A stretch of 64,000 nt of DNA from Paramacrobiotus metropolitanus (lineage: Eukaryota; Tardigrada; Eutardigrada; Parachela; Macrobiotidae): contig NW_026570221.1 in assembly GCF_019649055.1 (NCBI RefSeq), positions 3,038,001 to 3,102,000 of the forward strand, in the 5' to 3' direction. The position numbers and the translations under genes are program-made. Of the stretch, positions 1 to 64,000 are shown piece by piece. Below the pieces are notes generated by a model, which made no database searches, had not been told where the DNA came from, and saw only the letters and a list, made by a program, of their open reading frames with translations. The stretch's first letter is position 1; each line of letters starts with the position of its first letter.

Positions 1-960
1 GTGCATGTGTGCAATAGATATCTTTTCATTAAGTTTACCGTTATTTACTGGATGGTTTAAAATAACCCATGTTAATAAATTATGCAAATCTTGCCAAGCA
101 GTGGACGGAATACCTAATGGCGTACTTAGGAAAAGCATCAAATGCTGCCATTCTTTCTACTCGTTAACAATTCACATTGAAACCGTGTCCATGTCTAGAA
201 TATACTGTAACTTTTCCCTCTTTGAAAATGGCGCAACCTCCCTGAAACCAGCTATCGTAAAAGTTGGTGATTGCAAATTGCAACCTGTCCTTCAAGGCGT
301 ATTCCCCGTCGTAAAATATATTGTAGCGCTGCTTGGCTAGAAAAGGGACCATTCATACATCTGTATATAACGTATCCATTGTACATGGAATTCACGTTTT
401 ACTCAGCTTTAATAAGCAACTCGGCGGTACCGTGCTGGATCGTGATTCCTTGCAGGGAAACGTCAGCCCACCTAGCCTTGTATTCCTCGCCTAAATAATC
501 CAGGCAACAGCGTGCAGCGTTGATTTTGTGGAATCCGCAGTATATTGGTGCCTCCCATTTAAGCGCTACACTCCCGATATACCTGGATGGCTGCTGTTTG
601 CTTTACACACCACATTTAACAGCAGCGGAACATTGATCCGATGGTCTACCTGAAAATTTCTGGAGAGAAATCTTTACTGTAATACAAAAGCATCGATTTG
701 CGATTGCATTCAACTGCGAAAACCTTTATTACGAAAGCATCGAAATGCGATAACCCATTGCGTGGCTAGTTTCTGCGCCATGTTTTCACACGGCCCGGAA
801 TTATTAAGAAATATTCTCATTAAGCGGTTGCTCTACGTAGACGGACAATTTGCAAAGAAAAGCAATCGCTGTTTTCAGCAAGGCGAGCGCGATATGAAAT
901 TTCCTAACAGGGAAGATGACGAAAGTAGCCACCGCAACAAATAATCTCCGCTAATAATCC
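1..960. other. Gene-free left edge resembling a family-1 3' flank
   Basis: No convincing exon is visible. The stretch resembles the 3' flanks of family-1 genes downstream in the window: a block around 105-170 (GTGGACGGAATACCTAATGG onward) matches one around 10225-10300, and the block around 270-370 with GCAAATTGCAAC and GCTTGGCTAGAAA matches 10645-10720. This suggests that another family-1 copy ends just off the left edge. Open frames here (up to 111 codons) show no signal peptide, membrane span or paralogue. Confidence 0.5.
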
Positions 961-1475
961 AAAAAATTCAAAAAAGTTTAAATGCATTCCGGTGTGCCAA
1001 AGTCTCGTTATTAACCGATCTTCTCCAAATTTTGCTTGGAAACGCACCTATGCATGAAGTTCGTTTTTACACCGAACCACGATGCTAGCATTATTTTTAA
1101 ATTTTTAAATCAGTTTTAAAATTGTTGAAATTCATTTTAATATGTGAAAAAAAGGTGGTAACTTAGGTCCGGTGTAAAAACGACCTTCACCTTCACGATC
1201 TCCATACGATAAAAACGATCTTCATACTTAGGTGGTTGTATGTGCAAAAAGATCGATCCATAGACCATAATGAGACTTTTGGTACATCTGAATGCATTCA
1301 TAGTTTTCTGCATCTTCTAACGGCCATAACTCCCGAACCGGATTTTGCGCGCACGAACGGTTTTCACGCTTATGTGTACAAATCATCTGTCTAGAATGTC
1401 GTGAAATAAAGCAAAGAACTATTTGGGATTGCGCGAAAGTGAAAGTTTTCGTGCACGCATACGAATTCGGTACCA
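960..1475. mobile_element. Degraded copy of an inverted-repeat element
   Basis: This stretch matches the element at about 16935-17545. Shared blocks include a segment with CGTTTTTACACCG, one with GAGACTTTTGGTAC, one with TAACGGCCATAA...CCGAACCGG, and an end with AAAGTTTTCGTGCA...GGTACCATGTACC. The two halves read as imperfect inverted copies of each other. The left end is shorter than in the 16.9 kb copy, so this one looks truncated. No protein is encoded. Confidence 0.5.
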
Positions 1476-1886
1476 TGTACCGGGCCACTTCATTTATTCT
1501 GTAGTTTGTGCCAAAAGGACCCTTTACTGGTCGTTTCTGAACAAAAAACCTTCTGAAAGCGGATTAACATATATAGCGTTCTGTTTACTTTGCACGCTAC
1601 CGCTTTCGTTTGCCCGTGCAACTGGTTAAACATAGTATTTCCGTCAGGTGACGGTTTGCCCGAATTTATCTTGATTGCTGACTAAAGATTCCGGGAAGCG
1701 GAAGATTCTGGCGAAAATCACATGAATCGAGAGCGTGATCATGATACTAGTGCGTGTACACCACGCCGGCTGCATGAACCCTTTATCCAGTCGTATTGAT
1801 TGATGGTGTACTGAGACGGAGCATGCGCAAACCAATGTACAGCATTACGCTTATTACATGCTGCGGCAGCATCTTGGCTTGTTAAA

Positions 1887-2018
1887 GGCGACGAGCTCCG
1901 CTGGCAGCATATCGATGATATCACTCACAAGCTGCGTCGGAAATAGCACTACTCTAGGACACTCGTTGATTATCCTTGTGGTTTCTTTGCAGGATTGTGC
2001 GCTGCACGCTTGGTAACC
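1887..2018 (+). promoter_or_regulatory. Conserved 5' non-coding exon of family-1 gene 1
   Basis: A block starting GGCGACGAGC, containing CACTACTCTAG and TTGATTATCC, and ending at a splice donor (CTTG|GTAACC, intron from 2013) recurs upstream of all five array genes. The matching acceptor is TTTATAG at 2095, 24 bases before the start codon. An upstream block (about 1590-1750) with CAGGTGACGGTTT, GGAAGCGGAAGATTC and GTGATCATGATAC is shared with genes 4 and 5. No clear TATA box precedes this copy. Confidence 0.55.
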
Positions 2019-2119
2019 TATGACTTATGGAATCCTTATTAACCACTACGTTACGTTCATTTTACAACCTGTATAAAACGCTGCATTATTTATAGGAATA
2101 TTTTTACCGTGTGGAAAAT

Positions 2120-3384
2120 ATGGAGCGATTTGTAGCTCATGGGAAGACTGCTTTCCCACTGGCACTGGGAATCCTGATGTTCGCAGGATTCGTCGCAGCG
2201 GCACCTACGCCATCCAAAGAGCAACTAGCGCTGTTCTGCAATTTAGAATCATCCGCGCCCGCCGCGGAGCAAATGCAGGCGCTGTGGGATTGCATTGCGG
2301 CTATCGGGTGGGTGTATATCTTTCTGGAACATGTTCGTCGCGATAACACACTTCCATGTTTTTAACAATTGCAACTCTAACGCTTGAGATGAAATTACTG
2401 TATCCTTGTCCTACGCCATACTACGCAGCAGTTAATGGTTCGTGCATCAGTGCATTTTTTTCCAGACCGCACTGTTTTTACTGATATTTCTGCGCGAGCA
2501 TAAATTGTTTCTTTTTGTTGCCGTTTTCAATAAAATAATGTCAGTACCCGTTTTCAATAAAATAATGTCATGTACTGAGGATCTTGAAAATCAGTTATTC
2601 AAGTCCTCAGACATCGAAGTTTCCTAACAAGACAAAATTCTCAGAAATAGTCGATTTCAATAAAATTCTTTGGTGTTTTAGCAGACTAACTCAGCAGAAC
2701 AGCAGTAAAGTTTTTAAGCAAGAGACACAACGAGTAGATTCCAGAAATTATGGTGCAGTTTGTGAACACGAAAAACGTCTATGCCGTCTGGATTCAAATA
2801 TGTGATTATTTCGTGTTACTTTGCTACAATCAGTCTGCTGTTCAGACTGCATATGATGCATTATCATCCGTTCATTAGTTGATGTCTTTATTTAACTCCG
2901 CAGTACAAATTTCCACCGGCTGGCAGACGCGATCGGCCACACCGCATCGACAGAAAACAGCACAACGGACAGTACGCTCTCCCTATCCTCGCCAACGGCC
3001 CCATCCACCATCACAACCGAACCCACCGTTCGTTCCACACCACCATCAACACCAGCGCAACGTCCCGCACCGGTTCACCGTCCACACGACGTCACGCCGT
3101 CCCCGGCGCCGACTCAGCGTCAACGCGAAAAGTCCTATCTGCGACGCTTCGTTGAGGGCGTGGGACGCATGGCGGAACAGCATCCGTTCTTCACCATGGT
3201 CACGGCCGTTATCGTCCTCGTGGCGACCACGTTGGGTGGTATGGTCGCTCTGCTGATTCCTCTCTTCAACGCCATGGAAAAGCGCAGTCTACGTGGACGT
3301 ATTGTGCTGATTCTGATGGCAATTCTGGGCGTTCTGTTCGTAGCCTGGGCCCTGGACAACATTTTTCAGGCGCTGTACTACTGA
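2120..3384 (+). CDS. Family-1 membrane protein, gene 1 (unrecognised family)
   Basis: Two coding exons: 2120-2307 and 2904-3384, joined in phase 2 (ATCGG|GTGGGT ... CTCCGCAG|T). The first ATG, 24 bases after the predicted acceptor, is used. Residues 1-28 form a signal peptide ending near GFVAAAPT. A short segment with two cysteines follows (ALFCNL and WDCIAAI). Exon 2 continues an amphipathic helix (TNFHRLADAI), then a Pro/Thr/Ser-rich stalk, a basic stretch (YLRRF), the conserved MAEQHPFF, and two membrane spans separated by NAMEKRSLRGR. The basic loop suggests an intracellular loop and an extracellular N-terminal half. It is the best-preserved member. I recognise no named family; function unknown. 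Coding is supported by frame conservation across the paralogues. Confidence 0.75.
2520..2570. repeat. Short direct repeat in gene 1 intron
   Basis: CGTTTTCAATAAAATAATGT occurs twice, 28 bases apart, inside the intron of family-1 gene 1. It looks like a local slippage or duplication product. The AATAAA in each copy lies within the intron and need not act as a polyadenylation signal. Confidence 0.7.
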
Positions 3385-5264
3385 TGTTCGTGTCGTAACC
3401 TTGTACCAAATACCTTTTGGAATCTATCCCTTGTGTTGTGACTTTCGATAGCCGCTTAACTAGTTCTGTTTCAACGTTTAGTCGACAGAAAATTTTTAGA
3501 AAGAGTTATGAAACAGCTTCAGCTTAACAGTTTGCGTCTGGTGCTGTATCTCCGATTTCTGCGTGCAATAGACCAGTGTCGCTTCTATCACCTCTTATTA
3601 ATTGTGTAGGAAAGTTAACTAATCTGTACTGCAAAAGTGATATGTCGAACGTTGCTCGTTTTCAGCGATTTGAAACCGACGAACGTATAACTACAGTGTT
3701 CGTACACCGTTCGCTAAAATTCACGGTTATTATCGACTAGATTTGCGACCGTGTTGTAAGAAGCCACATAAGCTTGGATATCACTTTAAACCTAAGATCA
3801 AAAGACGGGTAGAAAGAAAGGATAAACCATTTCCGAACACTAAGTCAAAAACCAAAAAGAAGTTTACTTTCCGCTATATAACCGCATCCCCATATATTCT
3901 ATACGGAAGCCAGTACAATGCAAAACTGATACGCCATGTACAATACAGATACATGTAGTGTATGTGATTACAGCCAAGCAACGCTGCTGCCTTTTACGAT
4001 TCGGGATATCCGATTAAGGATACGTTGCAAATTGCAACACCCGTTCATGGCGGTACAAGACTATGCTGAAGAATTTTTTGAGCTATCATATTTATGATGT
4101 GCAGTGATTTTTTTCGGGCATCTACAGATACCATAGTACTGTAATATTTTGGGTGGCAGTTATAAAACTACTGATACTTTTACTCCCCTGCATTTTTACA
4201 TGCTCGAGAAAAACCAAAAGAGAAGAGATCTGTATCGCTTTAGTACAAGCGTCAGAAGGAACGAAGGATCTCAACCTTTTTCAAATTAACATCACCAAAA
4301 TTGAACTTCACTCGTAACACGTTTAGCGTTTCTTCTTAAAAGTAAGAGCTGTGCATTTGTCAGATTCGCACATACGTAGCAGCTTAGCTGCGCACCGTAC
4401 AGTGTACAATAGGATACCAACTCTGAATCGCACGGTCGCTACCCGGAAACGCCGGAAAGTTCATTCCATTCCGTAGCGGTAAGAGCTGCCCGCTATCAGC
4501 AGAACATGTTCTCTGAATGGGCCAAGAAGAAAAGGTAGAAGGTGGTTCCGACAGTATGGAATTGGATGTCTGTATGCCGGCGCAATCGGGTCTTATACCG
4601 AAATAAACCAGCCGATTCAGCCGAAACGAGCCAGCGTCACCTAAACAGTTTAGACTAATCTGTTCCTATGTAGTTTTGCTTTGGTCTTATAGTGCAAGCC
4701 TAAAGAGGTCACTTCCCTAGTGTTATTGAGGTCTTATATGTTTGCAGAAGATTCGTTTAAAGCGGTAGGTCAATGTAAACTACGATACTGGATGCAGATA
4801 CAGACGTTAACGCTGTATCATGTATGTAACAGGAGTGGAAGTTGGAGAACTAATTACACCAATTTGGCACCGAAAGCGAATTATTCGTATTTAGACAATT
4901 TATTACAAAAAATCCTTTGGTCAGTAATTTTGAAAGTCATTATGTATTAGTTGTCAGCGCTGGCCACACTGCCGCTGCAGTTTCCCACAATGGTAGCTTT
5001 TATTTTTCGGGGCAGGTAGTTGACCGATAAAGGAAGTTGAAATACCGTGACAATTAGCAACATCGCGCATCCGGAAAGCCTTGGATGGAAAAAATCATGG
5101 ACAGTACAGACCCGATACATCCACTGTGGCATGCATTACGGTGCCGGCTGCCAGGGCAATAGCCTCCGTATGGATCGGTGGAGGTACTTGACAATGAGCT
5201 GGAGTGTGCTCTTCACATTACGTAGAGTAGCTGCTATAATAAACAGCAGCCTTGGTTTTGTTCA
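3385..5264. other. Intergenic spacer between family-1 genes 1 and 2
   Basis: No exon is supported. Fragments of the repeating family-1 unit can be seen, for example GCAAATTGCAAC near 4027 and GTGCCGGCTGCC near 5142, the latter matching the promoter-proximal block of genes 1, 4 and 5. Open frames in this stretch (60-118 codons) lack homologues in the window and cross the unit boundaries. Confidence 0.5.
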
Positions 5265-5376
5265 AGCTGACGAGCTCCGCTGCTGTGTGATGATATCATT
5301 CGTCGATACTACTCTAGAACCTTCGTTGATTATCTGCGGACTTGCTGCACGATTTCTTGCTGTACGGTTGGTAATT
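5235..5376 (+). promoter_or_regulatory. TATA-like box and 5' non-coding exon of gene 2
   Basis: TATAATAAA at about 5235-5243 lies about 30 bases upstream of the conserved block GCTGACGAGCTCCGC (from about 5265), the spacing expected between a TATA box and a transcription start. The block carries ACTACTCTAGAACC and TTGATTATC and ends at donor GTTG|GTAATT (intron from 5371). The partner acceptor is TTTAACAG at 5519. Confidence 0.55.
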
Positions 5377-5545
5377 CATTTCAGTCCAGTTACTCTGATT
5401 TGACATATTTCATCGGTAATAGTAACACAAACCGACCCAAAAAGAAACACTAGGCAACTAGCTGATTTTACTGTGTGTTAATTTTAAAAACCTTTACACA
5501 ACGCTGCGTTATTTAACAGGAGGTTACTGGCACAGTGATTCCATT

Positions 5546-6463
5546 ATGGAGGAGCTATTTGTTGGTGGCAGGAAGGTTCTCGTCCCGTTGGCATGGGGAA
5601 TCCTGTTGGTCAGCGGATTCACCGCAACCGCATCAAATAATGCAGAACTAGCACTGCTGTGCAGTGTGGATTCATCCGTGCCAATCGCCCAGCAATTGCA
5701 GGAGATGGCGGATTGCATTACGGCCATCGGGTAATTTCGTTATTTCTTCTTTGGTTTTGTGATACGCCCCTTGCTCTTTGAATTGCATATGATCTTGCGC
5801 TTTTAATAAAATCGCATGCTACCAGCAATAAGAAAATGCTGGTTTTTATAAAAGCGTTTGGAAGAATTTATTTTCGTGGACGATGGTACTGGTTGTAACT
5901 GAGGACCGACAGCTTCATATCTGCTGTATTATTACCCGTTGAAAACATTACCCTGACAGTCAAAAAATGCCTTAACTTTTTGATTCTTTGTTAACCTAAT
6001 CAGCACCAACTTCCGGCGGCTGGCGGACGCAATCCACGTCGAACAACGGATGTCGTCCAGCAACGCAGCGGGTAGCGCCAACGCTTCTTCGCCGCCGCCG
6101 ACCCCGCAAACCACTACCACCGTTTCCACACCGGCCACTCCACCACCCAGGCTGATTCACCAGGAATGCGACACCACACCGCCATCCGCACCGCCTCCCC
6201 GTCTACAGCAGATCTCATGGTTGCGATGGATCGTCGAGAACCTGTGCCGGGTAGCCGAACGTCATCTGTTTTTCTCCATGGTGACGGGCTGTGTCATCCT
6301 TGTGACAATCATGGTGTGCTTTGCTGCGCTGGTCATGCCTCGCTTGTTTGACGCAATAGAGCGGCGTAGCCCGCGTGGTCGGGTTCTGTTTAGTTTGGGG
6401 CTGATCTCCGCCATTGTTTTGGTTGCGTGGACCGTTGATAGTCTGTGGCAGGCGCTGTACTGA
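5546..6463 (+). CDS. Family-1 membrane protein, gene 2
   Basis: Coding exons 5546-5730 and 6004-6463, phase 2 (ATCGG|GTAATT ... AATCAG|C). Signal peptide: MEELFVGGRKVLVPLAWGIL, then GFTATA. Both cysteines are present (ALLCSV and ADCITAI). Exon 2 starts with TNFRRLADAI, followed by a stalk very rich in Pro and Thr. Then come a Trp/Arg-rich patch (SWLRWIVENL), AERHLFFSM, a first span, the loop DAIERRSPRGR and a second span ending in WQALY. The intron is only 273 bases, the shortest of the set. The short stalk tract rich in serine, alanine and proline could be O-glycosylated (inference). Function unknown. Confidence 0.75.
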
Positions 6464-7461
6464 TGGGCGGTTAGAATAGTAGGTTTGAATTAAGATTTGC
6501 TGTCAATTACGACATCGACTATTGTGGTCAGTTAGTTTATCGGAGTTAAAATGTGCGAAAAGAATAATTACTGCTGGTTGTAATCCGTATTGTAAATTAG
6601 CATTGTCGACTTGCTGCTGTGTGCGCTTACGTTTAACTTCAATGCATGTGCCATATGTAGAGTAGACATCTTTTCCCTCTGATGATTATTGTTTTTTTTA
6701 AAAATATATTTAATTCGGCAAAATAGTGAGGAATCTATGAGCTACCTGTAACGCACTGCTGGTCAGAATATTAGCGGACTGACGCAGGGCATCAAAATAC
6801 TACCACTCCTTCTAATTTGCTATCACGGAAGTGAGAAATCGCTTTCTTGTACAGCGAAACAGGTTAGGCTGAGTTTCCGTGCCTGGCACAAGCTTGTCGA
6901 GAACCCGAGCTGGCCGGAAACAAACTGCATTCAACTGCTACTGTGCGGCATTAGCACAATAGATTCCTTATGAGTAAATGCACCGATCGATTCGACTTCT
7001 GACTTGTCGAATAATGTACCGATAATAATATTACACTTTGATTTGTTATAAAGGAGACGCCTTTAAAGCGCCATCAGCGGTGTCACCGATGCTGGGCGCT
7101 AACACAGACGCCGATACTGTAACTAACGAGGCGTGGGAATTAACTTGTTCAGACTGACTGTGACATAGGTCACAGGAAGAGAATTTTCCAGAGTAGCCAA
7201 CTTAATATTAGAAGGTGCCTCGGTCACTACATTTGAAAGTCATTAATTTGTCAGTAGCATACTATTATAGGTTCAAGCAGTAGCGGACCATATTTCCGGC
7301 CCGATCAATTGACAATCATAGATATTACAATATTGTCAGAAAGGGAAGGTTATGGCTATTAAAGATGGGCAGTATAAATTCTATACAGTCGTTAAGGTAC
7401 GTTTACGCTGCCGGCTGCTACGATTACTCGCCGCCGTATTGACCTGTGATATACTACGGAT
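6464..7461. other. Intergenic spacer after gene 2
   Basis: No gene is visible. About 6590-6830 matches the 3' flank of gene 3 (about 10050-10300), with shared GTAGACATCTT and a following T-rich run, so it belongs to the duplicated unit. Confidence 0.5.
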
Positions 7462-7623
7462 TACAAGCCTATCCGGTAATTTCTGTCGTAAAGGTACAGA
7501 TAGTACGTATTTAGCGCGACGTTTGCGCTATAGCGATTGCCACTACACTACGTTTGGCGTAACACGCAAATTTGTGTATTTCGCTGTATCGAACCGGCAG
7601 AAATTACCGGACAAGCTTGTACA
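7462..7623 (-). mobile_element. Short inverted-repeat transposable element (MITE), copy 1
   Basis: A 162-bp element with terminal inverted repeats. The right end reads, on the minus strand, TGTACAAGCTTGTCCGG followed by TAATTTCTGCCG; the left end reads TACAAGCCTATCCGGTAATT. A second full copy at 24520-24672 aligns along its whole length in reverse complement, including ATACAGCGAAATA and GTAGTGTAGTGGCA. A partial third copy is at 34115-34250. It has no coding capacity. The short inverted-repeat form fits a non-autonomous DNA transposon; the superfamily is not determined. Confidence 0.7.
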
Positions 7624-7689
7624 TTGCGTTGCTGCTTCGGATTACATTGCGTTGATATATTGCGGATTACATTGCGTTGTTGCGGATTA

Positions 7690-7915
7690 CCGTGACAGAC
7701 CAAGTGGTCGCTGGACATTTCGTCGTGGGACATTTCGCCACATGTTTTTCGTAGTAGCGGCTAATTTGTTTTGGGACAAATTAGCCGCTACGACGGCTAA
7801 TTTGTCCCAAAACAAAGTTTGTGGCAACGAACAGTCGTATGGCTATTTGCCAGAAAAACGAGATGTCCGTAAAACGAAATGTCCGTAAAACCAAATGTCC
7901 CGCGACGACTTGTCG
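7690..7915. mobile_element. Small foldback element with alternative hairpins
   Basis: The two halves are inverted copies centred near 7785. The outer arms carry GGACATTTCGTC / GACGACTTGTCGC-type sequence with repeats of GGACATTT. The core holds GTAGCGGCTAATTTGT (7754-7769) opposite its complement (7776-7791), and a second pair GTTTTGGGACAAATTAGCCG (7768-7787) opposite its complement at 7794-7813. The middle arm can pair with either neighbour, giving two exclusive hairpins. A long open frame across this stretch (7352-7888) is an accident of the repeats. Confidence 0.55.
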
Positions 7916-8222
7916 CGTAGCCCGGATTACATTGCGTTGATCACGATTATCCCTTTCTTTTGCTCCCTACTTATCCCAATTATTCTCTCCTGAGCTTATC
8001 CATTATGAGCTTATCCTAGCAACTTCCTTCCCGTCCATCTTATGTTCCCATTGTCACCATGCCCCTAACTCAGAATGACCTCGCTGAAGTTCAAAAACTG
8101 ATCACTGCCGCAGTTTCCATATCAGTTGATGCACAAGTACCGCAGATCAGTTGATGTACAAGTACTGCATTCAAATGGGCGTATTACATTACGTATGGAA
8201 CGTATGCGCCTTGGTTTTATTA

Positions 8223-8340
8223 GCGGCGACGAGCCGCGCTGCATGTGATGTGATATCATTCGCAAGCCGAACTGGAACTACTCTAGTACCTTCGCTGATT
8301 ATCCGCAGACTGGCTGCGTAATTTCTTGCCGTACGTGAGA
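8223..8340 (+). promoter_or_regulatory. Conserved 5' non-coding exon of gene 3
   Basis: The block starts GCGGCGACGAGC and carries GATATCATTCGC, GGAACTACTCTAG and GATTATCCGCAG. The donor is likely GTAC|GTGAGA (intron from 8335), unlike the GTAA donors of the other copies. An acceptor lies at TTTAACAG (8423) or TTTTTCCAG (8439). Confidence 0.5.
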
Positions 8341-8450
8341 GAACTGTAATTTAGCCATGTTATCTGATTCTGTGCTGATTTCATAATGTAAATACTTTTA
8401 CAAGACACTGCGCTGTTTAACAGAAATTCATTTTTCCAGCGGAGTACGTA

Positions 8451-9945
8451 ATGAAGGAGTTATTTCATGCTCGTTGGAAGGCTTTCTTACCGTTGGTAAT
8501 GTGGATGATGCTGGTCGCCGGAGTCGCCGGAGTCGCCGCAACCCCTCCACCATCTTACGAAAAGCTAGCACTACTTTGCAGACTGAATTTGTCCGTGCCC
8601 GTCGCTGAGCAAATGCTGGCGCTGGCGGATGGCATTACGGCCGCCAGGTAACCTTATTATTAACTTTTTCCATCCGGAAATTACCGTTTCTCACTTTTAG
8701 CTTGATGCAAAGCCATATTTTCTGGAAGCTTTATACAAACTATAAAGCCAGCTCTCTGAATTGCATAAATTACCGCGTTCGTAATTTAAGCTGGCATCCC
8801 ACATACTACAAACCATGCAACAATTTTCAAAAACGTTTCGAGAAAGATCTGTTCTTGTAAATGTTCGATACTGAATTATCTCATAATTTTCTCATTAAAT
8901 TTTAGCGAATACGTTTTTATAAGCAAATGAGCTTTATAGGTACTTAGGTGTAACAGTTTCGTAAGTCGTAATAATACCACGTTTTCGGATATTGAATGAC
9001 GTCACTGTAAGCTCAAGAATTGCGAAACATAAACGGCAGTGCGAGTATTGTCATAGAAATAATAATTGAACCCTTTTGGCTGATAATTTAGCTGATATTG
9101 TTAAACTTCATCGAGGCTCAGTCGGCTACGTTTCGCTATTGCCGTACCGTCCGCTTACGCCAGAACTGAGAATTTTTAAAACAAATGTAGTGAAAGATTA
9201 GCGACTGCTGATAATTGATAATGAACGATAATAATGAACGATAATGAACGAGTTTTGCATTCGCAAAACTCGTTCAGGATTGCTTTTGCGTCTGCGAACC
9301 AGTAATGAGTTGCTACGTGGTAGTCTCAGTTTTATTCCTGGAGCGTTGAACGGCATGATTCAGAACGAATAAATGTTAATTTTTGTGCTTACGGAACATT
9401 TAAGCATGTACCAAAACTTCATTTCTTATCAATTCTATCTTATCAGCGCCAACATCCGACGGCTGGCGGACACGATCAACGCCGTCATACAGACGCCGTT
9501 CAACAGTGCAATGGGTATCACGAACGCTTCATCTACGCCACTGACCCCGCCCTCCACCACCCCTGCAGTTCAAACACCGGTAACCCCGCCACCCGAACTT
9601 TTTCTCGGCGATCGCGATGCCACTCCGCCCGCCGCGCCGCATCTGCGTTCCCGGAAAACCTCCTGGCTCCGGTGTATCGTCGAGAACCTCGAACGGGTGG
9701 TCAAACGTCATCCGTTTTTCGCCGTGGTGACGGGCTGTGCCATCCTTTTGACGATCACGACGTGTTTTGGTGTACTGATGCTACCTCACCTTTTCGACGC
9801 TCTGGAGGAGCGTTGTCTGCGTGGCCGGGTTCTGCTAATCTTCGAGCTGATATTCGCCATTGCGTTGGGCGCGTGGACCGTTGATAATTTGTCGAAGTGG
9901 TTATGCGCAGGAGTTTTGTACTGCGGCGCTGTACTGATTGGTTGA
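8451..9945 (+). CDS. Family-1 membrane protein, gene 3 (diverged)
   Basis: Coding exons 8451-8647 and 9447-9945, phase 2 (GCCAG|GTAACC ... TTATCAG|C). Signal peptide ends near GVAATPPP. The first cysteine is kept (ALLCRL) but the second is glycine (LADGITAA), so any bond within this pair is lost. Exon 2: ANIRRLADTI, a Pro/Thr stalk with a long TPLTPPSTTP-type tract, VVKRHPFF, first span, loop DALEERCLRGR, second span. The end differs from all others: an insertion of about 30 bases after TVDNL shifts the ancestral CAGGCGCTGTACTGA ending out of frame and gives a longer tail ending AVLIG. It is still open throughout, so it may be functional. AATAAA lies at 10180. Confidence 0.65.
9246..9275. repeat. 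Hairpin in gene 3 intron
   Basis: GAACGAGTTTTGC and its exact complement flank a 4-base loop, inside the gene 3 intron. It is preceded by three tandem units of GATAATGAAC-type sequence (about 9220-9250) that run into the first arm. Confidence 0.75.
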
Positions 9946-11111
9946 TTAATGATTTGATTGATTTTAGCATCAGCGTAGTGTGTTCAGCCCAATGTTAGAA
10001 TGAGTAGAAATATACGAAAGAGATTTTGGTGATTGTAATTTGTACAGCAAATTTGCAGAGGCGTTGTCGATTTACCCATTGTGCGTTCAGGTTTACCTTC
10101 ACATATTTACACTGTACCTGTGACTTGAGAGTACAGTAGACATCTTCCCTTCTGTTAACCATCTTTAACTGTAAGCTTAAATAAATCTGGATGCAAAATT
10201 ATACGACGCTTCGTCGCTTGCTAAACGTTGGACGGAGTACTTACTAGCGCATTTACGAAACACTTCAAATACGTACTTTCGTTCTTTCTAACTTGTTAAA
10301 CAGAAACGCTGAGAGGCAGACAAAATGAAATTCGCAGTGAAACACTTCCTGCCTTGTATATACTGTCATGCGTTCGACCTGTCAGTGAAAAAACGGCTGA
10401 TTCACCGTAAACATAGCGGATAAAACGACCTGCGGGCAAATTTGGCTTTCATCAACAGACAAAACGGTGATTATTTCAGGCCCCCGGGAAGTTCGGGTAC
10501 CGGGAAATCGTGGGAAGCAGACATAGCTGCTACAAAATAGCACCGTAGGTAGATATGCAGCGCCGAAGGACATCTTCTAACCATACGACGTTCTCACGTG
10601 AGATGGCACAAAAGCGCTAAAATCAGCTACCGTAGAAGAAGGTATGTGCAAATTGCAACGTATTGTTAATCGCATAGGTCGAACACTGTAACGTTGCTTG
10701 GCTAGAAACGGGAAAGTACCGTACATCTATCTGTCTTATCGCACTGTCGCTTCGGTTTGCTTGGACAACTGGCTATGCAGAACATTTCAATCAGGTGACG
10801 GTTTCGCGAGATTCACCGTGGCAGCTGACTGAAATTTTCGGAAGCGGAAGATTCTGGGTGGAAACCGCATGCAGCAGGAACGTGATCATGATACGAGAGC
10901 CTGTACTGTCTGTACACAGTGCCGGCTGCAGAGGCGTTAACTTTTCAGCCCGTCGTATGGATTGGGTGATGCGTACATACTGAGCCGCAGTATATTTATA
11001 CAGAAGGAGTCTACTATCTATGTGTATGTACAACCTTATGTATACAAATATCACATACTCGTAGTATACCGTAGTAGCGACTTTGCCGTAGTAGCGACTT
11101 GGTTAGTAGAA

Positions 11112-11241
11112 GGCGACGAGCTGAGATGCCTGCAAATTATTGATGTAATTCGCATCCTGCATAGGAAATGGCGCTACTCTAGAACCCTTCTTGGATATCC
11201 GTGGAGTTTTTGCACAAATTCTTGAGGTACGGTTAGTAACT
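11112..11241 (+). promoter_or_regulatory. Conserved 5' non-coding exon of gene 4
   Basis: The block GGCGACGAGCTGAGATGCC ... GCTACTCTAGAACCC ... TTGGATATCCGTGG ends at donor GGTTA|GTAACT (intron from 11236). The acceptor is CTTACAG at 11324. The upstream stretch 10738-10895 shares CAGGTGACGGTTT, TTTTCGGAAGCGGAAGATTC and GGAACGTGATCATGATAC with gene 5 and, less well, gene 1. Confidence 0.55.
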
Positions 11242-11348
11242 ATTATTGGCACTAGTATTCTGACTAAACGCTGCGTTAATGATTTATTTTAAAAAACCCG
11301 AACAAAACGCTGTGTATCTTACAGGTACTGGTTAATCGTGCGGAATTT

Positions 11349-13045
11349 ATGGAGCCACTGGTCGTTCAGGGGAAGCATGTCTTCCTATTGGCACTGGGAA
11401 TGCTGCTGTTCCCAGAATTTGTTGCAGCGACCCCAACATCGTCAAGTGAGCCATTCGCGCTGTTCTGCAATTTGGAGCCGTTCGCGCCCGCCGCTCAGCA
11501 AATGCAGGCGCTGGCAGATTGCATTACGGCCATCGGGTGAGATCATTTTATTTCTCTTCTGGGAACGCCTTGGCAGCCAGTTTTTTATTAAATGCACAAC
11601 CATAACGCTTTTCGAAAATTACTGCCAACCAACGGTAACGCTGCAGTTGGCGTTTTAAAGGTGAGTTATTTTTGCATTAACACAATCAGTTTCTTTATTC
11701 GGGCATTTTGGTACTTTTTACGTATGTAACGTACTCGTACTTTCTTTTGGACAATGTGCACTTTCTTTTGGGCAATTTTTTAAGTAGTATTCGTACAATA
11801 TTCTGGTATCGCAATTTTTCACCAAATGGCTGGTTTTTTTTAAATGATCAGTTTTATTATGAACACGTTGCTCGCGAGTCAGAGTTGAATTCCAATTCCA
11901 TAGAATAACTGGATTGCGGCGGCTCTCAAATCGCTACAAATCAGGGATAGTTTGCATTGCAGAGGCAATAAAAATGGCAAGCGGTCTGAGTCAGACCCCG
12001 TCTGGCCTGCAGACCGTCCTCTGCAACGCTCTGCAGCCCGGTCCAAATCGCCTTTTTGAACATGTAGGTCCTGGTCGTCTGCTGCGCTCCCTGCTCCCTA
12101 TCAAAAGACACAGGAGAGGGCAAAGTCGCTCGGACTGGTCAAACGCATATGGTCTGAGTGTAGAGCGTAAGTGTATGACTACTGAATGTGAGTGGAAGAG
12201 CAGTCCACAACTCCACATGTACCCCGTTTCCCTATTGTTATTGTATGCGATGGCGCACGTTTTGTTTTGCAAAGTCTATTTCAAGCAGCAGACCAACGAC
12301 GTCTTTCTGTGCCAAACGGCAGCGGCATTTGGAATGCAAACGTTGGCTGCTCTGCAGCGATTCAGAGCCGCCGCAATCCAGTTAATATCACTAAAGCCTT
12401 ATAACAGACAAAGCGAGTAAGTGCCTGAAATTCTAAATAGCGTAGAAAATCTAAAAAGCTGTACGGCATTACTACTTATTTTTGCCACCAGGTATTTTAC
12501 GTGTTTAAATGTCATAAGCATAGTCTCTTGAATAAACTGGAATACCAAAAAATGCTGTTACCTAAGTTTTAACTTAACGCGACAGCACGAATTTCCGGCG
12601 GCTGGCTGACGCGATGAACGGCAACAACTCATCAAAGCTTGTAAGCAGCCCGGAAGTTGCGCTTCCTCCATCCTCTCCGCCGGCCAATCTCACCACCACT
12701 ACAGTTCGTCCCTCACCGACTACAGAGCCGCCCGCACCGATTCACCGTCAACGCGGCGCTACTCCGCCTTTCGCCGCCGCGTCAGTCCACCATCAACGCG
12801 AAATGTCCTGGCCACGGCGCTTCATGATGGGCCAAGGGCAGATGGCCGAACAGCATCTGCTCTTCACCATCGTCCTGGGCACCCTCGTCCTTCTGGGTGT
12901 TATTTTCTGTCTGATAGTACCCTTTCTCGAAGCCCTGGAAAAGCGTAGTGTGCCTGGACGCATCATGATGTTGACAGCGGCGATTCTGGGCCTTCTGTCC
13001 GGTGCTTGGGCCCTGGATAATATTATTACAGCGCTTTACGAATGA
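11349..13045 (+). CDS. Family-1 membrane protein, gene 4
   Basis: Coding exons 11349-11536 and 12586-13045, phase 2 (ATCGG|GTGAGA ... CGACAG|C). The signal peptide starts MEPLVVQGKHVFLLALGMLL. Both cysteines are present (ALFCNL and ADCITAI). Exon 2: TNFRRLADAMN, a potential N-glycosylation site (NNSS), Pro/Ser/Thr stalk, PAPIHRQRGATPP shared with gene 5, SWPRRF, MAEQHLLF, two spans around EALEKRSVPGR, ending ITALYE. The usual Arg of the loop RGR motif is Pro here (VPGR). The intron is 1049 bases because a TIR element (11907-12383) has entered it; without that it would match the gene 5 intron. AATAAA at 13384. Confidence 0.75.
11907..12383. mobile_element. Terminal-inverted-repeat element inside gene 4 intron
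   Basis: AACTGGATTGCGGCGGCTCT (from 11907) recurs as its complement at 12356-12383, giving near-perfect ~28-bp terminal inverted repeats. The gene 5 intron aligns on both sides but lacks the 477-bp insert, so the insertion postdates the gene 4/5 split. The duplicated target is either TA (as in Tc1/mariner) or AAT (as in 3-bp-duplicating families); the sequence cannot separate these. An internal open frame up to 168 codons has no recognisable transposase motif, so it is probably non-autonomous. Confidence 0.75.
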
Positions 13046-13488
13046 CGTTCGACTAAGGGGCTTGTTGCCAGTAATCCACCATGTATGCTTTTATTGTGAC
13101 GTTAGACCTGTCACAGTGTGCTTCCTGTGTTTAACTTCACATGATCTGTGCAAACGCTATCCTTCGCTTCTAACAAGTAACAACTATCGTCATTTTTTTG
13201 GGAAACCTTAGCTGAACTGTGCACCTGGACGATTTTGTGCCCAAATACTCACCTGAATTGAGTATATACTGTATATTGGCATATATATTGTAACTGAAAC
13301 CATCTGTATAGTAGCTACTTAAAGTTTAAGTTTCAGTGAGCTGAAATTATTGAATGTCTTGAACTGGGTGTCTTCCACGTACTAATAAACCGTATATTCT
13401 GCTGCTAAATCTGGACTCAGACAACATATCCGAAATATGGTTAATATCGACGTTAATTAGCTTCCAAAACATCCATATAAGCACGTCT

Positions 13489-13752
13489 CAGGGACGGGTG
13501 AACCATATACCTGCGAATTCGGAAAAATTGCGGCTTGCGCGATTTACATGCGGTGCGCTACGCCACCAAGGATTAAGGAACCTGTGGTGTGAGGAGGGAA
13601 GTGTAGCCGGTTTATGTGGCAATGTGTATTATCGCTGGCAGCATCCACTATGACACAGTACTGAGGCGGCGTGGCCACTGCAGTAGAATCCACGTCATGC
13701 GGTTTAATGCCCAGTCTAAATACTACTCGTTCACAATGTTCACCCGTCTCTG
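13489..13752. mobile_element. hAT-like MITE downstream of gene 4
   Basis: Ends are CAGGGACGGGTGAAC (13489-13503) and the complement of CAGAGACGGGTGAAC (13738-13752), a 15-bp inverted repeat with one mismatch, 264 bp apart. CAGRG ends are typical of hAT elements. Flanks (GCACGTCT and AGCTAGGC) do not give a clean 8-bp duplication, so an old insertion or another superfamily is possible. No coding frame. Confidence 0.5.
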
Positions 13753-13777
13753 AGCTAGGCTTGCATGATTCCCGAGC

Positions 13778-13860
13778 GATAATGTGATTATTGCAATAAT
13801 CACATTATCAAGGCACCCAATTGGGTGCCTTGAGTGCACAGCATCTTCCGTGACGGAAGA
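13778..13860. repeat. Three consecutive perfect palindromes
   Basis: A perfect 32-bp palindrome (13778-13809, half-site GATAATGTGATTATTG), a perfect 24-bp palindrome overlapping it by one base (13809-13832, half-site CAAGGCACCCAA), then a 17-bp stem-loop (13844-13860, TCTTCCG-TGA-CGGAAGA). They sit just after the hAT-like element and may be part of a second inserted repeat or a strong structure of unknown role. Confidence 0.8.
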
Positions 13861-14818
13861 GTGTTATTTACTCAATACTCTTCAAGACGAAAGTAAACTG
13901 GTTTCAATCAGAACAATGGTTGAGTTTTCTAGACGACGGCTCCCACGACTGACCGGAAGTCCATAAAATCTCTCCCATTCTTTATCAAATTAACCGTTCG
14001 CCATGAAAATCATAGGATTGTTTTTGGAAACTGTCTTTATCAAGCTTTGTTAGACGGCATCGGCATTGCCTTTTTTTCATTTTCCATCTTTATGAACTAG
14101 TCACTATGCACCAAATTGTAAATCCTAACTTTTTTAAGCTTTTACAATTTTTTCCCTCGGCCTACAACAAACTTTCACGCAGTGTTGTGCTTTTTCCTGT
14201 GGCCGTCAAAATCTACTAAATTCAGAATTTCAATGAATTTTTGTCGCTGGCCGCAGACAGTTGTCTTCAGCCTGTGTCACATGGGTGCGAAATCTTTATG
14301 GAAAGTTCAGCTCTTCCAAATAATAGAGCCATAATGAAAAAAACTGTATCAACAGATTTCGGATAACTTCAGTCAGGACGTCGCAAATACTTTTCTGCTA
14401 AAAGTATCACAGCCTGGGTGGTGCAGCCTCTGTATTTGCATATACTGTGTACTCACTCGGCATTTCTGTCCTTCATATTTGCACTGCTGGATTTCGTTTA
14501 ACTGTCAGTTATCGCACTGCCGTTTCGGTTTACTCGGACAACTGGCTGTGCAGAAGATTTTCGACAGGTGACGGTTTTCTGAGATCCACCTTGACTGCTG
14601 ACGAAAGTTTTCGGAAGCGGAGGATTCCGGCTGGAAACTGCACCCAGCAGGAACGTGATCATGATACGGCTGCGTGTACACAGTGCCGGCTAAATACGCA
14701 TTAGATTTTTTAACCCGTAACATTGATTGAGTGATGCATATAACGCACCGATCAGCAGCACACGTGTACAAACAGAATTTCATATACAGTATATGTAAAT
14801 ATAGCGTACAACCTTATG

Positions 14819-14993
14819 TATATAAATAGGATACCGCAGTAGCGGTTTGGTTAGTTGAAGGCGACGAGCGGAGATGCCGGCAAATAGATGATCGATATCA
14901 TTCACAGGCTGCATCGGAAGTGGAACTACTCTAGTATTCTTCTTGGATATCCGTGGTGTTTTTGCACGATTTCTTGCTGCATGGTTAGTAACA
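14819..14993 (+). promoter_or_regulatory. TATA box and 5' non-coding exon of gene 5
   Basis: TATATAAATAGG (from about 14819) is a good TATA box, about 40 bases upstream of the conserved block GGCGACGAGCGGAGATGCC (from 14860). The block contains GATATCATTC, GGAACTACTCTAG and TTGGATATCCGTGG and ends at donor GGTTA|GTAACA (intron from 14988). Acceptor GTTTACAG at 15083. Upstream 14510-14665 matches the gene 4 promoter region closely. Confidence 0.6.
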
Positions 14994-15106
14994 TAAAAGC
15001 ACTAGTATCCTGACTAAACACTCATTTACCTGGCGTCATGTACTCATTCAACGACACTGTATAAAACGCTGCTTTGTTTACAGATTCTGCTCAATCGTGT
15101 GGATTT

Positions 15107-16301
15107 ATGGAGCCACTGGTCGTTCAGGGGAAGATGTTTTCCTGGTGGCACTGGAAATGCTGCTATTCGCAGGATGCGTCGCAGCAACCCCAACACCGTC
15201 GAAAGAGCCACTCGCGTTGGTCTGCAATTTAGATCCGTTCGCGCCCGCCGCTGAGCAAATGCAGGCGCTGGCGGATTGCATTACGGCCATCGGGTGAGAT
15301 CATTTTTTTCCTGATGGCATTTTCATCTAGTGGAAGCCAGTTTTTTTTAACTGAACAAACCATAATGCTTTTTTGAAAAATTGCTGCCAATCAACGGTAA
15401 CATTGCAGTTAACGTGTTAGACTTTTCAATTACTTTTGCGTTAACACAAACAGGTCCTTTTTTCGGGCATATTTGCACTTTTTTACATATGTACTACAGC
15501 ACATGTATGCGATTTGTGTTTTTAACTGTATAATTTTTTGAAGTGGTTATCCAAGTATTATGGTATCGCAATTTGTTATTAAACAAAGTTTTCGAAATTG
15601 GCCAATTTTAATAATTATGAGATTAAAAACATTGCTCGCCATTTCAAAGTCAAATTCCACAGAACAGCAATAAAATGTTATAACAGACAAAGCGAATAAG
15701 TGCCAGAAATTTTGAATGGTTTAGAAAGTCTGAAAAGTTTGGCATGATCACTTACTAATTGTGCCACGACATATTTTAAGTGTTTTACTGCTATCACAAT
15801 AATTATCCAATTACGCTGTTAACTAAGTTTTTGACTTAACGCGACAGCACAAATTTCCGGCGGCTGGCTGACACGATGAACTACAACTCATCAACGCCGT
15901 TCAGCAAACTTGAGAGTACGCTCCCTCCATCCTCGCCGCCGGTCCCGTCCGTCACCCACACCACCGTTCGTCCCTCACCCGCACCGATCCACCGTCAACG
16001 CGGCGCCACTTCGTCTTCTGCCACCACGCCGGTCCACCATCAACGCGAAATCTCCTGGTTACGGCGCTTCGTGATTGGCGTGGGGGAAATGGCCGAACAG
16101 CATCCGCTCTTCACCATCGCCGGGGGCACCGTCGTCGGGCTGGCGTTTATTTTCGGTGTTGTAAGTCTGATACAGCCTTTTCTCGACGCCCTGGAAAAGC
16201 GTAGTGTGCGTGGACGCATCCTGATGGTGGCGATGCTGATTCTAGGCGTTCTGGTCACTGCCTGGGCCCTGGATACTATCATTACAGTGCTGTGCGAATG
16301 A
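15107..16301 (+). CDS. Family-1 membrane protein, gene 5 (frameshift after start)
   Basis: Exons 15107-15293 and 15848-16301. Compared with gene 4, one C is missing after GGGGAAG (around 15136): ATG-to-donor is 187 bases here versus 188 there. The conserved ATG at 15107 is therefore out of frame with the rest. The downstream frame is open and could start at the in-frame ATG at 15157, leaving a short hydrophobic start (MLLFAGCVAATPT), probably a poor signal peptide. Everything else is intact: cysteines (ALVCNL, ADCITAI), TNFRRLADTMN, Pro-rich stalk, SWLRRF, MAEQHPLF, loop DALEKRSVRGR, two spans, ending ITVLCE. It may be a young pseudogene, a gene with an alternative start, or a sequence error. 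AATAAA at 16694. Confidence 0.55.
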
Positions 16302-16934
16302 CACTCGCCACATGGGTTGTTTACCAAATATCCACCATGGATTTATGCTTGTATCTGTATTGTGAATTTGTGAGTATAGGCCTTCCAAATTGTGCTTCCA
16401 GTGTTTAACTCCACACTGTCTCCACACTGTCTTTGCATGTTTTTGTCAGCTATGGTTATTTTTTTTAACGGTAAAGCTTAGCTGAAGGTTGCGCTTAGAT
16501 AATTTGTGCCTAAAGGCTTTCCTGAATTATTATATACAGAGTTTATATTATAACGGAAGCCATCTGTTTAGTTTGTACTTAAACGTTAAGTTTCACCAAT
16601 CTTAAATTTTCATGCGGTAATATAATGTTACTTGGGATCGCATATGAGTATACCTGATCCCAGTGACACGTTTAGTGAGTGTCTCCACGTACCAATAAAC
16701 TGCATTGTTATGCTGCTAAATCTGGACTCAAACAACATATCCGGAATATGGTTAATATCGACTATAATTAGCATCCAAATGATACATATAAATGCTGATA
16801 GATGAAATACTGTATATGGTAGAGGTCAACAAAAAATACGGATACATCAGTGTAACCACAAAACGCGCACAACCAAGTTGTCCGTACGCGAACAGCCGAA
16901 TTCCGGGGTGGCCGTCGGTCTGCTGATGTTAAAA
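16302..16934. other. 3' flank of gene 5
   Basis: No gene. About 16670-16790 matches 13370-13470 downstream of gene 4 (shared GCTGCTAAATCTGGACTCA and CAACATATCC), so the duplicated unit extends past the polyadenylation signal. A weaker match to the same block is seen near 25990-26030. Confidence 0.6.
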
Positions 16935-17545
16935 GGAGTGCATGCACGAAACTTTTCGCCATCGCGCACTCCTAAACACATTTTTATTTCGGTTTATGAC
17001 ATTCTGTAGCCAGAATATTGTACACACAGGCGTGAAAACCGTTTGTGCGCGCAACATCCAGTTCGGGAGTTACGGCTGCAATAAAATTCCAAAAAGTTTC
17101 ATTAATGCGTTCTGGTGTACCAAAAGTCTCATTATGGACCGATCTCCCTCAAAATTTGCGCGTAAATGCACATGGACATGAAGATCGTTTTTACACCGAT
17201 CCAGATGTCCATGACTTTTTTCAAATTTTAAACTGAATTTTGAGACTTTTGGAATTCATTTTAATTTGAAAAATATGCTAGTACATTGGATCGGTTTCTA
17301 GACGTTCTTCGTGGTTATGTGCAATCACATGCAAAATTTGAGCGAGATCGGTCCATTACCAGGCTTTTGGTACAGATACAACTGAATGAATTTAAACTTT
17401 TTGAATTTTCTAACAGCCATAATTGCCGAACCGGAAGTAGCGCCTATAAACTGTTTTCGCAAGAGTGTATATGAATCTTCTGGCTACAGAATGTCATAAA
17501 CCAAAACAAATATATTGGGGAGTCCGCACTCCGCGAAAATTGAAG
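16935..17545. mobile_element. Foldback element with ~270-bp diverged arms
   Basis: The left half (about 16935-17215) and right half (about 17270-17545) are inverted copies. Matching pairs include GGTTTATGACATTCTGTAGC near 16993 and its complement near 17485, a GGTGTACCAAAAGTCTCATT-type segment opposite its counterpart, and GTGCATGCACGAAA-type ends. A related, shorter copy is at 960-1475. No protein is encoded; it would fold into a long imperfect hairpin. Confidence 0.6.
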
Positions 17546-18169
17546 TTTTCGTGCATGTACACGAATTTGGTACCATGTACCAGCCCGCTTCCCTTAAACT
17601 AATGTTGACCCCGTGCATCTTGCTCATTTCCCACCGAAAGTATCCACCGCTATCTCAAACGAATGGGAAAAAAATGGCAAGAAGTTTGATAGCAGACAAG
17701 TTGTTCTTTAGGAGATCTAAGAGAAAATCGAGGCATTTAAAAATTTCTCTTAGACATAAAATTGAATTCATATCCACAGCCTGATTTCGGTTTTCACACA
17801 GAAATCGTACGCTCTGCCTACGAGAAACCGTAACCGCTCAAATGCCCTGATTTTTTCAAGATCTCATAAAAAGCGACTGGCAATTCTTGCCGATTTTTTC
17901 ATTTATTTGAGATATCAGCGGATAGCTTCCATTAGCAAATGTGCGTTGAAATTCATCCGCGGTTTCTTTTTATTGGTCATTTGCTCTTGACCAATCATTT
18001 CTATTTATCATTCGGTCGCGGATCGACCGTAACCATATTTTTGAACTCAACTGTACTATTGGGTGCCGCTAGTACAGCCTGTACACCGTGATGGTAGTCC
18101 GTATAATAAATGGTATGCAATCGCCTGAAGAAGTTTCGTAGGAGCAGATATTGTGGTAAATTTGTCATC

Positions 18170-18270
18170 ATGGGAGGAGAAATCATCAGTGTGATGGTGT
18201 TGGGATTGTTGCTGACCGAGACATGTTGCACAACACTGGGGGCAACCCATTGTCGCCGGTTCAACCATCT
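18170..18270 (+). pseudogene. Dead first exon of a family-1 gene
   Basis: ATGGGAGGAGAAATCATCAG and what follows align with exon 1 of gene 6 at 26351 (ATGGGTGGAGAAATCCTCAG), including TGTTGCACAACACTGGGG versus CTTGCACAACACAGGGA and a shared GTTCAACCATCT. The similarity also covers about 50 bases upstream (GAAGAAGTTTC). It stops abruptly at 18270, the cysteine segment and donor are missing, and a tRNA-like sequence follows. No matching second exon was found nearby. Confidence 0.65.
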
Positions 18271-18320
18271 GATGTGAAACCAAGGCGATGTCCACTGGAA
18301 ACCGGGAAACGGTCGAAAAA

Positions 18321-18392
18321 TGCACCGATGGGGGAATCGTACCCCGGCTACGTCGTTAGATCCGCGTAGGCAGTACCACTGCACCACGGGGC
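18321..18392 (-). repeat. tRNA-like sequence, probable SINE head or tRNA pseudogene
   Basis: On the minus strand it begins GCCCCGTGGTGCAGTGGTAC, with a good internal A box (TGGTGCAGTGG) and, further on, GGTACGATTCC, one base off the B-box consensus GGTTCGANTCC, within a GGGG/CCCC stem. The acceptor stem has two mismatches and the anticodon arm has an oversized loop, so a working tRNA is unlikely. Its 3' continuation (down to 18271) abuts the broken family-1 exon, consistent with a SINE inserted there. Confidence 0.45.
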
Positions 18393-18965
18393 AAAGTGTT
18401 GAAAATCCTTGAAAGACTTTGTCGCTGTACGTGAGCCGTTTCTCTCTTTGCAGACGCTTTCTAGGAACCTAACTGTAGTGTTAGGCCAGGGACTGCACGA
18501 GACCCCTAATGACCTCAGGACTTTTTAAAGCAAATTATGTCTTCAGTACACCACCAGGATGCAGTGTCAGCGATGTAGCCATGCAGCCAGCCGACGGCTT
18601 TCCATCTTTCGATTATGGTGTGGCTTTAAATATTTTTATTCTGCTTGTACGAGTATTAAAAAATGCTGGCGCAATGCAATTTTGTATGAGTATCACTCAC
18701 CTTCAGCTGCAAGTGCTCGCAGCGCTCGGCTACTTGAGCAGCGACAGCGGCGGAAGTGGGCAGCTGCGCTCATCTTAACTTCCGTAACATTTACTTTTTC
18801 TTTACAAAGGCATTTATTTCTTCTTCTTTTACTTACTACTTGACCTTTTAGTTTTATTAGTACTACAACTACTTTTACTCTTTATTTGCCAAACGGGGAA
18901 TACATCGATGTTACTTTAAAGGAAGATTTATACCACTTCGAGCTGGGTTAGGGGTATTTTTCTCA

Positions 18966-20077
18966 TTAAAATTGTCGCGGAATACAGACTTCTAAAGAAC
19001 AATAAAAATGCGCGCTTTTTAGCTTGCGTAGTTCCCGTGTTAGTTCGTCGGAGGCTAATCCAGTTGGCGCTGGACCGTCAAGAATGAGAAAAATTTGTAG
19101 GAACAACATCAATACAGTGCCAGCTAAACATAAAAGTAGAATGCTTGGCACGGTAATCCATGATTTTTCTACTGCAGGCTGTGAAATCCTTTGCTTTGTT
19201 TCTGGGCTTGCGTTCTCGTTAACGGATAGACTTCCCCGAGAAGGAGCCGACTGTTCCTGACCAAACGCCACTGACGACTCATCGTCATCTGACAGTGAGT
19301 CTGACTCATCCCCATAGCCGATTTGCTTGATTCCTTCCTAGTGCCTTGTTGTTGCAACGCCATGGTGCTCGTACTTGATGCAACCGGTTTACGCCGAGTA
19401 CGCGGTAGGGCGCTTCGTTCCTGAATGAGGCGGTCAAAATTCTCTTTGCCAAACTTTACGGCATCGCCATGGGCCATACTATTACTGACACACCGGCATT
19501 TTTCGGAAAACCAGGTATGGTAATCCCCGCCGTCAGGCTGCAGTCCACTGTATTGCGGTAGTTGTACCGCTTCCCGCAGAACTCGGGCGGACATAGCAAC
19601 CAAACCGCTGCGCGCTGCTCGTGCCTGTAATTCTTTATCCTCGGTTATCAGCCAAACTACTCCGGTGTCGGTGTTGTGGAGTAGATACAGGGCGTAGACC
19701 AGTATGGCGCCATCGCATGGCGAACGGTATGGGCCGTGCTTTGGAGGATAGAAAACGTTCCGCAAGTAATCGGCTGAGGACTTGCTCTGCAAACGTACAC
19801 AGCGACGTTGCTGTTTAAATTGCTCAAGGTATTCGTAAGCTTTTTTGGCTTGCTTCCATGTCTTCTTCGAATTCTTCTTTGGTTTCTCTTTATTTTTATC
19901 GCATTGCAGCCTTTCGAGTTCTTCGTCGACTTTATGGGGAATCATCAGCAGCACAGAGGTTGGCAGCGTGTATAGTTTGCCCTCCGCAATATCCTGGAAT
20001 ATAGCCAAGCCAGCGGGCTGCAGTAGTGCGCATGTATCGAAAACCAGTTTCAGATCGCTTTTCTCTGTTTTCTCCAT
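18966..20077 (-). CDS. PIN-domain protein (SWT1-like) with C-terminal membrane anchor
   Basis: PIN domains are metal-dependent ribonucleases. The start KLVFDTCALL places the first acidic residue at D14; VDEELERL supplies E52/E53, SPCDGAILVYAL D122 and LITEDKELQARA D147, the four acidic positions of the fold. SWT1-type nuclear mRNA-surveillance nucleases are the closest family I can name. The open frame continues past the domain, but a second frame just downstream reads as better protein (GYGDESDSLSDDDESS, then the span VPSILLLCLAGTVLMLFLQI). A 59-base intron, 19392-19334, with exons 20077-19393 and 19333-18966 joins them in phase 1 and gives about 350 residues. A tail anchor is unusual for SWT1. 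AATAAA lies about 85 bases beyond the stop. The domain is sure; the intron is inferred. Confidence 0.7.
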
Positions 20078-20417
20078 AGTGTAGCACTAGCAATGATTGA
20101 AATTTGAATTATCTGTATAACTCTGGAAATTTAAAGTGTAATAAGTGCATGAAGCAGGGAAATCAACTAATTGTGCGGAAAACGCAATATGTCGTGATGT
20201 ACTTCCATACATTAGCGAGCGCAAAGATAACATCGCTTGAATCCCACAACAACAAGGAAACAACCGTAATGAGGAAGGACACAACACATAGGCGTATGGG
20301 GGCGTTACGTGAGAGCTCCCGACAAGGAACGCAGCAAAGATAGGCTGGATAGAAGAAATTCGCAGACTAACTCTGAGACAGATAATCCGAGAGTTTAAAT
20401 AGGGATTAGATTAGCGG

Positions 20418-20651
20418 ATGCTTGGCTATACGGCTGCAGCGTTCTTACAGTCTATAGAAGAATACTCACAATGGGCGAGGCTAATTCATCGCTATAAATC
20501 GAAGTTCTCCGTTTGTGCAGTCACTCTTATAATAGTCTTATTAGTTATTACACTTTACTGCTGTGTTCTCAGCCTAAAAAGAACCCTTCATGCAGTGTAC
20601 TGTAATAAGCGCACTAAGAACGGAACCGTTACAGAAGTTGCGCTGATGTAA
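20418..20651 (+). CDS. Small single-span membrane protein, hypothetical
   Basis: A 77-codon frame from ATG 20418, head-to-head with the PIN-domain gene. Residues 1-30 are polar with an aromatic-rich helix (SIEEYSQWARLIHRYKSKF), then one clear membrane span (VCAVTLIIVLLVITLYCCVL) and a basic, short tail. The layout (short N-terminal helix, one span) is like exon 1 of the family-2 gene at 47057, but I see no sequence match and no cysteine-domain exon downstream. It may be a free-standing small gene or a first exon (a possible donor GAT|GTAATC overlaps the stop). Function unknown. Confidence 0.35.
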   Translation: MLGYTAAAFLQSIEEYSQWARLIHRYKSKFSVCAVTLIIVLLVITLYCCVLSLKRTLHAVYCNKRTKNGTVTEVALM

Positions 20652-21142
20652 TCTCTTTCCTGAAGGCATTTTTCTACGTTCGAAAAGAAACCGCATACTT
20701 GATGAAAAGCGTGTTACGACTATGTGTTCTGAGATAAATCATGTGTACAATACACTGACTATACGCAACCACTCAGTGTATCTGTACCGTATGAGTAGGC
20801 GACGAAGTCAGTTAATGAGCTCCTCACCGAACAGGTTTCCTTTCATCGTGTACAAACAGGCTTGAGCTTTTATTATTAGGCGCTACACGATGGTTGTGGA
20901 ATTTCTGAAAATCTACTCTAGGTAGTTGTAGTTAATGTTTTGAGCACGGGCATCGAAAGCGCTGTCATATGCACTCAAAAAAAATGAGTTCCTCCACCTT
21001 ACATTAATACCTTATAATTCCTTCATTATTTCCTAGACCTACACCTCACACCGACTAACAGCGCATTTGTGACATAGATTTCGTGAACCCAGTCCATTCG
21101 CCGGATCATGTGGCTGAAATCAGAATTTTTTGAATAATTATC

Positions 21143-22437
21143 CGAAGTGGCTATTTTACCCCAGTGTTTGTGGCAAAATAGCTTTTGGCTATTTTGCCCC
21201 AGTATGTGGGGCAAAATAGCCTTTTGCTATTTTGCCCCACACTGCGTTCAAATAGCCTTCAGCTATTTTGCCCCAGTATGGGGGGCCAAATAGCCTTCTG
21301 CTATTATGCCACAGTACGCGTTGCATAGCGTTTTTATATTGTGCCGCTGTATGGGCGCTAAAATGTCTCGTAGCTAGTTTGCCGCAGGATGGGTTACGTT
21401 CGTTTAGCACGTTGTCGCTTATTTGAGTGCTTTGTTGGGGAGTGGGAGGCAGTGGGAGAAATGGGACATTATCATTCGGGCAGCAACAACTAAAATATGG
21501 GTGATTCGGCACCATGGCGATGTTTGGACTTAACAAAGACTGTCCAACTAAGCAATTCCCGAACTCTTTACAATTTAAGGCTAAACTGTGGCGTGCTCCC
21601 ATACCCAGCCTTTCTTTTCTTTGGGTGGGGAATAGAGCCTATTGGGTTACCTGAGTTGACCGATGAGTCTGGTAACAATACCCAGTCCGGTGGATGCATC
21701 CGGACAATTCGCGTCCCGCCGTCAGTTTTGGCCGTAGCCCGTAGGGACCGGTTATTGCCGGGTTGATTGGGTTACCCTACCGGGTTTTTCCGGTTGTTGG
21801 TGCAGGGAATTCATCCTGAACGCGATATTTGGGTTCGTGGTCGATCCTTCCAGGTAGGCCCGGTAAAGTACAATTTTTCGAGATTCCGTCCGGGCAAAAC
21901 CGAAAATTCTTTCTTCAGTCAGCTACTTGGGTAACGGAATCGGGTTCGTGAAGGATAAGTCCCACTCTCGAGTTGCTTCACCGGGTTAGTCCCAAGCTGT
22001 AGTAGCAAAACGTGGATAAGCGAATGTTTTCCCCAAAATTGCACCGCGATTTTCTCGAATTTCACCGGTGCAAAATCGCACCGTTAACAACCCTAGTGCT
22101 GATTGAATCCAAAGCAGTGAATACATGTATTTTTATAAGTGAATAATGCATTTGATAAATATGCAGTGTATTTACCGGAAACGGCGACAAAATACAGTAG
22201 TTTAAAGCTATTCGAACGCAGGGTGTGGCCAGATTAACTAGAGGCTATTCTGAAGACTATACTGGGGCAAAATAGCTGAAGACTATTTGAGCACAGTGTG
22301 GGGCAAAATAGCAGAAGGCTATTTTGCCCCCCATACTGGGGCAAAATAGCTAAAGGCTATTTGAACTCAGTGTGGGGCAAAATAGCAAAAGGCTATTTTG
22401 CCACACTGCAGAATACTGGGGTAAAATAGCCATAGCC
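21143..22437. mobile_element. Foldback transposon with composite inverted repeats
   Basis: About 190 bp at each end are inverted copies built from short sub-repeats of GCTATTTTGCCCCAGTAT and GGGGCAAAATAGC. The outer ends read TGGCTATTTTACCCCAGT (left, and right as complement). ATAATTATC occurs directly outside both ends (21134-21142 and 22438-22446), a candidate 9-bp target duplication, the size made by Foldback and Mutator-like elements. The ~900-bp interior shows no transposase. Minus-strand open frames here come from the repeats. Confidence 0.7.
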
Positions 22438-22788
22438 ATAATTATCTGCAATTTGTCGTATATGGTTTTCTTGTTCCTGATTATTATATCGCTGAAATTG
22501 TGATATAAGGATATTCCAACAAGACCAACTTAAGAAACGGTTCCTGTATTTCATAGACTCATAGTCAGCCCTGCTTAAGTCGTTACCCGGGTTCTGCCCT
22601 TGATGCCTGATAAGGGAGGCTAAACCGCAACGCTGGTGGCTACATGCAAAGTGCAGTAATAACCAACAAATCGTGTACGTTTGATCGATATCTGGTCTCA
22701 AAAGTTTACGCATATTTTAAAATATCAGTCACTGTTCCGTTTTAATGCGGCAAAATCCATGTACCGGGATTAGTACGCTGATAAAATT

Positions 22789-23036
22789 TTAGTACGGAAA
22801 CTCGGCAATCCAGTGTGGATCGTAATTCGGCCGCACGGGAACCTCCGTATATTTCGCCTTGTGTGCTTCGCAGAAATAAGTCTTGTAGTTAGCTTCTGGA
22901 GTTGTTTTTGGTGGAATCCGTAACATAACGGGACACTGTACTTCTCCGTCGATGCTCGGCACTCTTCCGATACACTGAACGGTCGTCGCGGCGGTATAGG
23001 CTTCCCACCATGTTGAACACCATCGGAACACTGCTC
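22789..23036 (-). CDS. Family-2 cysteine-domain exon (gene D), 5' exon not found
   Basis: A terminal exon of 248 bases on the minus strand: acceptor GACTATAG|GA at 23037, stop at 22789. It encodes about 82 residues with TTVQCIGRVPSIDGEVQCPV followed by MLRIPP, ANYKTYFCEAHKAKY and the end WIAEFPY. The core matches the intact family-2 gene at 48064-48329 (VQCRGFVPGSNGEVQCPVMI ... DFCESC), and the acceptor phase (1) is the same. The first exon, expected to carry a membrane span, must lie upstream on this strand, beyond the 134-bp satellite, and was not identified. Function unknown. Confidence 0.55.
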
Positions 23037-23164
23037 CTATAGTCTTCCGGAAAATCCCTGAACGGAAACGCTTATCATAGACAAAAAACCTTTTGTTCTA
23101 GTGAGAAAATTAACGGTTACCAGCTACTCGGTTCCAAAGTCTTAGCGCAAGTACTCTGTATATG

Positions 23165-24072
23165 AAACGTCTAACGATATTTTCGCTTGTCGTACAGACT
23201 GTATATGGCTCGTTAGTTTTGGAACACCATGTGGATCGCAGCGTTATTCACAGTACGTTTTAGTAAGGAGCCATATACAGTCTGTAGACTGTATATGGCG
23301 AAAATATCTAACGATATTTTCGCTTGTCGTACAGACTGTATATGGCTCGTTAGTTTTGGAACACCGTGGATCGCAGCGTTATTCTCAGTACGTTTAGTAG
23401 GAGCCATATACAGTCTGTAGACTGTATATGGCGAAAATATCTAACGATATTTTCGCTTGTCGTACAGACTGTATATGGCTCGTTAGTTTTGGAACACCGT
23501 GGATCGCAGCGTTATTCTCAGTACGTTTTAGTAAGGAGCCATATACAGTCTGTAGACTGTATATGGCGAAAATATCTAACGATATTTTCGCTTGTCGTAC
23601 AGACTGTATATGGCTCGTTAGTTTTGGAACACCGTGGATCGCAGCGTTATTCTCAGTACGTTTTAGTAGGAGCCATATACAGTCTGTAGACTGTATATGG
23701 CGAAAATATCTAACGATATTTTCGCTTGTCGTACAGACTGTATATGGCTCGTTAGTTTTGGAACACCGTGGATCGCAGCGTTATTCTCAGTACGTTTTAG
23801 TAAGGAGCCATATACAGTCTGTAGACTGTATATGGCGAAAATATCTAACGATATTTTCGCTTGTCGTACAGACTGTATATGGCTCCTTAGTTTTGGAACA
23901 CCGTGTGGATCGCAGCGTTATTCTCAGTACGTTTTAGTAAGGAGCCATATACAGTCTGTAGACTGTATATGGCGAAAATATCTAACGATATTTTCGTTTG
24001 TCGTACAGACTGTATATGGCTCCTTAGTTTTGGAACACCGTGGATCGCAGCGTTATTCTCAGTACGTTTTAG
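23165..24072. repeat. 134-bp tandem repeat with two hairpins per unit
   Basis: About seven near-identical units of 133-137 bp (GTGGATCGCAGCG at 23231, 23366, 23499, 23634, 23768, 23905, 24040). Each unit holds two stem-loops back to back: GCCATATACAGTC-TGTA-GACTGTATATGGC and GCGAAAATATC-TAAC-GATATTTTCGC, then a third half-copy ACAGACTGTATATGGC. Units differ by single bases and by small changes of length. Both strands show long spurious frames. Confidence 0.9.
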
Positions 24073-24519
24073 ATTCTGTATAGCAACAATTTCGTATTTT
24101 TACTACAGTGTACGGAAACGGAGCAATTAATATTGTCATTCATTGAGCTGAGAATCTTCGTGTATAGTAACGTATCATAGTCTCGTTCTTTAAAGCATCT
24201 TGCGGGATGGATGCCCTTTGTCTGCTGACAATCGATTTTTTCCAAGGTCCGTAAACCTACTTGGACTTTCGTTCAAATGCCCTTGGGATGTGCATAGCTT
24301 TATTTGGTTTAAATCTGTTTCTTAGTAGCATTTCGCAGCAGACTGTGTGTAAAAAGGTTATCGGTCCCGTTTACAATGCCTAGACAATGCAAACGGGATC
24401 GAATAACAGACCTGTTCCATCGTATTACTTGCAAAGGTTAATATGATTCAATTCAAACCATCGTATTACTTAATGTGTTAATGTAAACCAATGTCATCCA
24501 TCGTAGTACGTGCAGCATA
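24073..24519. other. Spacer between satellite and MITE copy 2
   Basis: No exon is seen. A short direct repeat of CATCGTATTACTT with TTAATATG/TTAATGT-type sequence occurs around 24415-24490. Confidence 0.4.
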
Positions 24520-24672
24520 TGTACAAGCTTGTCCCGTAATTTCTGACGCATCAATACAGCGAAATATACAAATTCATGACGTAGTGTAGTGGCAGTTGCA
24601 ATATCGCAAACTTCGCGCTAAATGTGTGCTGTCTGTACCTCCACGCACGAAATTACCGGAAAGACATGTACA
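24520..24672 (+). mobile_element. MITE copy 2
   Basis: A 153-bp element with TGTACAAGCTTGTCCCGTAA at one end and the complement of TGTACATGTCTTTCCGGTAA at the other. It aligns end to end with the complement of 7462-7623. A short run of tandem CGCACGGA units follows at about 24685-24712. Confidence 0.7.
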
Positions 24673-25034
24673 ATTCGTTGGAGCACGCACGGACGCACGG
24701 ACGCACGGATGGTCATTTTATCATTGAAACTAAATTAACAGAAATTAAACACCGGCTTTTAGCTAGCTGGTGTGTTAGAACATTACGTACATGGGCGGAT
24801 TTTCCAGTTGTTTAATCTGTTGCTGTAACTTATAAAGGTCGAAAGAACGTTGAAATGTAAAAAAAAAATACGTACAGCAACAGATTTCTCCGATCGAGCG
24901 TACGATGAAGCATACAACAGCATACGGAGAAGAAAAAGTTGATCCGCGGGCATGTTTATTACTGCTGCGGAAGCGAGTATCCGGTGATTCCATTGCGACG
25001 AACCAGCTGAGTAACCTCCGCCAATCCATTCCTA

Positions 25035-25490
25035 CTAACGCGATAATATCCCAGTAGATATTCTAAAGAGCCCAGTGAAGATATGCAGCAAAGTGCCGTT
25101 GTGGCGCAATGAACGAGCATGTGGTAAGCACATCTTAAAGGTCGGTGCAATGAACGCAACACGGGCTGTTTTCCCAATGGAATGCTGTCTATAAATGTAC
25201 GTACCACTGATCTGTACGCTGCTGCATGTGACGCACCTGAATAGCGCTAACATAATCGCGGGAAAACTGATCGTTGGAGCCAGGTTCGCTCACGTGCGGA
25301 GGCGATATTAACGATCATTACGGAAAAAGGAAAAAAAAACTTTGGTTTCCGGCAGCAGGGTTCCGGTATCTTATTCAGAACCGGACGTGGGTGGCAAACA
25401 TCCGGCGTTCCAGGCGATGCAAAATCGGCAGGTACACAATCTCATTATCCTGCGGGTGGATACCCGTCCAGGAGAAGGGCCAGGATGAAG
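25035..25490 (-). pseudogene. Two degenerate family-2-like domain copies
   Basis: Two minus-strand segments resemble the family-2 core without keeping its cysteines. At 25490-25353, IHPQDNEIVYLPILHRL lines up with VPSIDGEVQCPVMLRI, with Tyr in place of Cys. At 25253-25035, HSIGKTARVAFIAPTFKMCL lines up with PSIDGEVQCPVMLRIPPK...FC, with Arg in place of Cys. Neither has a convincing start or clear splice partners. They may be decaying tandem duplicates or exons of one rapidly evolving gene; similarity is weak and judged by eye. Confidence 0.3.
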
Positions 25491-25520
25491 AAACAATATA
25501 CGTAAAAACAGGCTAGAAAG

Positions 25521-25718
25521 TTAAATGGTATTTGCGGAGCATGTTTTCGTGTCCTTGGCTCTAATCTGGATCCTCGGCAGCCTACCGTTGCCTTTAGGAA
25601 CAAAGATTATTTCTGCGCAGTTCAACTGCCCGTTCTGCTGCTCGTAAACACCTTCCTGGCATTTTGGATCTGAGTCATCGTTCAGCATTCCTTGAATGGC
25701 AACAAACAGGAAAATAGT
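25521..25718 (-). CDS. Family-2-like cysteine-domain exon (gene E)
   Basis: An exon-like frame of 66 codons, acceptor GACGTAG|ACT at 25719 and stop at 25521. It begins with a hydrophobic stretch (TIFLFVAIQG) like the end of a signal peptide, then NDDSDPKCQEGV, a QNGQLNCAEIIFVPK core and TKTCSANTI. The spacing C-x13-C-x25-C with an N/D-G-E/Q turn before the second Cys is that of family 2. The complementary strand also has a short hydrophobic frame (25524-25643) ending at a GTAAAC donor, so the strand is not certain. The upstream exon with the start codon was not found. Confidence 0.4.
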   Translation of the reverse strand, partial: TIFLFVAIQGMLNDDSDPKCQEGVYEQQNGQLNCAEIIFVPKGNGRLPRIQIRAKDTKTCSANTI

Positions 25719-26350
25719 CTACGTCCGCCGAGATTAGCTACAATTATTCAACTGTTCTTATTTCATCTAATATGGAAACAATTGCGGTTTCCCTCTATGT
25801 TTGTAATAATCTTTTAGTAAACGTTACGGTTTTGATGCCTGTACGTCTGCTTTTTATTTGACCGGCCGCGCCTTAATTGAAGGCAATAATTATTGCGTTG
25901 GCACGCGTTACTGAATGTACTACTTTCAAACCGCATGAGTAGAGAATTAATTACACCGCTAATATTTTGTATATACTCTTAGTATCTTATATCCAGAGTA
26001 TGGCTAACATGGACGTTAATGCATCCAAATCATGCCGAAATATGATATTATTATTGCATGACTCTACCTTCCGGCATTTCCATGACGGTAGTCGGTATAC
26101 TTGGCACTCGCTAGAAGGCTTTTCACACTAACAAACCGGTAGATTTAAAATCAATAAGCACTGAACCTGTACAACTACGGCAAAAGGCGGCGAGCTATGC
26201 GGTTGTAACCCAGTGTCTCACTAACTGCTACGCAGTCCTCGTGGATTTAATCTAAAATGTCTCTGTGAAGGCGCAGTAGCTTACGCATTCTTTCGGTCTA
26301 CTTTTCGTGAAGAAGTTTCTCAGGAACACTACAGTTGCAAATTTGTAATT

Positions 26351-29300
26351 ATGGGTGGAGAAATCCTCAGTATGTTGATGTTCGGAATAGTGCTGACTGG
26401 GATATCTTGCACAACACAGGGATCGAGCGCCATGCCCCCAGTTCAACCATCTACTGCCTTGTGCAGCCAGCCGGATCCGTTGACCTCCACCGCCGAACAG
26501 GTTCAAGTGGTTGCCGAGTGCGTCATAGCCATGAGGTAAAAACTAAAACTGACAAAAGTTGTTTAGTCCGTTTTCCATGCTGCTTGTAGCTGTTCCGACC
26601 AGCGTATCATGAGAACAGCAAAATTGCACATTTGTCCCAGGGTGGCTTTGCTGTTCCTAATCTAAATTTTAGTTTGGGATCTTTGTCGTGTATATATAGG
26701 ACGATTTACTAGTAAATGTCTGTTAAGCTGAGACAGTGATCTCGTGCTTTTCCCGCTTCTGGTAGGGATTTACATAACGGCTCTGGTGATCTTTCGGTTG
26801 TTTTTTATATGCAGTACATACTATACTAGCAATGCAAACTCTGTACTATAGGGGGCAAAACTAAGCGTGTTCCACGGTTCCCCTGCATTGCTGCCGTCAC
26901 CCGCCTGGAGCGTGACGTTACGGCAGTACATATGGTTAAATCTGGCGCGGTACATAAGCACCATGTTTAGCCACAACGTAAAACTCCAGCCGGGTGACGG
27001 GTTAGTGAATACCCAAACTACCACCAGTAGCACAAAGCCGCTACGTGAGTGAATACGGTAATTAAACGGGCTGCGGGCCGGCTTTCAGATATTTAGAAAT
27101 TTAGATAAATAATAGAACAGATGCTTTAGATTGTGAGATATTGAGATACTCAGATTTCTAGATATTTTTATAATTTCGAAACTCTGGAGACTCAAAAAAT
27201 TAGAGGTAACGGCCCAGTGCAGCGGGGCCGAGCCGAAATATTTAGAAATATTTCAAATTTTTGGAAATGTAAAAGCTTTTGAGCCGACTTTGGAAAAATT
27301 TATGGTTGAGGTATTCGAACGGATTTAAAAACATCTTAAAGTTCCAAGAATTTAAAGAAATAAAATTATAAGTTTGATGTAATAAATGTACTAAATAAAT
27401 TATAAGTACTAAAATTATAAGTCAGTAAGTTAAGTAAGTAAGTAATAAAGGCTCCATATGAGATCAGTAACCCCTTAATGTCCAAGCGTACGCATTTTTG
27501 CGCAGCCTACAACACTGCTACTGTAGAACATCAGAAAACGGGTGTACTGCTCTGATTAGCGATGCAATGCACTTGATGTTGTGCCCTTGGCGAACACTGC
27601 GAACGCTGCGATTATAGGAAAACGACCTGCCACATATAGTAGTGCAAAAATTATGTCTATCCTTTGCACTGTAGGACACAATTTGTAGGACATAATATTG
27701 TAGACGCTCTTGGCAAACCGCAGCAATGTTGGCTTCGTAGTACGTGAGAACTTGAGCGTTTTGGCCGTACAAAAAATTTTTATTACTAATTGTTATTACT
27801 AACATTAATATAAGTACTTATCAGTTATTCATTGATACGACCACCGCGCTGTTGTGCATCTGCTACAGACTACTTTAGTACGCAGTTTACATATTTGTTA
27901 TAATGGGATTTAGTTTACGCTATCATACTGTTTGTATAATCGTTATTTAATTTTATATCTTGTTTATTTTCCGAATTATGCGGTGATACATACTTAGGCT
28001 ATTTAAAGTATTACTGCTCATTGCTTTAATCCCTACTCAGCATGATTATTTAAAAATCAGTACCAAGCAATTCAATAATTACAAATATATTCGTATTACT
28101 TTGTATTAACTGTAGCAGTGGCAGTACTAGTACCAAGTACATACGCTAATGTCACATAAACTGCTGTCCTAACCAGTAATCCAATATTCGCACGTATTCG
28201 CCAGATTCGCCAAGTTCAAATAAAGGTTACAACTTACAATGTATCCAGGATACGATAACATTATTACACATTTGGTACTCGTACGTAAATACGTCTAACC
28301 AATTTACTAACAGATCAATTTATTGATTAACCACGTCAAATACAGGTTTCGAAAGAAAATCCGCACAAATTTTTATAACTGGATCAGCAGTAAAAGGCAG
28401 TGCTGAATTAGCAATAAACAGCAGTTAGCAGCCACCTTGGCGAACTGTGCGAATGCTGCGAATATGGGGAAATCAAACGCGGCATATCTCCACTGACTTT
28501 AAGTGCCACCATGGCGAACTGTGCGAATGCTGCGAATATGGGGAAATCAAAACCAGCATGCATTCAGTGAACTCAACAGCCTCCTTGATGAACTGTGCGA
28601 ATGCTGCGAATATGGGAAAATCAAACGCGGCATATCTACACTGACCTCAAGTGCCACCGTGGCGAACTGTGCGAATGCTGCGAATATGGGAAAACCAAAA
28701 CCGGCATACATTGAGTGACTTCAACAGCCTCCTTGGCGAATATGCGAATGCTGCGAATATGCGAACATTAAACGCGGCATATCTACACTGACCTCAAGTG
28801 CCACCTTGGCGAACTGTGCGAATGCTGCGAATATGGGAAAATCAAAACCGGCGTACATTGAGTGACTTCAACAGCCTCCTTGGCGAACTATGCGAATGCT
28901 GCGAATATGGGAAAAATCAAACCCAGTATATCTCCACTGACTTTTAGTGCCACCATGGCGAACTGTGCGAATGCTGCGAATATGGGGAAATCAAAACCAG
29001 CATGCATTCAGTGAACTCAACAGCCTCCTTGACGAACTGTGCGAATGCTGCGAATATGGGAAAATCAAACGCGGCATGTCTACACTGACCTCAAGTGCCA
29101 CCTTGGCGAACTGTGCGAATGCTGCGAGTATGGGAAAATCAAACGCGGCATATCTACACTGACCTCAAGTGCCTCCTTGGCGAACTATGCGAATGCTGCG
29201 AATATGGGAAAATCAAACGCGGCATATCTACACTGACCTCAAGTGCCTCCTTGGCGAACTGTGCGAATGCTGCGAGTATGGGAAAATCAAACGCGGCATA

Positions 29301-32300
29301 TCTACACTGACCTCAAGTGCCTCCTTGGCGAACTATGCGAATGCTGCGAATATGGGAAAATCAAACGCGGCATATCTACACTGACCTCAAGTGCCTCCTT
29401 GGCGAACTGTGCGAATGCTGCGAATATGGGAAAATCAAACCCGGTATATCTCCACTGACTTTAAGTGCCACCATGGCGAACTGTGCGAATGCTGCGAATA
29501 TGGGGAAATCAAAACCGGCATACATTCAGTGATCTCCGCAGCCTCTTTGGCGAACTGTGCGAATGCTGCGAATATGGGAAAATCAAACGCGGCATATCTC
29601 CACTGACTTTAAGTGCCACCATGGCGAACTGTGCGAATGCTGCGAATATGGGGAAATCAAAACCAGCATGCATTCAGTGAACTCAACAGCCTCCTTGATG
29701 AACTGTGCGAATGCTGCGAATATGGGAAAATCAAACGCGGCATATCTACACTGACCTCAAGTGCCACCTTGGCGAACTGTGCGAATGCTGCGAATATGAT
29801 AAAATCAAAACCGGCATACATTGAGTGACTTCAACAGCCTCCTTGACGAACTGTGCGAATGCTATTCTGGTGGCTGCAGGCATCATTGCATTATATCGAC
29901 GACGCCGAATAATTTAAGCGCTAAGAAATGCTCAAGTAAGGCCGCCCACATAAGGCACCAATTACGATCCAGTGTTGAAACATTAAGAATAATTAATACC
30001 CTTTATTATGTACTGCGGTAAAATAAAGGGTGACACTATAGGCACCCTAAAAACCCCCGTTTACTATAGGCACCCCTTTTCCGCACCCCGTTAATTAAAG
30101 GCACCCTTATCTTATTAATTGATTCTTTCGTGCACCCTGTCTTTTATAGGCACCCCTATGAAACTTTAGCATATTATACTGTAATTGTAGTGTTAGAACC
30201 TAGAGTAGGGTAGATACGGTAATGTTGAAAACTACTGCTTGTACGCTGTTGTTGTGCAAGATCGCCACGGGAAAGGTCGACCAGTTGCACTTTGTTTTAT
30301 GCCATACGAAAGAAACCACTATATCGACGCGTTTTTCACCGCTTTTAAAAACTGCCACAAAGACTGGGGGTAAGGGAAAACTTTGGTGTCCGAAAAGAAC
30401 CCAAGGAGGCCACCTGGTGTTCGAAAAGAACCGACAGAAAACCGGCATCCAAAATTACAATTGCGAAACGAAACATCAAACTTACCGCCGACGATGCCAT
30501 CCTCATTAGATCTAAGATAGCAGATTAGCCTCACCGCCCGATCATCGGATGGAAAGCCTGATTCTGTCTGTATGCGAGTATCTGTATGAGACTGACGCAC
30601 GTACCGTACATGAAATCATTTTCGAGTTCTGTATCCCAAATATGCTATTAAAGGGTGCCTATAAAATACACTGACAGGGCGTTTCTATTTAATAAACAGA
30701 AAAGGGTGTCTATAAATTACGGGGTGCGAGAAGGGGTGCCTATAATAAACGAAGGTGTAAGGGGGTGCCTATAGTGATTTCCTGAAATAAAACTTAACGT
30801 ACGCAATTATTATACGTACGTACGAAGTACTAGACTCGTGCATCACCAACAACATAGCCTAGATATCGTCAAATACTCTTTGCAGGTATTACAAGTACAT
30901 AATCGTAAGCGTGATAAATACGACCGTTTTCTGGAAGTACATGCCATATGCGTTAACATATGGCACGTATCCGTACACGAGTATCGGGCTTTCCATCCAA
31001 CCCTTCCGAAGAGGATATCGGACTTTCCATCCAACCCTTCCGAAGAGGATACCCGTTGCAAGAGTGAAGAATCTTCACCGACCCTGCCCAATCAAAGGAC
31101 CTGATTTCGATCGCTTTCCTATAATTCACGAAGAGGATGTAATAACAGGTTATGCCTTATAATACCTAACAATGTGTTAGGAAAATGTGAAAATCAGATC
31201 TGGCGTGCCGTTGCGTTTGCTACTAAGATTTACCTTTGAAGCGATCTTGGCGAACGCTGCGAATGCTGCGAATATGGGAAAATTAGACCCAGCACGCAGT
31301 TCGGTATGTTAACTAAGATTATTCTTCAAAGAATAATCAAAGAATGCTCTTGGCGAACGCTGCGAATGCTGCGAATATGGAAAATTAGACGCAGCACGCA
31401 GTTCGGTATGTTTACTAAGACTGACCTTTGAAGCGCCCTTGGCGAACGCTGCGAATATGGGAAATTCAGACCAGGTATGCCGTTGTGTATGTTTACAAAG
31501 GCTGACCTTTGAAGCGCCCTTGGCGAGCGCTGTGAATGTTGCGAATATGGGAAATCAGTTCCGGCATGCCCTTTGGTATGCTTACTAATACTACCTTTCA
31601 AAGCACCCTTGGCGAGCGCCGCAAATGCTGGGAATATTTAAAAATCAAATCTGGCATATCTACATTTCACAGTAACCTCAAAAGCCACCTTGGATAACTG
31701 TGCGTATGCTGCGAATATGGAAAAGCCATACCTGGCATACCTGAAGAGACTTCAACAGCAGCCTTGACGGACTGTGCAAATACTGCAGAGTCTTGATTAA
31801 TTTAAGGTCTGACTGCCAAACTCACCTCAACAGTTCAACTCATCTAAAAAAACTCACCGCGTGCAGCTGGCAAGCGCCAAAACTGCCGTCAGCCATTGAC
31901 ATTGTTAATGGCTGAGTATAAACCGAAAGACTCATTTACACTACTACCTTTTTCCAGATAAACGCGGATTAGCTCTCAAGAGATGCACTGCTGGCGCTGC
32001 TACTGCAACTTGTGTTACAAATTGCGTACGTAAATTGCGTACGCTACTTATATGAGGTTACTGATCTCATTCTTTACCGTAATAAACTATAATAAGCAAG
32101 TAATGTAATAAATTATAAGTTTTGATGTACTAAATTATAAGTTGTACCTTTAACGTAAAACTGCGTTAAACGTGCAGCAGCAATTCTCCACATTTAAAAA
32201 TATGGGTTGCTAGATACAAAATATATACTCCCACAACCATGTATCTAGAACCTTCTAGGAGCTAACAACATTAATTTGGTACTACAACGTACGTATTACT

Positions 32301-34966
32301 AAATTTAAGTACTACAACTTTCAAAAATTCATGATACGCCGGCGATTAAGTGATAAGTACTGTGGGTACTAGATACCGTACTACTACTTACTGCAACCTA
32401 GCAAAGTACTACTACACTGCTACATTTAAGTACTACTACCTTTAAGCACTAAAAACATTTAAGTACTACAGCTTTTAAAAATTTTTTTAGACCTTCTTCA
32501 AAACTTGAGAGTTTTTTAGAGATAAAAGTAGGAACGTTTGTGCGATGCTCTACTTTATAAAATTATCAACTTATTGAAAAAATCAATCCTGATTTAGGAG
32601 ATAATTTTCAAAAAATAAAGACGTAAGGATATGTAATGTATTAATCTCCTTAATTTTTCTTTTTGTTTTTCTTTTTCATATTTTCAGTGTAACTTTATAT
32701 TGATGATCTAGCCAACTCAAAACTTTATTTTTTTGGTACGACAGATAGTATTTAAACGGTGATAAAATAGATGGCGTGGGATCACTTACACGATGCCCAT
32801 AAAATACCATTAAGCCGATATTTCGGCGCAGAATTAATGAAACTTGTGGGAAACCATAAACAGTTGCTCAAAAGTGACCTCGCAGACTGCATCTTTAGCT
32901 ACTAATTGCAAGATTTGGTAGTGTATTATAATATATTTAGTAGTGTATTAATATTATATTTATTTGGTGATAAAATGGATGGCGTGGGATTAGCTACACC
33001 ATGCCCTTAAAACACCATTCAGCTGACATTTTAGCGCAGAATTAATGGAAACTTGTGGGAAACAATTGATAGTTGCTGAAAGTAACCTCGCACACTGCAT
33101 CTTTAGCTACTCACTGCAAGATTTTCAGCCATTCAGCCAGCTGTTCACTATTTAAAAAAATAAATTAAATACAGATTTATTAGATTTAGAGGTAGAGATT
33201 AGTGAATACTGAATACCTGCGCTGCCATAGATATCAGTATACAAAGTAACGTAGGTTAGTGAATGCCCAGGCTACCACCAGTACCACAGAGCCGCTACGT
33301 TAGTGAATACAGGAAGATAACGGGCCGGGGGCCGGCTCTTAGATATTTAGGAATAATTAGATACTCGTATAAATTAGACACTTCAGACCGTGAGATATTG
33401 AGGTACTCAGATTTCTAGATATTTTCAAAATTTAGAAACTCTGGAGGCTAAAAATATCTAGAGGTAACGGCCACGCTGCGCGGGGCCGAGTCGAAATATT
33501 TAGAAATTCTTGAAATGTAAAAGCTTTAAAGCGGGCTTTGGAAGAATTTATAGTTATTTGGAGGTAATCGAACGGATTTAAGAACGTCTTAAAGGTTTCA
33601 AGAATTAAAAAAAATAAAATTGTGTTTGATGTAATTGGCAGTTTTAAATAACTATTGTTTAAGTTGCTAAGTTGCGAACTCTCTAGAAGCTAACAGCATT
33701 TAAGCACTACAACCTGTAAGTACTAACAACCCTTAAGTATTACAACTTTTAAAAAAATTTTTAGACCTTCTCCAAAACTTAAGATTTTTTTAAAGATAAA
33801 GGTAGGAACGTTTATGCGATGCTCTATTTTATAAAATTAACAACTTATTGAAAAAATGAATGTTGATTTAGGAGTTAATTTCCAAAACTAACAACCTTTA
33901 AGTACTACCATCCCTTAAGTACTGCAACTTTTTAAAATTTTTTAGACCTTCTCCAAAATTTAAGATTTTTTAAAGATAAAGGTAGGAACGTTTGTGCGAT
34001 GCCTTATTTTATAAAGTTATCAACTTATTGAAAAAATCAATCTTGATTTAAGAGATAATTTCCAAAAAATAAGGACGTAAGGATATATGAATCTATTGAT
34101 ATGCTGTACACACATCGTGCAGTATACGTACCACTATCCAAGCTTCTCCCGTAATTTTTACCGTAAAGGTACAGATGAAAAAAATTGAGAGCGAAAATTG
34201 CGCTATAAACGGTTTCCATTACACTATCTGTACGCCTGCACAATGACCTCTTCAGATTTAAAATAATTTGGTTAACGGAAGTTAATATTTTATCATTTTA
34301 ATCGCTAGTTTATAATTTAGTATGAGCCATGCCAAATGCATGTATTCTTGTAGAGCACATAAAACAATGATGGGCTGCTTCTTACCTTAGAAATACGTAT
34401 TATATCCAAAGTAATTTCCAGCATAAATATAGCGAACCAGTGCAGTTGTTCAGACGAATGCGAACGCGTTCTCTGCGAACAATCGCAAGTAATAATAAAT
34501 TTTTACCACAACCTTCTGCTTCAGCGCCCATCTGCAACAACTGGCCCACGGGATTCCCAGTCACACCCGCAAGACATCATGGCGCCCTATCGAAGCACTA
34601 CGATCGGCATACAGTATCAGCGCTCCTGCGGTTGATAACTCTGCTCTTCAGCCGGTCAACACTAGGCCAGTTGCCCCCGTCGTTCCCTCGGGGTACGTCC
34701 AGTATAACGGGCCTCCCCCATCTTCATGGGTACAACGCCAGCTGGACCAGTGGAAATGCTTCATGTGCTGCCATCCGTTTGCAGTCGGTTTGGCACTGAG
34801 CATTGCAGCCTCCCTCATACTGGACATGGTGCGACGAATTTTTGCCGGATCTGCGAATCGGAGTGTCCAGACCAGGCAGACCCTGTGGAGAACTGTCCTG
34901 CGAATAACACTGCTGGATGTGCCGCTGACCGCTCTTCTCTACTGTCTGCTTACCTGGTATTTTTAG
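26351..34966 (+). CDS. Family-1 membrane protein, gene 6, with ~8-kb intron
   Basis: Exon 1 at 26351-26535 has a signal peptide (MGGEILSMLMFGIVLTGISC), a proline-containing segment and two cysteines (ALCSQPD and AECVIAM), ending in phase 2 at ATGAG|GTAAAA. The only downstream exon that fits is 34525-34966: acceptor TTCTGCTTCAG|C, phase 2, starting AHLQQLAHGI (compare NFRRLADAI), a Pro/Ser stalk (NGPPPSSW), a Trp/Lys/Cys patch (QWKCFMCCHPFAVG), then two hydrophobic spans with a basic loop and end LLTWYF. The loop motif EKRSxRGR is not kept. If joined, the intron is 7989 bases and holds the satellites and the 30-kb foldback element. Both exons fit the family on their own; pairing them is inference. 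Confidence 0.5.
26889..27000. repeat. Imperfect inverted repeat
   Basis: CCGTCACCCGCCTGGAGCGT at about 26894 is opposed by a complementary segment ending in CCGGGTGACGG at about 27000, with GTACATATGG / GTACATAAGC near the centre. It would form an imperfect hairpin of about 110 bases. It adjoins the dispersed repeat beginning near 26998. Confidence 0.5.
26998..27385 (+). repeat. Dispersed repeat, copy 1
   Basis: Aligns with 33253-33635 in the same orientation over about 385 bases: shared ACCACCAGTA, AGCCGCTACGT, a GGGCCGGC core, TGAGATATTGAG, CTCAGATTTCTAGATATTTT, AGAGGTAACGGCC, GGGGCCGAG and GAATGTAAAAGCTTT-type segments, then CGAACGGATTTAA. No protein is encoded. The copies bracket the satellite-rich interval. 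Confidence 0.75.
27386..28428. other. AT-rich spacer
   Basis: No gene is seen. A single copy of the satellite motif (CTTGGCGAACACTGCGAACG at about 27588) occurs here, in the same orientation as the 74-bp array at 28.4 kb. Confidence 0.5.
28429..29868 (+). repeat. 74-bp tandem repeat, about 19 units
   Basis: Each unit carries TTGGCGAACTGTGCGAATGC followed by TGCGAATATGGGAAAATCAAA and a variable half. The period is 74 bases, so each unit shifts the reading frame and all three frames stay open, giving many overlapping 65-71-codon frames that are not genes. Unit variants recur at spacings of 444 and 666 bases (6 and 9 units: 28503, 28947, 29613), a sign of higher-order structure. The last unit is cut at about 29868. 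Confidence 0.9.
30028..30784. mobile_element. Foldback element with TATAGGCACCC sub-repeats
   Basis: About 135-150 bases at each end are inverted copies made of repeated TATAGGCACCC(C) and GCACCCCGT units (30034-30165 and, as complement, 30645-30775). Outer ends both read CACTATAGGCACCC. AAATAAA lies just outside each end (30021-30027 and 30785-30791), a candidate target duplication. The interior contains an open frame at 30222-30509 on + without a recognised domain. Composite sub-repeat arms are the mark of Foldback-type elements, as at 21143-22437. Confidence 0.65.
31236..31790 (+). repeat. Diverged tandem array related to the 74-bp satellite
   Basis: About six units of 80-100 bases with CTTGGCGAACGCTGCGAATG and GAATATGGAAA followed by segments such as AGACGCAGCACGCAGTTCGG. 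The GGCGAAC...TGCGAATATGG core is shared with 28429-29868 but the rest of the unit differs. The last units are weaker and closer to the 74-bp type (ACTTCAACAGCAGCCTTGACG). Confidence 0.75.
32450..34085 (+). repeat. Nested direct duplications
   Basis: A ~170-base repeat with TTTAGACCTTCT, AGGAACGTTTGTGCGATGC, ATCAACTTATTGAAAAAAT and GATTTAGGAG occurs at about 32450-32640, 33718-33880 and 33890-34085. Between these, a separate ~160-base unit is tandemly duplicated at 32757-32915 and 32969-33126 (GGTGATAAAATAGATGGCGT, GCAGAATTAATG, CATCTTTAGCTACT). The dispersed repeat copy at 33253-33635 also lies here. No gene is supported. Confidence 0.75.
33253..33635 (+). repeat. Dispersed repeat, copy 2
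   Basis: Same-orientation copy of 26998-27385, about 6.2 kb downstream, with similar divergence along its length. Confidence 0.75.
34115..34250. mobile_element. Partial MITE copy 3
   Basis: CAAGCTTCTCCCGTAATTTT, TAAAGGTACAGAT and TTGCGCTATAAACGG align with the forward strand of copy 1 at 7462-7560 (TAAAGGTACAGATAG, TTTGCGCTATAGCG). The right end is missing. Confidence 0.5.
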
Positions 34967-35137
34967 TCTTTGGTAACTCTCCCATCGAAAACGGTTGTGT
35001 TATGTGGGGCCGCAACGAAAACCCGCCACACAAACTGGGTTTTCTTTCGCGACCAGTGAGTACGCATTGATCTGCATTAAAAACTATATAAAAACTACTG
35101 TGTAAATTTGTACACTTTTACGGTCCGTATAGTTCAA

Positions 35138-35368
35138 ATGCTGAAAAAGTTCATTCAGGTGCGAAGCACATTGAAGTGTGGTAGAAATTATTATGGTTAT
35201 GTATTTCTAAGTTTAGTAGTAGTATTCTCATGTTTTGCCCTTGTGGCTTTTTTGTTTATGTTTACACCCACGTATTTTGGGCTAATATTATTATTGTTAA
35301 CGTCGATTGCCATCAACGAAGCCTGTCGTAGGGCTTCCTGCGACAGCAGTGAAATGACGTTTGATTAA
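35138..35368 (+). CDS. Small two-span membrane protein, hypothetical
   Basis: ATG at 35138 opens a 76-codon frame, 170 bases after the stop of gene 6. A basic start (MLKKFIQVRSTLKCGRNYYG) precedes two adjacent hydrophobic spans (VFLSLVVVFSCFALVAFLFM and YFGLILLLLTSIAINEAC) and an acidic tail. The two close spans recall the C-terminal half of family 1, but the conserved loop is absent and no signal-peptide exon was found, so it may be a separate gene, a diverged second exon, or a chance frame. AT-rich hydrophobic frames are easy to get by chance. Confidence 0.3.
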   Translation: MLKKFIQVRSTLKCGRNYYGYVFLSLVVVFSCFALVAFLFMFTPTYFGLILLLLTSIAINEACRRASCDSSEMTFD

Positions 35369-36222
35369 AAAAATGCTTAAAAGTGTATCTGCTGTCTTCT
35401 GGCCAGAGGTTGTTGTTCAAAATGCCGCCTGACATAAGGGCGACAACTCAGCTGAATATTTCTTATCAAAAATTATACAGCGAAAGCTTTTCTCATACGA
35501 ATAATACAAATAATAATACAGGGTGCAGATCTTCGTCGCTTTTGATTATTTAAGAAACATGGGTTACATGGCACAAGTATGATTTGTAATATCGCGTCCT
35601 ACGTGTTCCTACGTGACAAAGCTTTCTTCCTCACTAAATGATTCGCGTCTGCATTGACGCTGTGTTTTCGTACAGTCGGTGGACAAACGATCGATACTTA
35701 TAATGATCACTGAATTACGTGACCTTTACCGCATTGCATAGGCTAAAATACCTTGCGTAGAGAACGGCTGCCGCTTCGCCTTAGGCTGATTAGGGGAAGC
35801 GATTCAAAGAGCACGTCTTAAACGGCGATGCCGGAGATAGACATTAACATTGTGATTCGTTCCTTAACGAACCCTTATTGATCGATTACCACGACTTCCT
35901 GTTGTGTGCGTTAAAAATGCCATCCAGTTCGTACTCGTCCCGTGCTCACATTTACTGCGTGTGGCGGACAGCAAAACCGAACCGGAAAAGTGGAAAACAC
36001 CAGCTAGTACTGCCGATCACAGTTGCTGCATGAGCCTGCATCAGCAGCAGACACCACAGAAAATTTACATTTGTTTGCTGTTAGTTTAACGGCTGTTTCG
36101 CTGTCTGGACCGAAGGCTGATTTGTATACCCAAGGTAAGAATAGCGATAATTACACGCGCGATTTCGATAGCAAAAAAGGAGAGGCATAAGCAACTACGA
36201 TTAAACGTTAAATTTCTTCCAG
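35369..36222. other. Spacer before gene 7
   Basis: No exon is recognised. The predicted acceptor for the coding exon of gene 7 (TTTCTTCCAG at 36222) closes this stretch, so a 5' non-coding exon may lie in it, but the conserved block of genes 1-5 is not recognisable. Confidence 0.4.
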
Positions 36223-36235
36223 AGACCATAGCATA

Positions 36236-37351
36236 ATGGGTAATCGGTGCGTGGAAAGTTGTCTCCTGCTGTGGGCGGCACTAACAGGGATAGCGGCATG
36301 CCGTAGTGACAACGTAACCGTTACAAATCACACTACTGTTCCTGCAGCGTGCCCACCGCTGAATTGCTCACTGCCCGCCGCGGAGCACATCTTGGCGCTT
36401 ATCGACGAGATGAAGAAGCTCAAGTAAGCAAAAGAAGTAATCTTTCCATGTTCTTACTACAAATTTCAACCAAAATGGTAACCTTTTTTTTTCTTTTTTT
36501 TTGCAATTAACAACTGACCCTACTTCGTAACAGACTGTAACATTTAACATATGTTCTATCATCTCCGTTAACCAGCTTCGTCCGTTATTATTTCAATCAG
36601 CAGTTAACGCCAGTTTGCTGAACGTTGTCATTTTTAGCATTGTAAACGCTTTATCTGTTTAGTCACCTCTCGAAAACATTAAGAAGCACTATTAAACCCT
36701 CTCATGATAACATCTTACGGGCGTCAGCAGCTGAATTTTAAACATTTTTTTCCAAACAATTATTTACTGTATTTTTGGTTACTTAATCCAGACGCAATCT
36801 TTTTCCGTGGGTTATAACGCATAATTATGCGAAATTATATTGTTTTGTAGAAGTATGTAACAAAAGTGCTTGCAAGATTTTTCCCGAATACGAAACCATC
36901 AATCGTTTTATATTTCTGCAGTTGGTTTTTAAAGCAAGCACTGGATATTGACTCGAATGACTCCACCAAAGAATTTACTAACGAAACACCTCAAACGTCC
37001 GGTCTTCGCTCGTTCCCCTTTTCCAAGTCCACCATCGTTACGCCCGCCGCCGTTGCTCATGCTCACGAGCCGCACGACAGCGGCGTGACTCGTCCACGCT
37101 CGGGAATCGTCACGCGGGCGGTTCTCCATGGCCTGGATAACTTTGTCTACAACCACACCATCCTCTTTATCGTCCTGCTGGTCATCGGAATGGTGCTGCT
37201 GCTATTAGTGCTCTTCTTTACTCTGGCCGCCCTCATCGACGCCATGCTGGAACGGGATCTGCGGGGACGCCTGCAGCTGGCCGGTCGGATTATCATCGTG
37301 TTCCTGGCGGGCGGCGTGGTGGCTGACGTCTTTCTTCACCGTTGTTCATGA
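36236..37351 (+). CDS. Family-1 membrane protein, gene 7 (distant member)
   Basis: Exons 36236-36423 and 36922-37351, phase 2 (CTCAA|GTAAGC ... TTCTGCAG|T). The signal peptide MGNRCVESCLLLWAALTGIA leads to three potential N-glycosylation sites (NVT, NHT, NCS) and cysteines at CPPLNC; the second conserved Cys is absent (LPAAEHILALIDEMKKL). Exon 2: NWFLKQALDI in the helix position, a stalk with little proline, a His-rich part (AHAHEPH), VYNHTILF in place of AEQHPFF, a strong first span, loop DAMLERDLRGR and a second span. The loop, the shared phase and the layout make membership convincing although overall identity is low. AATAAA at 37417. Confidence 0.7.
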
Positions 37352-38475
37352 AGCAGTTGATGTGGCGCTTTCAGTGCGCGTTATTAAATTACGCGTTATT
37401 AATTAGGTGTTCATACAATAAAAAATTTAAATTGTAATGTAGCAACACTTATGTCATAAATTTGTAGCAACGTAATAAAAAAATAATAGTTACGCAAGGC
37501 TTAAAATTTGACTGATTAAAGGTTAAACCTGTGTTTCAAGGTTTTTGGCTCACTGAAAGTTCACGCAAATGTACGGTGAAAAAAACTTTGCTTGCGCATA
37601 TTTGACCCACCCTATTAAGTCAGCACGCTTCTGTCTTCTCTGTTATAGTCTGTGTTCGTGATACCCTCAGAAGCGATTTTTCACTGAATTTTCGAGCCGC
37701 GAACCGGCTGGCCAATTTGCACTGTTTTACATCTATGTTGTATACACGTATTTGTGTAATAAAATTGTTTGCTTAAAACGTTTCCTGGTTTTTAAATACT
37801 TTTTCCGGAAGTAATTTGTACAGAAGTAAGTAAAAAGGAAGATAACTGCCGGCTGTCGCTTTTGTCACGAGTTGTCAAAATTCTGCGCAGTCCATTCGCG
37901 CACTGTAGCTGTATAATTACTTTCCGGCTACATATTTCCTGAGCCCAGCTGAAGTGGCAGGCACTTATAAAACAATCATGGAAGAAATCATTAATTTTCC
38001 TGAATGTATTAATCGGTTGAACGTTAACGCGCCGCAGTCATGAATCCATCTGACCAGCAATCAGTGCAGTGCACACTTACAGCAAAACCGGTATTTTGCT
38101 AGCTCTTCGCGGATTGTATCGATTAACTCAGCGTGCGCCGTGTACGTACGACGGCGCTGCACCTGCTCCGTAAATACCTGCTGCTTTCTTCGTACAGCAT
38201 TCATACACACACAATCCATCTCTGCACACTTTCCGCAAGGTGCCGTCGCGGCGAAAAGAAAACACTCGTTGAGCCAGTCACACCAGTGTTGTCACTCTTT
38301 CAGTTTCCTTCTTTTATCACGCGCTAAATGCCACATCATGATGTGATATCCATTGTCGTGTAATCCTCTTAACAGCATCCAACAGAAAAGGATTTAAATC
38401 TTCTTTGGAGGGGTTTGCTTCTCACGGTGTAGCACTGCTGGGAATATTTGTTGTACAGCGTCCAGCGGATTAGGA
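37352..38475. other. Spacer and 5' region of the claudin-like gene
   Basis: No additional gene is visible. Open frames of 64-68 codons around 38133-38346 lack any feature of a protein. The region just before 38476 is presumably 5' UTR. Confidence 0.4.
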
Positions 38476-41400
38476 ATGGGCGCGGCGCCCTGTTTACTGT
38501 CGCTGGGCACTATATGCGGCTGTATCGCTGTGGCCTGCGTGGCCATCGCGTTCAGTACGGACAATTGGCTGGAGTACTCGGTGAACCGGGTGGCGATTCT
38601 GACCACGATGAGCCAGACGTCCGATGATCCACAGTACGCGGAGGTCCCGTTGAATCTTAACCGGACACTGATTTATTTCCCGCGGACCATCGGGTTGTGG
38701 CGGATATGTTTCCCTATGGAGATACCATACGGTAAGAATCACAATCTCTTCGCGAAAAATGAAAACGCTTAGTTGTAACGAATACGGAGCAGAACACGCT
38801 CGTCTTCTGTTTTAACTCCGATGCTGGCTATTTACGCGCACTGTTTGTGTGTTCTTGTTGCACCGTAATTGTTAATTTTGTTCTTAATTTTTTAACTCGA
38901 AAAATTGTCCATAACTTTATTTCATGTGGCATATTGTATAACAGTGTTTCTAGAACATCTTGTGTAGCTCCAGAATAAATATTGCGTTTAAATTTTATGT
39001 CAATTTCAATTTGCCGTATCTCACCAGAAGAATGGCGTGTTTTTAGGCCAATTAAGGCGATTAAGTGATTGGGTATAGAGCGATATTAAACACTAAAAAA
39101 AAGTGCTAAACGTTGCGAGAAATGTATCCAGTGGTGTGTATGCGGGAATGTTGGCGCCCCGCGGCGCGACACTTTTTCCCCAGCCGGTTTTGGCGCGGGC
39201 TGGTTTTTGACTAATTTTGTTTTGCTGTGTCAGCGTGTCTCGAAAACGTGGATTGCCTTGCATGGAAGTGGTCCTTCTTAATATGTCGATGCGCCAGTTT
39301 TCTTTAGTTAGGCAAAACACTTCCAGATTCACTAAGCAAATAATCCATCAAAAAATAGAAATGTTTTTGCATTTGTGGGCCTTAAATCTACCCAAAGTTG
39401 TGTCTGATAAAAGTAAACAATATCCAGTCAAAAAATATTACTATTTTTTACCAAAATTTCAAGCATTTTCAGAGCGTATTTTCAGAATGGGCTAAATAAA
39501 TTCACAAAAACTGGATAAAATCAGCACATATGAAATTTTATTGATTTTTTTGTATTATGCGCTCGTATTTGTCAGAAGATTTTAAGGACAAATTTCAGAT
39601 TTAGTGTGATCTGTTTTCAATAGCGACCTTCTTCGATTTCCGGGAAATAGGTGGAAAACATTAATAAACATCATAGAAACTGCGCATTTAATGCCGTTGC
39701 ACCGGTAACTGGCTGGTTGATCGTTGTATAACGCTAACCCGAATGATTTCCTCTCAATAATCTGAGAAATCCATCACGGCGGACATGTCGCTTGAGAGAT
39801 CGATGCAGAAGCGTGGAAAATGCATACAGCAACATATGTCCATTACATCGATAACGAGGCAGGTAGATTTGCTTAGAGCCGCTCGATTTGCGCGGCTCGC
39901 TAAGTAGGTTAGCTAATAACATATCGATACACGGTAGACGCGATGTTACAGTGCAGCGCGTTTTATTGTGCCGCTTGTCTCACGTGTCCGATCCGCTCGG
40001 TGTTCCGGCGGAACAATATTTTCTGTTCTAGATTGGGGGCACTGCCAATGTGAAGAATAATATAAAACTGCGGCGCAAGAAGCAGTGGAGCATAGCGAGT
40101 GGACAAGTTCACAGTGGCCGCGGTGAATATCGACGGTGCAGTTATAATTATGGCCGAGTGCAACCGGTGTAACAGGCTGTTCGTGTAAATGCTACGTAGC
40201 ACAACAAGTGCAGCTTCGCGCTCCCGTGTGGTGTTATTTTCATGGCCAATAAAAATATCAGAACGCCGCTAATTTCTGTCCACTAGAAATCACCGAGGAA
40301 TTGTCAGAAATATTCGATGCCGAATTTTTAGGAATAATTTTTTTAAAAGGGTTTGTTTTATTCACTTTAATTCGTCGATTATGAGTGGGAAATTAGTGAG
40401 TGATAAAAGCTCAAGCTGCTGTTGATTTCTGTCTGCTCAAAATTGCTAACTTTTAGCCAGATTATTTTCAGCTGTGCCTTTTTAATTTTTCCAGATAAAA
40501 TTTCTACCAAATTGTTACTGTAATTAAATTTTTTTCATTGAATTTCATAAGTAGAATTAACAAGTACGGGAATATTTCAATTTTTTCTTACCTGATAGCG
40601 ACACCTTTCTAAGAAATTGAGTTTGCGTTTTGGGTATAATAAATTCAGTTTAAAAGTTTGGAAAATTCTTGAAGTGTTCTTTAATTTGTTTTCAATTTTC
40701 ATCTGCAATATTTGTAAAATTTTGTAGGGGTAATTTTCTGGTGTTAGTTTGCTATGACAAGTGTGTCTAGCAAAGCAAAAATGAGTAACTTTTCGAAAAA
40801 TTCTGGTAACAAAGAATTTTATGATTAATTGGCACTCACCATAGTCGGCCGATGAATAATTTCGCAGAACATTTTCAATTTGTGTGTTGTGTTTGTCATC
40901 GATATTAGCGATCCGGTGGGTTATTGAAAATTTCCGCCGCATAATGCGCGGCAATTGACTCACGTGTTAACATCCGTGTTCCTTTCGCTCTTTTTCCCGG
41001 CGGGCATGCAGCAAGTTTTAAGCGGTGTTAATTTTCTTTTGACAGTTAATTTTTCACTACCGAACGTCGGATCAGAATCTTAAACAGCATTATAACCGAT
41101 TGCGACGTGCCGTTCGGTGCGAACGCCATTTTTATCGCTCCGACCGGTGTGTTTTGTAGCCTTGAACGGTTTCCGTGCTGTAACGACCTCATCGATCAAG
41201 GAAGCAGATTTTTCCATCGATAACCTGAACAAATAATAAAACTATCAGATAAAAAATTAAAATAATTAATAAACCGTTCTAAAATAATTAAAAAAAATTA
41301 GAAATCTTGAAAAAATAAAAGAATTAAAAAATTTTAAAGCACGTTTACGGTATTTAAATCATAGAAAAATCTCTCTAATTATACAAACAAAACTTTGGGA

Positions 41401-44400
41401 ATTAAAAAAATTAGCATCACCAATTTTTATATAATTTTTGGTTATCGTTTATTTTGTTTAATTTATTGTTTGAATATTTAAACAATTATTCTTTAGCTTA
41501 ACAAAATAATATCACATTTCGCTTTACAACATTTCCTTAAAAAATTTCATTATTTGCGCTATATATTTTTATTTTGTGTGTTTACATAAATATTTCGCAT
41601 TTTGATTTTATTTAAGAAATTTTTGTATTTTATTTCTTGAGTTTTTATTTGTTTTTGTTTGTTTATGCGTGCAGTTTATTGAAGAAGGATATCTTGACAA
41701 ACAAGGTTGGCGTTGAAGGAGAAAATCATCGGCATCATGACCACAGCCGCGGTGTGGTAATCCGATCTGGGTTTACGTGTGTAATTGTTGTGCGGCGGGG
41801 GATATTCGACATTTGTTTGCGCTGACTGCTCCACGCATGGTTTTGCGTTACGCGGCTGTCGAGTGCGCTGGTTGCGTGTTTAGATGAAAAGAGAAAATCA
41901 ACTGACCATTAGCATAATCACTGCGTAAAGATGCTGGCACTGCGGTGGACACCCGCAAAGCGTCTTTTGTGCTCATACTCGACTTTCCGGCCAATATACT
42001 TTCGCTGCGGCCTAATTAATGCCCATTAATATTTATTGCTCATTTTCTCATGCTTGTCAAACCAGTGAAAAAATAGGAAAATAACAAAAATTCGGGTTTT
42101 TTATCTTTTCAGCCGTTTAATTACAAAGCTGTTACATTACCATTTTCTGGGTAATTTCTTCAGAAAACTTTACACAGTAGAAAAAATTGCCGCTAAAGTT
42201 AAAAAAAATATGGAAAACCAATTTATAAAAATTAAAAAATAAGTCATGTATAATTTATAATTTCTCGAAAATAAAAATTAATAAAATTTAGAATTTTCTG
42301 CGACAGAATTTAAAATAAAATGAATTATAAGGTCAAAAACAGCAATTTCATTCTTTTTATCATTTATCGAAGAACACAAATTGTACTTAAATCAATTTCT
42401 ACTAAAATATTAACCAAAAATAAGTGTTAATGTTTGTTTTTATTTCTTTGAGTATTAAAAATTATGTCATGCTAAAAATTTTATAACAATTCTTCATGGC
42501 GCATGCAGAGTATCCGATTATCGGCGTTATTTACGCCGTTGCGCAACCAGCACACAAATCCGCTAGAAGTTCCACCGTTATGGAATATTACGGCGCGGAA
42601 TGTTTGTGCAAGTTATTAGTGTGTGTGCAACAATTTTGCCTCATGTTTCCTCTATACAGCACGGCCGATATCGCTGTTTGCACAAGTAGTTCACAACTCG
42701 TGCGGTTTACAGTTCAAACAGCGATTATGAGCCGGGGAGAAAAAACATCAGCGAAAAATGCCGTGCAGCCCCGGCATGCGGAGAGTTCGGTGGCAGAGGT
42801 GAATATAATCGGCAAGACAAATTTACTCAACAGGTTTACACGCGGGTGTAATATGCCGTTGCCGATCATCATCTTACCGCGTTGCGTTGCTGACCAGGGG
42901 ATACATATGTAGAATATCGTACGCTGAGTGCTTGACCAGAGAAAAAATGCCGATTAAATGCACCCCGGCAACAATAACACGTTTCCCACCAGACAAACAC
43001 ACCCGCTGCAATAATAAATTATCGAGCTGTTTTTTGCTGACATCCCCAACGTTGCAGCAAAATATGTCTCACAAAATTTTAATAAGAATATTTTTTGATT
43101 TTTTTTTGAAAATTATTTTCCTATTTTTATTTTTAATGTAACGTTACTACTGTTTTGTAAATACAGTAGCTTGATTACAGATACAGTATAAATGAGCAAA
43201 GTTCATTTTGAAAGAAATTTGCGCAAAAAAAGCAATAAAATTTCACAACAGGAATGCGAAATTTTTAATCCAAACTTCCATAATTCGCAGCATAAATATT
43301 GCATTTTTCTAAGTATTTTGGGGCCTAATTTAGGCACAGTTTTTCAAAATTAAGCTTTTTTTTGCCCGGTTCTTTTTGGCAGCTAACCGATTCAAAAGGC
43401 ATTTAAATGTAGTAATTAATTCGCATGAAAAAACTGCGTAGCCTAAAATTGTTTAGCAATAAAAGCAAAATTTTTTACGAGAAGTTTAAATATGCAGTTA
43501 AAACATCTAAGCAAAATACAGTAGCATTTAATTTATATATACTCTTATAACTTTTAATCGATCAGCTGTATATGACTGCAAAAGCTTATAGGTTATTGTG
43601 GCTTTATTAACGCAAAAGAGAAATTTGAATTAACTTTTTTTTGGGCAATTTGTTAGCTTCTACAGTAGAAATTATAGAGACTACATTGTTTACAGTATTT
43701 CGTGAATGTTTATTCTTTATCAGGAAATTAATTTTATTATTTTGTTTTACACAGGCGTTGATGTATATCGATCTCCAACGGACACCAGTTGCGTGAACGT
43801 CGACTACCCGAAAGATCTGGATAGCGGGATGGACGCGTGGAATCGTGCTCGCGTCCGTAAGTAATTCACGTGACCTTTATTTGGCTAAAAGCCGCGCTCA
43901 CCAGGAACTACACGGCTTTTTATACATTTCTAATTACCGGCTAAACACGCTCCTCTGACGCGCTCCCTTATTCAGCACAATTATACTTAGCGGCCGACAA
44001 ATGCCGAATCAATAAACAGGCATATATTCTACCTGGCCCACCACTTCCGGTGGAGAGTGGGAAAGCGTGCTAGAGGATAATACACAGCTGGTGTTTATCT
44101 CGAAACGGGAGTGTATGTATTGATTCATGACGATTGCTTTGTGTAGATTTGATGCGGACGATTCTGGCGCTGTTCATTGCTGGATTCGCCATGGAACTGC
44201 TGAGCTTCTTTGTGGGAGTGTTCGGCTGCTGGCGGAGGAGTCCCGGCTTGTTGGTCACGACCGGAACTTTCATGATATTAGCCTGTACGTTTACGGTTAA
44301 AAGCGCTGTAAGATACACTCCAAAAATTTTTAGAAAAACAATTATGCAAAGTGTACCTTGAATTACATATTATAATAACAAATTCACAATTATGGCTGAG

Positions 44401-45951
44401 AAAAATTTCATAAAATAAATTTAAGACCTTACCGAAAATGTTTCTTGTATGGAAATACTTAAATTTATATTTATTCATAAAAATTATATTAATAATATAA
44501 TAATTTATATTACATTTATTAAATTATTTTCAGTTTCTTGTATACTAAAATAATTCAATAAATTATTTGCTATTATGAAAACATTTTGACAAAAAAGGAG
44601 AAATCTTTTTAATAATTCATGGTCAATGAAATCAGTTTGTTCATCACAAGCTGTGAAACAAAAAATCTATGGATTTTTAAATTAAGCGAGGTGCCGCTCA
44701 TATTATACAGTTTGCGACGGATTAATTTCTTTCCTTTCCATAAATTATTTAAATATATTTAAATAACTTATGGAAAGGAAAGAAATTAATCCGTCGCAAA
44801 CTGTATAATATGAGCGGCACCTCGCTTAATTCAGGCGCGGAAGTGATAAAGTGTTATGTTTATCCTGATTTGCTTGGCACTAAGTTAAACATTAACGGGA
44901 ACATTCAAATTACACCCAGCAATAATTTCACACGAATAATTATGTTGCCATTTATAACTAGCATAACGTCGTATATAATAATCGATAACGTAACGCACAT
45001 ATGTAGACTACATTGCGTTGTGCTTTCAGGGTTATTAGACGCGGGTGCCCTGGCGATTTGGCACGGTGTGGATTACATGGAGACCAAGCGCATGCAGTTT
45101 CCCACCAATGTATACTACACATACCGCACCTGGCCTCCGGTGCGTATTATTAATTTATTAATGACGGTCTCATTAGTACAATCGATGCTAATCATGTTAC
45201 TTTATATAATCCGTTATTTTATTACGTGCTTTTATTCATGCTGTTCTCTCACCTTTCCTTTATAAAAACCGTTGTATAACTGTTGCTTAACGTTACAATA
45301 TCAGGCGCATGACCATTAAAAGCCGCTTGAATTTTGTCAAATTTTATTGTTATTATAAACATTATATAACCAAGGCGTCAGCTTTATTATTCTTTTATTA
45401 AGTTTATGAATGTAAATGATGACCCCACAAATAAAAATAGACAAAAAAATGAAAAGGAGAAAACAAATTTTAAAACAACTGGAAAGAGGTGTTTTACAAA
45501 TTTTAATTGTAATAAATCAAAGAAATTTTTAAGGATTAGTTTACAAATAAAGAATTCTGTGCTCCGGGAAAAACGATTTCTCAAAGCTTTTTTCAAACCG
45601 AAGGTCATCTGCTCTACGTATTTTTAAACATTATAGTTTTGATAATGATTTTTGATAAGAAAATAACAACATTTTTTCTATTTTTGGCAGATACTACAGC
45701 AGTACACCACGCGGAACTACAGCTGGTCGTTTATGCTGGCGTGGATCGGCTGCGGGATGGCACTGGTGTCGGCCATGTTCCTGTTGGGCGGCGCAGCCAG
45801 TCTGCGAGCTGAGCGCCGTCGCGAGAAGGAACGCAATGCTCAATACATGCTGCCGGTGTACGGGAATTACGGAGAGAAGAATGCGCCCTACTACGCACAC
45901 GCCTATCCGGGACCGCACTATTACTACAGCTCTAACAGCTATCGTTATTAA
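38476..45951 (+). CDS. Claudin/PMP22-superfamily four-span protein (stargazin/TMEM178-like)
   Basis: Six exons: 38476-38731, 43755-43856, 44147-44284, 45030-45139 and 45691-45951 account for the coding part in five pieces, with phases 1, 1, 1 and 0, so the coding exon count is five; any 5' non-coding exon would be a sixth. Span 1 (LSLGTICGCIAVACVAIAFS) precedes STDNWLEY. The first outer loop has the superfamily signature IGLWRICFP plus a later Cys (DTSCVNVDYPKD), which form the conserved disulphide. Span 2 MRTILALFIAGFAMELLSFF, span 3 PGLLVTTGTFMILAC and following, then RNYSWSFMLAWIG leads into span 4. The tail is Arg-rich, then Tyr/Pro-rich (YYAHAYPGPHYYY). About 288 residues. GLW-C-C and the YSWSF approach to span 4 favour CACNG/stargazin or TMEM178 relatives over true claudins. 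The first intron is 5 kb of AT-rich DNA with no other gene. Confidence 0.8.
44680..44831. repeat. Near-perfect 152-bp palindrome in an intron
   Basis: The left arm begins AATTAAGCGAGGTGCCGCTC and the right arm ends with its complement. The 76-base arms differ at a single pair near the centre (TAAATT versus AACTTA). The central ATTTAAATATATTTAAAT is self-complementary, so there is no spacer. It lies in the claudin-like gene intron 44285-45029. An open frame from 44810 starts inside it and is not a gene. Confidence 0.9.
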
Positions 45952-46319
45952 TTGCGATATACTTATTATGTTCTCCCAATTTTTTTGATGTACAGTTTAC
46001 CTTGCCAATGTTTCCATAAACGCATTACGTTGCTAAAAATCCTAGAGTAGAATACCGTATGTTACCCAATGAATACTATCCGGGCATGCAACGTATCGTG
46101 CCAATTCAAAAAAACCTGACGATTTTCGACATCGTTATCAGAAATTAGAATTCAACTTGAAAACACTGCTACTCATACGGTAATTAAGTAACTCAGTCCT
46201 AGCTAAAATCTAATGTTCATTTTACAAAATACACTTAATGATAGCGATTTTTACTTATTGCTAATTTTGCAAAAACTTGTTAATTTTACAAGATATTAAT
46301 ACAAATAAGGTTTATTCTC
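45952..46319. other. 3' flank of the claudin-like gene
   Basis: Nothing recognisable. No clear AATAAA was found close to the stop at 45951. Confidence 0.4.
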
Positions 46320-47056
46320 GGGTTGAACATTATTCCCGAGTGAAACCTGGAAAAGTAGAACCCAGAGGTCACAATAACGCGTCACAGTGTGGCAATAATG
46401 CTGCCAGGAGAAAATTAATCCTTGGCCTTGTTGACAATTGCAGGTGCGATGGGATCAAAGAGCCAGAGTATAACCATTAACCATAACAATAGCTAATGCA
46501 ATCTACTTAACTGTGCATGTGGTAATAACAACCCTAGATTTCTCCAGAAATGTGCGTCTGCGGTGGGAGGTCATTTAATCCGACAGAATTTTTTGCGCTG
46601 TTTTCGACGCAAAGCTGGCGGGCACAAATAGGGCAGTTCTATTGAGTGACTGCCTTATCACCGCTTTACACAATGCCGGTCAGAGGTATTCGTGCCTGCT
46701 GTGTTCTCTCTCCATTCTCCATTACGCTGCGTAAGCCGATATTGCCACAACAGGTAGGCATGAAATTAGCCTCAATGTCTTTCATCCATTGAATGTCCCG
46801 GGCCGGGAGAATCGAAAAAATCGTAACTAAAGACGGGATAAGGTCACGACCAGCCAACAGCAGCGCGGAGGATCGTATATTTAATTGATCTGTTCCGGCG
46901 CCACGCAAATCCGTCCAGTGCATTACGTTTATTCTTGGCTGTTGTCGGCAACTCTAGTAAAGTCATTTGGACTGCCATTCGGACTTTTAAAGTGGTGACC
47001 TTTACCAGCCAGCCCCTTCGATTATATTGTATCTGTTTCTTGGGAAGTTCGTTATC
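46320..47056 (+). repeat. Upstream region of the family-2 locus, copy A
   Basis: This stretch is repeated at 61510-62227 (copy C) and partly at 60140-60640 (copy B). Shared blocks include ACGCGTCACAGTGTGGCA, AATGCTGC.AGGGAGAAAAT, ACCCTAGATTTCTCC.GAAAT, GGTGGGAGG and CAGCCTCAATGTC. In A and C it runs to the start codon of a family-2 gene, so it probably contains the promoter. Confidence 0.75.
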
Positions 47057-48329
47057 ATGACGCTATCAGAAATTTTCGGTTGGATGGGTGATGCTTTTGT
47101 CAGTATTGCAAGTGCAGCTACGGGTGCGACACGGGAGCAGGTGAAGGCTGTTATCCCGCCAATATCCGTGATATGTATAATCGTGGCCCTTGTCGTCACA
47201 GTTTTAATATGTAAGTTTCCTCAAAGGTAATTTTTTCGAATAATTATACTTTATTTCTGGGTAGTTATTTAGCTGCTGTTATAGTCTCGAAAATTAACCG
47301 GCAATGTTTACCTATTTTGCCGTTATGTTTTAAAGTTAGCCTTGTAGCAGACTAACACTCAAATGTTTTCATAGTAAATCTCTACTGTAGAGCCTATTGC
47401 TCTTTATTAAGCTGGATTGCACGACATGTTTACTGCGCGTAATATTCGCCGGTTTCCTTGAAACAGCTATCAAGTTTGCCACCAGTTGAAGCGCACTTTG
47501 AATAAGTTTTTTAAACTTAAAAATTTAGATCATTTTAGTTAGTAATGTACACTATAGGCACTTATTTAAGGCACATTGTTGCGGCACCTCACGACTTTAC
47601 GAAATAGAAAACTTGTATACTCGCCGTGGGCACATTTTCGCATTGTAAGCACGTATGCTATTTATTTACTATTAGTACGTCATATTATTCGTCTTCTGCG
47701 TCACAGCAGATGAACTAGTGTTCTGTTATCTGCCTGGCTAGTGCCCGTAATTTTAAGAGTATGGTATTTGTTTTGATATACTTAATTATCAGTGATCACT
47801 ATCAGTGAGATTATTATATTATTGTTGCTTTATTCACAATATGTTACGTTATTCACAATTCGGGTTATACAGATACGGTATGTGTAGTTATTGTATTAGT
47901 ATGAAAAAGTTTTCTTTATAATTACAACATTTTTTGATTAGCCTAAGTAAGCGCATGTGAGTGAATGGGTAGCGCCTAAGTGAGAAATCACATCTGTGTA
48001 ATTTATGCAGCAAAACGGTTTGCAGCATCTCTAGTATTTTATGCAACGTTGCACTGTTAACAGGCGCAAATTGGAGTGCCATCAAGCCGGTTCTATTAAG
48101 CTGCATTCGGAGCTGCAAGGCAAAATACCCGTCTAAAGTCCAATGTCGTGGATTCGTGCCCGGCAGCAATGGGGAGGTCCAGTGTCCTGTAATGATACCA
48201 TACATACCGCGTGCCCAGGTGTCAACGAAAATCCATAAGGGGACATCGGAAACCGGTGACTACAGGGCCGCCCGCACAGATTTCTGTGAGTCATGCCAGC
48301 GCTCCCGCGCAAATATTCTGCCAGTTTAG
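47057..48329 (+). CDS. Family-2 membrane protein with cysteine domain, gene A (intact)
   Basis: Exons 47057-47210 and 48064-48329, phase 1 (AATAT|GTAAGT ... TTAACAG|GC). About 139 residues. An N-terminal helix (MTLSEIFGWMGDAFVSIASA ... TREQVKAV) is followed by one span (PPISVICIIVALVVTVLI) at residues about 33-51. Exon 2 is a cysteine-rich domain with Cys at about 52, 65, 69, 79, 92, 126 and 129: SCIRSCKAKYPSKVQC, RGFVPGSNGEVQCPVMIP, then ETGDYRAARTDFCESC. The same core occurs at 22789-23036 and, broken, at 63477-63802. With one span and no cleavable signal peptide, either orientation is possible; paired cysteines suggest the domain is outside. No named family recognised. The conserved donor, acceptor and phase in both copies support the model. 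Confidence 0.65.
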
Positions 48330-49505
48330 TCTTCTAGCTGTATTGCTGAATTCACTTTGTTAGCATTAAAATTTCTATGGTTTTGCAATTATTAAGTCCC
48401 TTTTAGGTGATTGTTTTGCATTTTAATTCGCATTAATCTATAGCGAAATTACTACGTAGTAATGACAGTTTCACTTGCTGCATGCGCATTTGTCGATCCT
48501 GTTTAAATTGTACGATACCGCCTGCGTGCGACATTAAGACGTTTTACGGCAGTGCAATATTCTGCGGGAATTTGTACCGCGCGTTTTCCTTATTTTAAAA
48601 TAAAATTTGTTGTTGTTCAGTCTATCGAGCTGCGTTTGTAAAGAATCCGCAGTAAATTTAACAAACTGAAGGATTGCAGTCCGTGAATAAAGAGGCGAAT
48701 GAAAATGGCGTACGTTTACGTTTTGGTGAGCAACTGTATTGTCGGCTAAGGGGCCGGTAACCGTGTAATTTGTTGTTCACAAAGCTGCATTACCGAATTG
48801 GTACTGCCAGCAAAATGTAACGCCGGTTTCTTTAACAATTTGGTGCAAGGTCGGTGTTTTTGCAGCCCAAACGTAGTGAAATTTTGGACGTTGACAAAGT
48901 GGATGGTCTTTGACCAGAAAGACAGGACTTGATTGCACTAATCTGTTACAATAAAAGCGGCAAGAAAAGCCCATGTGTTTCGCTAAGCAGTCGCTAAGCA
49001 TCATTCAGCACGGCGTGCTCTTGTATGGTCTTTAATGGCAGTGGTTAAGAATGATGCCGTCGAGAACGAAGAAATTTTTTCCACCAATTTTTTTTTCACT
49101 ATTATACTGCAGTAGTAGTGCCTCGTAGTTTACAGCGGTCATAGCGATAGAGAATGATGCTGCAAACAGTATGCTCCTTATGCATTATCCCGCGCGCGCT
49201 ATCGGGTTTCTGGCGAACCGATTTTCTACGGAGGCCAATTTAATTCAGGTAAACGAGAGCAAGAAGAACAGATATTTTCAGTTTACCTGAATTGCCAAGA
49301 CGGTAGTTGCTGAAGCATCAGTCGCGCGCCCGTTAAATTTCTAGGAAAACGTATTTGCACTTCTAGCAGCTTCAAACTGGAACACTTTCGCTGATGACTG
49401 TATTTTGCCGGTGTATAAGTATGCGAATGCACCGCCTAAATTTAGCAGGTAGTCAGCTACCGTCCTGGCGCATGAGACCATTCATGCTGCTTCTATCCAC
49501 ATAAG
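48330..49505. other. Spacer after gene A
   Basis: No exon is supported. An inverted repeat lies at 49242-49293: AATTCAGGTAAAC and its complement GTTTACCTGAATT separated by 26 bases. Confidence 0.5.
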
Positions 49506-49706
49506 GTGTGGCAGCGGGATTTGCGTCTAGACGGGTTCTTTGAGCTGCCTTATTTTCGCTGCATCGATCGAGCAGTAGATCCTTTATCCTTTGCTATGCT
49601 TCCGCCAGCCCGTGTATCGGCCTCTGACCTTTACAAAGCGGCTTCGTGCTTACGAATATTGGACAAAGTAACCATTATTATTGATTCAGAAGACCTGGGT
49701 TATTAA
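49506..49706 (+). CDS. Family-2-like exon (gene H), diverged
   Basis: A 66-codon open stretch ending at 49706. YFRCIDRAVDPLSFAMLPPA and ASDLYKAASCLRI line up with VQCIGRVPSIDGEVQCPVML, IPP and ANYKTYFCEAH of gene D: the first and last cysteines, ML..PP and YK-x3-C agree, while the second core Cys is not kept. A possible acceptor is GTGTGGCAG|CGG near 49514. No start exon was identified. Similarity is judged by eye and the exon could be decaying. Confidence 0.3.
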   Translation: MWQRDLRLDGFFELPYFRCIDRAVDPLSFAMLPPARVSASDLYKAASCLRILDKVTIIIDSEDLGY

Positions 49707-50871
49707 TATTGCACTCGGGGGAAGGGACTCTTGTAGCGGTCGCGGGCATGTATTTCGTGGGGATACTGTATATTCCAAAGAAAAATTTTGGTATGGGCTA
49801 ATTAATTTCAGACAAATGAATACTAAAGTCGAGCACCTTGCAATTAAAATGAGGTTCCACAAAGAGACCTAAAAAATTTTCTGCAGTAAGAATGAGGCCT
49901 GCATCCGGTGCCGAGTGCACTTTCATTTTACGACTAGCGGAATGCGAAACGGACATCTTATTTTCCCGCTTTCTGAACTGCAGCCCATTGGCGTCTATTT
50001 CGAGGAGTTGTAAGGACATTCTAGAACTTCCCTAAAAGGTACTCTTATTATTGGGGGAGCACCTGATTCGGACGAACATTTAGTAAACGGAGCGGAATAA
50101 AATTTGGGTAACGCATTATCAAATACACAATTACGGAATCAAATAATTTATTCATTTTCAGGTGACCCTAGAGAGGAGGTTATTGCAATTAAAGAGCACA
50201 AATGCTGAACTGCTTGCGGGATGATTTAAAGTTGATTATTATCAGCATACTTCAAACATGACCAAGGGAGGTAACGATAAAGGAGTAGCAAAGCCGAGCT
50301 AAAATTGTATTGTCGTCTTAAGTTGGCACTGTTTTTTACAGCGAGCCAGCTGTACCGTGTAAAACGCTATTCAGCGTTCACTGGATAGCATGAATCATGC
50401 TAAAGCCAGGGACGGTGGCGGTTGAATTCGATAGCCGCCAAAATAACTGCTGAGCATATTTCTTTTTCGAATTTGACAGTTTGGAGAATTTATTGTTTAT
50501 GACTTAGAAGGAGGCAAACAAATTTTATTTGTTAGTCCAAAATAGTTTAATCTACAACCACTACAACAGAAATTTCTGAAACCTCGAAAAGCTGGAAATC
50601 GAATGCCCCTTCACTGTGTTCAGACCGTTGTAAAACCGTGAACAGTATGAACTGCGCAACTTTAATATATGTAGCTTAAATTGAGCTTAATGTAGAAAAT
50701 AGTGCCAACTTGAGTCGACGATACAATACTAATGCGGTTACGGTATCATTGTTGTTGGTATGCTAATCTGCTCTCTACAACATCAGCACAAGATTAAACA
50801 GCTCAACGATAAAACAACATTAACAGAACAAAAACAACATAACATTAAGATAACAACTCTGCACAAAATTA
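49707..50871. other. Spacer between gene H and the Ig gene
   Basis: No further exon recognised. Open frames are short and without motifs. The 3' UTR of the minus-strand Ig gene probably occupies the right part. Confidence 0.4.
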
Positions 50872-53800
50872 CTATACAACATTAACATATGCAGACTGCA
50901 CGATCCATTCGCTGAAAAGGTCGTCGACCTTGAACCAGCACTGATAACGGCCTTGGTCCCTCCTTTGCACTGGGTCGAGACGCAGGGTCGAGCGGCATAA
51001 GCAGGCTCCTTCACTGCTGAAAATCTCGACCCCCGGCCTCATGCGAACATCGCGTTTGAACGCCGGCACTCCGGAGGCGTAGATAAGGTCTTGTTCGTCT
51101 CGCCACATGAACCGCATCCCAATACCACGATCACCTGCCGGCATGGCATCGAATTTCACTTGGCAGTGAAGCTCTGCGGTCGCGCCCAACTTGGCCGTGG
51201 CATTTGTCATGGGCTGCTGGAAAACTTGTTGGGGCAACAGACGGGGACTGATCAAGTATCTGCGAAGTAGTCTGGATGAGAATTTGTACAAACACGCCTG
51301 TATGATGAGCAGAGTTCACAGACAATGTAAACTTTCGCGCGAAGCAGGAAGACGCTCTTGCTTTGAAAATTGTGATTTTTACGAATTTCTTGTAAAATCT
51401 TTCTTGGAGCATATTTAATTGATAAATAAGTAATGGACTCATGCTCAACGATACAAAAGACATTCCAAAAAATTTTTTCCATAATTTGTATCTCAAAAAT
51501 ACTACTGCAAAAATAATTTTCCTTCGAAGACGCATTCAGCTTTTGTTAGCCATATTATAAGAAACGCCTTTCATTACTAAGAAACCGAAACGAAACATGG
51601 CTCCAGCCCACTCCAATAAAAAAAAACCTACGGAGAAAACCATGGACGGTCTTTCGCACTTTTTCTCGTGATAATTTTGCAATTTTTATTAATCACCTCG
51701 CCAACTTTTTGAGAAGCATTAGAATGTTAGAAATTCTTTCCTCTTACAAAATTTTTTTTCAAAAGAATAACGTCCTTAAACCGCTTTTCAGGAAAAATCG
51801 AAGCTGTCAGGGAAAAGGAGAAAAAACAAAGATTTTTGGCATACTTACGGCAAAAAAATGACAAACCGTCAAAGGACAAATACGTCAAAGAATTTATCGT
51901 TGTGGGTAAAAAGTAAACTTCTTTGATAACTTAGACGCGCATGAGTGGCCATAACATGCGCTTTCTTTTAATGCGAAGGATGACGTATTCGCAAAAGCGA
52001 GAAGGCTGAAAACAAAAAATTTAAGTGTCCTACGAAAAAAAAAGTTTATCTTAATCTCTGAGCTCTCAAAGCGTTCCGCTAACACCGTAATAACACTAAC
52101 ACTTGTTGCAGTTGATATTTGAAAGCAATCATCGAAATAATTGCAAAGGCGAGACTGGCACAAAAAGACTTGAAAAACTGCAAAAGCACCTCAACGATTT
52201 CGGTCTCTCGTTTTCCCTTTTCTCCACTCAAGCTTTAAGTTTTTCTGATAGCTTACATAATGGTTTATGCAAGAAAAATATAGCATTTCTGTACTGTTCC
52301 AAATGACCGAGAGGTAAATCAGGGAAAGCTATTTTTGGAATGTGTTTTGTACATGTATATACTATGGAATTCGATGAACTCCTGGCGCATAGATTACAGA
52401 TTCATTCATTTAAGTATGTTTGTGAAGCAGCTACTTTTGCGCCGACAGAGAATCTTACATTCGGTCTTACAGCAAATATCGCTAGAAGTTCAACAAGAAA
52501 AGAGTAATTTCTCCGATTTTTTGCACAAATTTTTGCTCTTTTTCTATCCGGTTCCAGCCACCAATGGCAGGGAAATGTGCGAAACGAAGCTCGCTTACAG
52601 TAGCCTTCAAAAATAACTTCAAATAAAATTTTGGTGAACTGGTCCCGTATCATGCAAATGACAAGAAAAATATACACAAAATTAATCACAGAAGGCTCTG
52701 GCGCTACGTACCGATTGGTTACCCTAGCTTTCCCGTTGACCGTGTGTAGACATTCGTACGACCCGGAAAGATAATGCGAGAAGTTGAAGAAACCGAGATA
52801 GTACGGTGGCAGGGCGGGGTCCTTCAGCAAAGAGATTTTTGACCTCCAGATAGCGGGCGGGACAATCTTGCAACTACAGTGATGTACTAGTTTCGGCTGC
52901 TCATGTATTCTTCTATCGTTAACCGATAGCTGTCGGCCATTGTATCGGATTAGAGGGTGTTGTGCCAGGGTTTCGTCACCACAGGGGAGTGTCACGTTTC
53001 CGCCTTCCGGTTCTCGGATGACAACAAACCCAGCCGTCTGATTTGGCAACGGGAACGGCTGGTCAGAGGTCGGAATCTCCAGACGCACCACGCCGTCTTG
53101 GCTGCTTTTCAGAGCTTCGTCCATCAACTGCAGCGCTGTAGGTCAACGATAGATGGTTGAAGCAGAAATTGGGGAGACACATTGACGTATTTGACATATA
53201 TAGTAAACACCAGCCCCACACCAACGACAACACTTCACACTGAAAGCAATTTGAAAAAAATTATTTTTGAACTTTCCACACTTTTTTCCAAGTGTCAGTA
53301 GTGCAATAACTTAGTGAAATGCTAAGGCTTGTCCCGAATTCAAAGCGAATCTCGTTGTGGTACGGTTGCAAAACCGCACGAGGTGGCTGTATGCAGTGGC
53401 CACGCCTAGAGATACGGTACGCGAAGCCACCTCGCGAGGTGGAGTTGCTGTATCGCAACGAGATTCGCTTTCAATTCGGGACGAGGCCTAAGACAACTAC
53501 TGTAGTGCTAGTGTTGTGGCTCTAAAAACGAATCATCCACGATAAAACATTGTACGATGAGCGCTTGAGCGGCGATTTGGCAGTTCCCATTACAGTAATT
53601 CAGGGAAACACTTCGCAAAATTCTCAGCTATAGTTTTTCGCTTTACGCAGCAGCTATATTTCTTCGCTTTACGAAGGACATCAAGATGTAAGAAACCAGT
53701 TCTCTACCTTATGTTTTCCAGCTGATAGTTCCAAATTTGTCAGAAAAACGTATTTCAAGGATGTTAAACGAAAAGCAATTTGAAAGTGTCACTACTGTCA

Positions 53801-53877
53801 GCACGAGCGAAACACTGCAGAAGCGGTAGCAGCAAGAGGAGACAAAACCCAGTACCAGGGTCTTCTCTAGACTGCAT
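50872..53877 (-). CDS. Secreted protein with two immunoglobulin-like domains
   Basis: Three exons: 53877-53796 (signal peptide MQSREDPGTGFCLLLLLPLL, then QCFARAD), 53135-52712 and 51259-50872. Phases match: exon 1 ends GACA|GTAGTG (phase 1) with acceptor CCTACAG|CG; exon 2 ends AATCG|GTACGT (phase 2) with acceptor TTCGCAG|A. Exon 2 holds Ig domain 1 (GGNVTLPCGDE ... FSHYLSGSYECLH); exon 3 Ig domain 2 (ATAELHCQVKF, FMWRDE, RRDQGRYQCWF), with the D-x-G-x-Y-x-C motif and the core Trp. The protein stops soon after (SAYVNVV), with no span or lipid-anchor signal, so it is probably secreted; a further 3' exon cannot be excluded. Ig domain 1 lacks a clear core Trp. The start at 53877 was chosen because it gives the shortest good signal peptide; upstream in-frame ATGs exist at 53907 and 53958. 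Confidence 0.7.
53326..53488. mobile_element. PIF/Harbinger-like MITE in Ig gene intron 1
   Basis: The 163-bp element has ends GGCTTGTCCCGAATTCAAAG and, as complement, GGCCTCGTCCCGAATTGAAA, followed by GCGAATCTCGTTG in both arms. TAA flanks it on both sides (53323-53325 and 53489-53491), the 3-bp duplication typical of PIF/Harbinger. No coding frame. Confidence 0.65.
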
Positions 53878-54309
53878 AGAGTTAAGAAAGGCCTTAAGCG
53901 CTCTCATTTCGCCTGTTTCGGCACATACCGTAATGATCGAATTTGTACCTACCGGCATAATAAACCCGTCTCCGTATTAAACCCCATCCCATGATCGGTT
54001 CGAAAAATAAGGCTTCCCCCCGAAACTACCCCCACGGGGCATTAACAAATGTCAAGTGCCACAAAATGACAGGTGTGCCGCACATTCCTTCATACAGTTT
54101 TCATTATTCAATGGGAATCCGGTAAAAGGACATAAAAATAATGTGATATTGATTGTTCTGTTGGAGATAATGTTTTTGCTCGCAAGGTTGTACGATCGAA
54201 CGACCCTTAATCACAACTGTTAAAGTGATAACTGGATGTACGTGGACGGATGTACATAAACTTTTCAGGAACACAGGAATCCTTAAACAGAAGCTCTGCC
54301 ACAGCATAC

Positions 54310-54950
54310 AGTCCAACTTCCCGTCATGAATGCGAGGGTCCACTAAGACACGAGCATCCTTTGTTGATGTTACTTTTACGCTATACTCCGTGGTGGACCA
54401 TGAACGTAGGAGAAACGTGGAAGATGCTTTCTCTTCTTGTCTCTCACTCTCAGCCATCAGCAATATAGGAAGCCAGACTCAAGAACACTTACTAAGACCA
54501 ATCCAACTAACAATTACTAAAACCTATCCAACTGCTTACATTGGTGAGAACACCAGCCGCATTGACTAAAAGCGCTGACATCACATACACCGCTAAAAAT
54601 AAGAGAACAACAAACCATATACGAAAGATATAACTAAATAATAGCATCCGTAGCGACGTAGGGAAGGCGTACACAGGAATCACAGGTAAATAGGCAAACA
54701 GATGTACCTACGGATATGTGGTATTCCTCCTTTCCACATGTCGCCCCACAAACGATGCTTTACTCTCGCAAACGTTAGCAAACCCATCCAGTCCATCTCG
54801 TGCGGTTGTGTGACGCTCCATTTGAATCCATCCCTGCGAAATCCCCACGTGTCCGACCAGTACAAAACGGACTGTACGCCTAATCTGAGTAAACTTGACT
54901 GAGCTGGATCCTGGACGCAAGCCGACATTAGTCCACGGAGACTGGGATGG
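54310..54950 (-). pseudogene. Cys-loop ligand-gated channel-like extracellular fragment
   Basis: Two exon-like pieces. The upstream one (about 54950-54760) has LYWSDTWGF, DGFKWSVTQPHEMDWMGLL. The downstream one (54477-54310; acceptor TTCTTGAG|TC, donor GGACT|GTATGC) starts VWLPILLMAE and continues TEYSVKVTSTKDARVLVDPR to GKLD. In the nicotinic/glycine receptor superfamily the order is W-x-D...L-x-W..., then [IV]W-x-PD, then V-x-V-x-x-x-G-x-V...C at the Cys loop, which fits. The Asp of the WxPD motif is missing. The best-placed donor in the first piece (GCGAGA|GTAAAG) is phase 0, while the second needs phase 1. No Cys-loop remainder or membrane spans were found downstream. It may be a broken receptor or binding-protein gene; the assignment is tentative. 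Confidence 0.35.
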
Positions 54951-55294
54951 CGGGAGAACCAGAATCCAAGAGGCGTCCAACGAAAAAAGGAAAGAGGAAG
55001 AGAGCGAAGAGGACAGACAAAAGAACAACTAGCAAAAAAGAAGAAATTTCTAGTGCGCACTACAATATAGCAAAGAGCTGTGGTACAACCGCACAGCACG
55101 CCAGTTAGACAGCAAACCCCGGTATCTCCGTTTAGAAAAATTAGCAGCTGCTATAGCATACATTTCAATGATTTTTACTAGAGCGAGTTAATTGCTACTT
55201 GTCATTATCACCAGATTGAATTTGACTGCTCAGGAGAAGGCGTGTGGTGAGTACGAACAACGGACAGCGCGGTGCTGCTGATGCTGCTTTTCAC

Positions 55295-56030
55295 TCAAAG
55301 CTGCGGATCTGTACATTCGGGTTCCTCGAGCAACTCTTCAAACGGAATCTGCAAACCTCGCTGCACTGCACACTGTCCGCGATTTGTATGAACTTCCTCA
55401 GGGGACACTTCGCTATCTAATTTTAAAACAAAGGTTGGTTAGTGTTTACAGCAAGGTTTTAAAGCGCGTTACGCCAACATGCTGGAATACAGTTTTTAAA
55501 TACTGCAGTAAATAAATTTAAAAATAATTTAAATTTAAAAATAATTTAAATAGTGCGATAAATACTCAACCCGTTATGCAGTTGGCAGCGAGTTCAACGG
55601 ATTGCAATCTGAACAAGTGCCAACCGCCTATGGAGCGGTAGTCAAAATCTCTTAATCTTCGCTAATGGTGGAGAGCGTCGTCTGTGTCACGGCTACCCAA
55701 TGGTAACTGGCATTGCATATAACACACCATAACACGTTAGATAATCAGTACCACAAAGATGTTTGAAGGCTATTCTGAAACCGCGGCGGAGAGGTAATAT
55801 TACCTTAGGTTTTGTACTTCACTGCCATACCCTTTAATACGTTTTTCTTCACAGACGTGACCAGGACTGGTTAACAGATTCAACAGCGGTTTACTTGCAG
55901 ACTGCAGTATCCTGTTAGAACCATGGTGTATCTGCGAATCATCAGCAGAGTCGATTAACAACATTTTCGCCAGATTACACGCGACATCAGCTGTGGGGAT
56001 CCTCAGTGCTGTCCCAGTTTTGTCTCGCAT
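55295..56030 (-). CDS. Hypothetical two-exon protein
   Basis: Exon 56030-55804 (75 codons from ATG, donor CCTAAG|GTAATA, phase 2) and terminal exon 55412-55295 (acceptor TTAGATAG|C). Together they give about 114 residues. The second exon reads EVSPEEVHTNRGQCAV, RGLQIPFEELLEEPECTDPQ and is strongly acidic; the first has ALRIPTADVACNLAKMLLID and HHGSNRILQSASKPLLNLL. There is no signal peptide or membrane span. An in-frame stop lies 6 bases before the ATG. I recognise no family. The matched phase and consensus donor are the main support. Confidence 0.4.
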
Positions 56031-56145
56031 CGACCTTTATCTCGCATCTTGCTGATCATTTTTCTGGTCGGGGTTTGTCAGTCGTAGCTTCTTAAGCGGT
56101 GTATATCACCGGCAGAAAGGTAACCACTTAACTAGTTACTAACTG

Positions 56146-56529
56146 ATGATGTTTCTGCAAAACTGCACAAACTTATCTGTGGGATCGGTCGCGGCCCTCA
56201 CTCATCTCACAATCGCACTAATATATGCTATTTTCTTCGGTACATTGTTTCAAATAGGTTTGTCAATTTTAAAATGTCGAAAAACACTCTATTCGACAGG
56301 TACGATGGCGCAAATGTATGGTGGCCGAATTGATAGGGCGCGCCAACGACTTAACAACTGTCCGCTAAATGAAACACGGTTAAATATGTGTAAAATTTAT
56401 GTTTTTTCGATTTCGAACAAATCCGTTAGCTGCTGTCGTCAACAGCATCGACGGGAAGAGGATTTGTTGGCCAGTCGATATGGACACATCGTAACCTTCC
56501 AATTTTCAACAATAAGTAGCCGAAATTAA
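56146..56529 (+). CDS. Single-span membrane protein, hypothetical
   Basis: Starts at ATG-ATG 56146, divergent from the gene at 56030. MMFLQNCTNLSVGSVAALTH has potential N-glycosylation at NCT and NLS; one span follows (LTIALIYAIFFGTLFQIGLS), then a basic region. The open frame reaches 127 codons, but a good donor (CGACAG|GTACGA, phase 1, about 56300) follows residue ~51, so the real gene may splice there, as the first exon of family 2 does after its span. No partner exon was found downstream. Confidence 0.35.
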   Translation: MMFLQNCTNLSVGSVAALTHLTIALIYAIFFGTLFQIGLSILKCRKTLYSTGTMAQMYGGRIDRARQRLNNCPLNETRLNMCKIYVFSISNKSVSCCRQQHRREEDLLASRYGHIVTFQFSTISSRN

Positions 56530-56604
56530 AAACATTCAGAGCCAAAAGAGACCGAAGAAATAAGAAAAAGCGTTAAAAAACTCAAGAGACCAGAAAAATC
56601 CTAA

Positions 56605-57165
56605 GATACAAAAGTAAACTACGGCAGAAACGACCGGATACGAAATTGCACTTCGACAGAAACGACCGGATGCGAAATGACCGTACAGTACGGTAAGGCA
56701 GGCACGACCGGATACGAAATCGCACCGCGGCAGGAACGTCCTGAGGCGAAATTACACTACGGCAGGAAAGACCGAACATGGAATTACGGTACACTTCGGC
56801 AGAATCGACCGGATACGAAATTACCGTAAACTATGGCAGGAACGGACGAATAGGAAATAGCATTGCGGCAAGAACGACCGGATACGAAATTATTGTGCGT
56901 CAGGAACAACGGGATACATAATTAGACCACGGCAGTAACGAACGGATACGGAAATGCACTTCGGCAGAAACGACCGGAGGCGAAATTACACTATAGCCGG
57001 ATTGCAGGAACGACTGTAAAGGAAATTACATTTAGCCAGGAAAGATCGGATACGAAATTACACTGCGGCAGGAACGAACAGATACGAAATTGCATTGCTG
57101 CAGGAACGACCGGATACAAAATTAAATTCCCGTAGAAACGGCCTGAAACGAATTTACATTCCGTT
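56605..57165. repeat. 36-40-bp degenerate tandem repeat
   Basis: About 15 units of CGGCAGGAACGACCGGATAC followed by GAAATTACACTA, with unit-to-unit differences and variable length. Most units keep ACGACCGGATACGAAATT. No protein is encoded. Confidence 0.8.
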
Positions 57166-59298
57166 CCGATTTTTGGCGAGCAAAAACGCGAGAAAAGACT
57201 GAGTTGGCAATATTTACGGCGGTCCTTTCGGCTGCTTCCGGTCGCTTCATACGGTTTAAGAGTTAAAACGACCGGGGGACCTCTCAGACGATTTGTCGTT
57301 TTGAACTGTTACAAATGGCTCAGCAATACCGTATACATCCAAAGTAATAGCAAATAGTTTTGCAAGAAAGTAGTCAAAGAAGAAGAGCTAACAGTTCTGT
57401 ATATGTGACGACCAAGAAGTAATCTGCGAGGGCGCATGACGTGAATAATTCGCTAGACCGCGTCGTGCAGTAATGTCATGTGTAATCAGTAAAACCGCTT
57501 TTTTGGGTATGTTTTAAAATTATTATGCCAGTTATCGGTAACTTGTACTGGTTTCTCTTGCGTCTGATGCGAACATTCCGTTCCTAGAGCATTGCGCTAT
57601 GATGAGAAGTTAAATCATTTAACCAATGCTCGACGGTCGTTAAAATATGTGTTGTTTTTACGTTGATTTTTTAAAGTAGGAACTAGACAGGCGCTGGAAA
57701 AATTCACGGAGTTACGCAGCATTTAATCACCAGAGCGTCATATTACGTCCATATGGTTTTCCCTTTTTGTCTGGACATTGTCTAAACACTGGGAGAACCT
57801 CTGGCAACGCAACAGGTGAATTCGTTGGCAGTCTTCCTGCAACGACTGTGTTATAAGGAATACAACGACTACCAACGACTATTTTTGAGGAACAGTTAAT
57901 CCATGGCGATGAAAAACTCTTGTTCTGATGCTCAAGTAATGGCTAATATTTTCAAGTCCACGCCAGTACTGAGTAAAGCCGAGAGTTACCCGAAAAGAAA
58001 CGGAGACCTGAATTGTGGCTAACGTTAAAAAAAACGAGAACGGGTACAAATACCCAGTCTTGCAGTTTCCGGTCGTGTGGGCTTCTTTGATATTCATTTG
58101 ACTATCTGGTCACTAACACATACACTTAATGTTGTATCTTACGCCATGCGCTGAAAAGTAAAAGAGAGCATAGAATAAAAACAGTACCATTTAGTCCGGA
58201 AGAAGGTTGGACAGGACAGGAATCGACAGGATAGTGAAGCAGGAGAACGGTGCCAGTCAGGCATACCAACAGTGATGCACAACTGAAATCCATTGTGCTC
58301 TAATAATCCTAATAGCTGGGAAAGTAGAAAGTAGAAAAGAAGAAAGAAACTGAAAGTCAGAAAGTGGAAACTGAAAGTAGAAAGTAGAAATAAGAAAGTG
58401 AATACTGCTAGGAAAGAGATATGATAAAACTATCGCTGAAGAAAAACGTAATTAAAAAGTGATTAGCTGACTGCCCGTTTATTACCAGCTCCAGGGCGGC
58501 TGCAATAGCCATCGTATACTCTCGCCCCGAGTCCCGTGGCTCAGTTCAGTGCCTGCTCTTCACACAAACGCTGGCTTGGCAAACAGTACCACACTCCTGG
58601 GAAAAGTCCCTTCCCTAACTTTTCAGACGAGAAAAACGGGTATTACCACAAAGCAGGTAACAGCTGATGCCCCTGATAGGAATATTAAGGGGGACGCCCG
58701 GAACGGGGTTCTGATTTAATGTGGAGGTGGAGACCCGTCAGTGGAGAGTTGACGACAGTATCGTAGCTTGTTCAGCCCTACGGGAGTGTATTGGGCTCCT
58801 GCAACCGGCAGCAAATTGGACGGGTGGTTATCAGATATCCAATGAAACCTGATCCACGTTTTTGCCGAAGGTCGGCAGATCGGTAAACTAGTTTTACCTT
58901 ACGTACGAAAAAAAATTACCATTGCTACGTGTCTTGAAACAGTCGCTCGACACAGTGCAAGAGCCAACAACCAGAAGAATTGCAACTTGCAAGGCTCATT
59001 ATGATTTGGTAATTTGTTAAGAAAAAACAGCGAAATTATCGTAGGTTAGATCACATAGTTATGTAAGTAGTTGCAGTCACTGATAACTTGTTGTTATTGA
59101 GACCTTGTAGTTTTTTATCTGCCTTCTGGCACCTTGCTTTGATGGTATTATTTATCGTGTTAAAGATAGAAGTCTAACCGTCTAGTAGAAGTGAGGACGG
59201 TTGAACCGTTCGGCGGACGCTTTTGCCTGTAAGCTACCAAAAACGAAAATCTAGAATTCCTGATATACGCTACGGCAAAACCATCCGTTACCGAAAAT
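57166..59298. other. Gene-poor stretch
   Basis: No exon is supported. A purine-rich low-complexity tract (AGTAGAAAGTAGAAA, GAAACTGAAAGT) occupies about 58318-58415. Around 58830-58890, GTTTTTGCCGAAGGTCGGCA resembles sequence near 60010-60030. Confidence 0.4.
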
Positions 59299-59481
59299 TT
59301 ATTTCGGGTGGTTCATGAGATCAAAGAGAGCACAAAAATCTGGGTGAGCAAAATTTATGGCGGATGGTTTCTCTGACCGTCGGACGGTGTATTCGTCTGG
59401 ACGGTTTGGCCAGCAGTAGAAGGCCAAGTACTTATTTACTGTACTTACTTGAGTGCAGTTTTTTTTTCCGTACTTGCTCAC
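59299..59481 (-). CDS. Possible family-2-like exon (copy I)
   Basis: A minus-strand frame ending at 59299. KKNCTQVSTVNKYLAFYCWP and then SAINFAHPDFCALFD give the spacing C-x13-C-W-P ... D-F-C, comparable with the C-x12/13-C-P...F-C pattern of family 2. A strong donor-like site (CTCAA|GTAAGTAC) lies within it, which argues either for a different exon layout or for chance. Upstream frame 59669-59478 has no clear relation. Low confidence. Confidence 0.25.
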   Translation of the reverse strand: MSKYGKKNCTQVSTVNKYLAFYCWPNRPDEYTVRRSEKPSAINFAHPDFCALFDLMNHPK

Positions 59482-59669
59482 TTTTGCAACTTATGACCCA
59501 CAACCTGTAGCATTTCTGCATCAGTGTAAATTTTTTGAGTGGTGCCGGTGTTAATGTCTTTTAGTGGCGCCGTTCTTCTGCTGCATTTTTGCCGGTCACA
59601 TCCGTGAAAACCGAGCCCGGCGAATATGTGATGGCAGGCTGGCGGCAGTGTTAGTAAAGGCATCCACAT

Positions 59670-60139
59670 AATATTATGTGACCGAGACGGCCAGCTGACT
59701 ATCCGTTGCTAATTAGCAATGTGACTGACGCGCTCCTCATCTACCTCAAGGGTTCAGTTCAAATTTGTAAAAACGAAAGATTCAATGGGATGATAAAAAA
59801 GAGTCGGATGACATGCAGGCAATGTGATAAACAATAATATGCATAACTGCATCCACCTTTTTGCCGGAACAGTGACGGCATGCATTAATTCTCACAATGG
59901 GCCTGAATGCACTCAATGATGCCAATGTTAGATCAATCGACACCGACGGGTCGATTGGGCAGAAAGGTGGATGCAGTCCGGGAAAAAAGGGGACGGCTCA
60001 TCCACCAATCTGCCGAAGGTCGGCAGATTAGTGGCTTTGATTTCATTGAACATCCACCATCCACCCATCCACCTTTCTGCCGGCTTCACCTATTTTTCAT
60101 GTAATCCCGCACGTTTATTGTTGATTTGAACATTATTCT
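59670..60139. other. Spacer with short inverted segments
   Basis: No gene. TCCACCTTT.TGCCGG occurs in both orientations (near 59850, 59965 and 60070), flanking CCAATCTGCCGAAGGTCGGC; this may be a small inverted-repeat element. Confidence 0.35.
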
Positions 60140-60640
60140 TGTTTATTTCTGAGAAAGAATCAACCACAAAGGTCACCGTAACGCGTCACATGGTGGCAAT
60201 AATGCTGCAGGGAGAAAATTAACCCTTGTTGACGAGCGCAATTGCGATAGGATCACAGAGCACCACCAAAACAATATCTAATACAATCAAAACCGTTGCA
60301 ATAACAACCCCAGATTTCTCCAGAAATATGTGTCAACGGTGGGAGGACATTTAATCCGGCAGCAATGTCTTGCGCTGTTTTCCGCAAAGCTGCCTCTTCG
60401 GTCAGAGCCTCAGAGGTAATCGCGCCGATCCCTCTTCATTCTCCATTCCTTTGCGCAATCGGATATAGCCAAAACAGATAGGCTTGATATCAGCCTCAAT
60501 GTCCATAATCCATGGATTGTCCACAGGGACACGAACAAAATTGTAACCAAATACGAAGTACGTCAAAACCAGCCAACAACAGCGCGGCGGATGGTATTAC
60601 ATTAGGTATTACTAACGTCTGCGCAGCTCATTAGGGACAA
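60140..60640 (+). repeat. Upstream region of the family-2 locus, copy B (truncated)
   Basis: Aligns with 46320-46870 and 61510-62040 (GGTCACCGTAACGCGTCACA, CCCCAGATTTCTCCAGAAAT, CAGCCTCAATGTCC, CAGCCAACAACAGCGCGGCGG), but the match ends near 60610 and no family-2 start exon follows. Confidence 0.7.
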
Positions 60641-61509
60641 ATTACAATATAATCACCCAGTGCGTTAAAAACAGCAGGAAGCCTAACAGTGCAAAGTTAG
60701 CAAAGCAAGGGCCGCGCGTCATCGAAGTAGTTGGCTAATGTGGTTTATCAGCCAAATGTGCGCTGGTCTAAGTGCATGTTTACAGCTTTATCCTATCGCT
60801 TAATTGGACTACACCGGAGCCAATATGCTAGTTTTTTCGTTTTCCGTAAGAGGAGACAATTCATATCTCCGCTTTCACCGGCGGCCGCACCGGAGATGGC
60901 CGGCAAAGCCCATAGCCATGCGGATTCGTCTGAATTTACAGGATTTATGTTAGAACGTATGAGAAACATAGCGCCCTAAAAAGTGTTCCTTGTTGCGCCT
61001 TGCGATCACCGTCATACTGCTGATTTATCATACGAGTAGTGACAGCCGGCTACAATTCCCACCTTTGCAAATAAACACTTATCTGTTGTGCGCATTTTTG
61101 TTTATAATGGGCAATGGTGGCAATGTTGGTGGACCTCGCCGGTGGTGGTGGATAATGCTGCCCATTACTCCAGCACATTAGTCTTGGAATTGCGCGCTCC
61201 CCACTCTTTTGAATATAATTGTGCGACGTAAAAAAATACTAAAAAACTAATAAAAAACCACAACAAAAGCAATCAGAAAGCTAAGAAACCTTAGACCCTG
61301 ATCGAAAAGCTAGATGTATGTCAACAAATACCATCCGTAGGAAGCCGGGCAGCGAAAGTTTAGATTCGCGAATTATCGGTCAGCATTCTTTCGGCCACGG
61401 TCAGCAGGTTGTTTAAATCAGCAGATTTTCGGGCACCAAAACGGAAGTCAGCAAACTGACGTGCCACCCGGCAAATTATATTTTAGTTCGTGACTTTGCC
61501 AATAGTCTT
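60641..61509. other. Spacer between copies B and C
   Basis: No gene is supported. Frames at 60731-60979 and 60990-61181 lack paralogues; the second, with a hydrophobic start (LRLAITVILLIYHTSS), has no ATG. Confidence 0.4.
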
Positions 61510-62227
61510 GTTTATTTTTGATTGAACGTAGAAAAATTATGGGTCATAAGACGAAGGTCACATTAACGCGTCACAGTGTGGCAGTAATGCTGCAGGGAGA
61601 AAAATAATCCTATGCCTTGTTGACAAGCGCAGGTGGGGTGGAATCACATAGTCATAACTCATAACCAAAGCTAATGCAGTTGCTTAACTGTTGTAATATC
61701 AACCCTAGATTTCTCCGGAAATGTGCGTCCACGGTGGGAGGACATTCAATCCGGCAGCGATTTTTTCGCTGTCTGCCGCACAGCTGGTGGGCACAAAATA
61801 GGGCAGCTCTAGTGAATGAAAGGGCCGTATTACCGCTCTACACAACGCCGGTCAGATACCCTGCTGCTGTGTTCTCTCCATTCTCCATTCCTTTGCGCAA
61901 TCGGATGTAGCCACAGCAGGTAGGCGTGAAATCAGCCTCAATGTCCATAATCCATTGAATGTCCCTGGAAATCGAGAATATCGTATCCATAGACAGCTCA
62001 GGTCAAGACCAGCCAACAGCAGCGCGGCGGATCGTATTTTTGATTTTTACCAGATCACTGTTAGCATCATGCTAATCCGTCCAGTGCAATATATTTATTC
62101 CTGGCAATTGCCGGCAACTCGAGCAGGGTGGTTCAGTAGCCATTTGCATTGTCGTAGCGGTGAATTTTTACTAGTCTGCCTCTTTGATTAGATTTGGCAG
62201 GAAACAATCAATCTCTTTAGAATTATC
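61510..62227 (+). repeat. Upstream region of the family-2 locus, copy C
   Basis: Same-orientation copy of 46320-47056, about 15 kb away, continuing to the ATG of the copy C gene. The equivalence of both flank and gene shows the whole locus was duplicated as a unit. Confidence 0.75.
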
Positions 62228-63802
62228 ATGACTTTGACGAAGATTTATCGGATTATCGAATTCAGTAAAAATTTCCGTCAGTGTCATGATAATTCCAAAC
62301 CTTCGAATTTGTTGGAAGACGCAATGGTCATTATTGAAAGTGCAGCTAAAGATGCCATACCGGAGCAGCTGATGGCTGCCATAACGAAGGTACCTGTTAT
62401 ACACCTCTATACGAAGGTACCTCTATACGAAGGTACCTCTATACGAGGTGCTCTTGTGGTTAAAATTCTCATTCGTAAGTTTCGTCAAAAGTATTTCGAA
62501 TAATTATGTTTTATGTTTCATTTTTGGGTAGTTTGGTAACTGAATTTATGCATCCCAACTTAACCAACAAAGTTCACCTTTTTGTAGCCATTAAGTTTTG
62601 AAGTAAGCGTTAAGGCAGTCACACAATTTCGTAGTCATTGGTAGTGCCTATGCTTAAATTCTGGTTCCATAACATGTTTACTGCGCGTAATATTCGCCGG
62701 TTTCCTTGAGAGAGCATTCCAGTTTGACACTAGGCAAAGGGCTTGCGGAGGCTACCTTGCGAACACTTAGTACACGGGTAAAAGACGTTGCGTAACATTA
62801 GCAATTTTCCTGACCTTTTCAGAACAGAATCTTTGTATGTTCCCCGATGGCATGTTTTTGCATTAAATACCTGGTCATGAATAACGTCCGAACGTAAACT
62901 TGTTTGTTATTCATCTACTACTGCGAAGTCTTGATATTAATATTCCGCGTCACACCGGATGAACTTTTCTGTCATCTGATACTGATGCCCAGAGTTTTAA
63001 GAGTATGGTATTTGTTTATAGATACTGATTTACCAGTGATCCCTATCATTGAAATTATTTTATTTTTGTTGCTCTATTCACAGTATGTACATAAACCAGC
63101 TTCGCTCAGTTAAACTCAAATGAGTCAATTAATGAGAACTGGTTCCAAATACAAATAGGAGTGCACTAGCCACGCATAGCGTAAAATTATTATCTCTACA
63201 AAAATATTGCTGTAAGATTATTACAATATTTTTGGTTTGGTGCAATAAAAGTTTAGACTCCCATAAAGACTTGTGAGCGGAAGGTAGGACGTAATACATT
63301 TGCCTAAGGTATAGTATGAATACATAACATTTCCTTACAGTTATACGAGTACAAATATCTTTTGATAAGCTTAATTAAGCAAGTGTGAGCGAATGGACAG
63401 CGCATCTGCGTGACTCATGTAGTAAAATGCTTAGCAGCATCGCTAGCTTTGCTATGCGACATTGTACTGTTAACAGGCTGCAACTGGAGCGTTATCAAGG
63501 CTATTATAAAAGCTGGATTGGGAGGTGCAAGAAGAAAAACCCGTCTAAGATCCAGTATCGTGGCTTTGTGCCCGGCAGCCACGGGGCAGTCCGGTGTCGT
63601 GAGATGATACCGCTTATGTCGCGCGGTACAAATGGTATCATTTTGCCGCACCGGACTGCCCCGCGCGCGATGCAAGACGTCCACGGCAAACCGTCAGGAA
63701 ACCCTTGAAACCGGTGACTATAGGACTCAATTCACAGATTTCTGTGATTTTTGCACACCGCTCACTTGCACTAACCCCCAAAGTGGCGCGCTACATAAAT
63801 AG
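62228..63802 (+). pseudogene. Family-2 gene C, broken copy of gene A
   Basis: Exon 1 equivalent 62228-62474 keeps the start (MTL), the helix part (IIESAAKDAIPEQLMAAI) and the phase-1 donor (ATTC|GTAAGT). It has two rearrangements: an inverted duplication at 62221-62293 adding residues after MTLTKIYR, and a tandem repeat of TACGAAGGTACCTCTA at about 62384-62442 replacing the membrane span. Exon 2 equivalent starts at 63477 (TTAACAG|GC) with NWSVIKAIIK, then a 1-base loss relative to gene A near 63510 shifts the frame and brings a stop at 63606. The shifted frame still reads PSKIQYRGFVPGSHGAVRC. An inserted inverted repeat at 63585-63664 splits the domain; the remainder (ETGDYRTQFTDFCDFC) follows it. 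Confidence 0.65.
63585..63664. repeat. Inverted repeat inserted in gene C
   Basis: CGGGGCAGTCCGGTGTCGTG with following ATGATACC is opposed by GGTATCAT...CACCGGACTGCCCCG, about 30-base arms with a ~20-base loop. Gene A has only the first arm (GGGGAGGTCCAGTGTCCTGT...ATGATACC), so the second arm is an inverted duplication specific to this copy. Confidence 0.75.
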
Positions 63803-64000
63803 CTGCTGATCGCTCAGTGTGTTTTTTAGTGTGTTTCTTCCGTAGTCTGTAGTAAACAAAACAAAATTGAAATCTTAGAATTTTAAATTTCTGAAGTTAG
63901 TAAACTCGGAAGAGCGGTTCTTTTACCTTACACGGTTGCATCCAGTCCAGTTCCTGTTCTTCCTTTTATGGAAGTTTTTTTATGATTCATGCTTCTAAAG
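63803..64000. other. Right edge
   Basis: Nothing recognisable in the last 200 bases. Confidence 0.4.

What the first reader, a model, noticed from the sequence alone, without database searches (positions are those of the whole stretch)
22789..63802. Family 2: a cysteine domain VQC-x-G-x-VP...GEVQCPVM...FC behind a membrane span
The exon at 48064-48329 (+), 22789-23036 (-) and the broken copy at 63477 share a core of about 20 residues and a phase-1 acceptor. Weaker copies occur at 25521, 25353, 25035, 49506 and perhaps 59299. Both orientations and both sides of the window carry it, so it spreads and decays quickly.
Basis: partly seen in the sequence, partly recalled or inferred. Interest (0 to 1): 0.85.

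Follow-up and report, generated by a model that had tools for sequence, protein, structure and literature searches.

The report
Decaying tandem orphan genes in tardigrade
A small gene family, found in one 44-kb stretch of what is very probably a tardigrade genome, has one intact copy, a distant relative and broken neighbours whose coding parts were overwritten by short mirror-image DNA copies; the family looks real but modest, and its function is unknown.

Summary
The core observation holds. A small protein family is present: copy A (exon 1 47057-47210, exon 2 48064-48329, +), divergent D (22789-23036, -), broken B (62228-63805, +) and a further broken copy C just outside the window (64958-66644, +). 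A and D share a 20-residue core beyond chance (regional E 3e-6 to 5e-6; held-out profiles 19.7 and 26.0 bits, best unrelated scores 13.1 and 11.8). The "weaker copies" at 25521, 25353, 25035, 49506 and 59299 are not above background. The family does not spread: every match with E below 0.05 in 170 Mb lies within 44 kb of one contig. A, B and C are tandem copies of a 2-2.5 kb unit whose intron and upstream DNA are on average as conserved as the exons or more. Assembly size and longest contig match Paramacrobiotus sp. TYO (a tardigrade). Pfam, NCBIfam, PDB, prokaryote and viral contigs gave no relative. Best reading: a young lineage-restricted gene for a small single-pass membrane protein with four shared cysteines, in birth-and-death. 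Expression, fold and function are untested.

The parts
47057..47210 (+). Copy A exon 1: 51 codons plus one base (phase 1), hydrophobic span ISVICIIVALVVTVLI at the end, donor GTAAGT
   Evidence: RNA not tested
48064..48329 (+). Copy A exon 2: 87 residues after the junction codon, with VQCRGFVPGSNGEVQCPVM core and FCESC; stop TAG
46380..46990 (.). Upstream block of unit A: 457/577 identical to B, 389/553 to C; no frame open throughout in the copies
22789..23036 (-). Copy D, exon-2-like: divergent member, four cysteines, open frame to a stop, phase-1 acceptor
24876..25029 (-). Candidate exon 1 for D (51 codons, moderate hydrophobic span, phase-1 GTACGT donor); unproven, tblastn with A exon 1 finds nothing here
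62228..62473 (+). Copy B exon 1: open frame with insertions; best 17-residue hydropathy 1.15 (A: 3.08); inverted duplication over its start
63478..63805 (+). Copy B exon 2, frame lost; core carries an inverted duplication (end bound taken from the alignment)
62216..62299 (.). Palindrome at B exon 1 (arms 31, 84% paired), with an insertion relative to A and C
63582..63663 (.). Palindrome in B exon 2 core (arms 30, 83% paired), with an insertion relative to A and C
60113..60597 (.). Unit U: copy of the upstream block only

Best explanation
A young, lineage-restricted gene family in a tardigrade (very probably Paramacrobiotus metropolitanus), evolving by local birth and death. A two-exon gene of about 2.2 kb was duplicated in tandem together with its upstream DNA and intron, giving A, B, C and a truncated U; D is an older, inverted and diverged relative 25 kb from A. 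The intact copy A would make a 139-residue basic protein: short N-terminal part, one membrane span at the end of exon 1, then an 87-residue tail; seven cysteines follow the span, four of them shared with D. Most likely (inferred) the tail is a small domain held by two disulfides, displayed at a cell or organelle surface where binding partners change fast; the part kept between A and D is a 20-residue core. B and C were damaged in large part by template-switch mutations that pasted inverted copies of the exon into itself. Shown: the family, its four copies, their confinement, homologous introns and upstream blocks, the breaks, the palindromes. Inferred: splicing, translation, topology, disulfides, surface role.
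For: A-D similarity; held-out profiles give D 19.7 bits and A 26.0 bits, against 8.6 and 9.3 as best scores in 120 kb of other DNA of this genome and 13.1 and 11.8 as best unrelated scores in the 104-kb region. Of 20 core codons 14 encode the same residue and 8 of these 14 differ in codon, so the match is not a recent DNA copy. Donor and acceptor context kept in A, B, C. Tandem units. Only local copies. Span hydropathy 3.08. Palindromes: 5 of 13 in the 104-kb region lie in the 5.4 kb of B and C, one in each of their four exons, none in the A or D exons; alignments show an insertion in four and a replacement in one. Organism: against the G000 size and contig C1.
Against: Exons of A are no better conserved towards B and C than the intron (A-B: exons 0.64 and 0.69, intron 0.70; A-C: 0.60 and 0.59, intron 0.66; intron sub-blocks 0.54-0.80). 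dN/dS of 0.26-0.67 for A-B and A-C pieces overlaps the range that six frames of the upstream block give (0.45-1.95 over 36 frame comparisons), so purifying selection on A since duplication is not shown; for A-D synonymous change is saturated and no ratio can be given. Genome-wide the A-D match alone is borderline (E 0.008-0.014). No exon 1 for D is proven. No RNA evidence. The basic stretch after the span (5 K/R, no D/E in 25 residues) would by the positive-inside rule (recalled) favour a cytosolic tail, against disulfides. The palindrome enrichment was noticed before it was tested and disappears under strict pairing.
Confidence: 0.6

Rival explanations
1. The whole family is a relict: A is a dying copy too that happens to keep its frame, and D is the only older coding trace. 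The units persist as neutral tandem DNA.
For: Exons diverge as fast as the intron or faster; two of three full units are broken.
Against: A keeps both frames, span and splice sites over 139 codons; the A-D core is alike at protein level with codons changed.
Confidence: 0.25
2. The selected element is the upstream block (a regulatory element or a gene on the other strand); Family 2 exons are passengers.
For: The block is on average the best conserved part of the unit and exists as a fourth copy U without exons; minus-strand pieces resemble each other across copies.
Against: The frames translated have stops or shifts in the copies, and per-frame dN/dS is scattered; D has the exon core, while the block search found nothing near D.
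Confidence: 0.14
3. A mobile element that carries the cysteine exon around the genome, as the first reader's 'spreads' suggests.
For: Copies in both orientations, palindromes nearby.
Against: Single-locus distribution in 170 Mb, tandem arrangement, no Pfam mobility domain in the ten proteins scanned.
Confidence: 0.03
4. Same gene family, but the tail is cytosolic and the four shared cysteines bind a metal instead of forming disulfides.
For: Positive charge on the C-terminal side of the span; D has exactly four cysteines, which align with cysteines of A.
Against: No CxxC pair is shared by A and D: A, C and (out of frame) B have FCxxC, D has FCEAH; Pfam lists no zinc finger for A, C or D.
Confidence: 0.2

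Closest known systems
Lineage-restricted tandem gene families under birth-and-death (general kind; Drosophila Sdic, PMC7475035, and sea urchin Sp185/333, PMC5103432, seen only as listing rows with abstract starts)
   Same: Local tandem copies and fast divergence; segmental duplication of gene plus flanks
   Different: Only one well-supported intact copy here; no sequence relation tested; function unknown
Template-switch mutations creating hairpins (Monttinen and Loytynoja 2022, PMC8794818: outline, abstract and opening text seen; PMC7954356 and PMC8604942: abstract starts in the listing)
   Same: Reverse-complement copy of an adjacent stretch replaces, or is inserted beside, the original and makes a palindrome
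   Different: Here four of five events in 5.4 kb fall in the exons of two decaying tandem copies
Family 1 of the same region (signal-peptide-like exon plus proline-rich membrane exon)
   Same: Small membrane or secreted proteins in a tandem array on the same contig; 11 of 12 matches to the first exon lie in the array
   Different: No significant similarity to Family 2 (best tblastn of A exon 2 in a Family 1 gene: E 0.12, in another frame); all 11 and 8 listed C1 matches are on the + strand, with one internal stop

Membership tests
Lineage-restricted tandem gene family (birth-and-death) | Copies are local duplicates of one unit including non-coding DNA | tested here: met
   A, B, C align over intron and upstream block; D only by the protein core
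Lineage-restricted tandem gene family (birth-and-death) | Mixture of intact and broken copies | tested here: met
   A open in both exons, D open in its one known exon; B frame lost in exon 2, C stop in exon 1
Lineage-restricted tandem gene family (birth-and-death) | No relatives outside the lineage | tested here: inconclusive
   none in Pfam, NCBIfam, PDB, viral or prokaryote contigs; no other animal genome could be searched
Lineage-restricted tandem gene family (birth-and-death) | Expressed protein under selection in the intact copy | tested here: inconclusive
   A-D core alike with codon changes, but A-B and A-C dN/dS overlap the non-coding control; no RNA
Template-switch mutation | Inverted copy adjacent to its source, as an insertion or replacement relative to a homologue | tested here: met
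   4 of 5 palindromes contain an insertion relative to A, the fifth replaces the second half of the core
Transposable element | Dispersed copies in the genome | tested here: not met
   single locus (the tool scores only its best candidates)
Known cysteine-rich extracellular domain (von Willebrand C or similar; lead recalled from memory) | Match to a Pfam domain model | tested here: not met
   only RTC (14.1 bits, cut-off 27) and DUF1289 (12.1 bits, cut-off 27) for A exon 2, nothing for D
Known cysteine-rich extracellular domain (von Willebrand C or similar; lead recalled from memory) | Fold | not testable with these tools
   structure prediction switched off

The most novel reading that the evidence does not exclude
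The inverted duplications in all four exons of B and C are not idle decay: the broken copies are transcribed and their exon hairpins (58-84 bases) feed a small-RNA pathway that acts on the family, or the exons are a hot spot where template switching repeatedly rewrites coding sequence. Either would make this a short-hairpin route by which a tandem family silences or remodels itself.
Probability: 0.05. Interest if true: 0.72.

Novelty: new member of a known kind. Interest (0 to 1): 0.38.

Why it matters
If A is expressed, it is a very young membrane-protein family whose birth and death can be read in one locus, beside two other local tandem families (Family 1 and an immunoglobulin-domain family). 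The palindrome pattern is a clear case of coding exons being overwritten by short inverted copies; sequencing of more strains would show how often it happens.

Tried and rejected
Rejected: mobile element (single locus). Rejected as copies: 25353, 25035, 49506, 59299. 25521-25688 (-): the pattern C-x-x-G...G-x-x-x-C...P-K looks alike to the eye and its frame starts behind a phase-1 AG, but it gives 4.4 bits with the A/B/D profile and is not listed with the A/B/C profile; 22 of 2000 (against A) and 214 of 2000 (against D) shuffles reach its score; left open, not counted. Upstream block as a minus-strand gene: stops or shifts in the copies, dN/dS 0.45-1.95 over 36 frame comparisons; left unexplained. 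tblastx between units gave hits in all frames and did not discriminate; its output was cut. Rfam: 0 matches in the window at gathering thresholds. The Pfam lipocalin search, meant to find tardigrade SAHS proteins, gave 2 matches; the one read further is an ordinary fatty-acid-binding protein by PDB search and did not help to name the organism; the assembly statistics did.

Literature: for this family or tardigrade tandem or orphan families, searches listed 10 papers each, of 86, 1,001, 14 and 25,046 that held enough terms; no listed title or abstract start describes this family, which does not show that none exists. Passages of PMC11191345 (sex differences in P. metropolitanus, where 12 of 19 places were shown) do not name this locus, and its main text holds 'tandem', 'immunoglobulin' and 'transmembrane' 0 times. 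One search (template switching) listed 8 of 111.

Results against the palindrome reading: with arms of 14 at 90% pairing 1 of 22, and with perfect arms of 12 none of 19, lie in B+C. Control DNA is uneven: 5 of the 10 control palindromes sit in one 10-kb stretch (L026), so clusters do occur elsewhere and a Poisson tail overstates the case.
Full report
What the sequence is. The window is 64 kb of contig C1 (4,484,719 bases) of an assembly of 169,799,020 bases in 533 contigs. Paramacrobiotus sp. TYO (P. metropolitanus, a tardigrade) was published with 170,483,395 bases in 684 scaffolds, longest scaffold 4,484,941 bases and 43.46% GC (PMC8277472, passages read). The window has 42.2% GC, and 26 of its 32 2-kb bins lie between 40 and 47%. 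I take the organism as this tardigrade; it is an inference from assembly statistics, not a sequence comparison, and the contig count and lengths are close but not equal.

Checking the observation. The frames at 48064-48329 (+) and 22789-23036 (-) exist and both begin behind an AG in phase 1. Their similarity was measured four ways. (i) tblastn in the 104-kb region (window plus 10 kb before and 30 kb after): E = 5.5e-6 for A to D and 3.1e-6 for D to A. (ii) Genome-wide: 0.0136 and 0.0077; borderline alone, but D and A lie 25 kb apart in a 170-Mb genome. (iii) Held-out profiles: a profile of A, B, C gives D 19.7 bits; a profile of D alone gives A 26.0 bits. The best scores in 12 other 10-kb stretches of the genome are 8.6 and 9.3; the best unrelated scores in the 104-kb region itself are 13.1 and 11.8 (the A/B/C profile also hits the reverse strand of C with 24.5 and of B with 14.8 bits, because these copies are palindromic). 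(iv) 0 of 2000 shuffles of D reach the A-D alignment score. The match covers VQCxGxVPxxxGEVQCPVM, and then T.FCE. Of 20 core codons 14 code the same residue and 8 of these use different codons; since the alignment was found by protein similarity, this says that the two are not a recent DNA copy, not by itself that selection acted.

The weak copies fail. With a profile of A, B and D, 60 Markov copies of the region give top scores of 6.1 to 13.4 bits; the 25521 segment scores 4.4. With the A/B/C profile nothing near 25521 is listed, and places within 250 bases of 25353, 25035, 49506 and 59299 score at most 2.3. One more copy, C, lies just outside the window at window coordinate 66378-66641.

Anatomy. 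Self-comparison and a three-way alignment show that A (46.3-48.4 kb), B (61.5-63.8 kb) and C (64.2-66.7 kb) are copies of one DNA unit: an upstream block, exon 1, an intron and exon 2. U (60113-60597) has the upstream block only. The donor GTAAGT and the acceptor context CTGTTAACAG are kept in A, B and C. A exon 1 gives 51 codons ending in a span with mean hydropathy 3.08 over 17 residues; joined to exon 2 it makes 139 residues, pI 9.2, with cysteines at 40, 52, 65, 69, 79, 92, 126 and 129, of which seven (52 on) follow the span. D has four cysteines, and the C-x12-C spacing of the core equals that in A. An exon 1 for D is not proven; one candidate (24876-25029, -) has the same length of 51 codons and a moderate span (1.54).

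Broken copies. B exon 1 is open, but its most hydrophobic 17 residues average only 1.15, and B exon 2 is out of frame. C exon 2 is open to the same stop place as in A, but the second half of its core is replaced; C exon 1 has a stop.

Constraint. A is not more like B and C in exons than elsewhere. A-B: upstream 457/577, exon 1 98/154, intron 547/780, exon 2 181/264. A-C: 389/553, 87/145, 499/753, 157/265. Intron sub-blocks range from 0.54 to 0.80, and the 3' flank is 0.38 for A-B and 0.70 for A-C. dN/dS of the exon pieces is 0.26-0.67 for A-B and A-C, and the same method gives 0.45-1.95 over 36 frame comparisons of the upstream block. So constraint on A since the duplications is not demonstrated; the older A-D core is the only protein-level conservation, and there synonymous change is saturated.

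Distribution. Genome-wide searches with A exon 2, D, A exon 1 and C find 5, 5, 2 and 5 matches at E up to 10, the query itself included; every one with E below 0.05 lies at C1:3,060,792-3,104,641. The four matches on other contigs have E of 0.09 to 2.7, and three of the four have internal stops. The upstream block hits only this locus. So the family is a local cluster, not a spreading element. The genome tool scores only its best candidates, so missing weak matches do not show absence.

Relatives. Pfam: nothing over cut-off for A, D, C or A exon 1; NCBIfam none for A or D; PDB none for D, and one chance-level match (E 1.7) for the profile; viral contigs and prokaryote genomes none confirmed. 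Other animal genomes could not be searched, so 'orphan' is only relative to these libraries.

Palindromes. Both broken exon-2 cores read backwards on themselves: C 66446-66508 (63 bases, arms of 29, 97% paired) and B 63582-63663; 0 of 200 shuffles reach either score, while the best in A and D are chance values (164 and 95 of 200). A scan for arms of at least 20 bases, 80% pairing and loop up to 40 finds 13 in the 104-kb region and 10 in 120 kb of control DNA. Five of the 13 are in the 5.4 kb of B and C: one in each of the four exons, and one upstream of C exon 1. In four of the five the alignment shows an insertion relative to A; in C exon 2 a stretch is replaced. With the background rate the four exons (1,046 bp as I bounded them) expect 0.08-0.09; a Poisson tail for four or more is 2e-6. 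This test was set up after seeing the pattern, and five of the ten control palindromes sit in one 10-kb stretch (L026), so the background is clustered and the tail is too small. The pattern is stable for loop/arm settings 60/16 (85%) and 100/25 (80%) and is lost with strict pairing (1 of 22 and 0 of 19 in B+C), as arms that have since mutated would give. The form fits template-switch mutation (PMC8794818, outline and abstract).

Mechanism and verdict. The best-supported account is a young local family whose copies arise by tandem duplication of gene plus flanks and die quickly, here in large part by template-switch inverted duplications inside the exons. The protein of A would be a single-pass membrane protein; whether its tail is outside with disulfides or inside (the stretch behind the span has 5 K/R and no D/E in 25 residues) is open. 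A role at a surface with fast-changing partners is a guess from the rate of change and from the neighbours: Family 1, 11 of 12 matches in a tandem array on the same contig, and an immunoglobulin-domain exon at 50.9 kb with DNA copies further on. I score interest 0.38: real, with a neat decay pattern, but small, without expression data, and of a known evolutionary kind.

Noticed in passing
62216-62299, 63582-63663; beyond the window 64799-64875, 65056-65113, 66446-66508: Short inverted duplications concentrated in the two decayed Family 2 copies, one in each of their four exons.
   Followed up: yes
2096-16301 (+), array begins before the window at C1:3,014,480: Family 1: tandem genes with a signal-peptide-like exon and a proline-rich membrane exon; 11 of 12 genome-wide matches to the first exon lie in this array, and 8 of 8 for the last exon on C1.
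   Followed up: partly
50875-51315 (-), 52405-53142 (-): Immunoglobulin I-set-like exon (E 3e-5) with DNA-level copies at 71.6, 82.9 and 89.5 kb in window coordinates; the neighbouring 52405-53142 frame has no Pfam match but also has copies. A third local family.
   Followed up: partly
46380-46990, 60113-60597, 61555-62194: The upstream block is on average the best conserved part of the Family 2 unit, occurs once without exons, and has partly open minus-strand frames with a membrane-like end; nature unknown.
   Followed up: partly
23170-24072: Tandem array of a 135-base unit, 6.7 copies, 98% alike, with short internal palindromes by eye, between D and its candidate exon 1.
   Followed up: partly
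44680-44831: Nearly perfect 152-base palindrome without loop (99% paired).
   Followed up: no
26423-26533 (+), 37043-37327 (+), 34499-34963 (+): The first two show weak similarity to Family 1 exons (E 0.27 and 8e-4); 34499-34963 is an open membrane-protein-like frame with no clear Family 1 match. Possible strays of the array.
   Followed up: no
12694-12741 (+): Eight residues DYRAARTD of A exon 2 recur in another frame of a Family 1 gene (E 0.12); probably chance.
   Followed up: no
19172-20086 (-): PIN-domain exon (Pfam PIN_4, E 7e-10), an ordinary conserved domain between the fast families.
   Followed up: no
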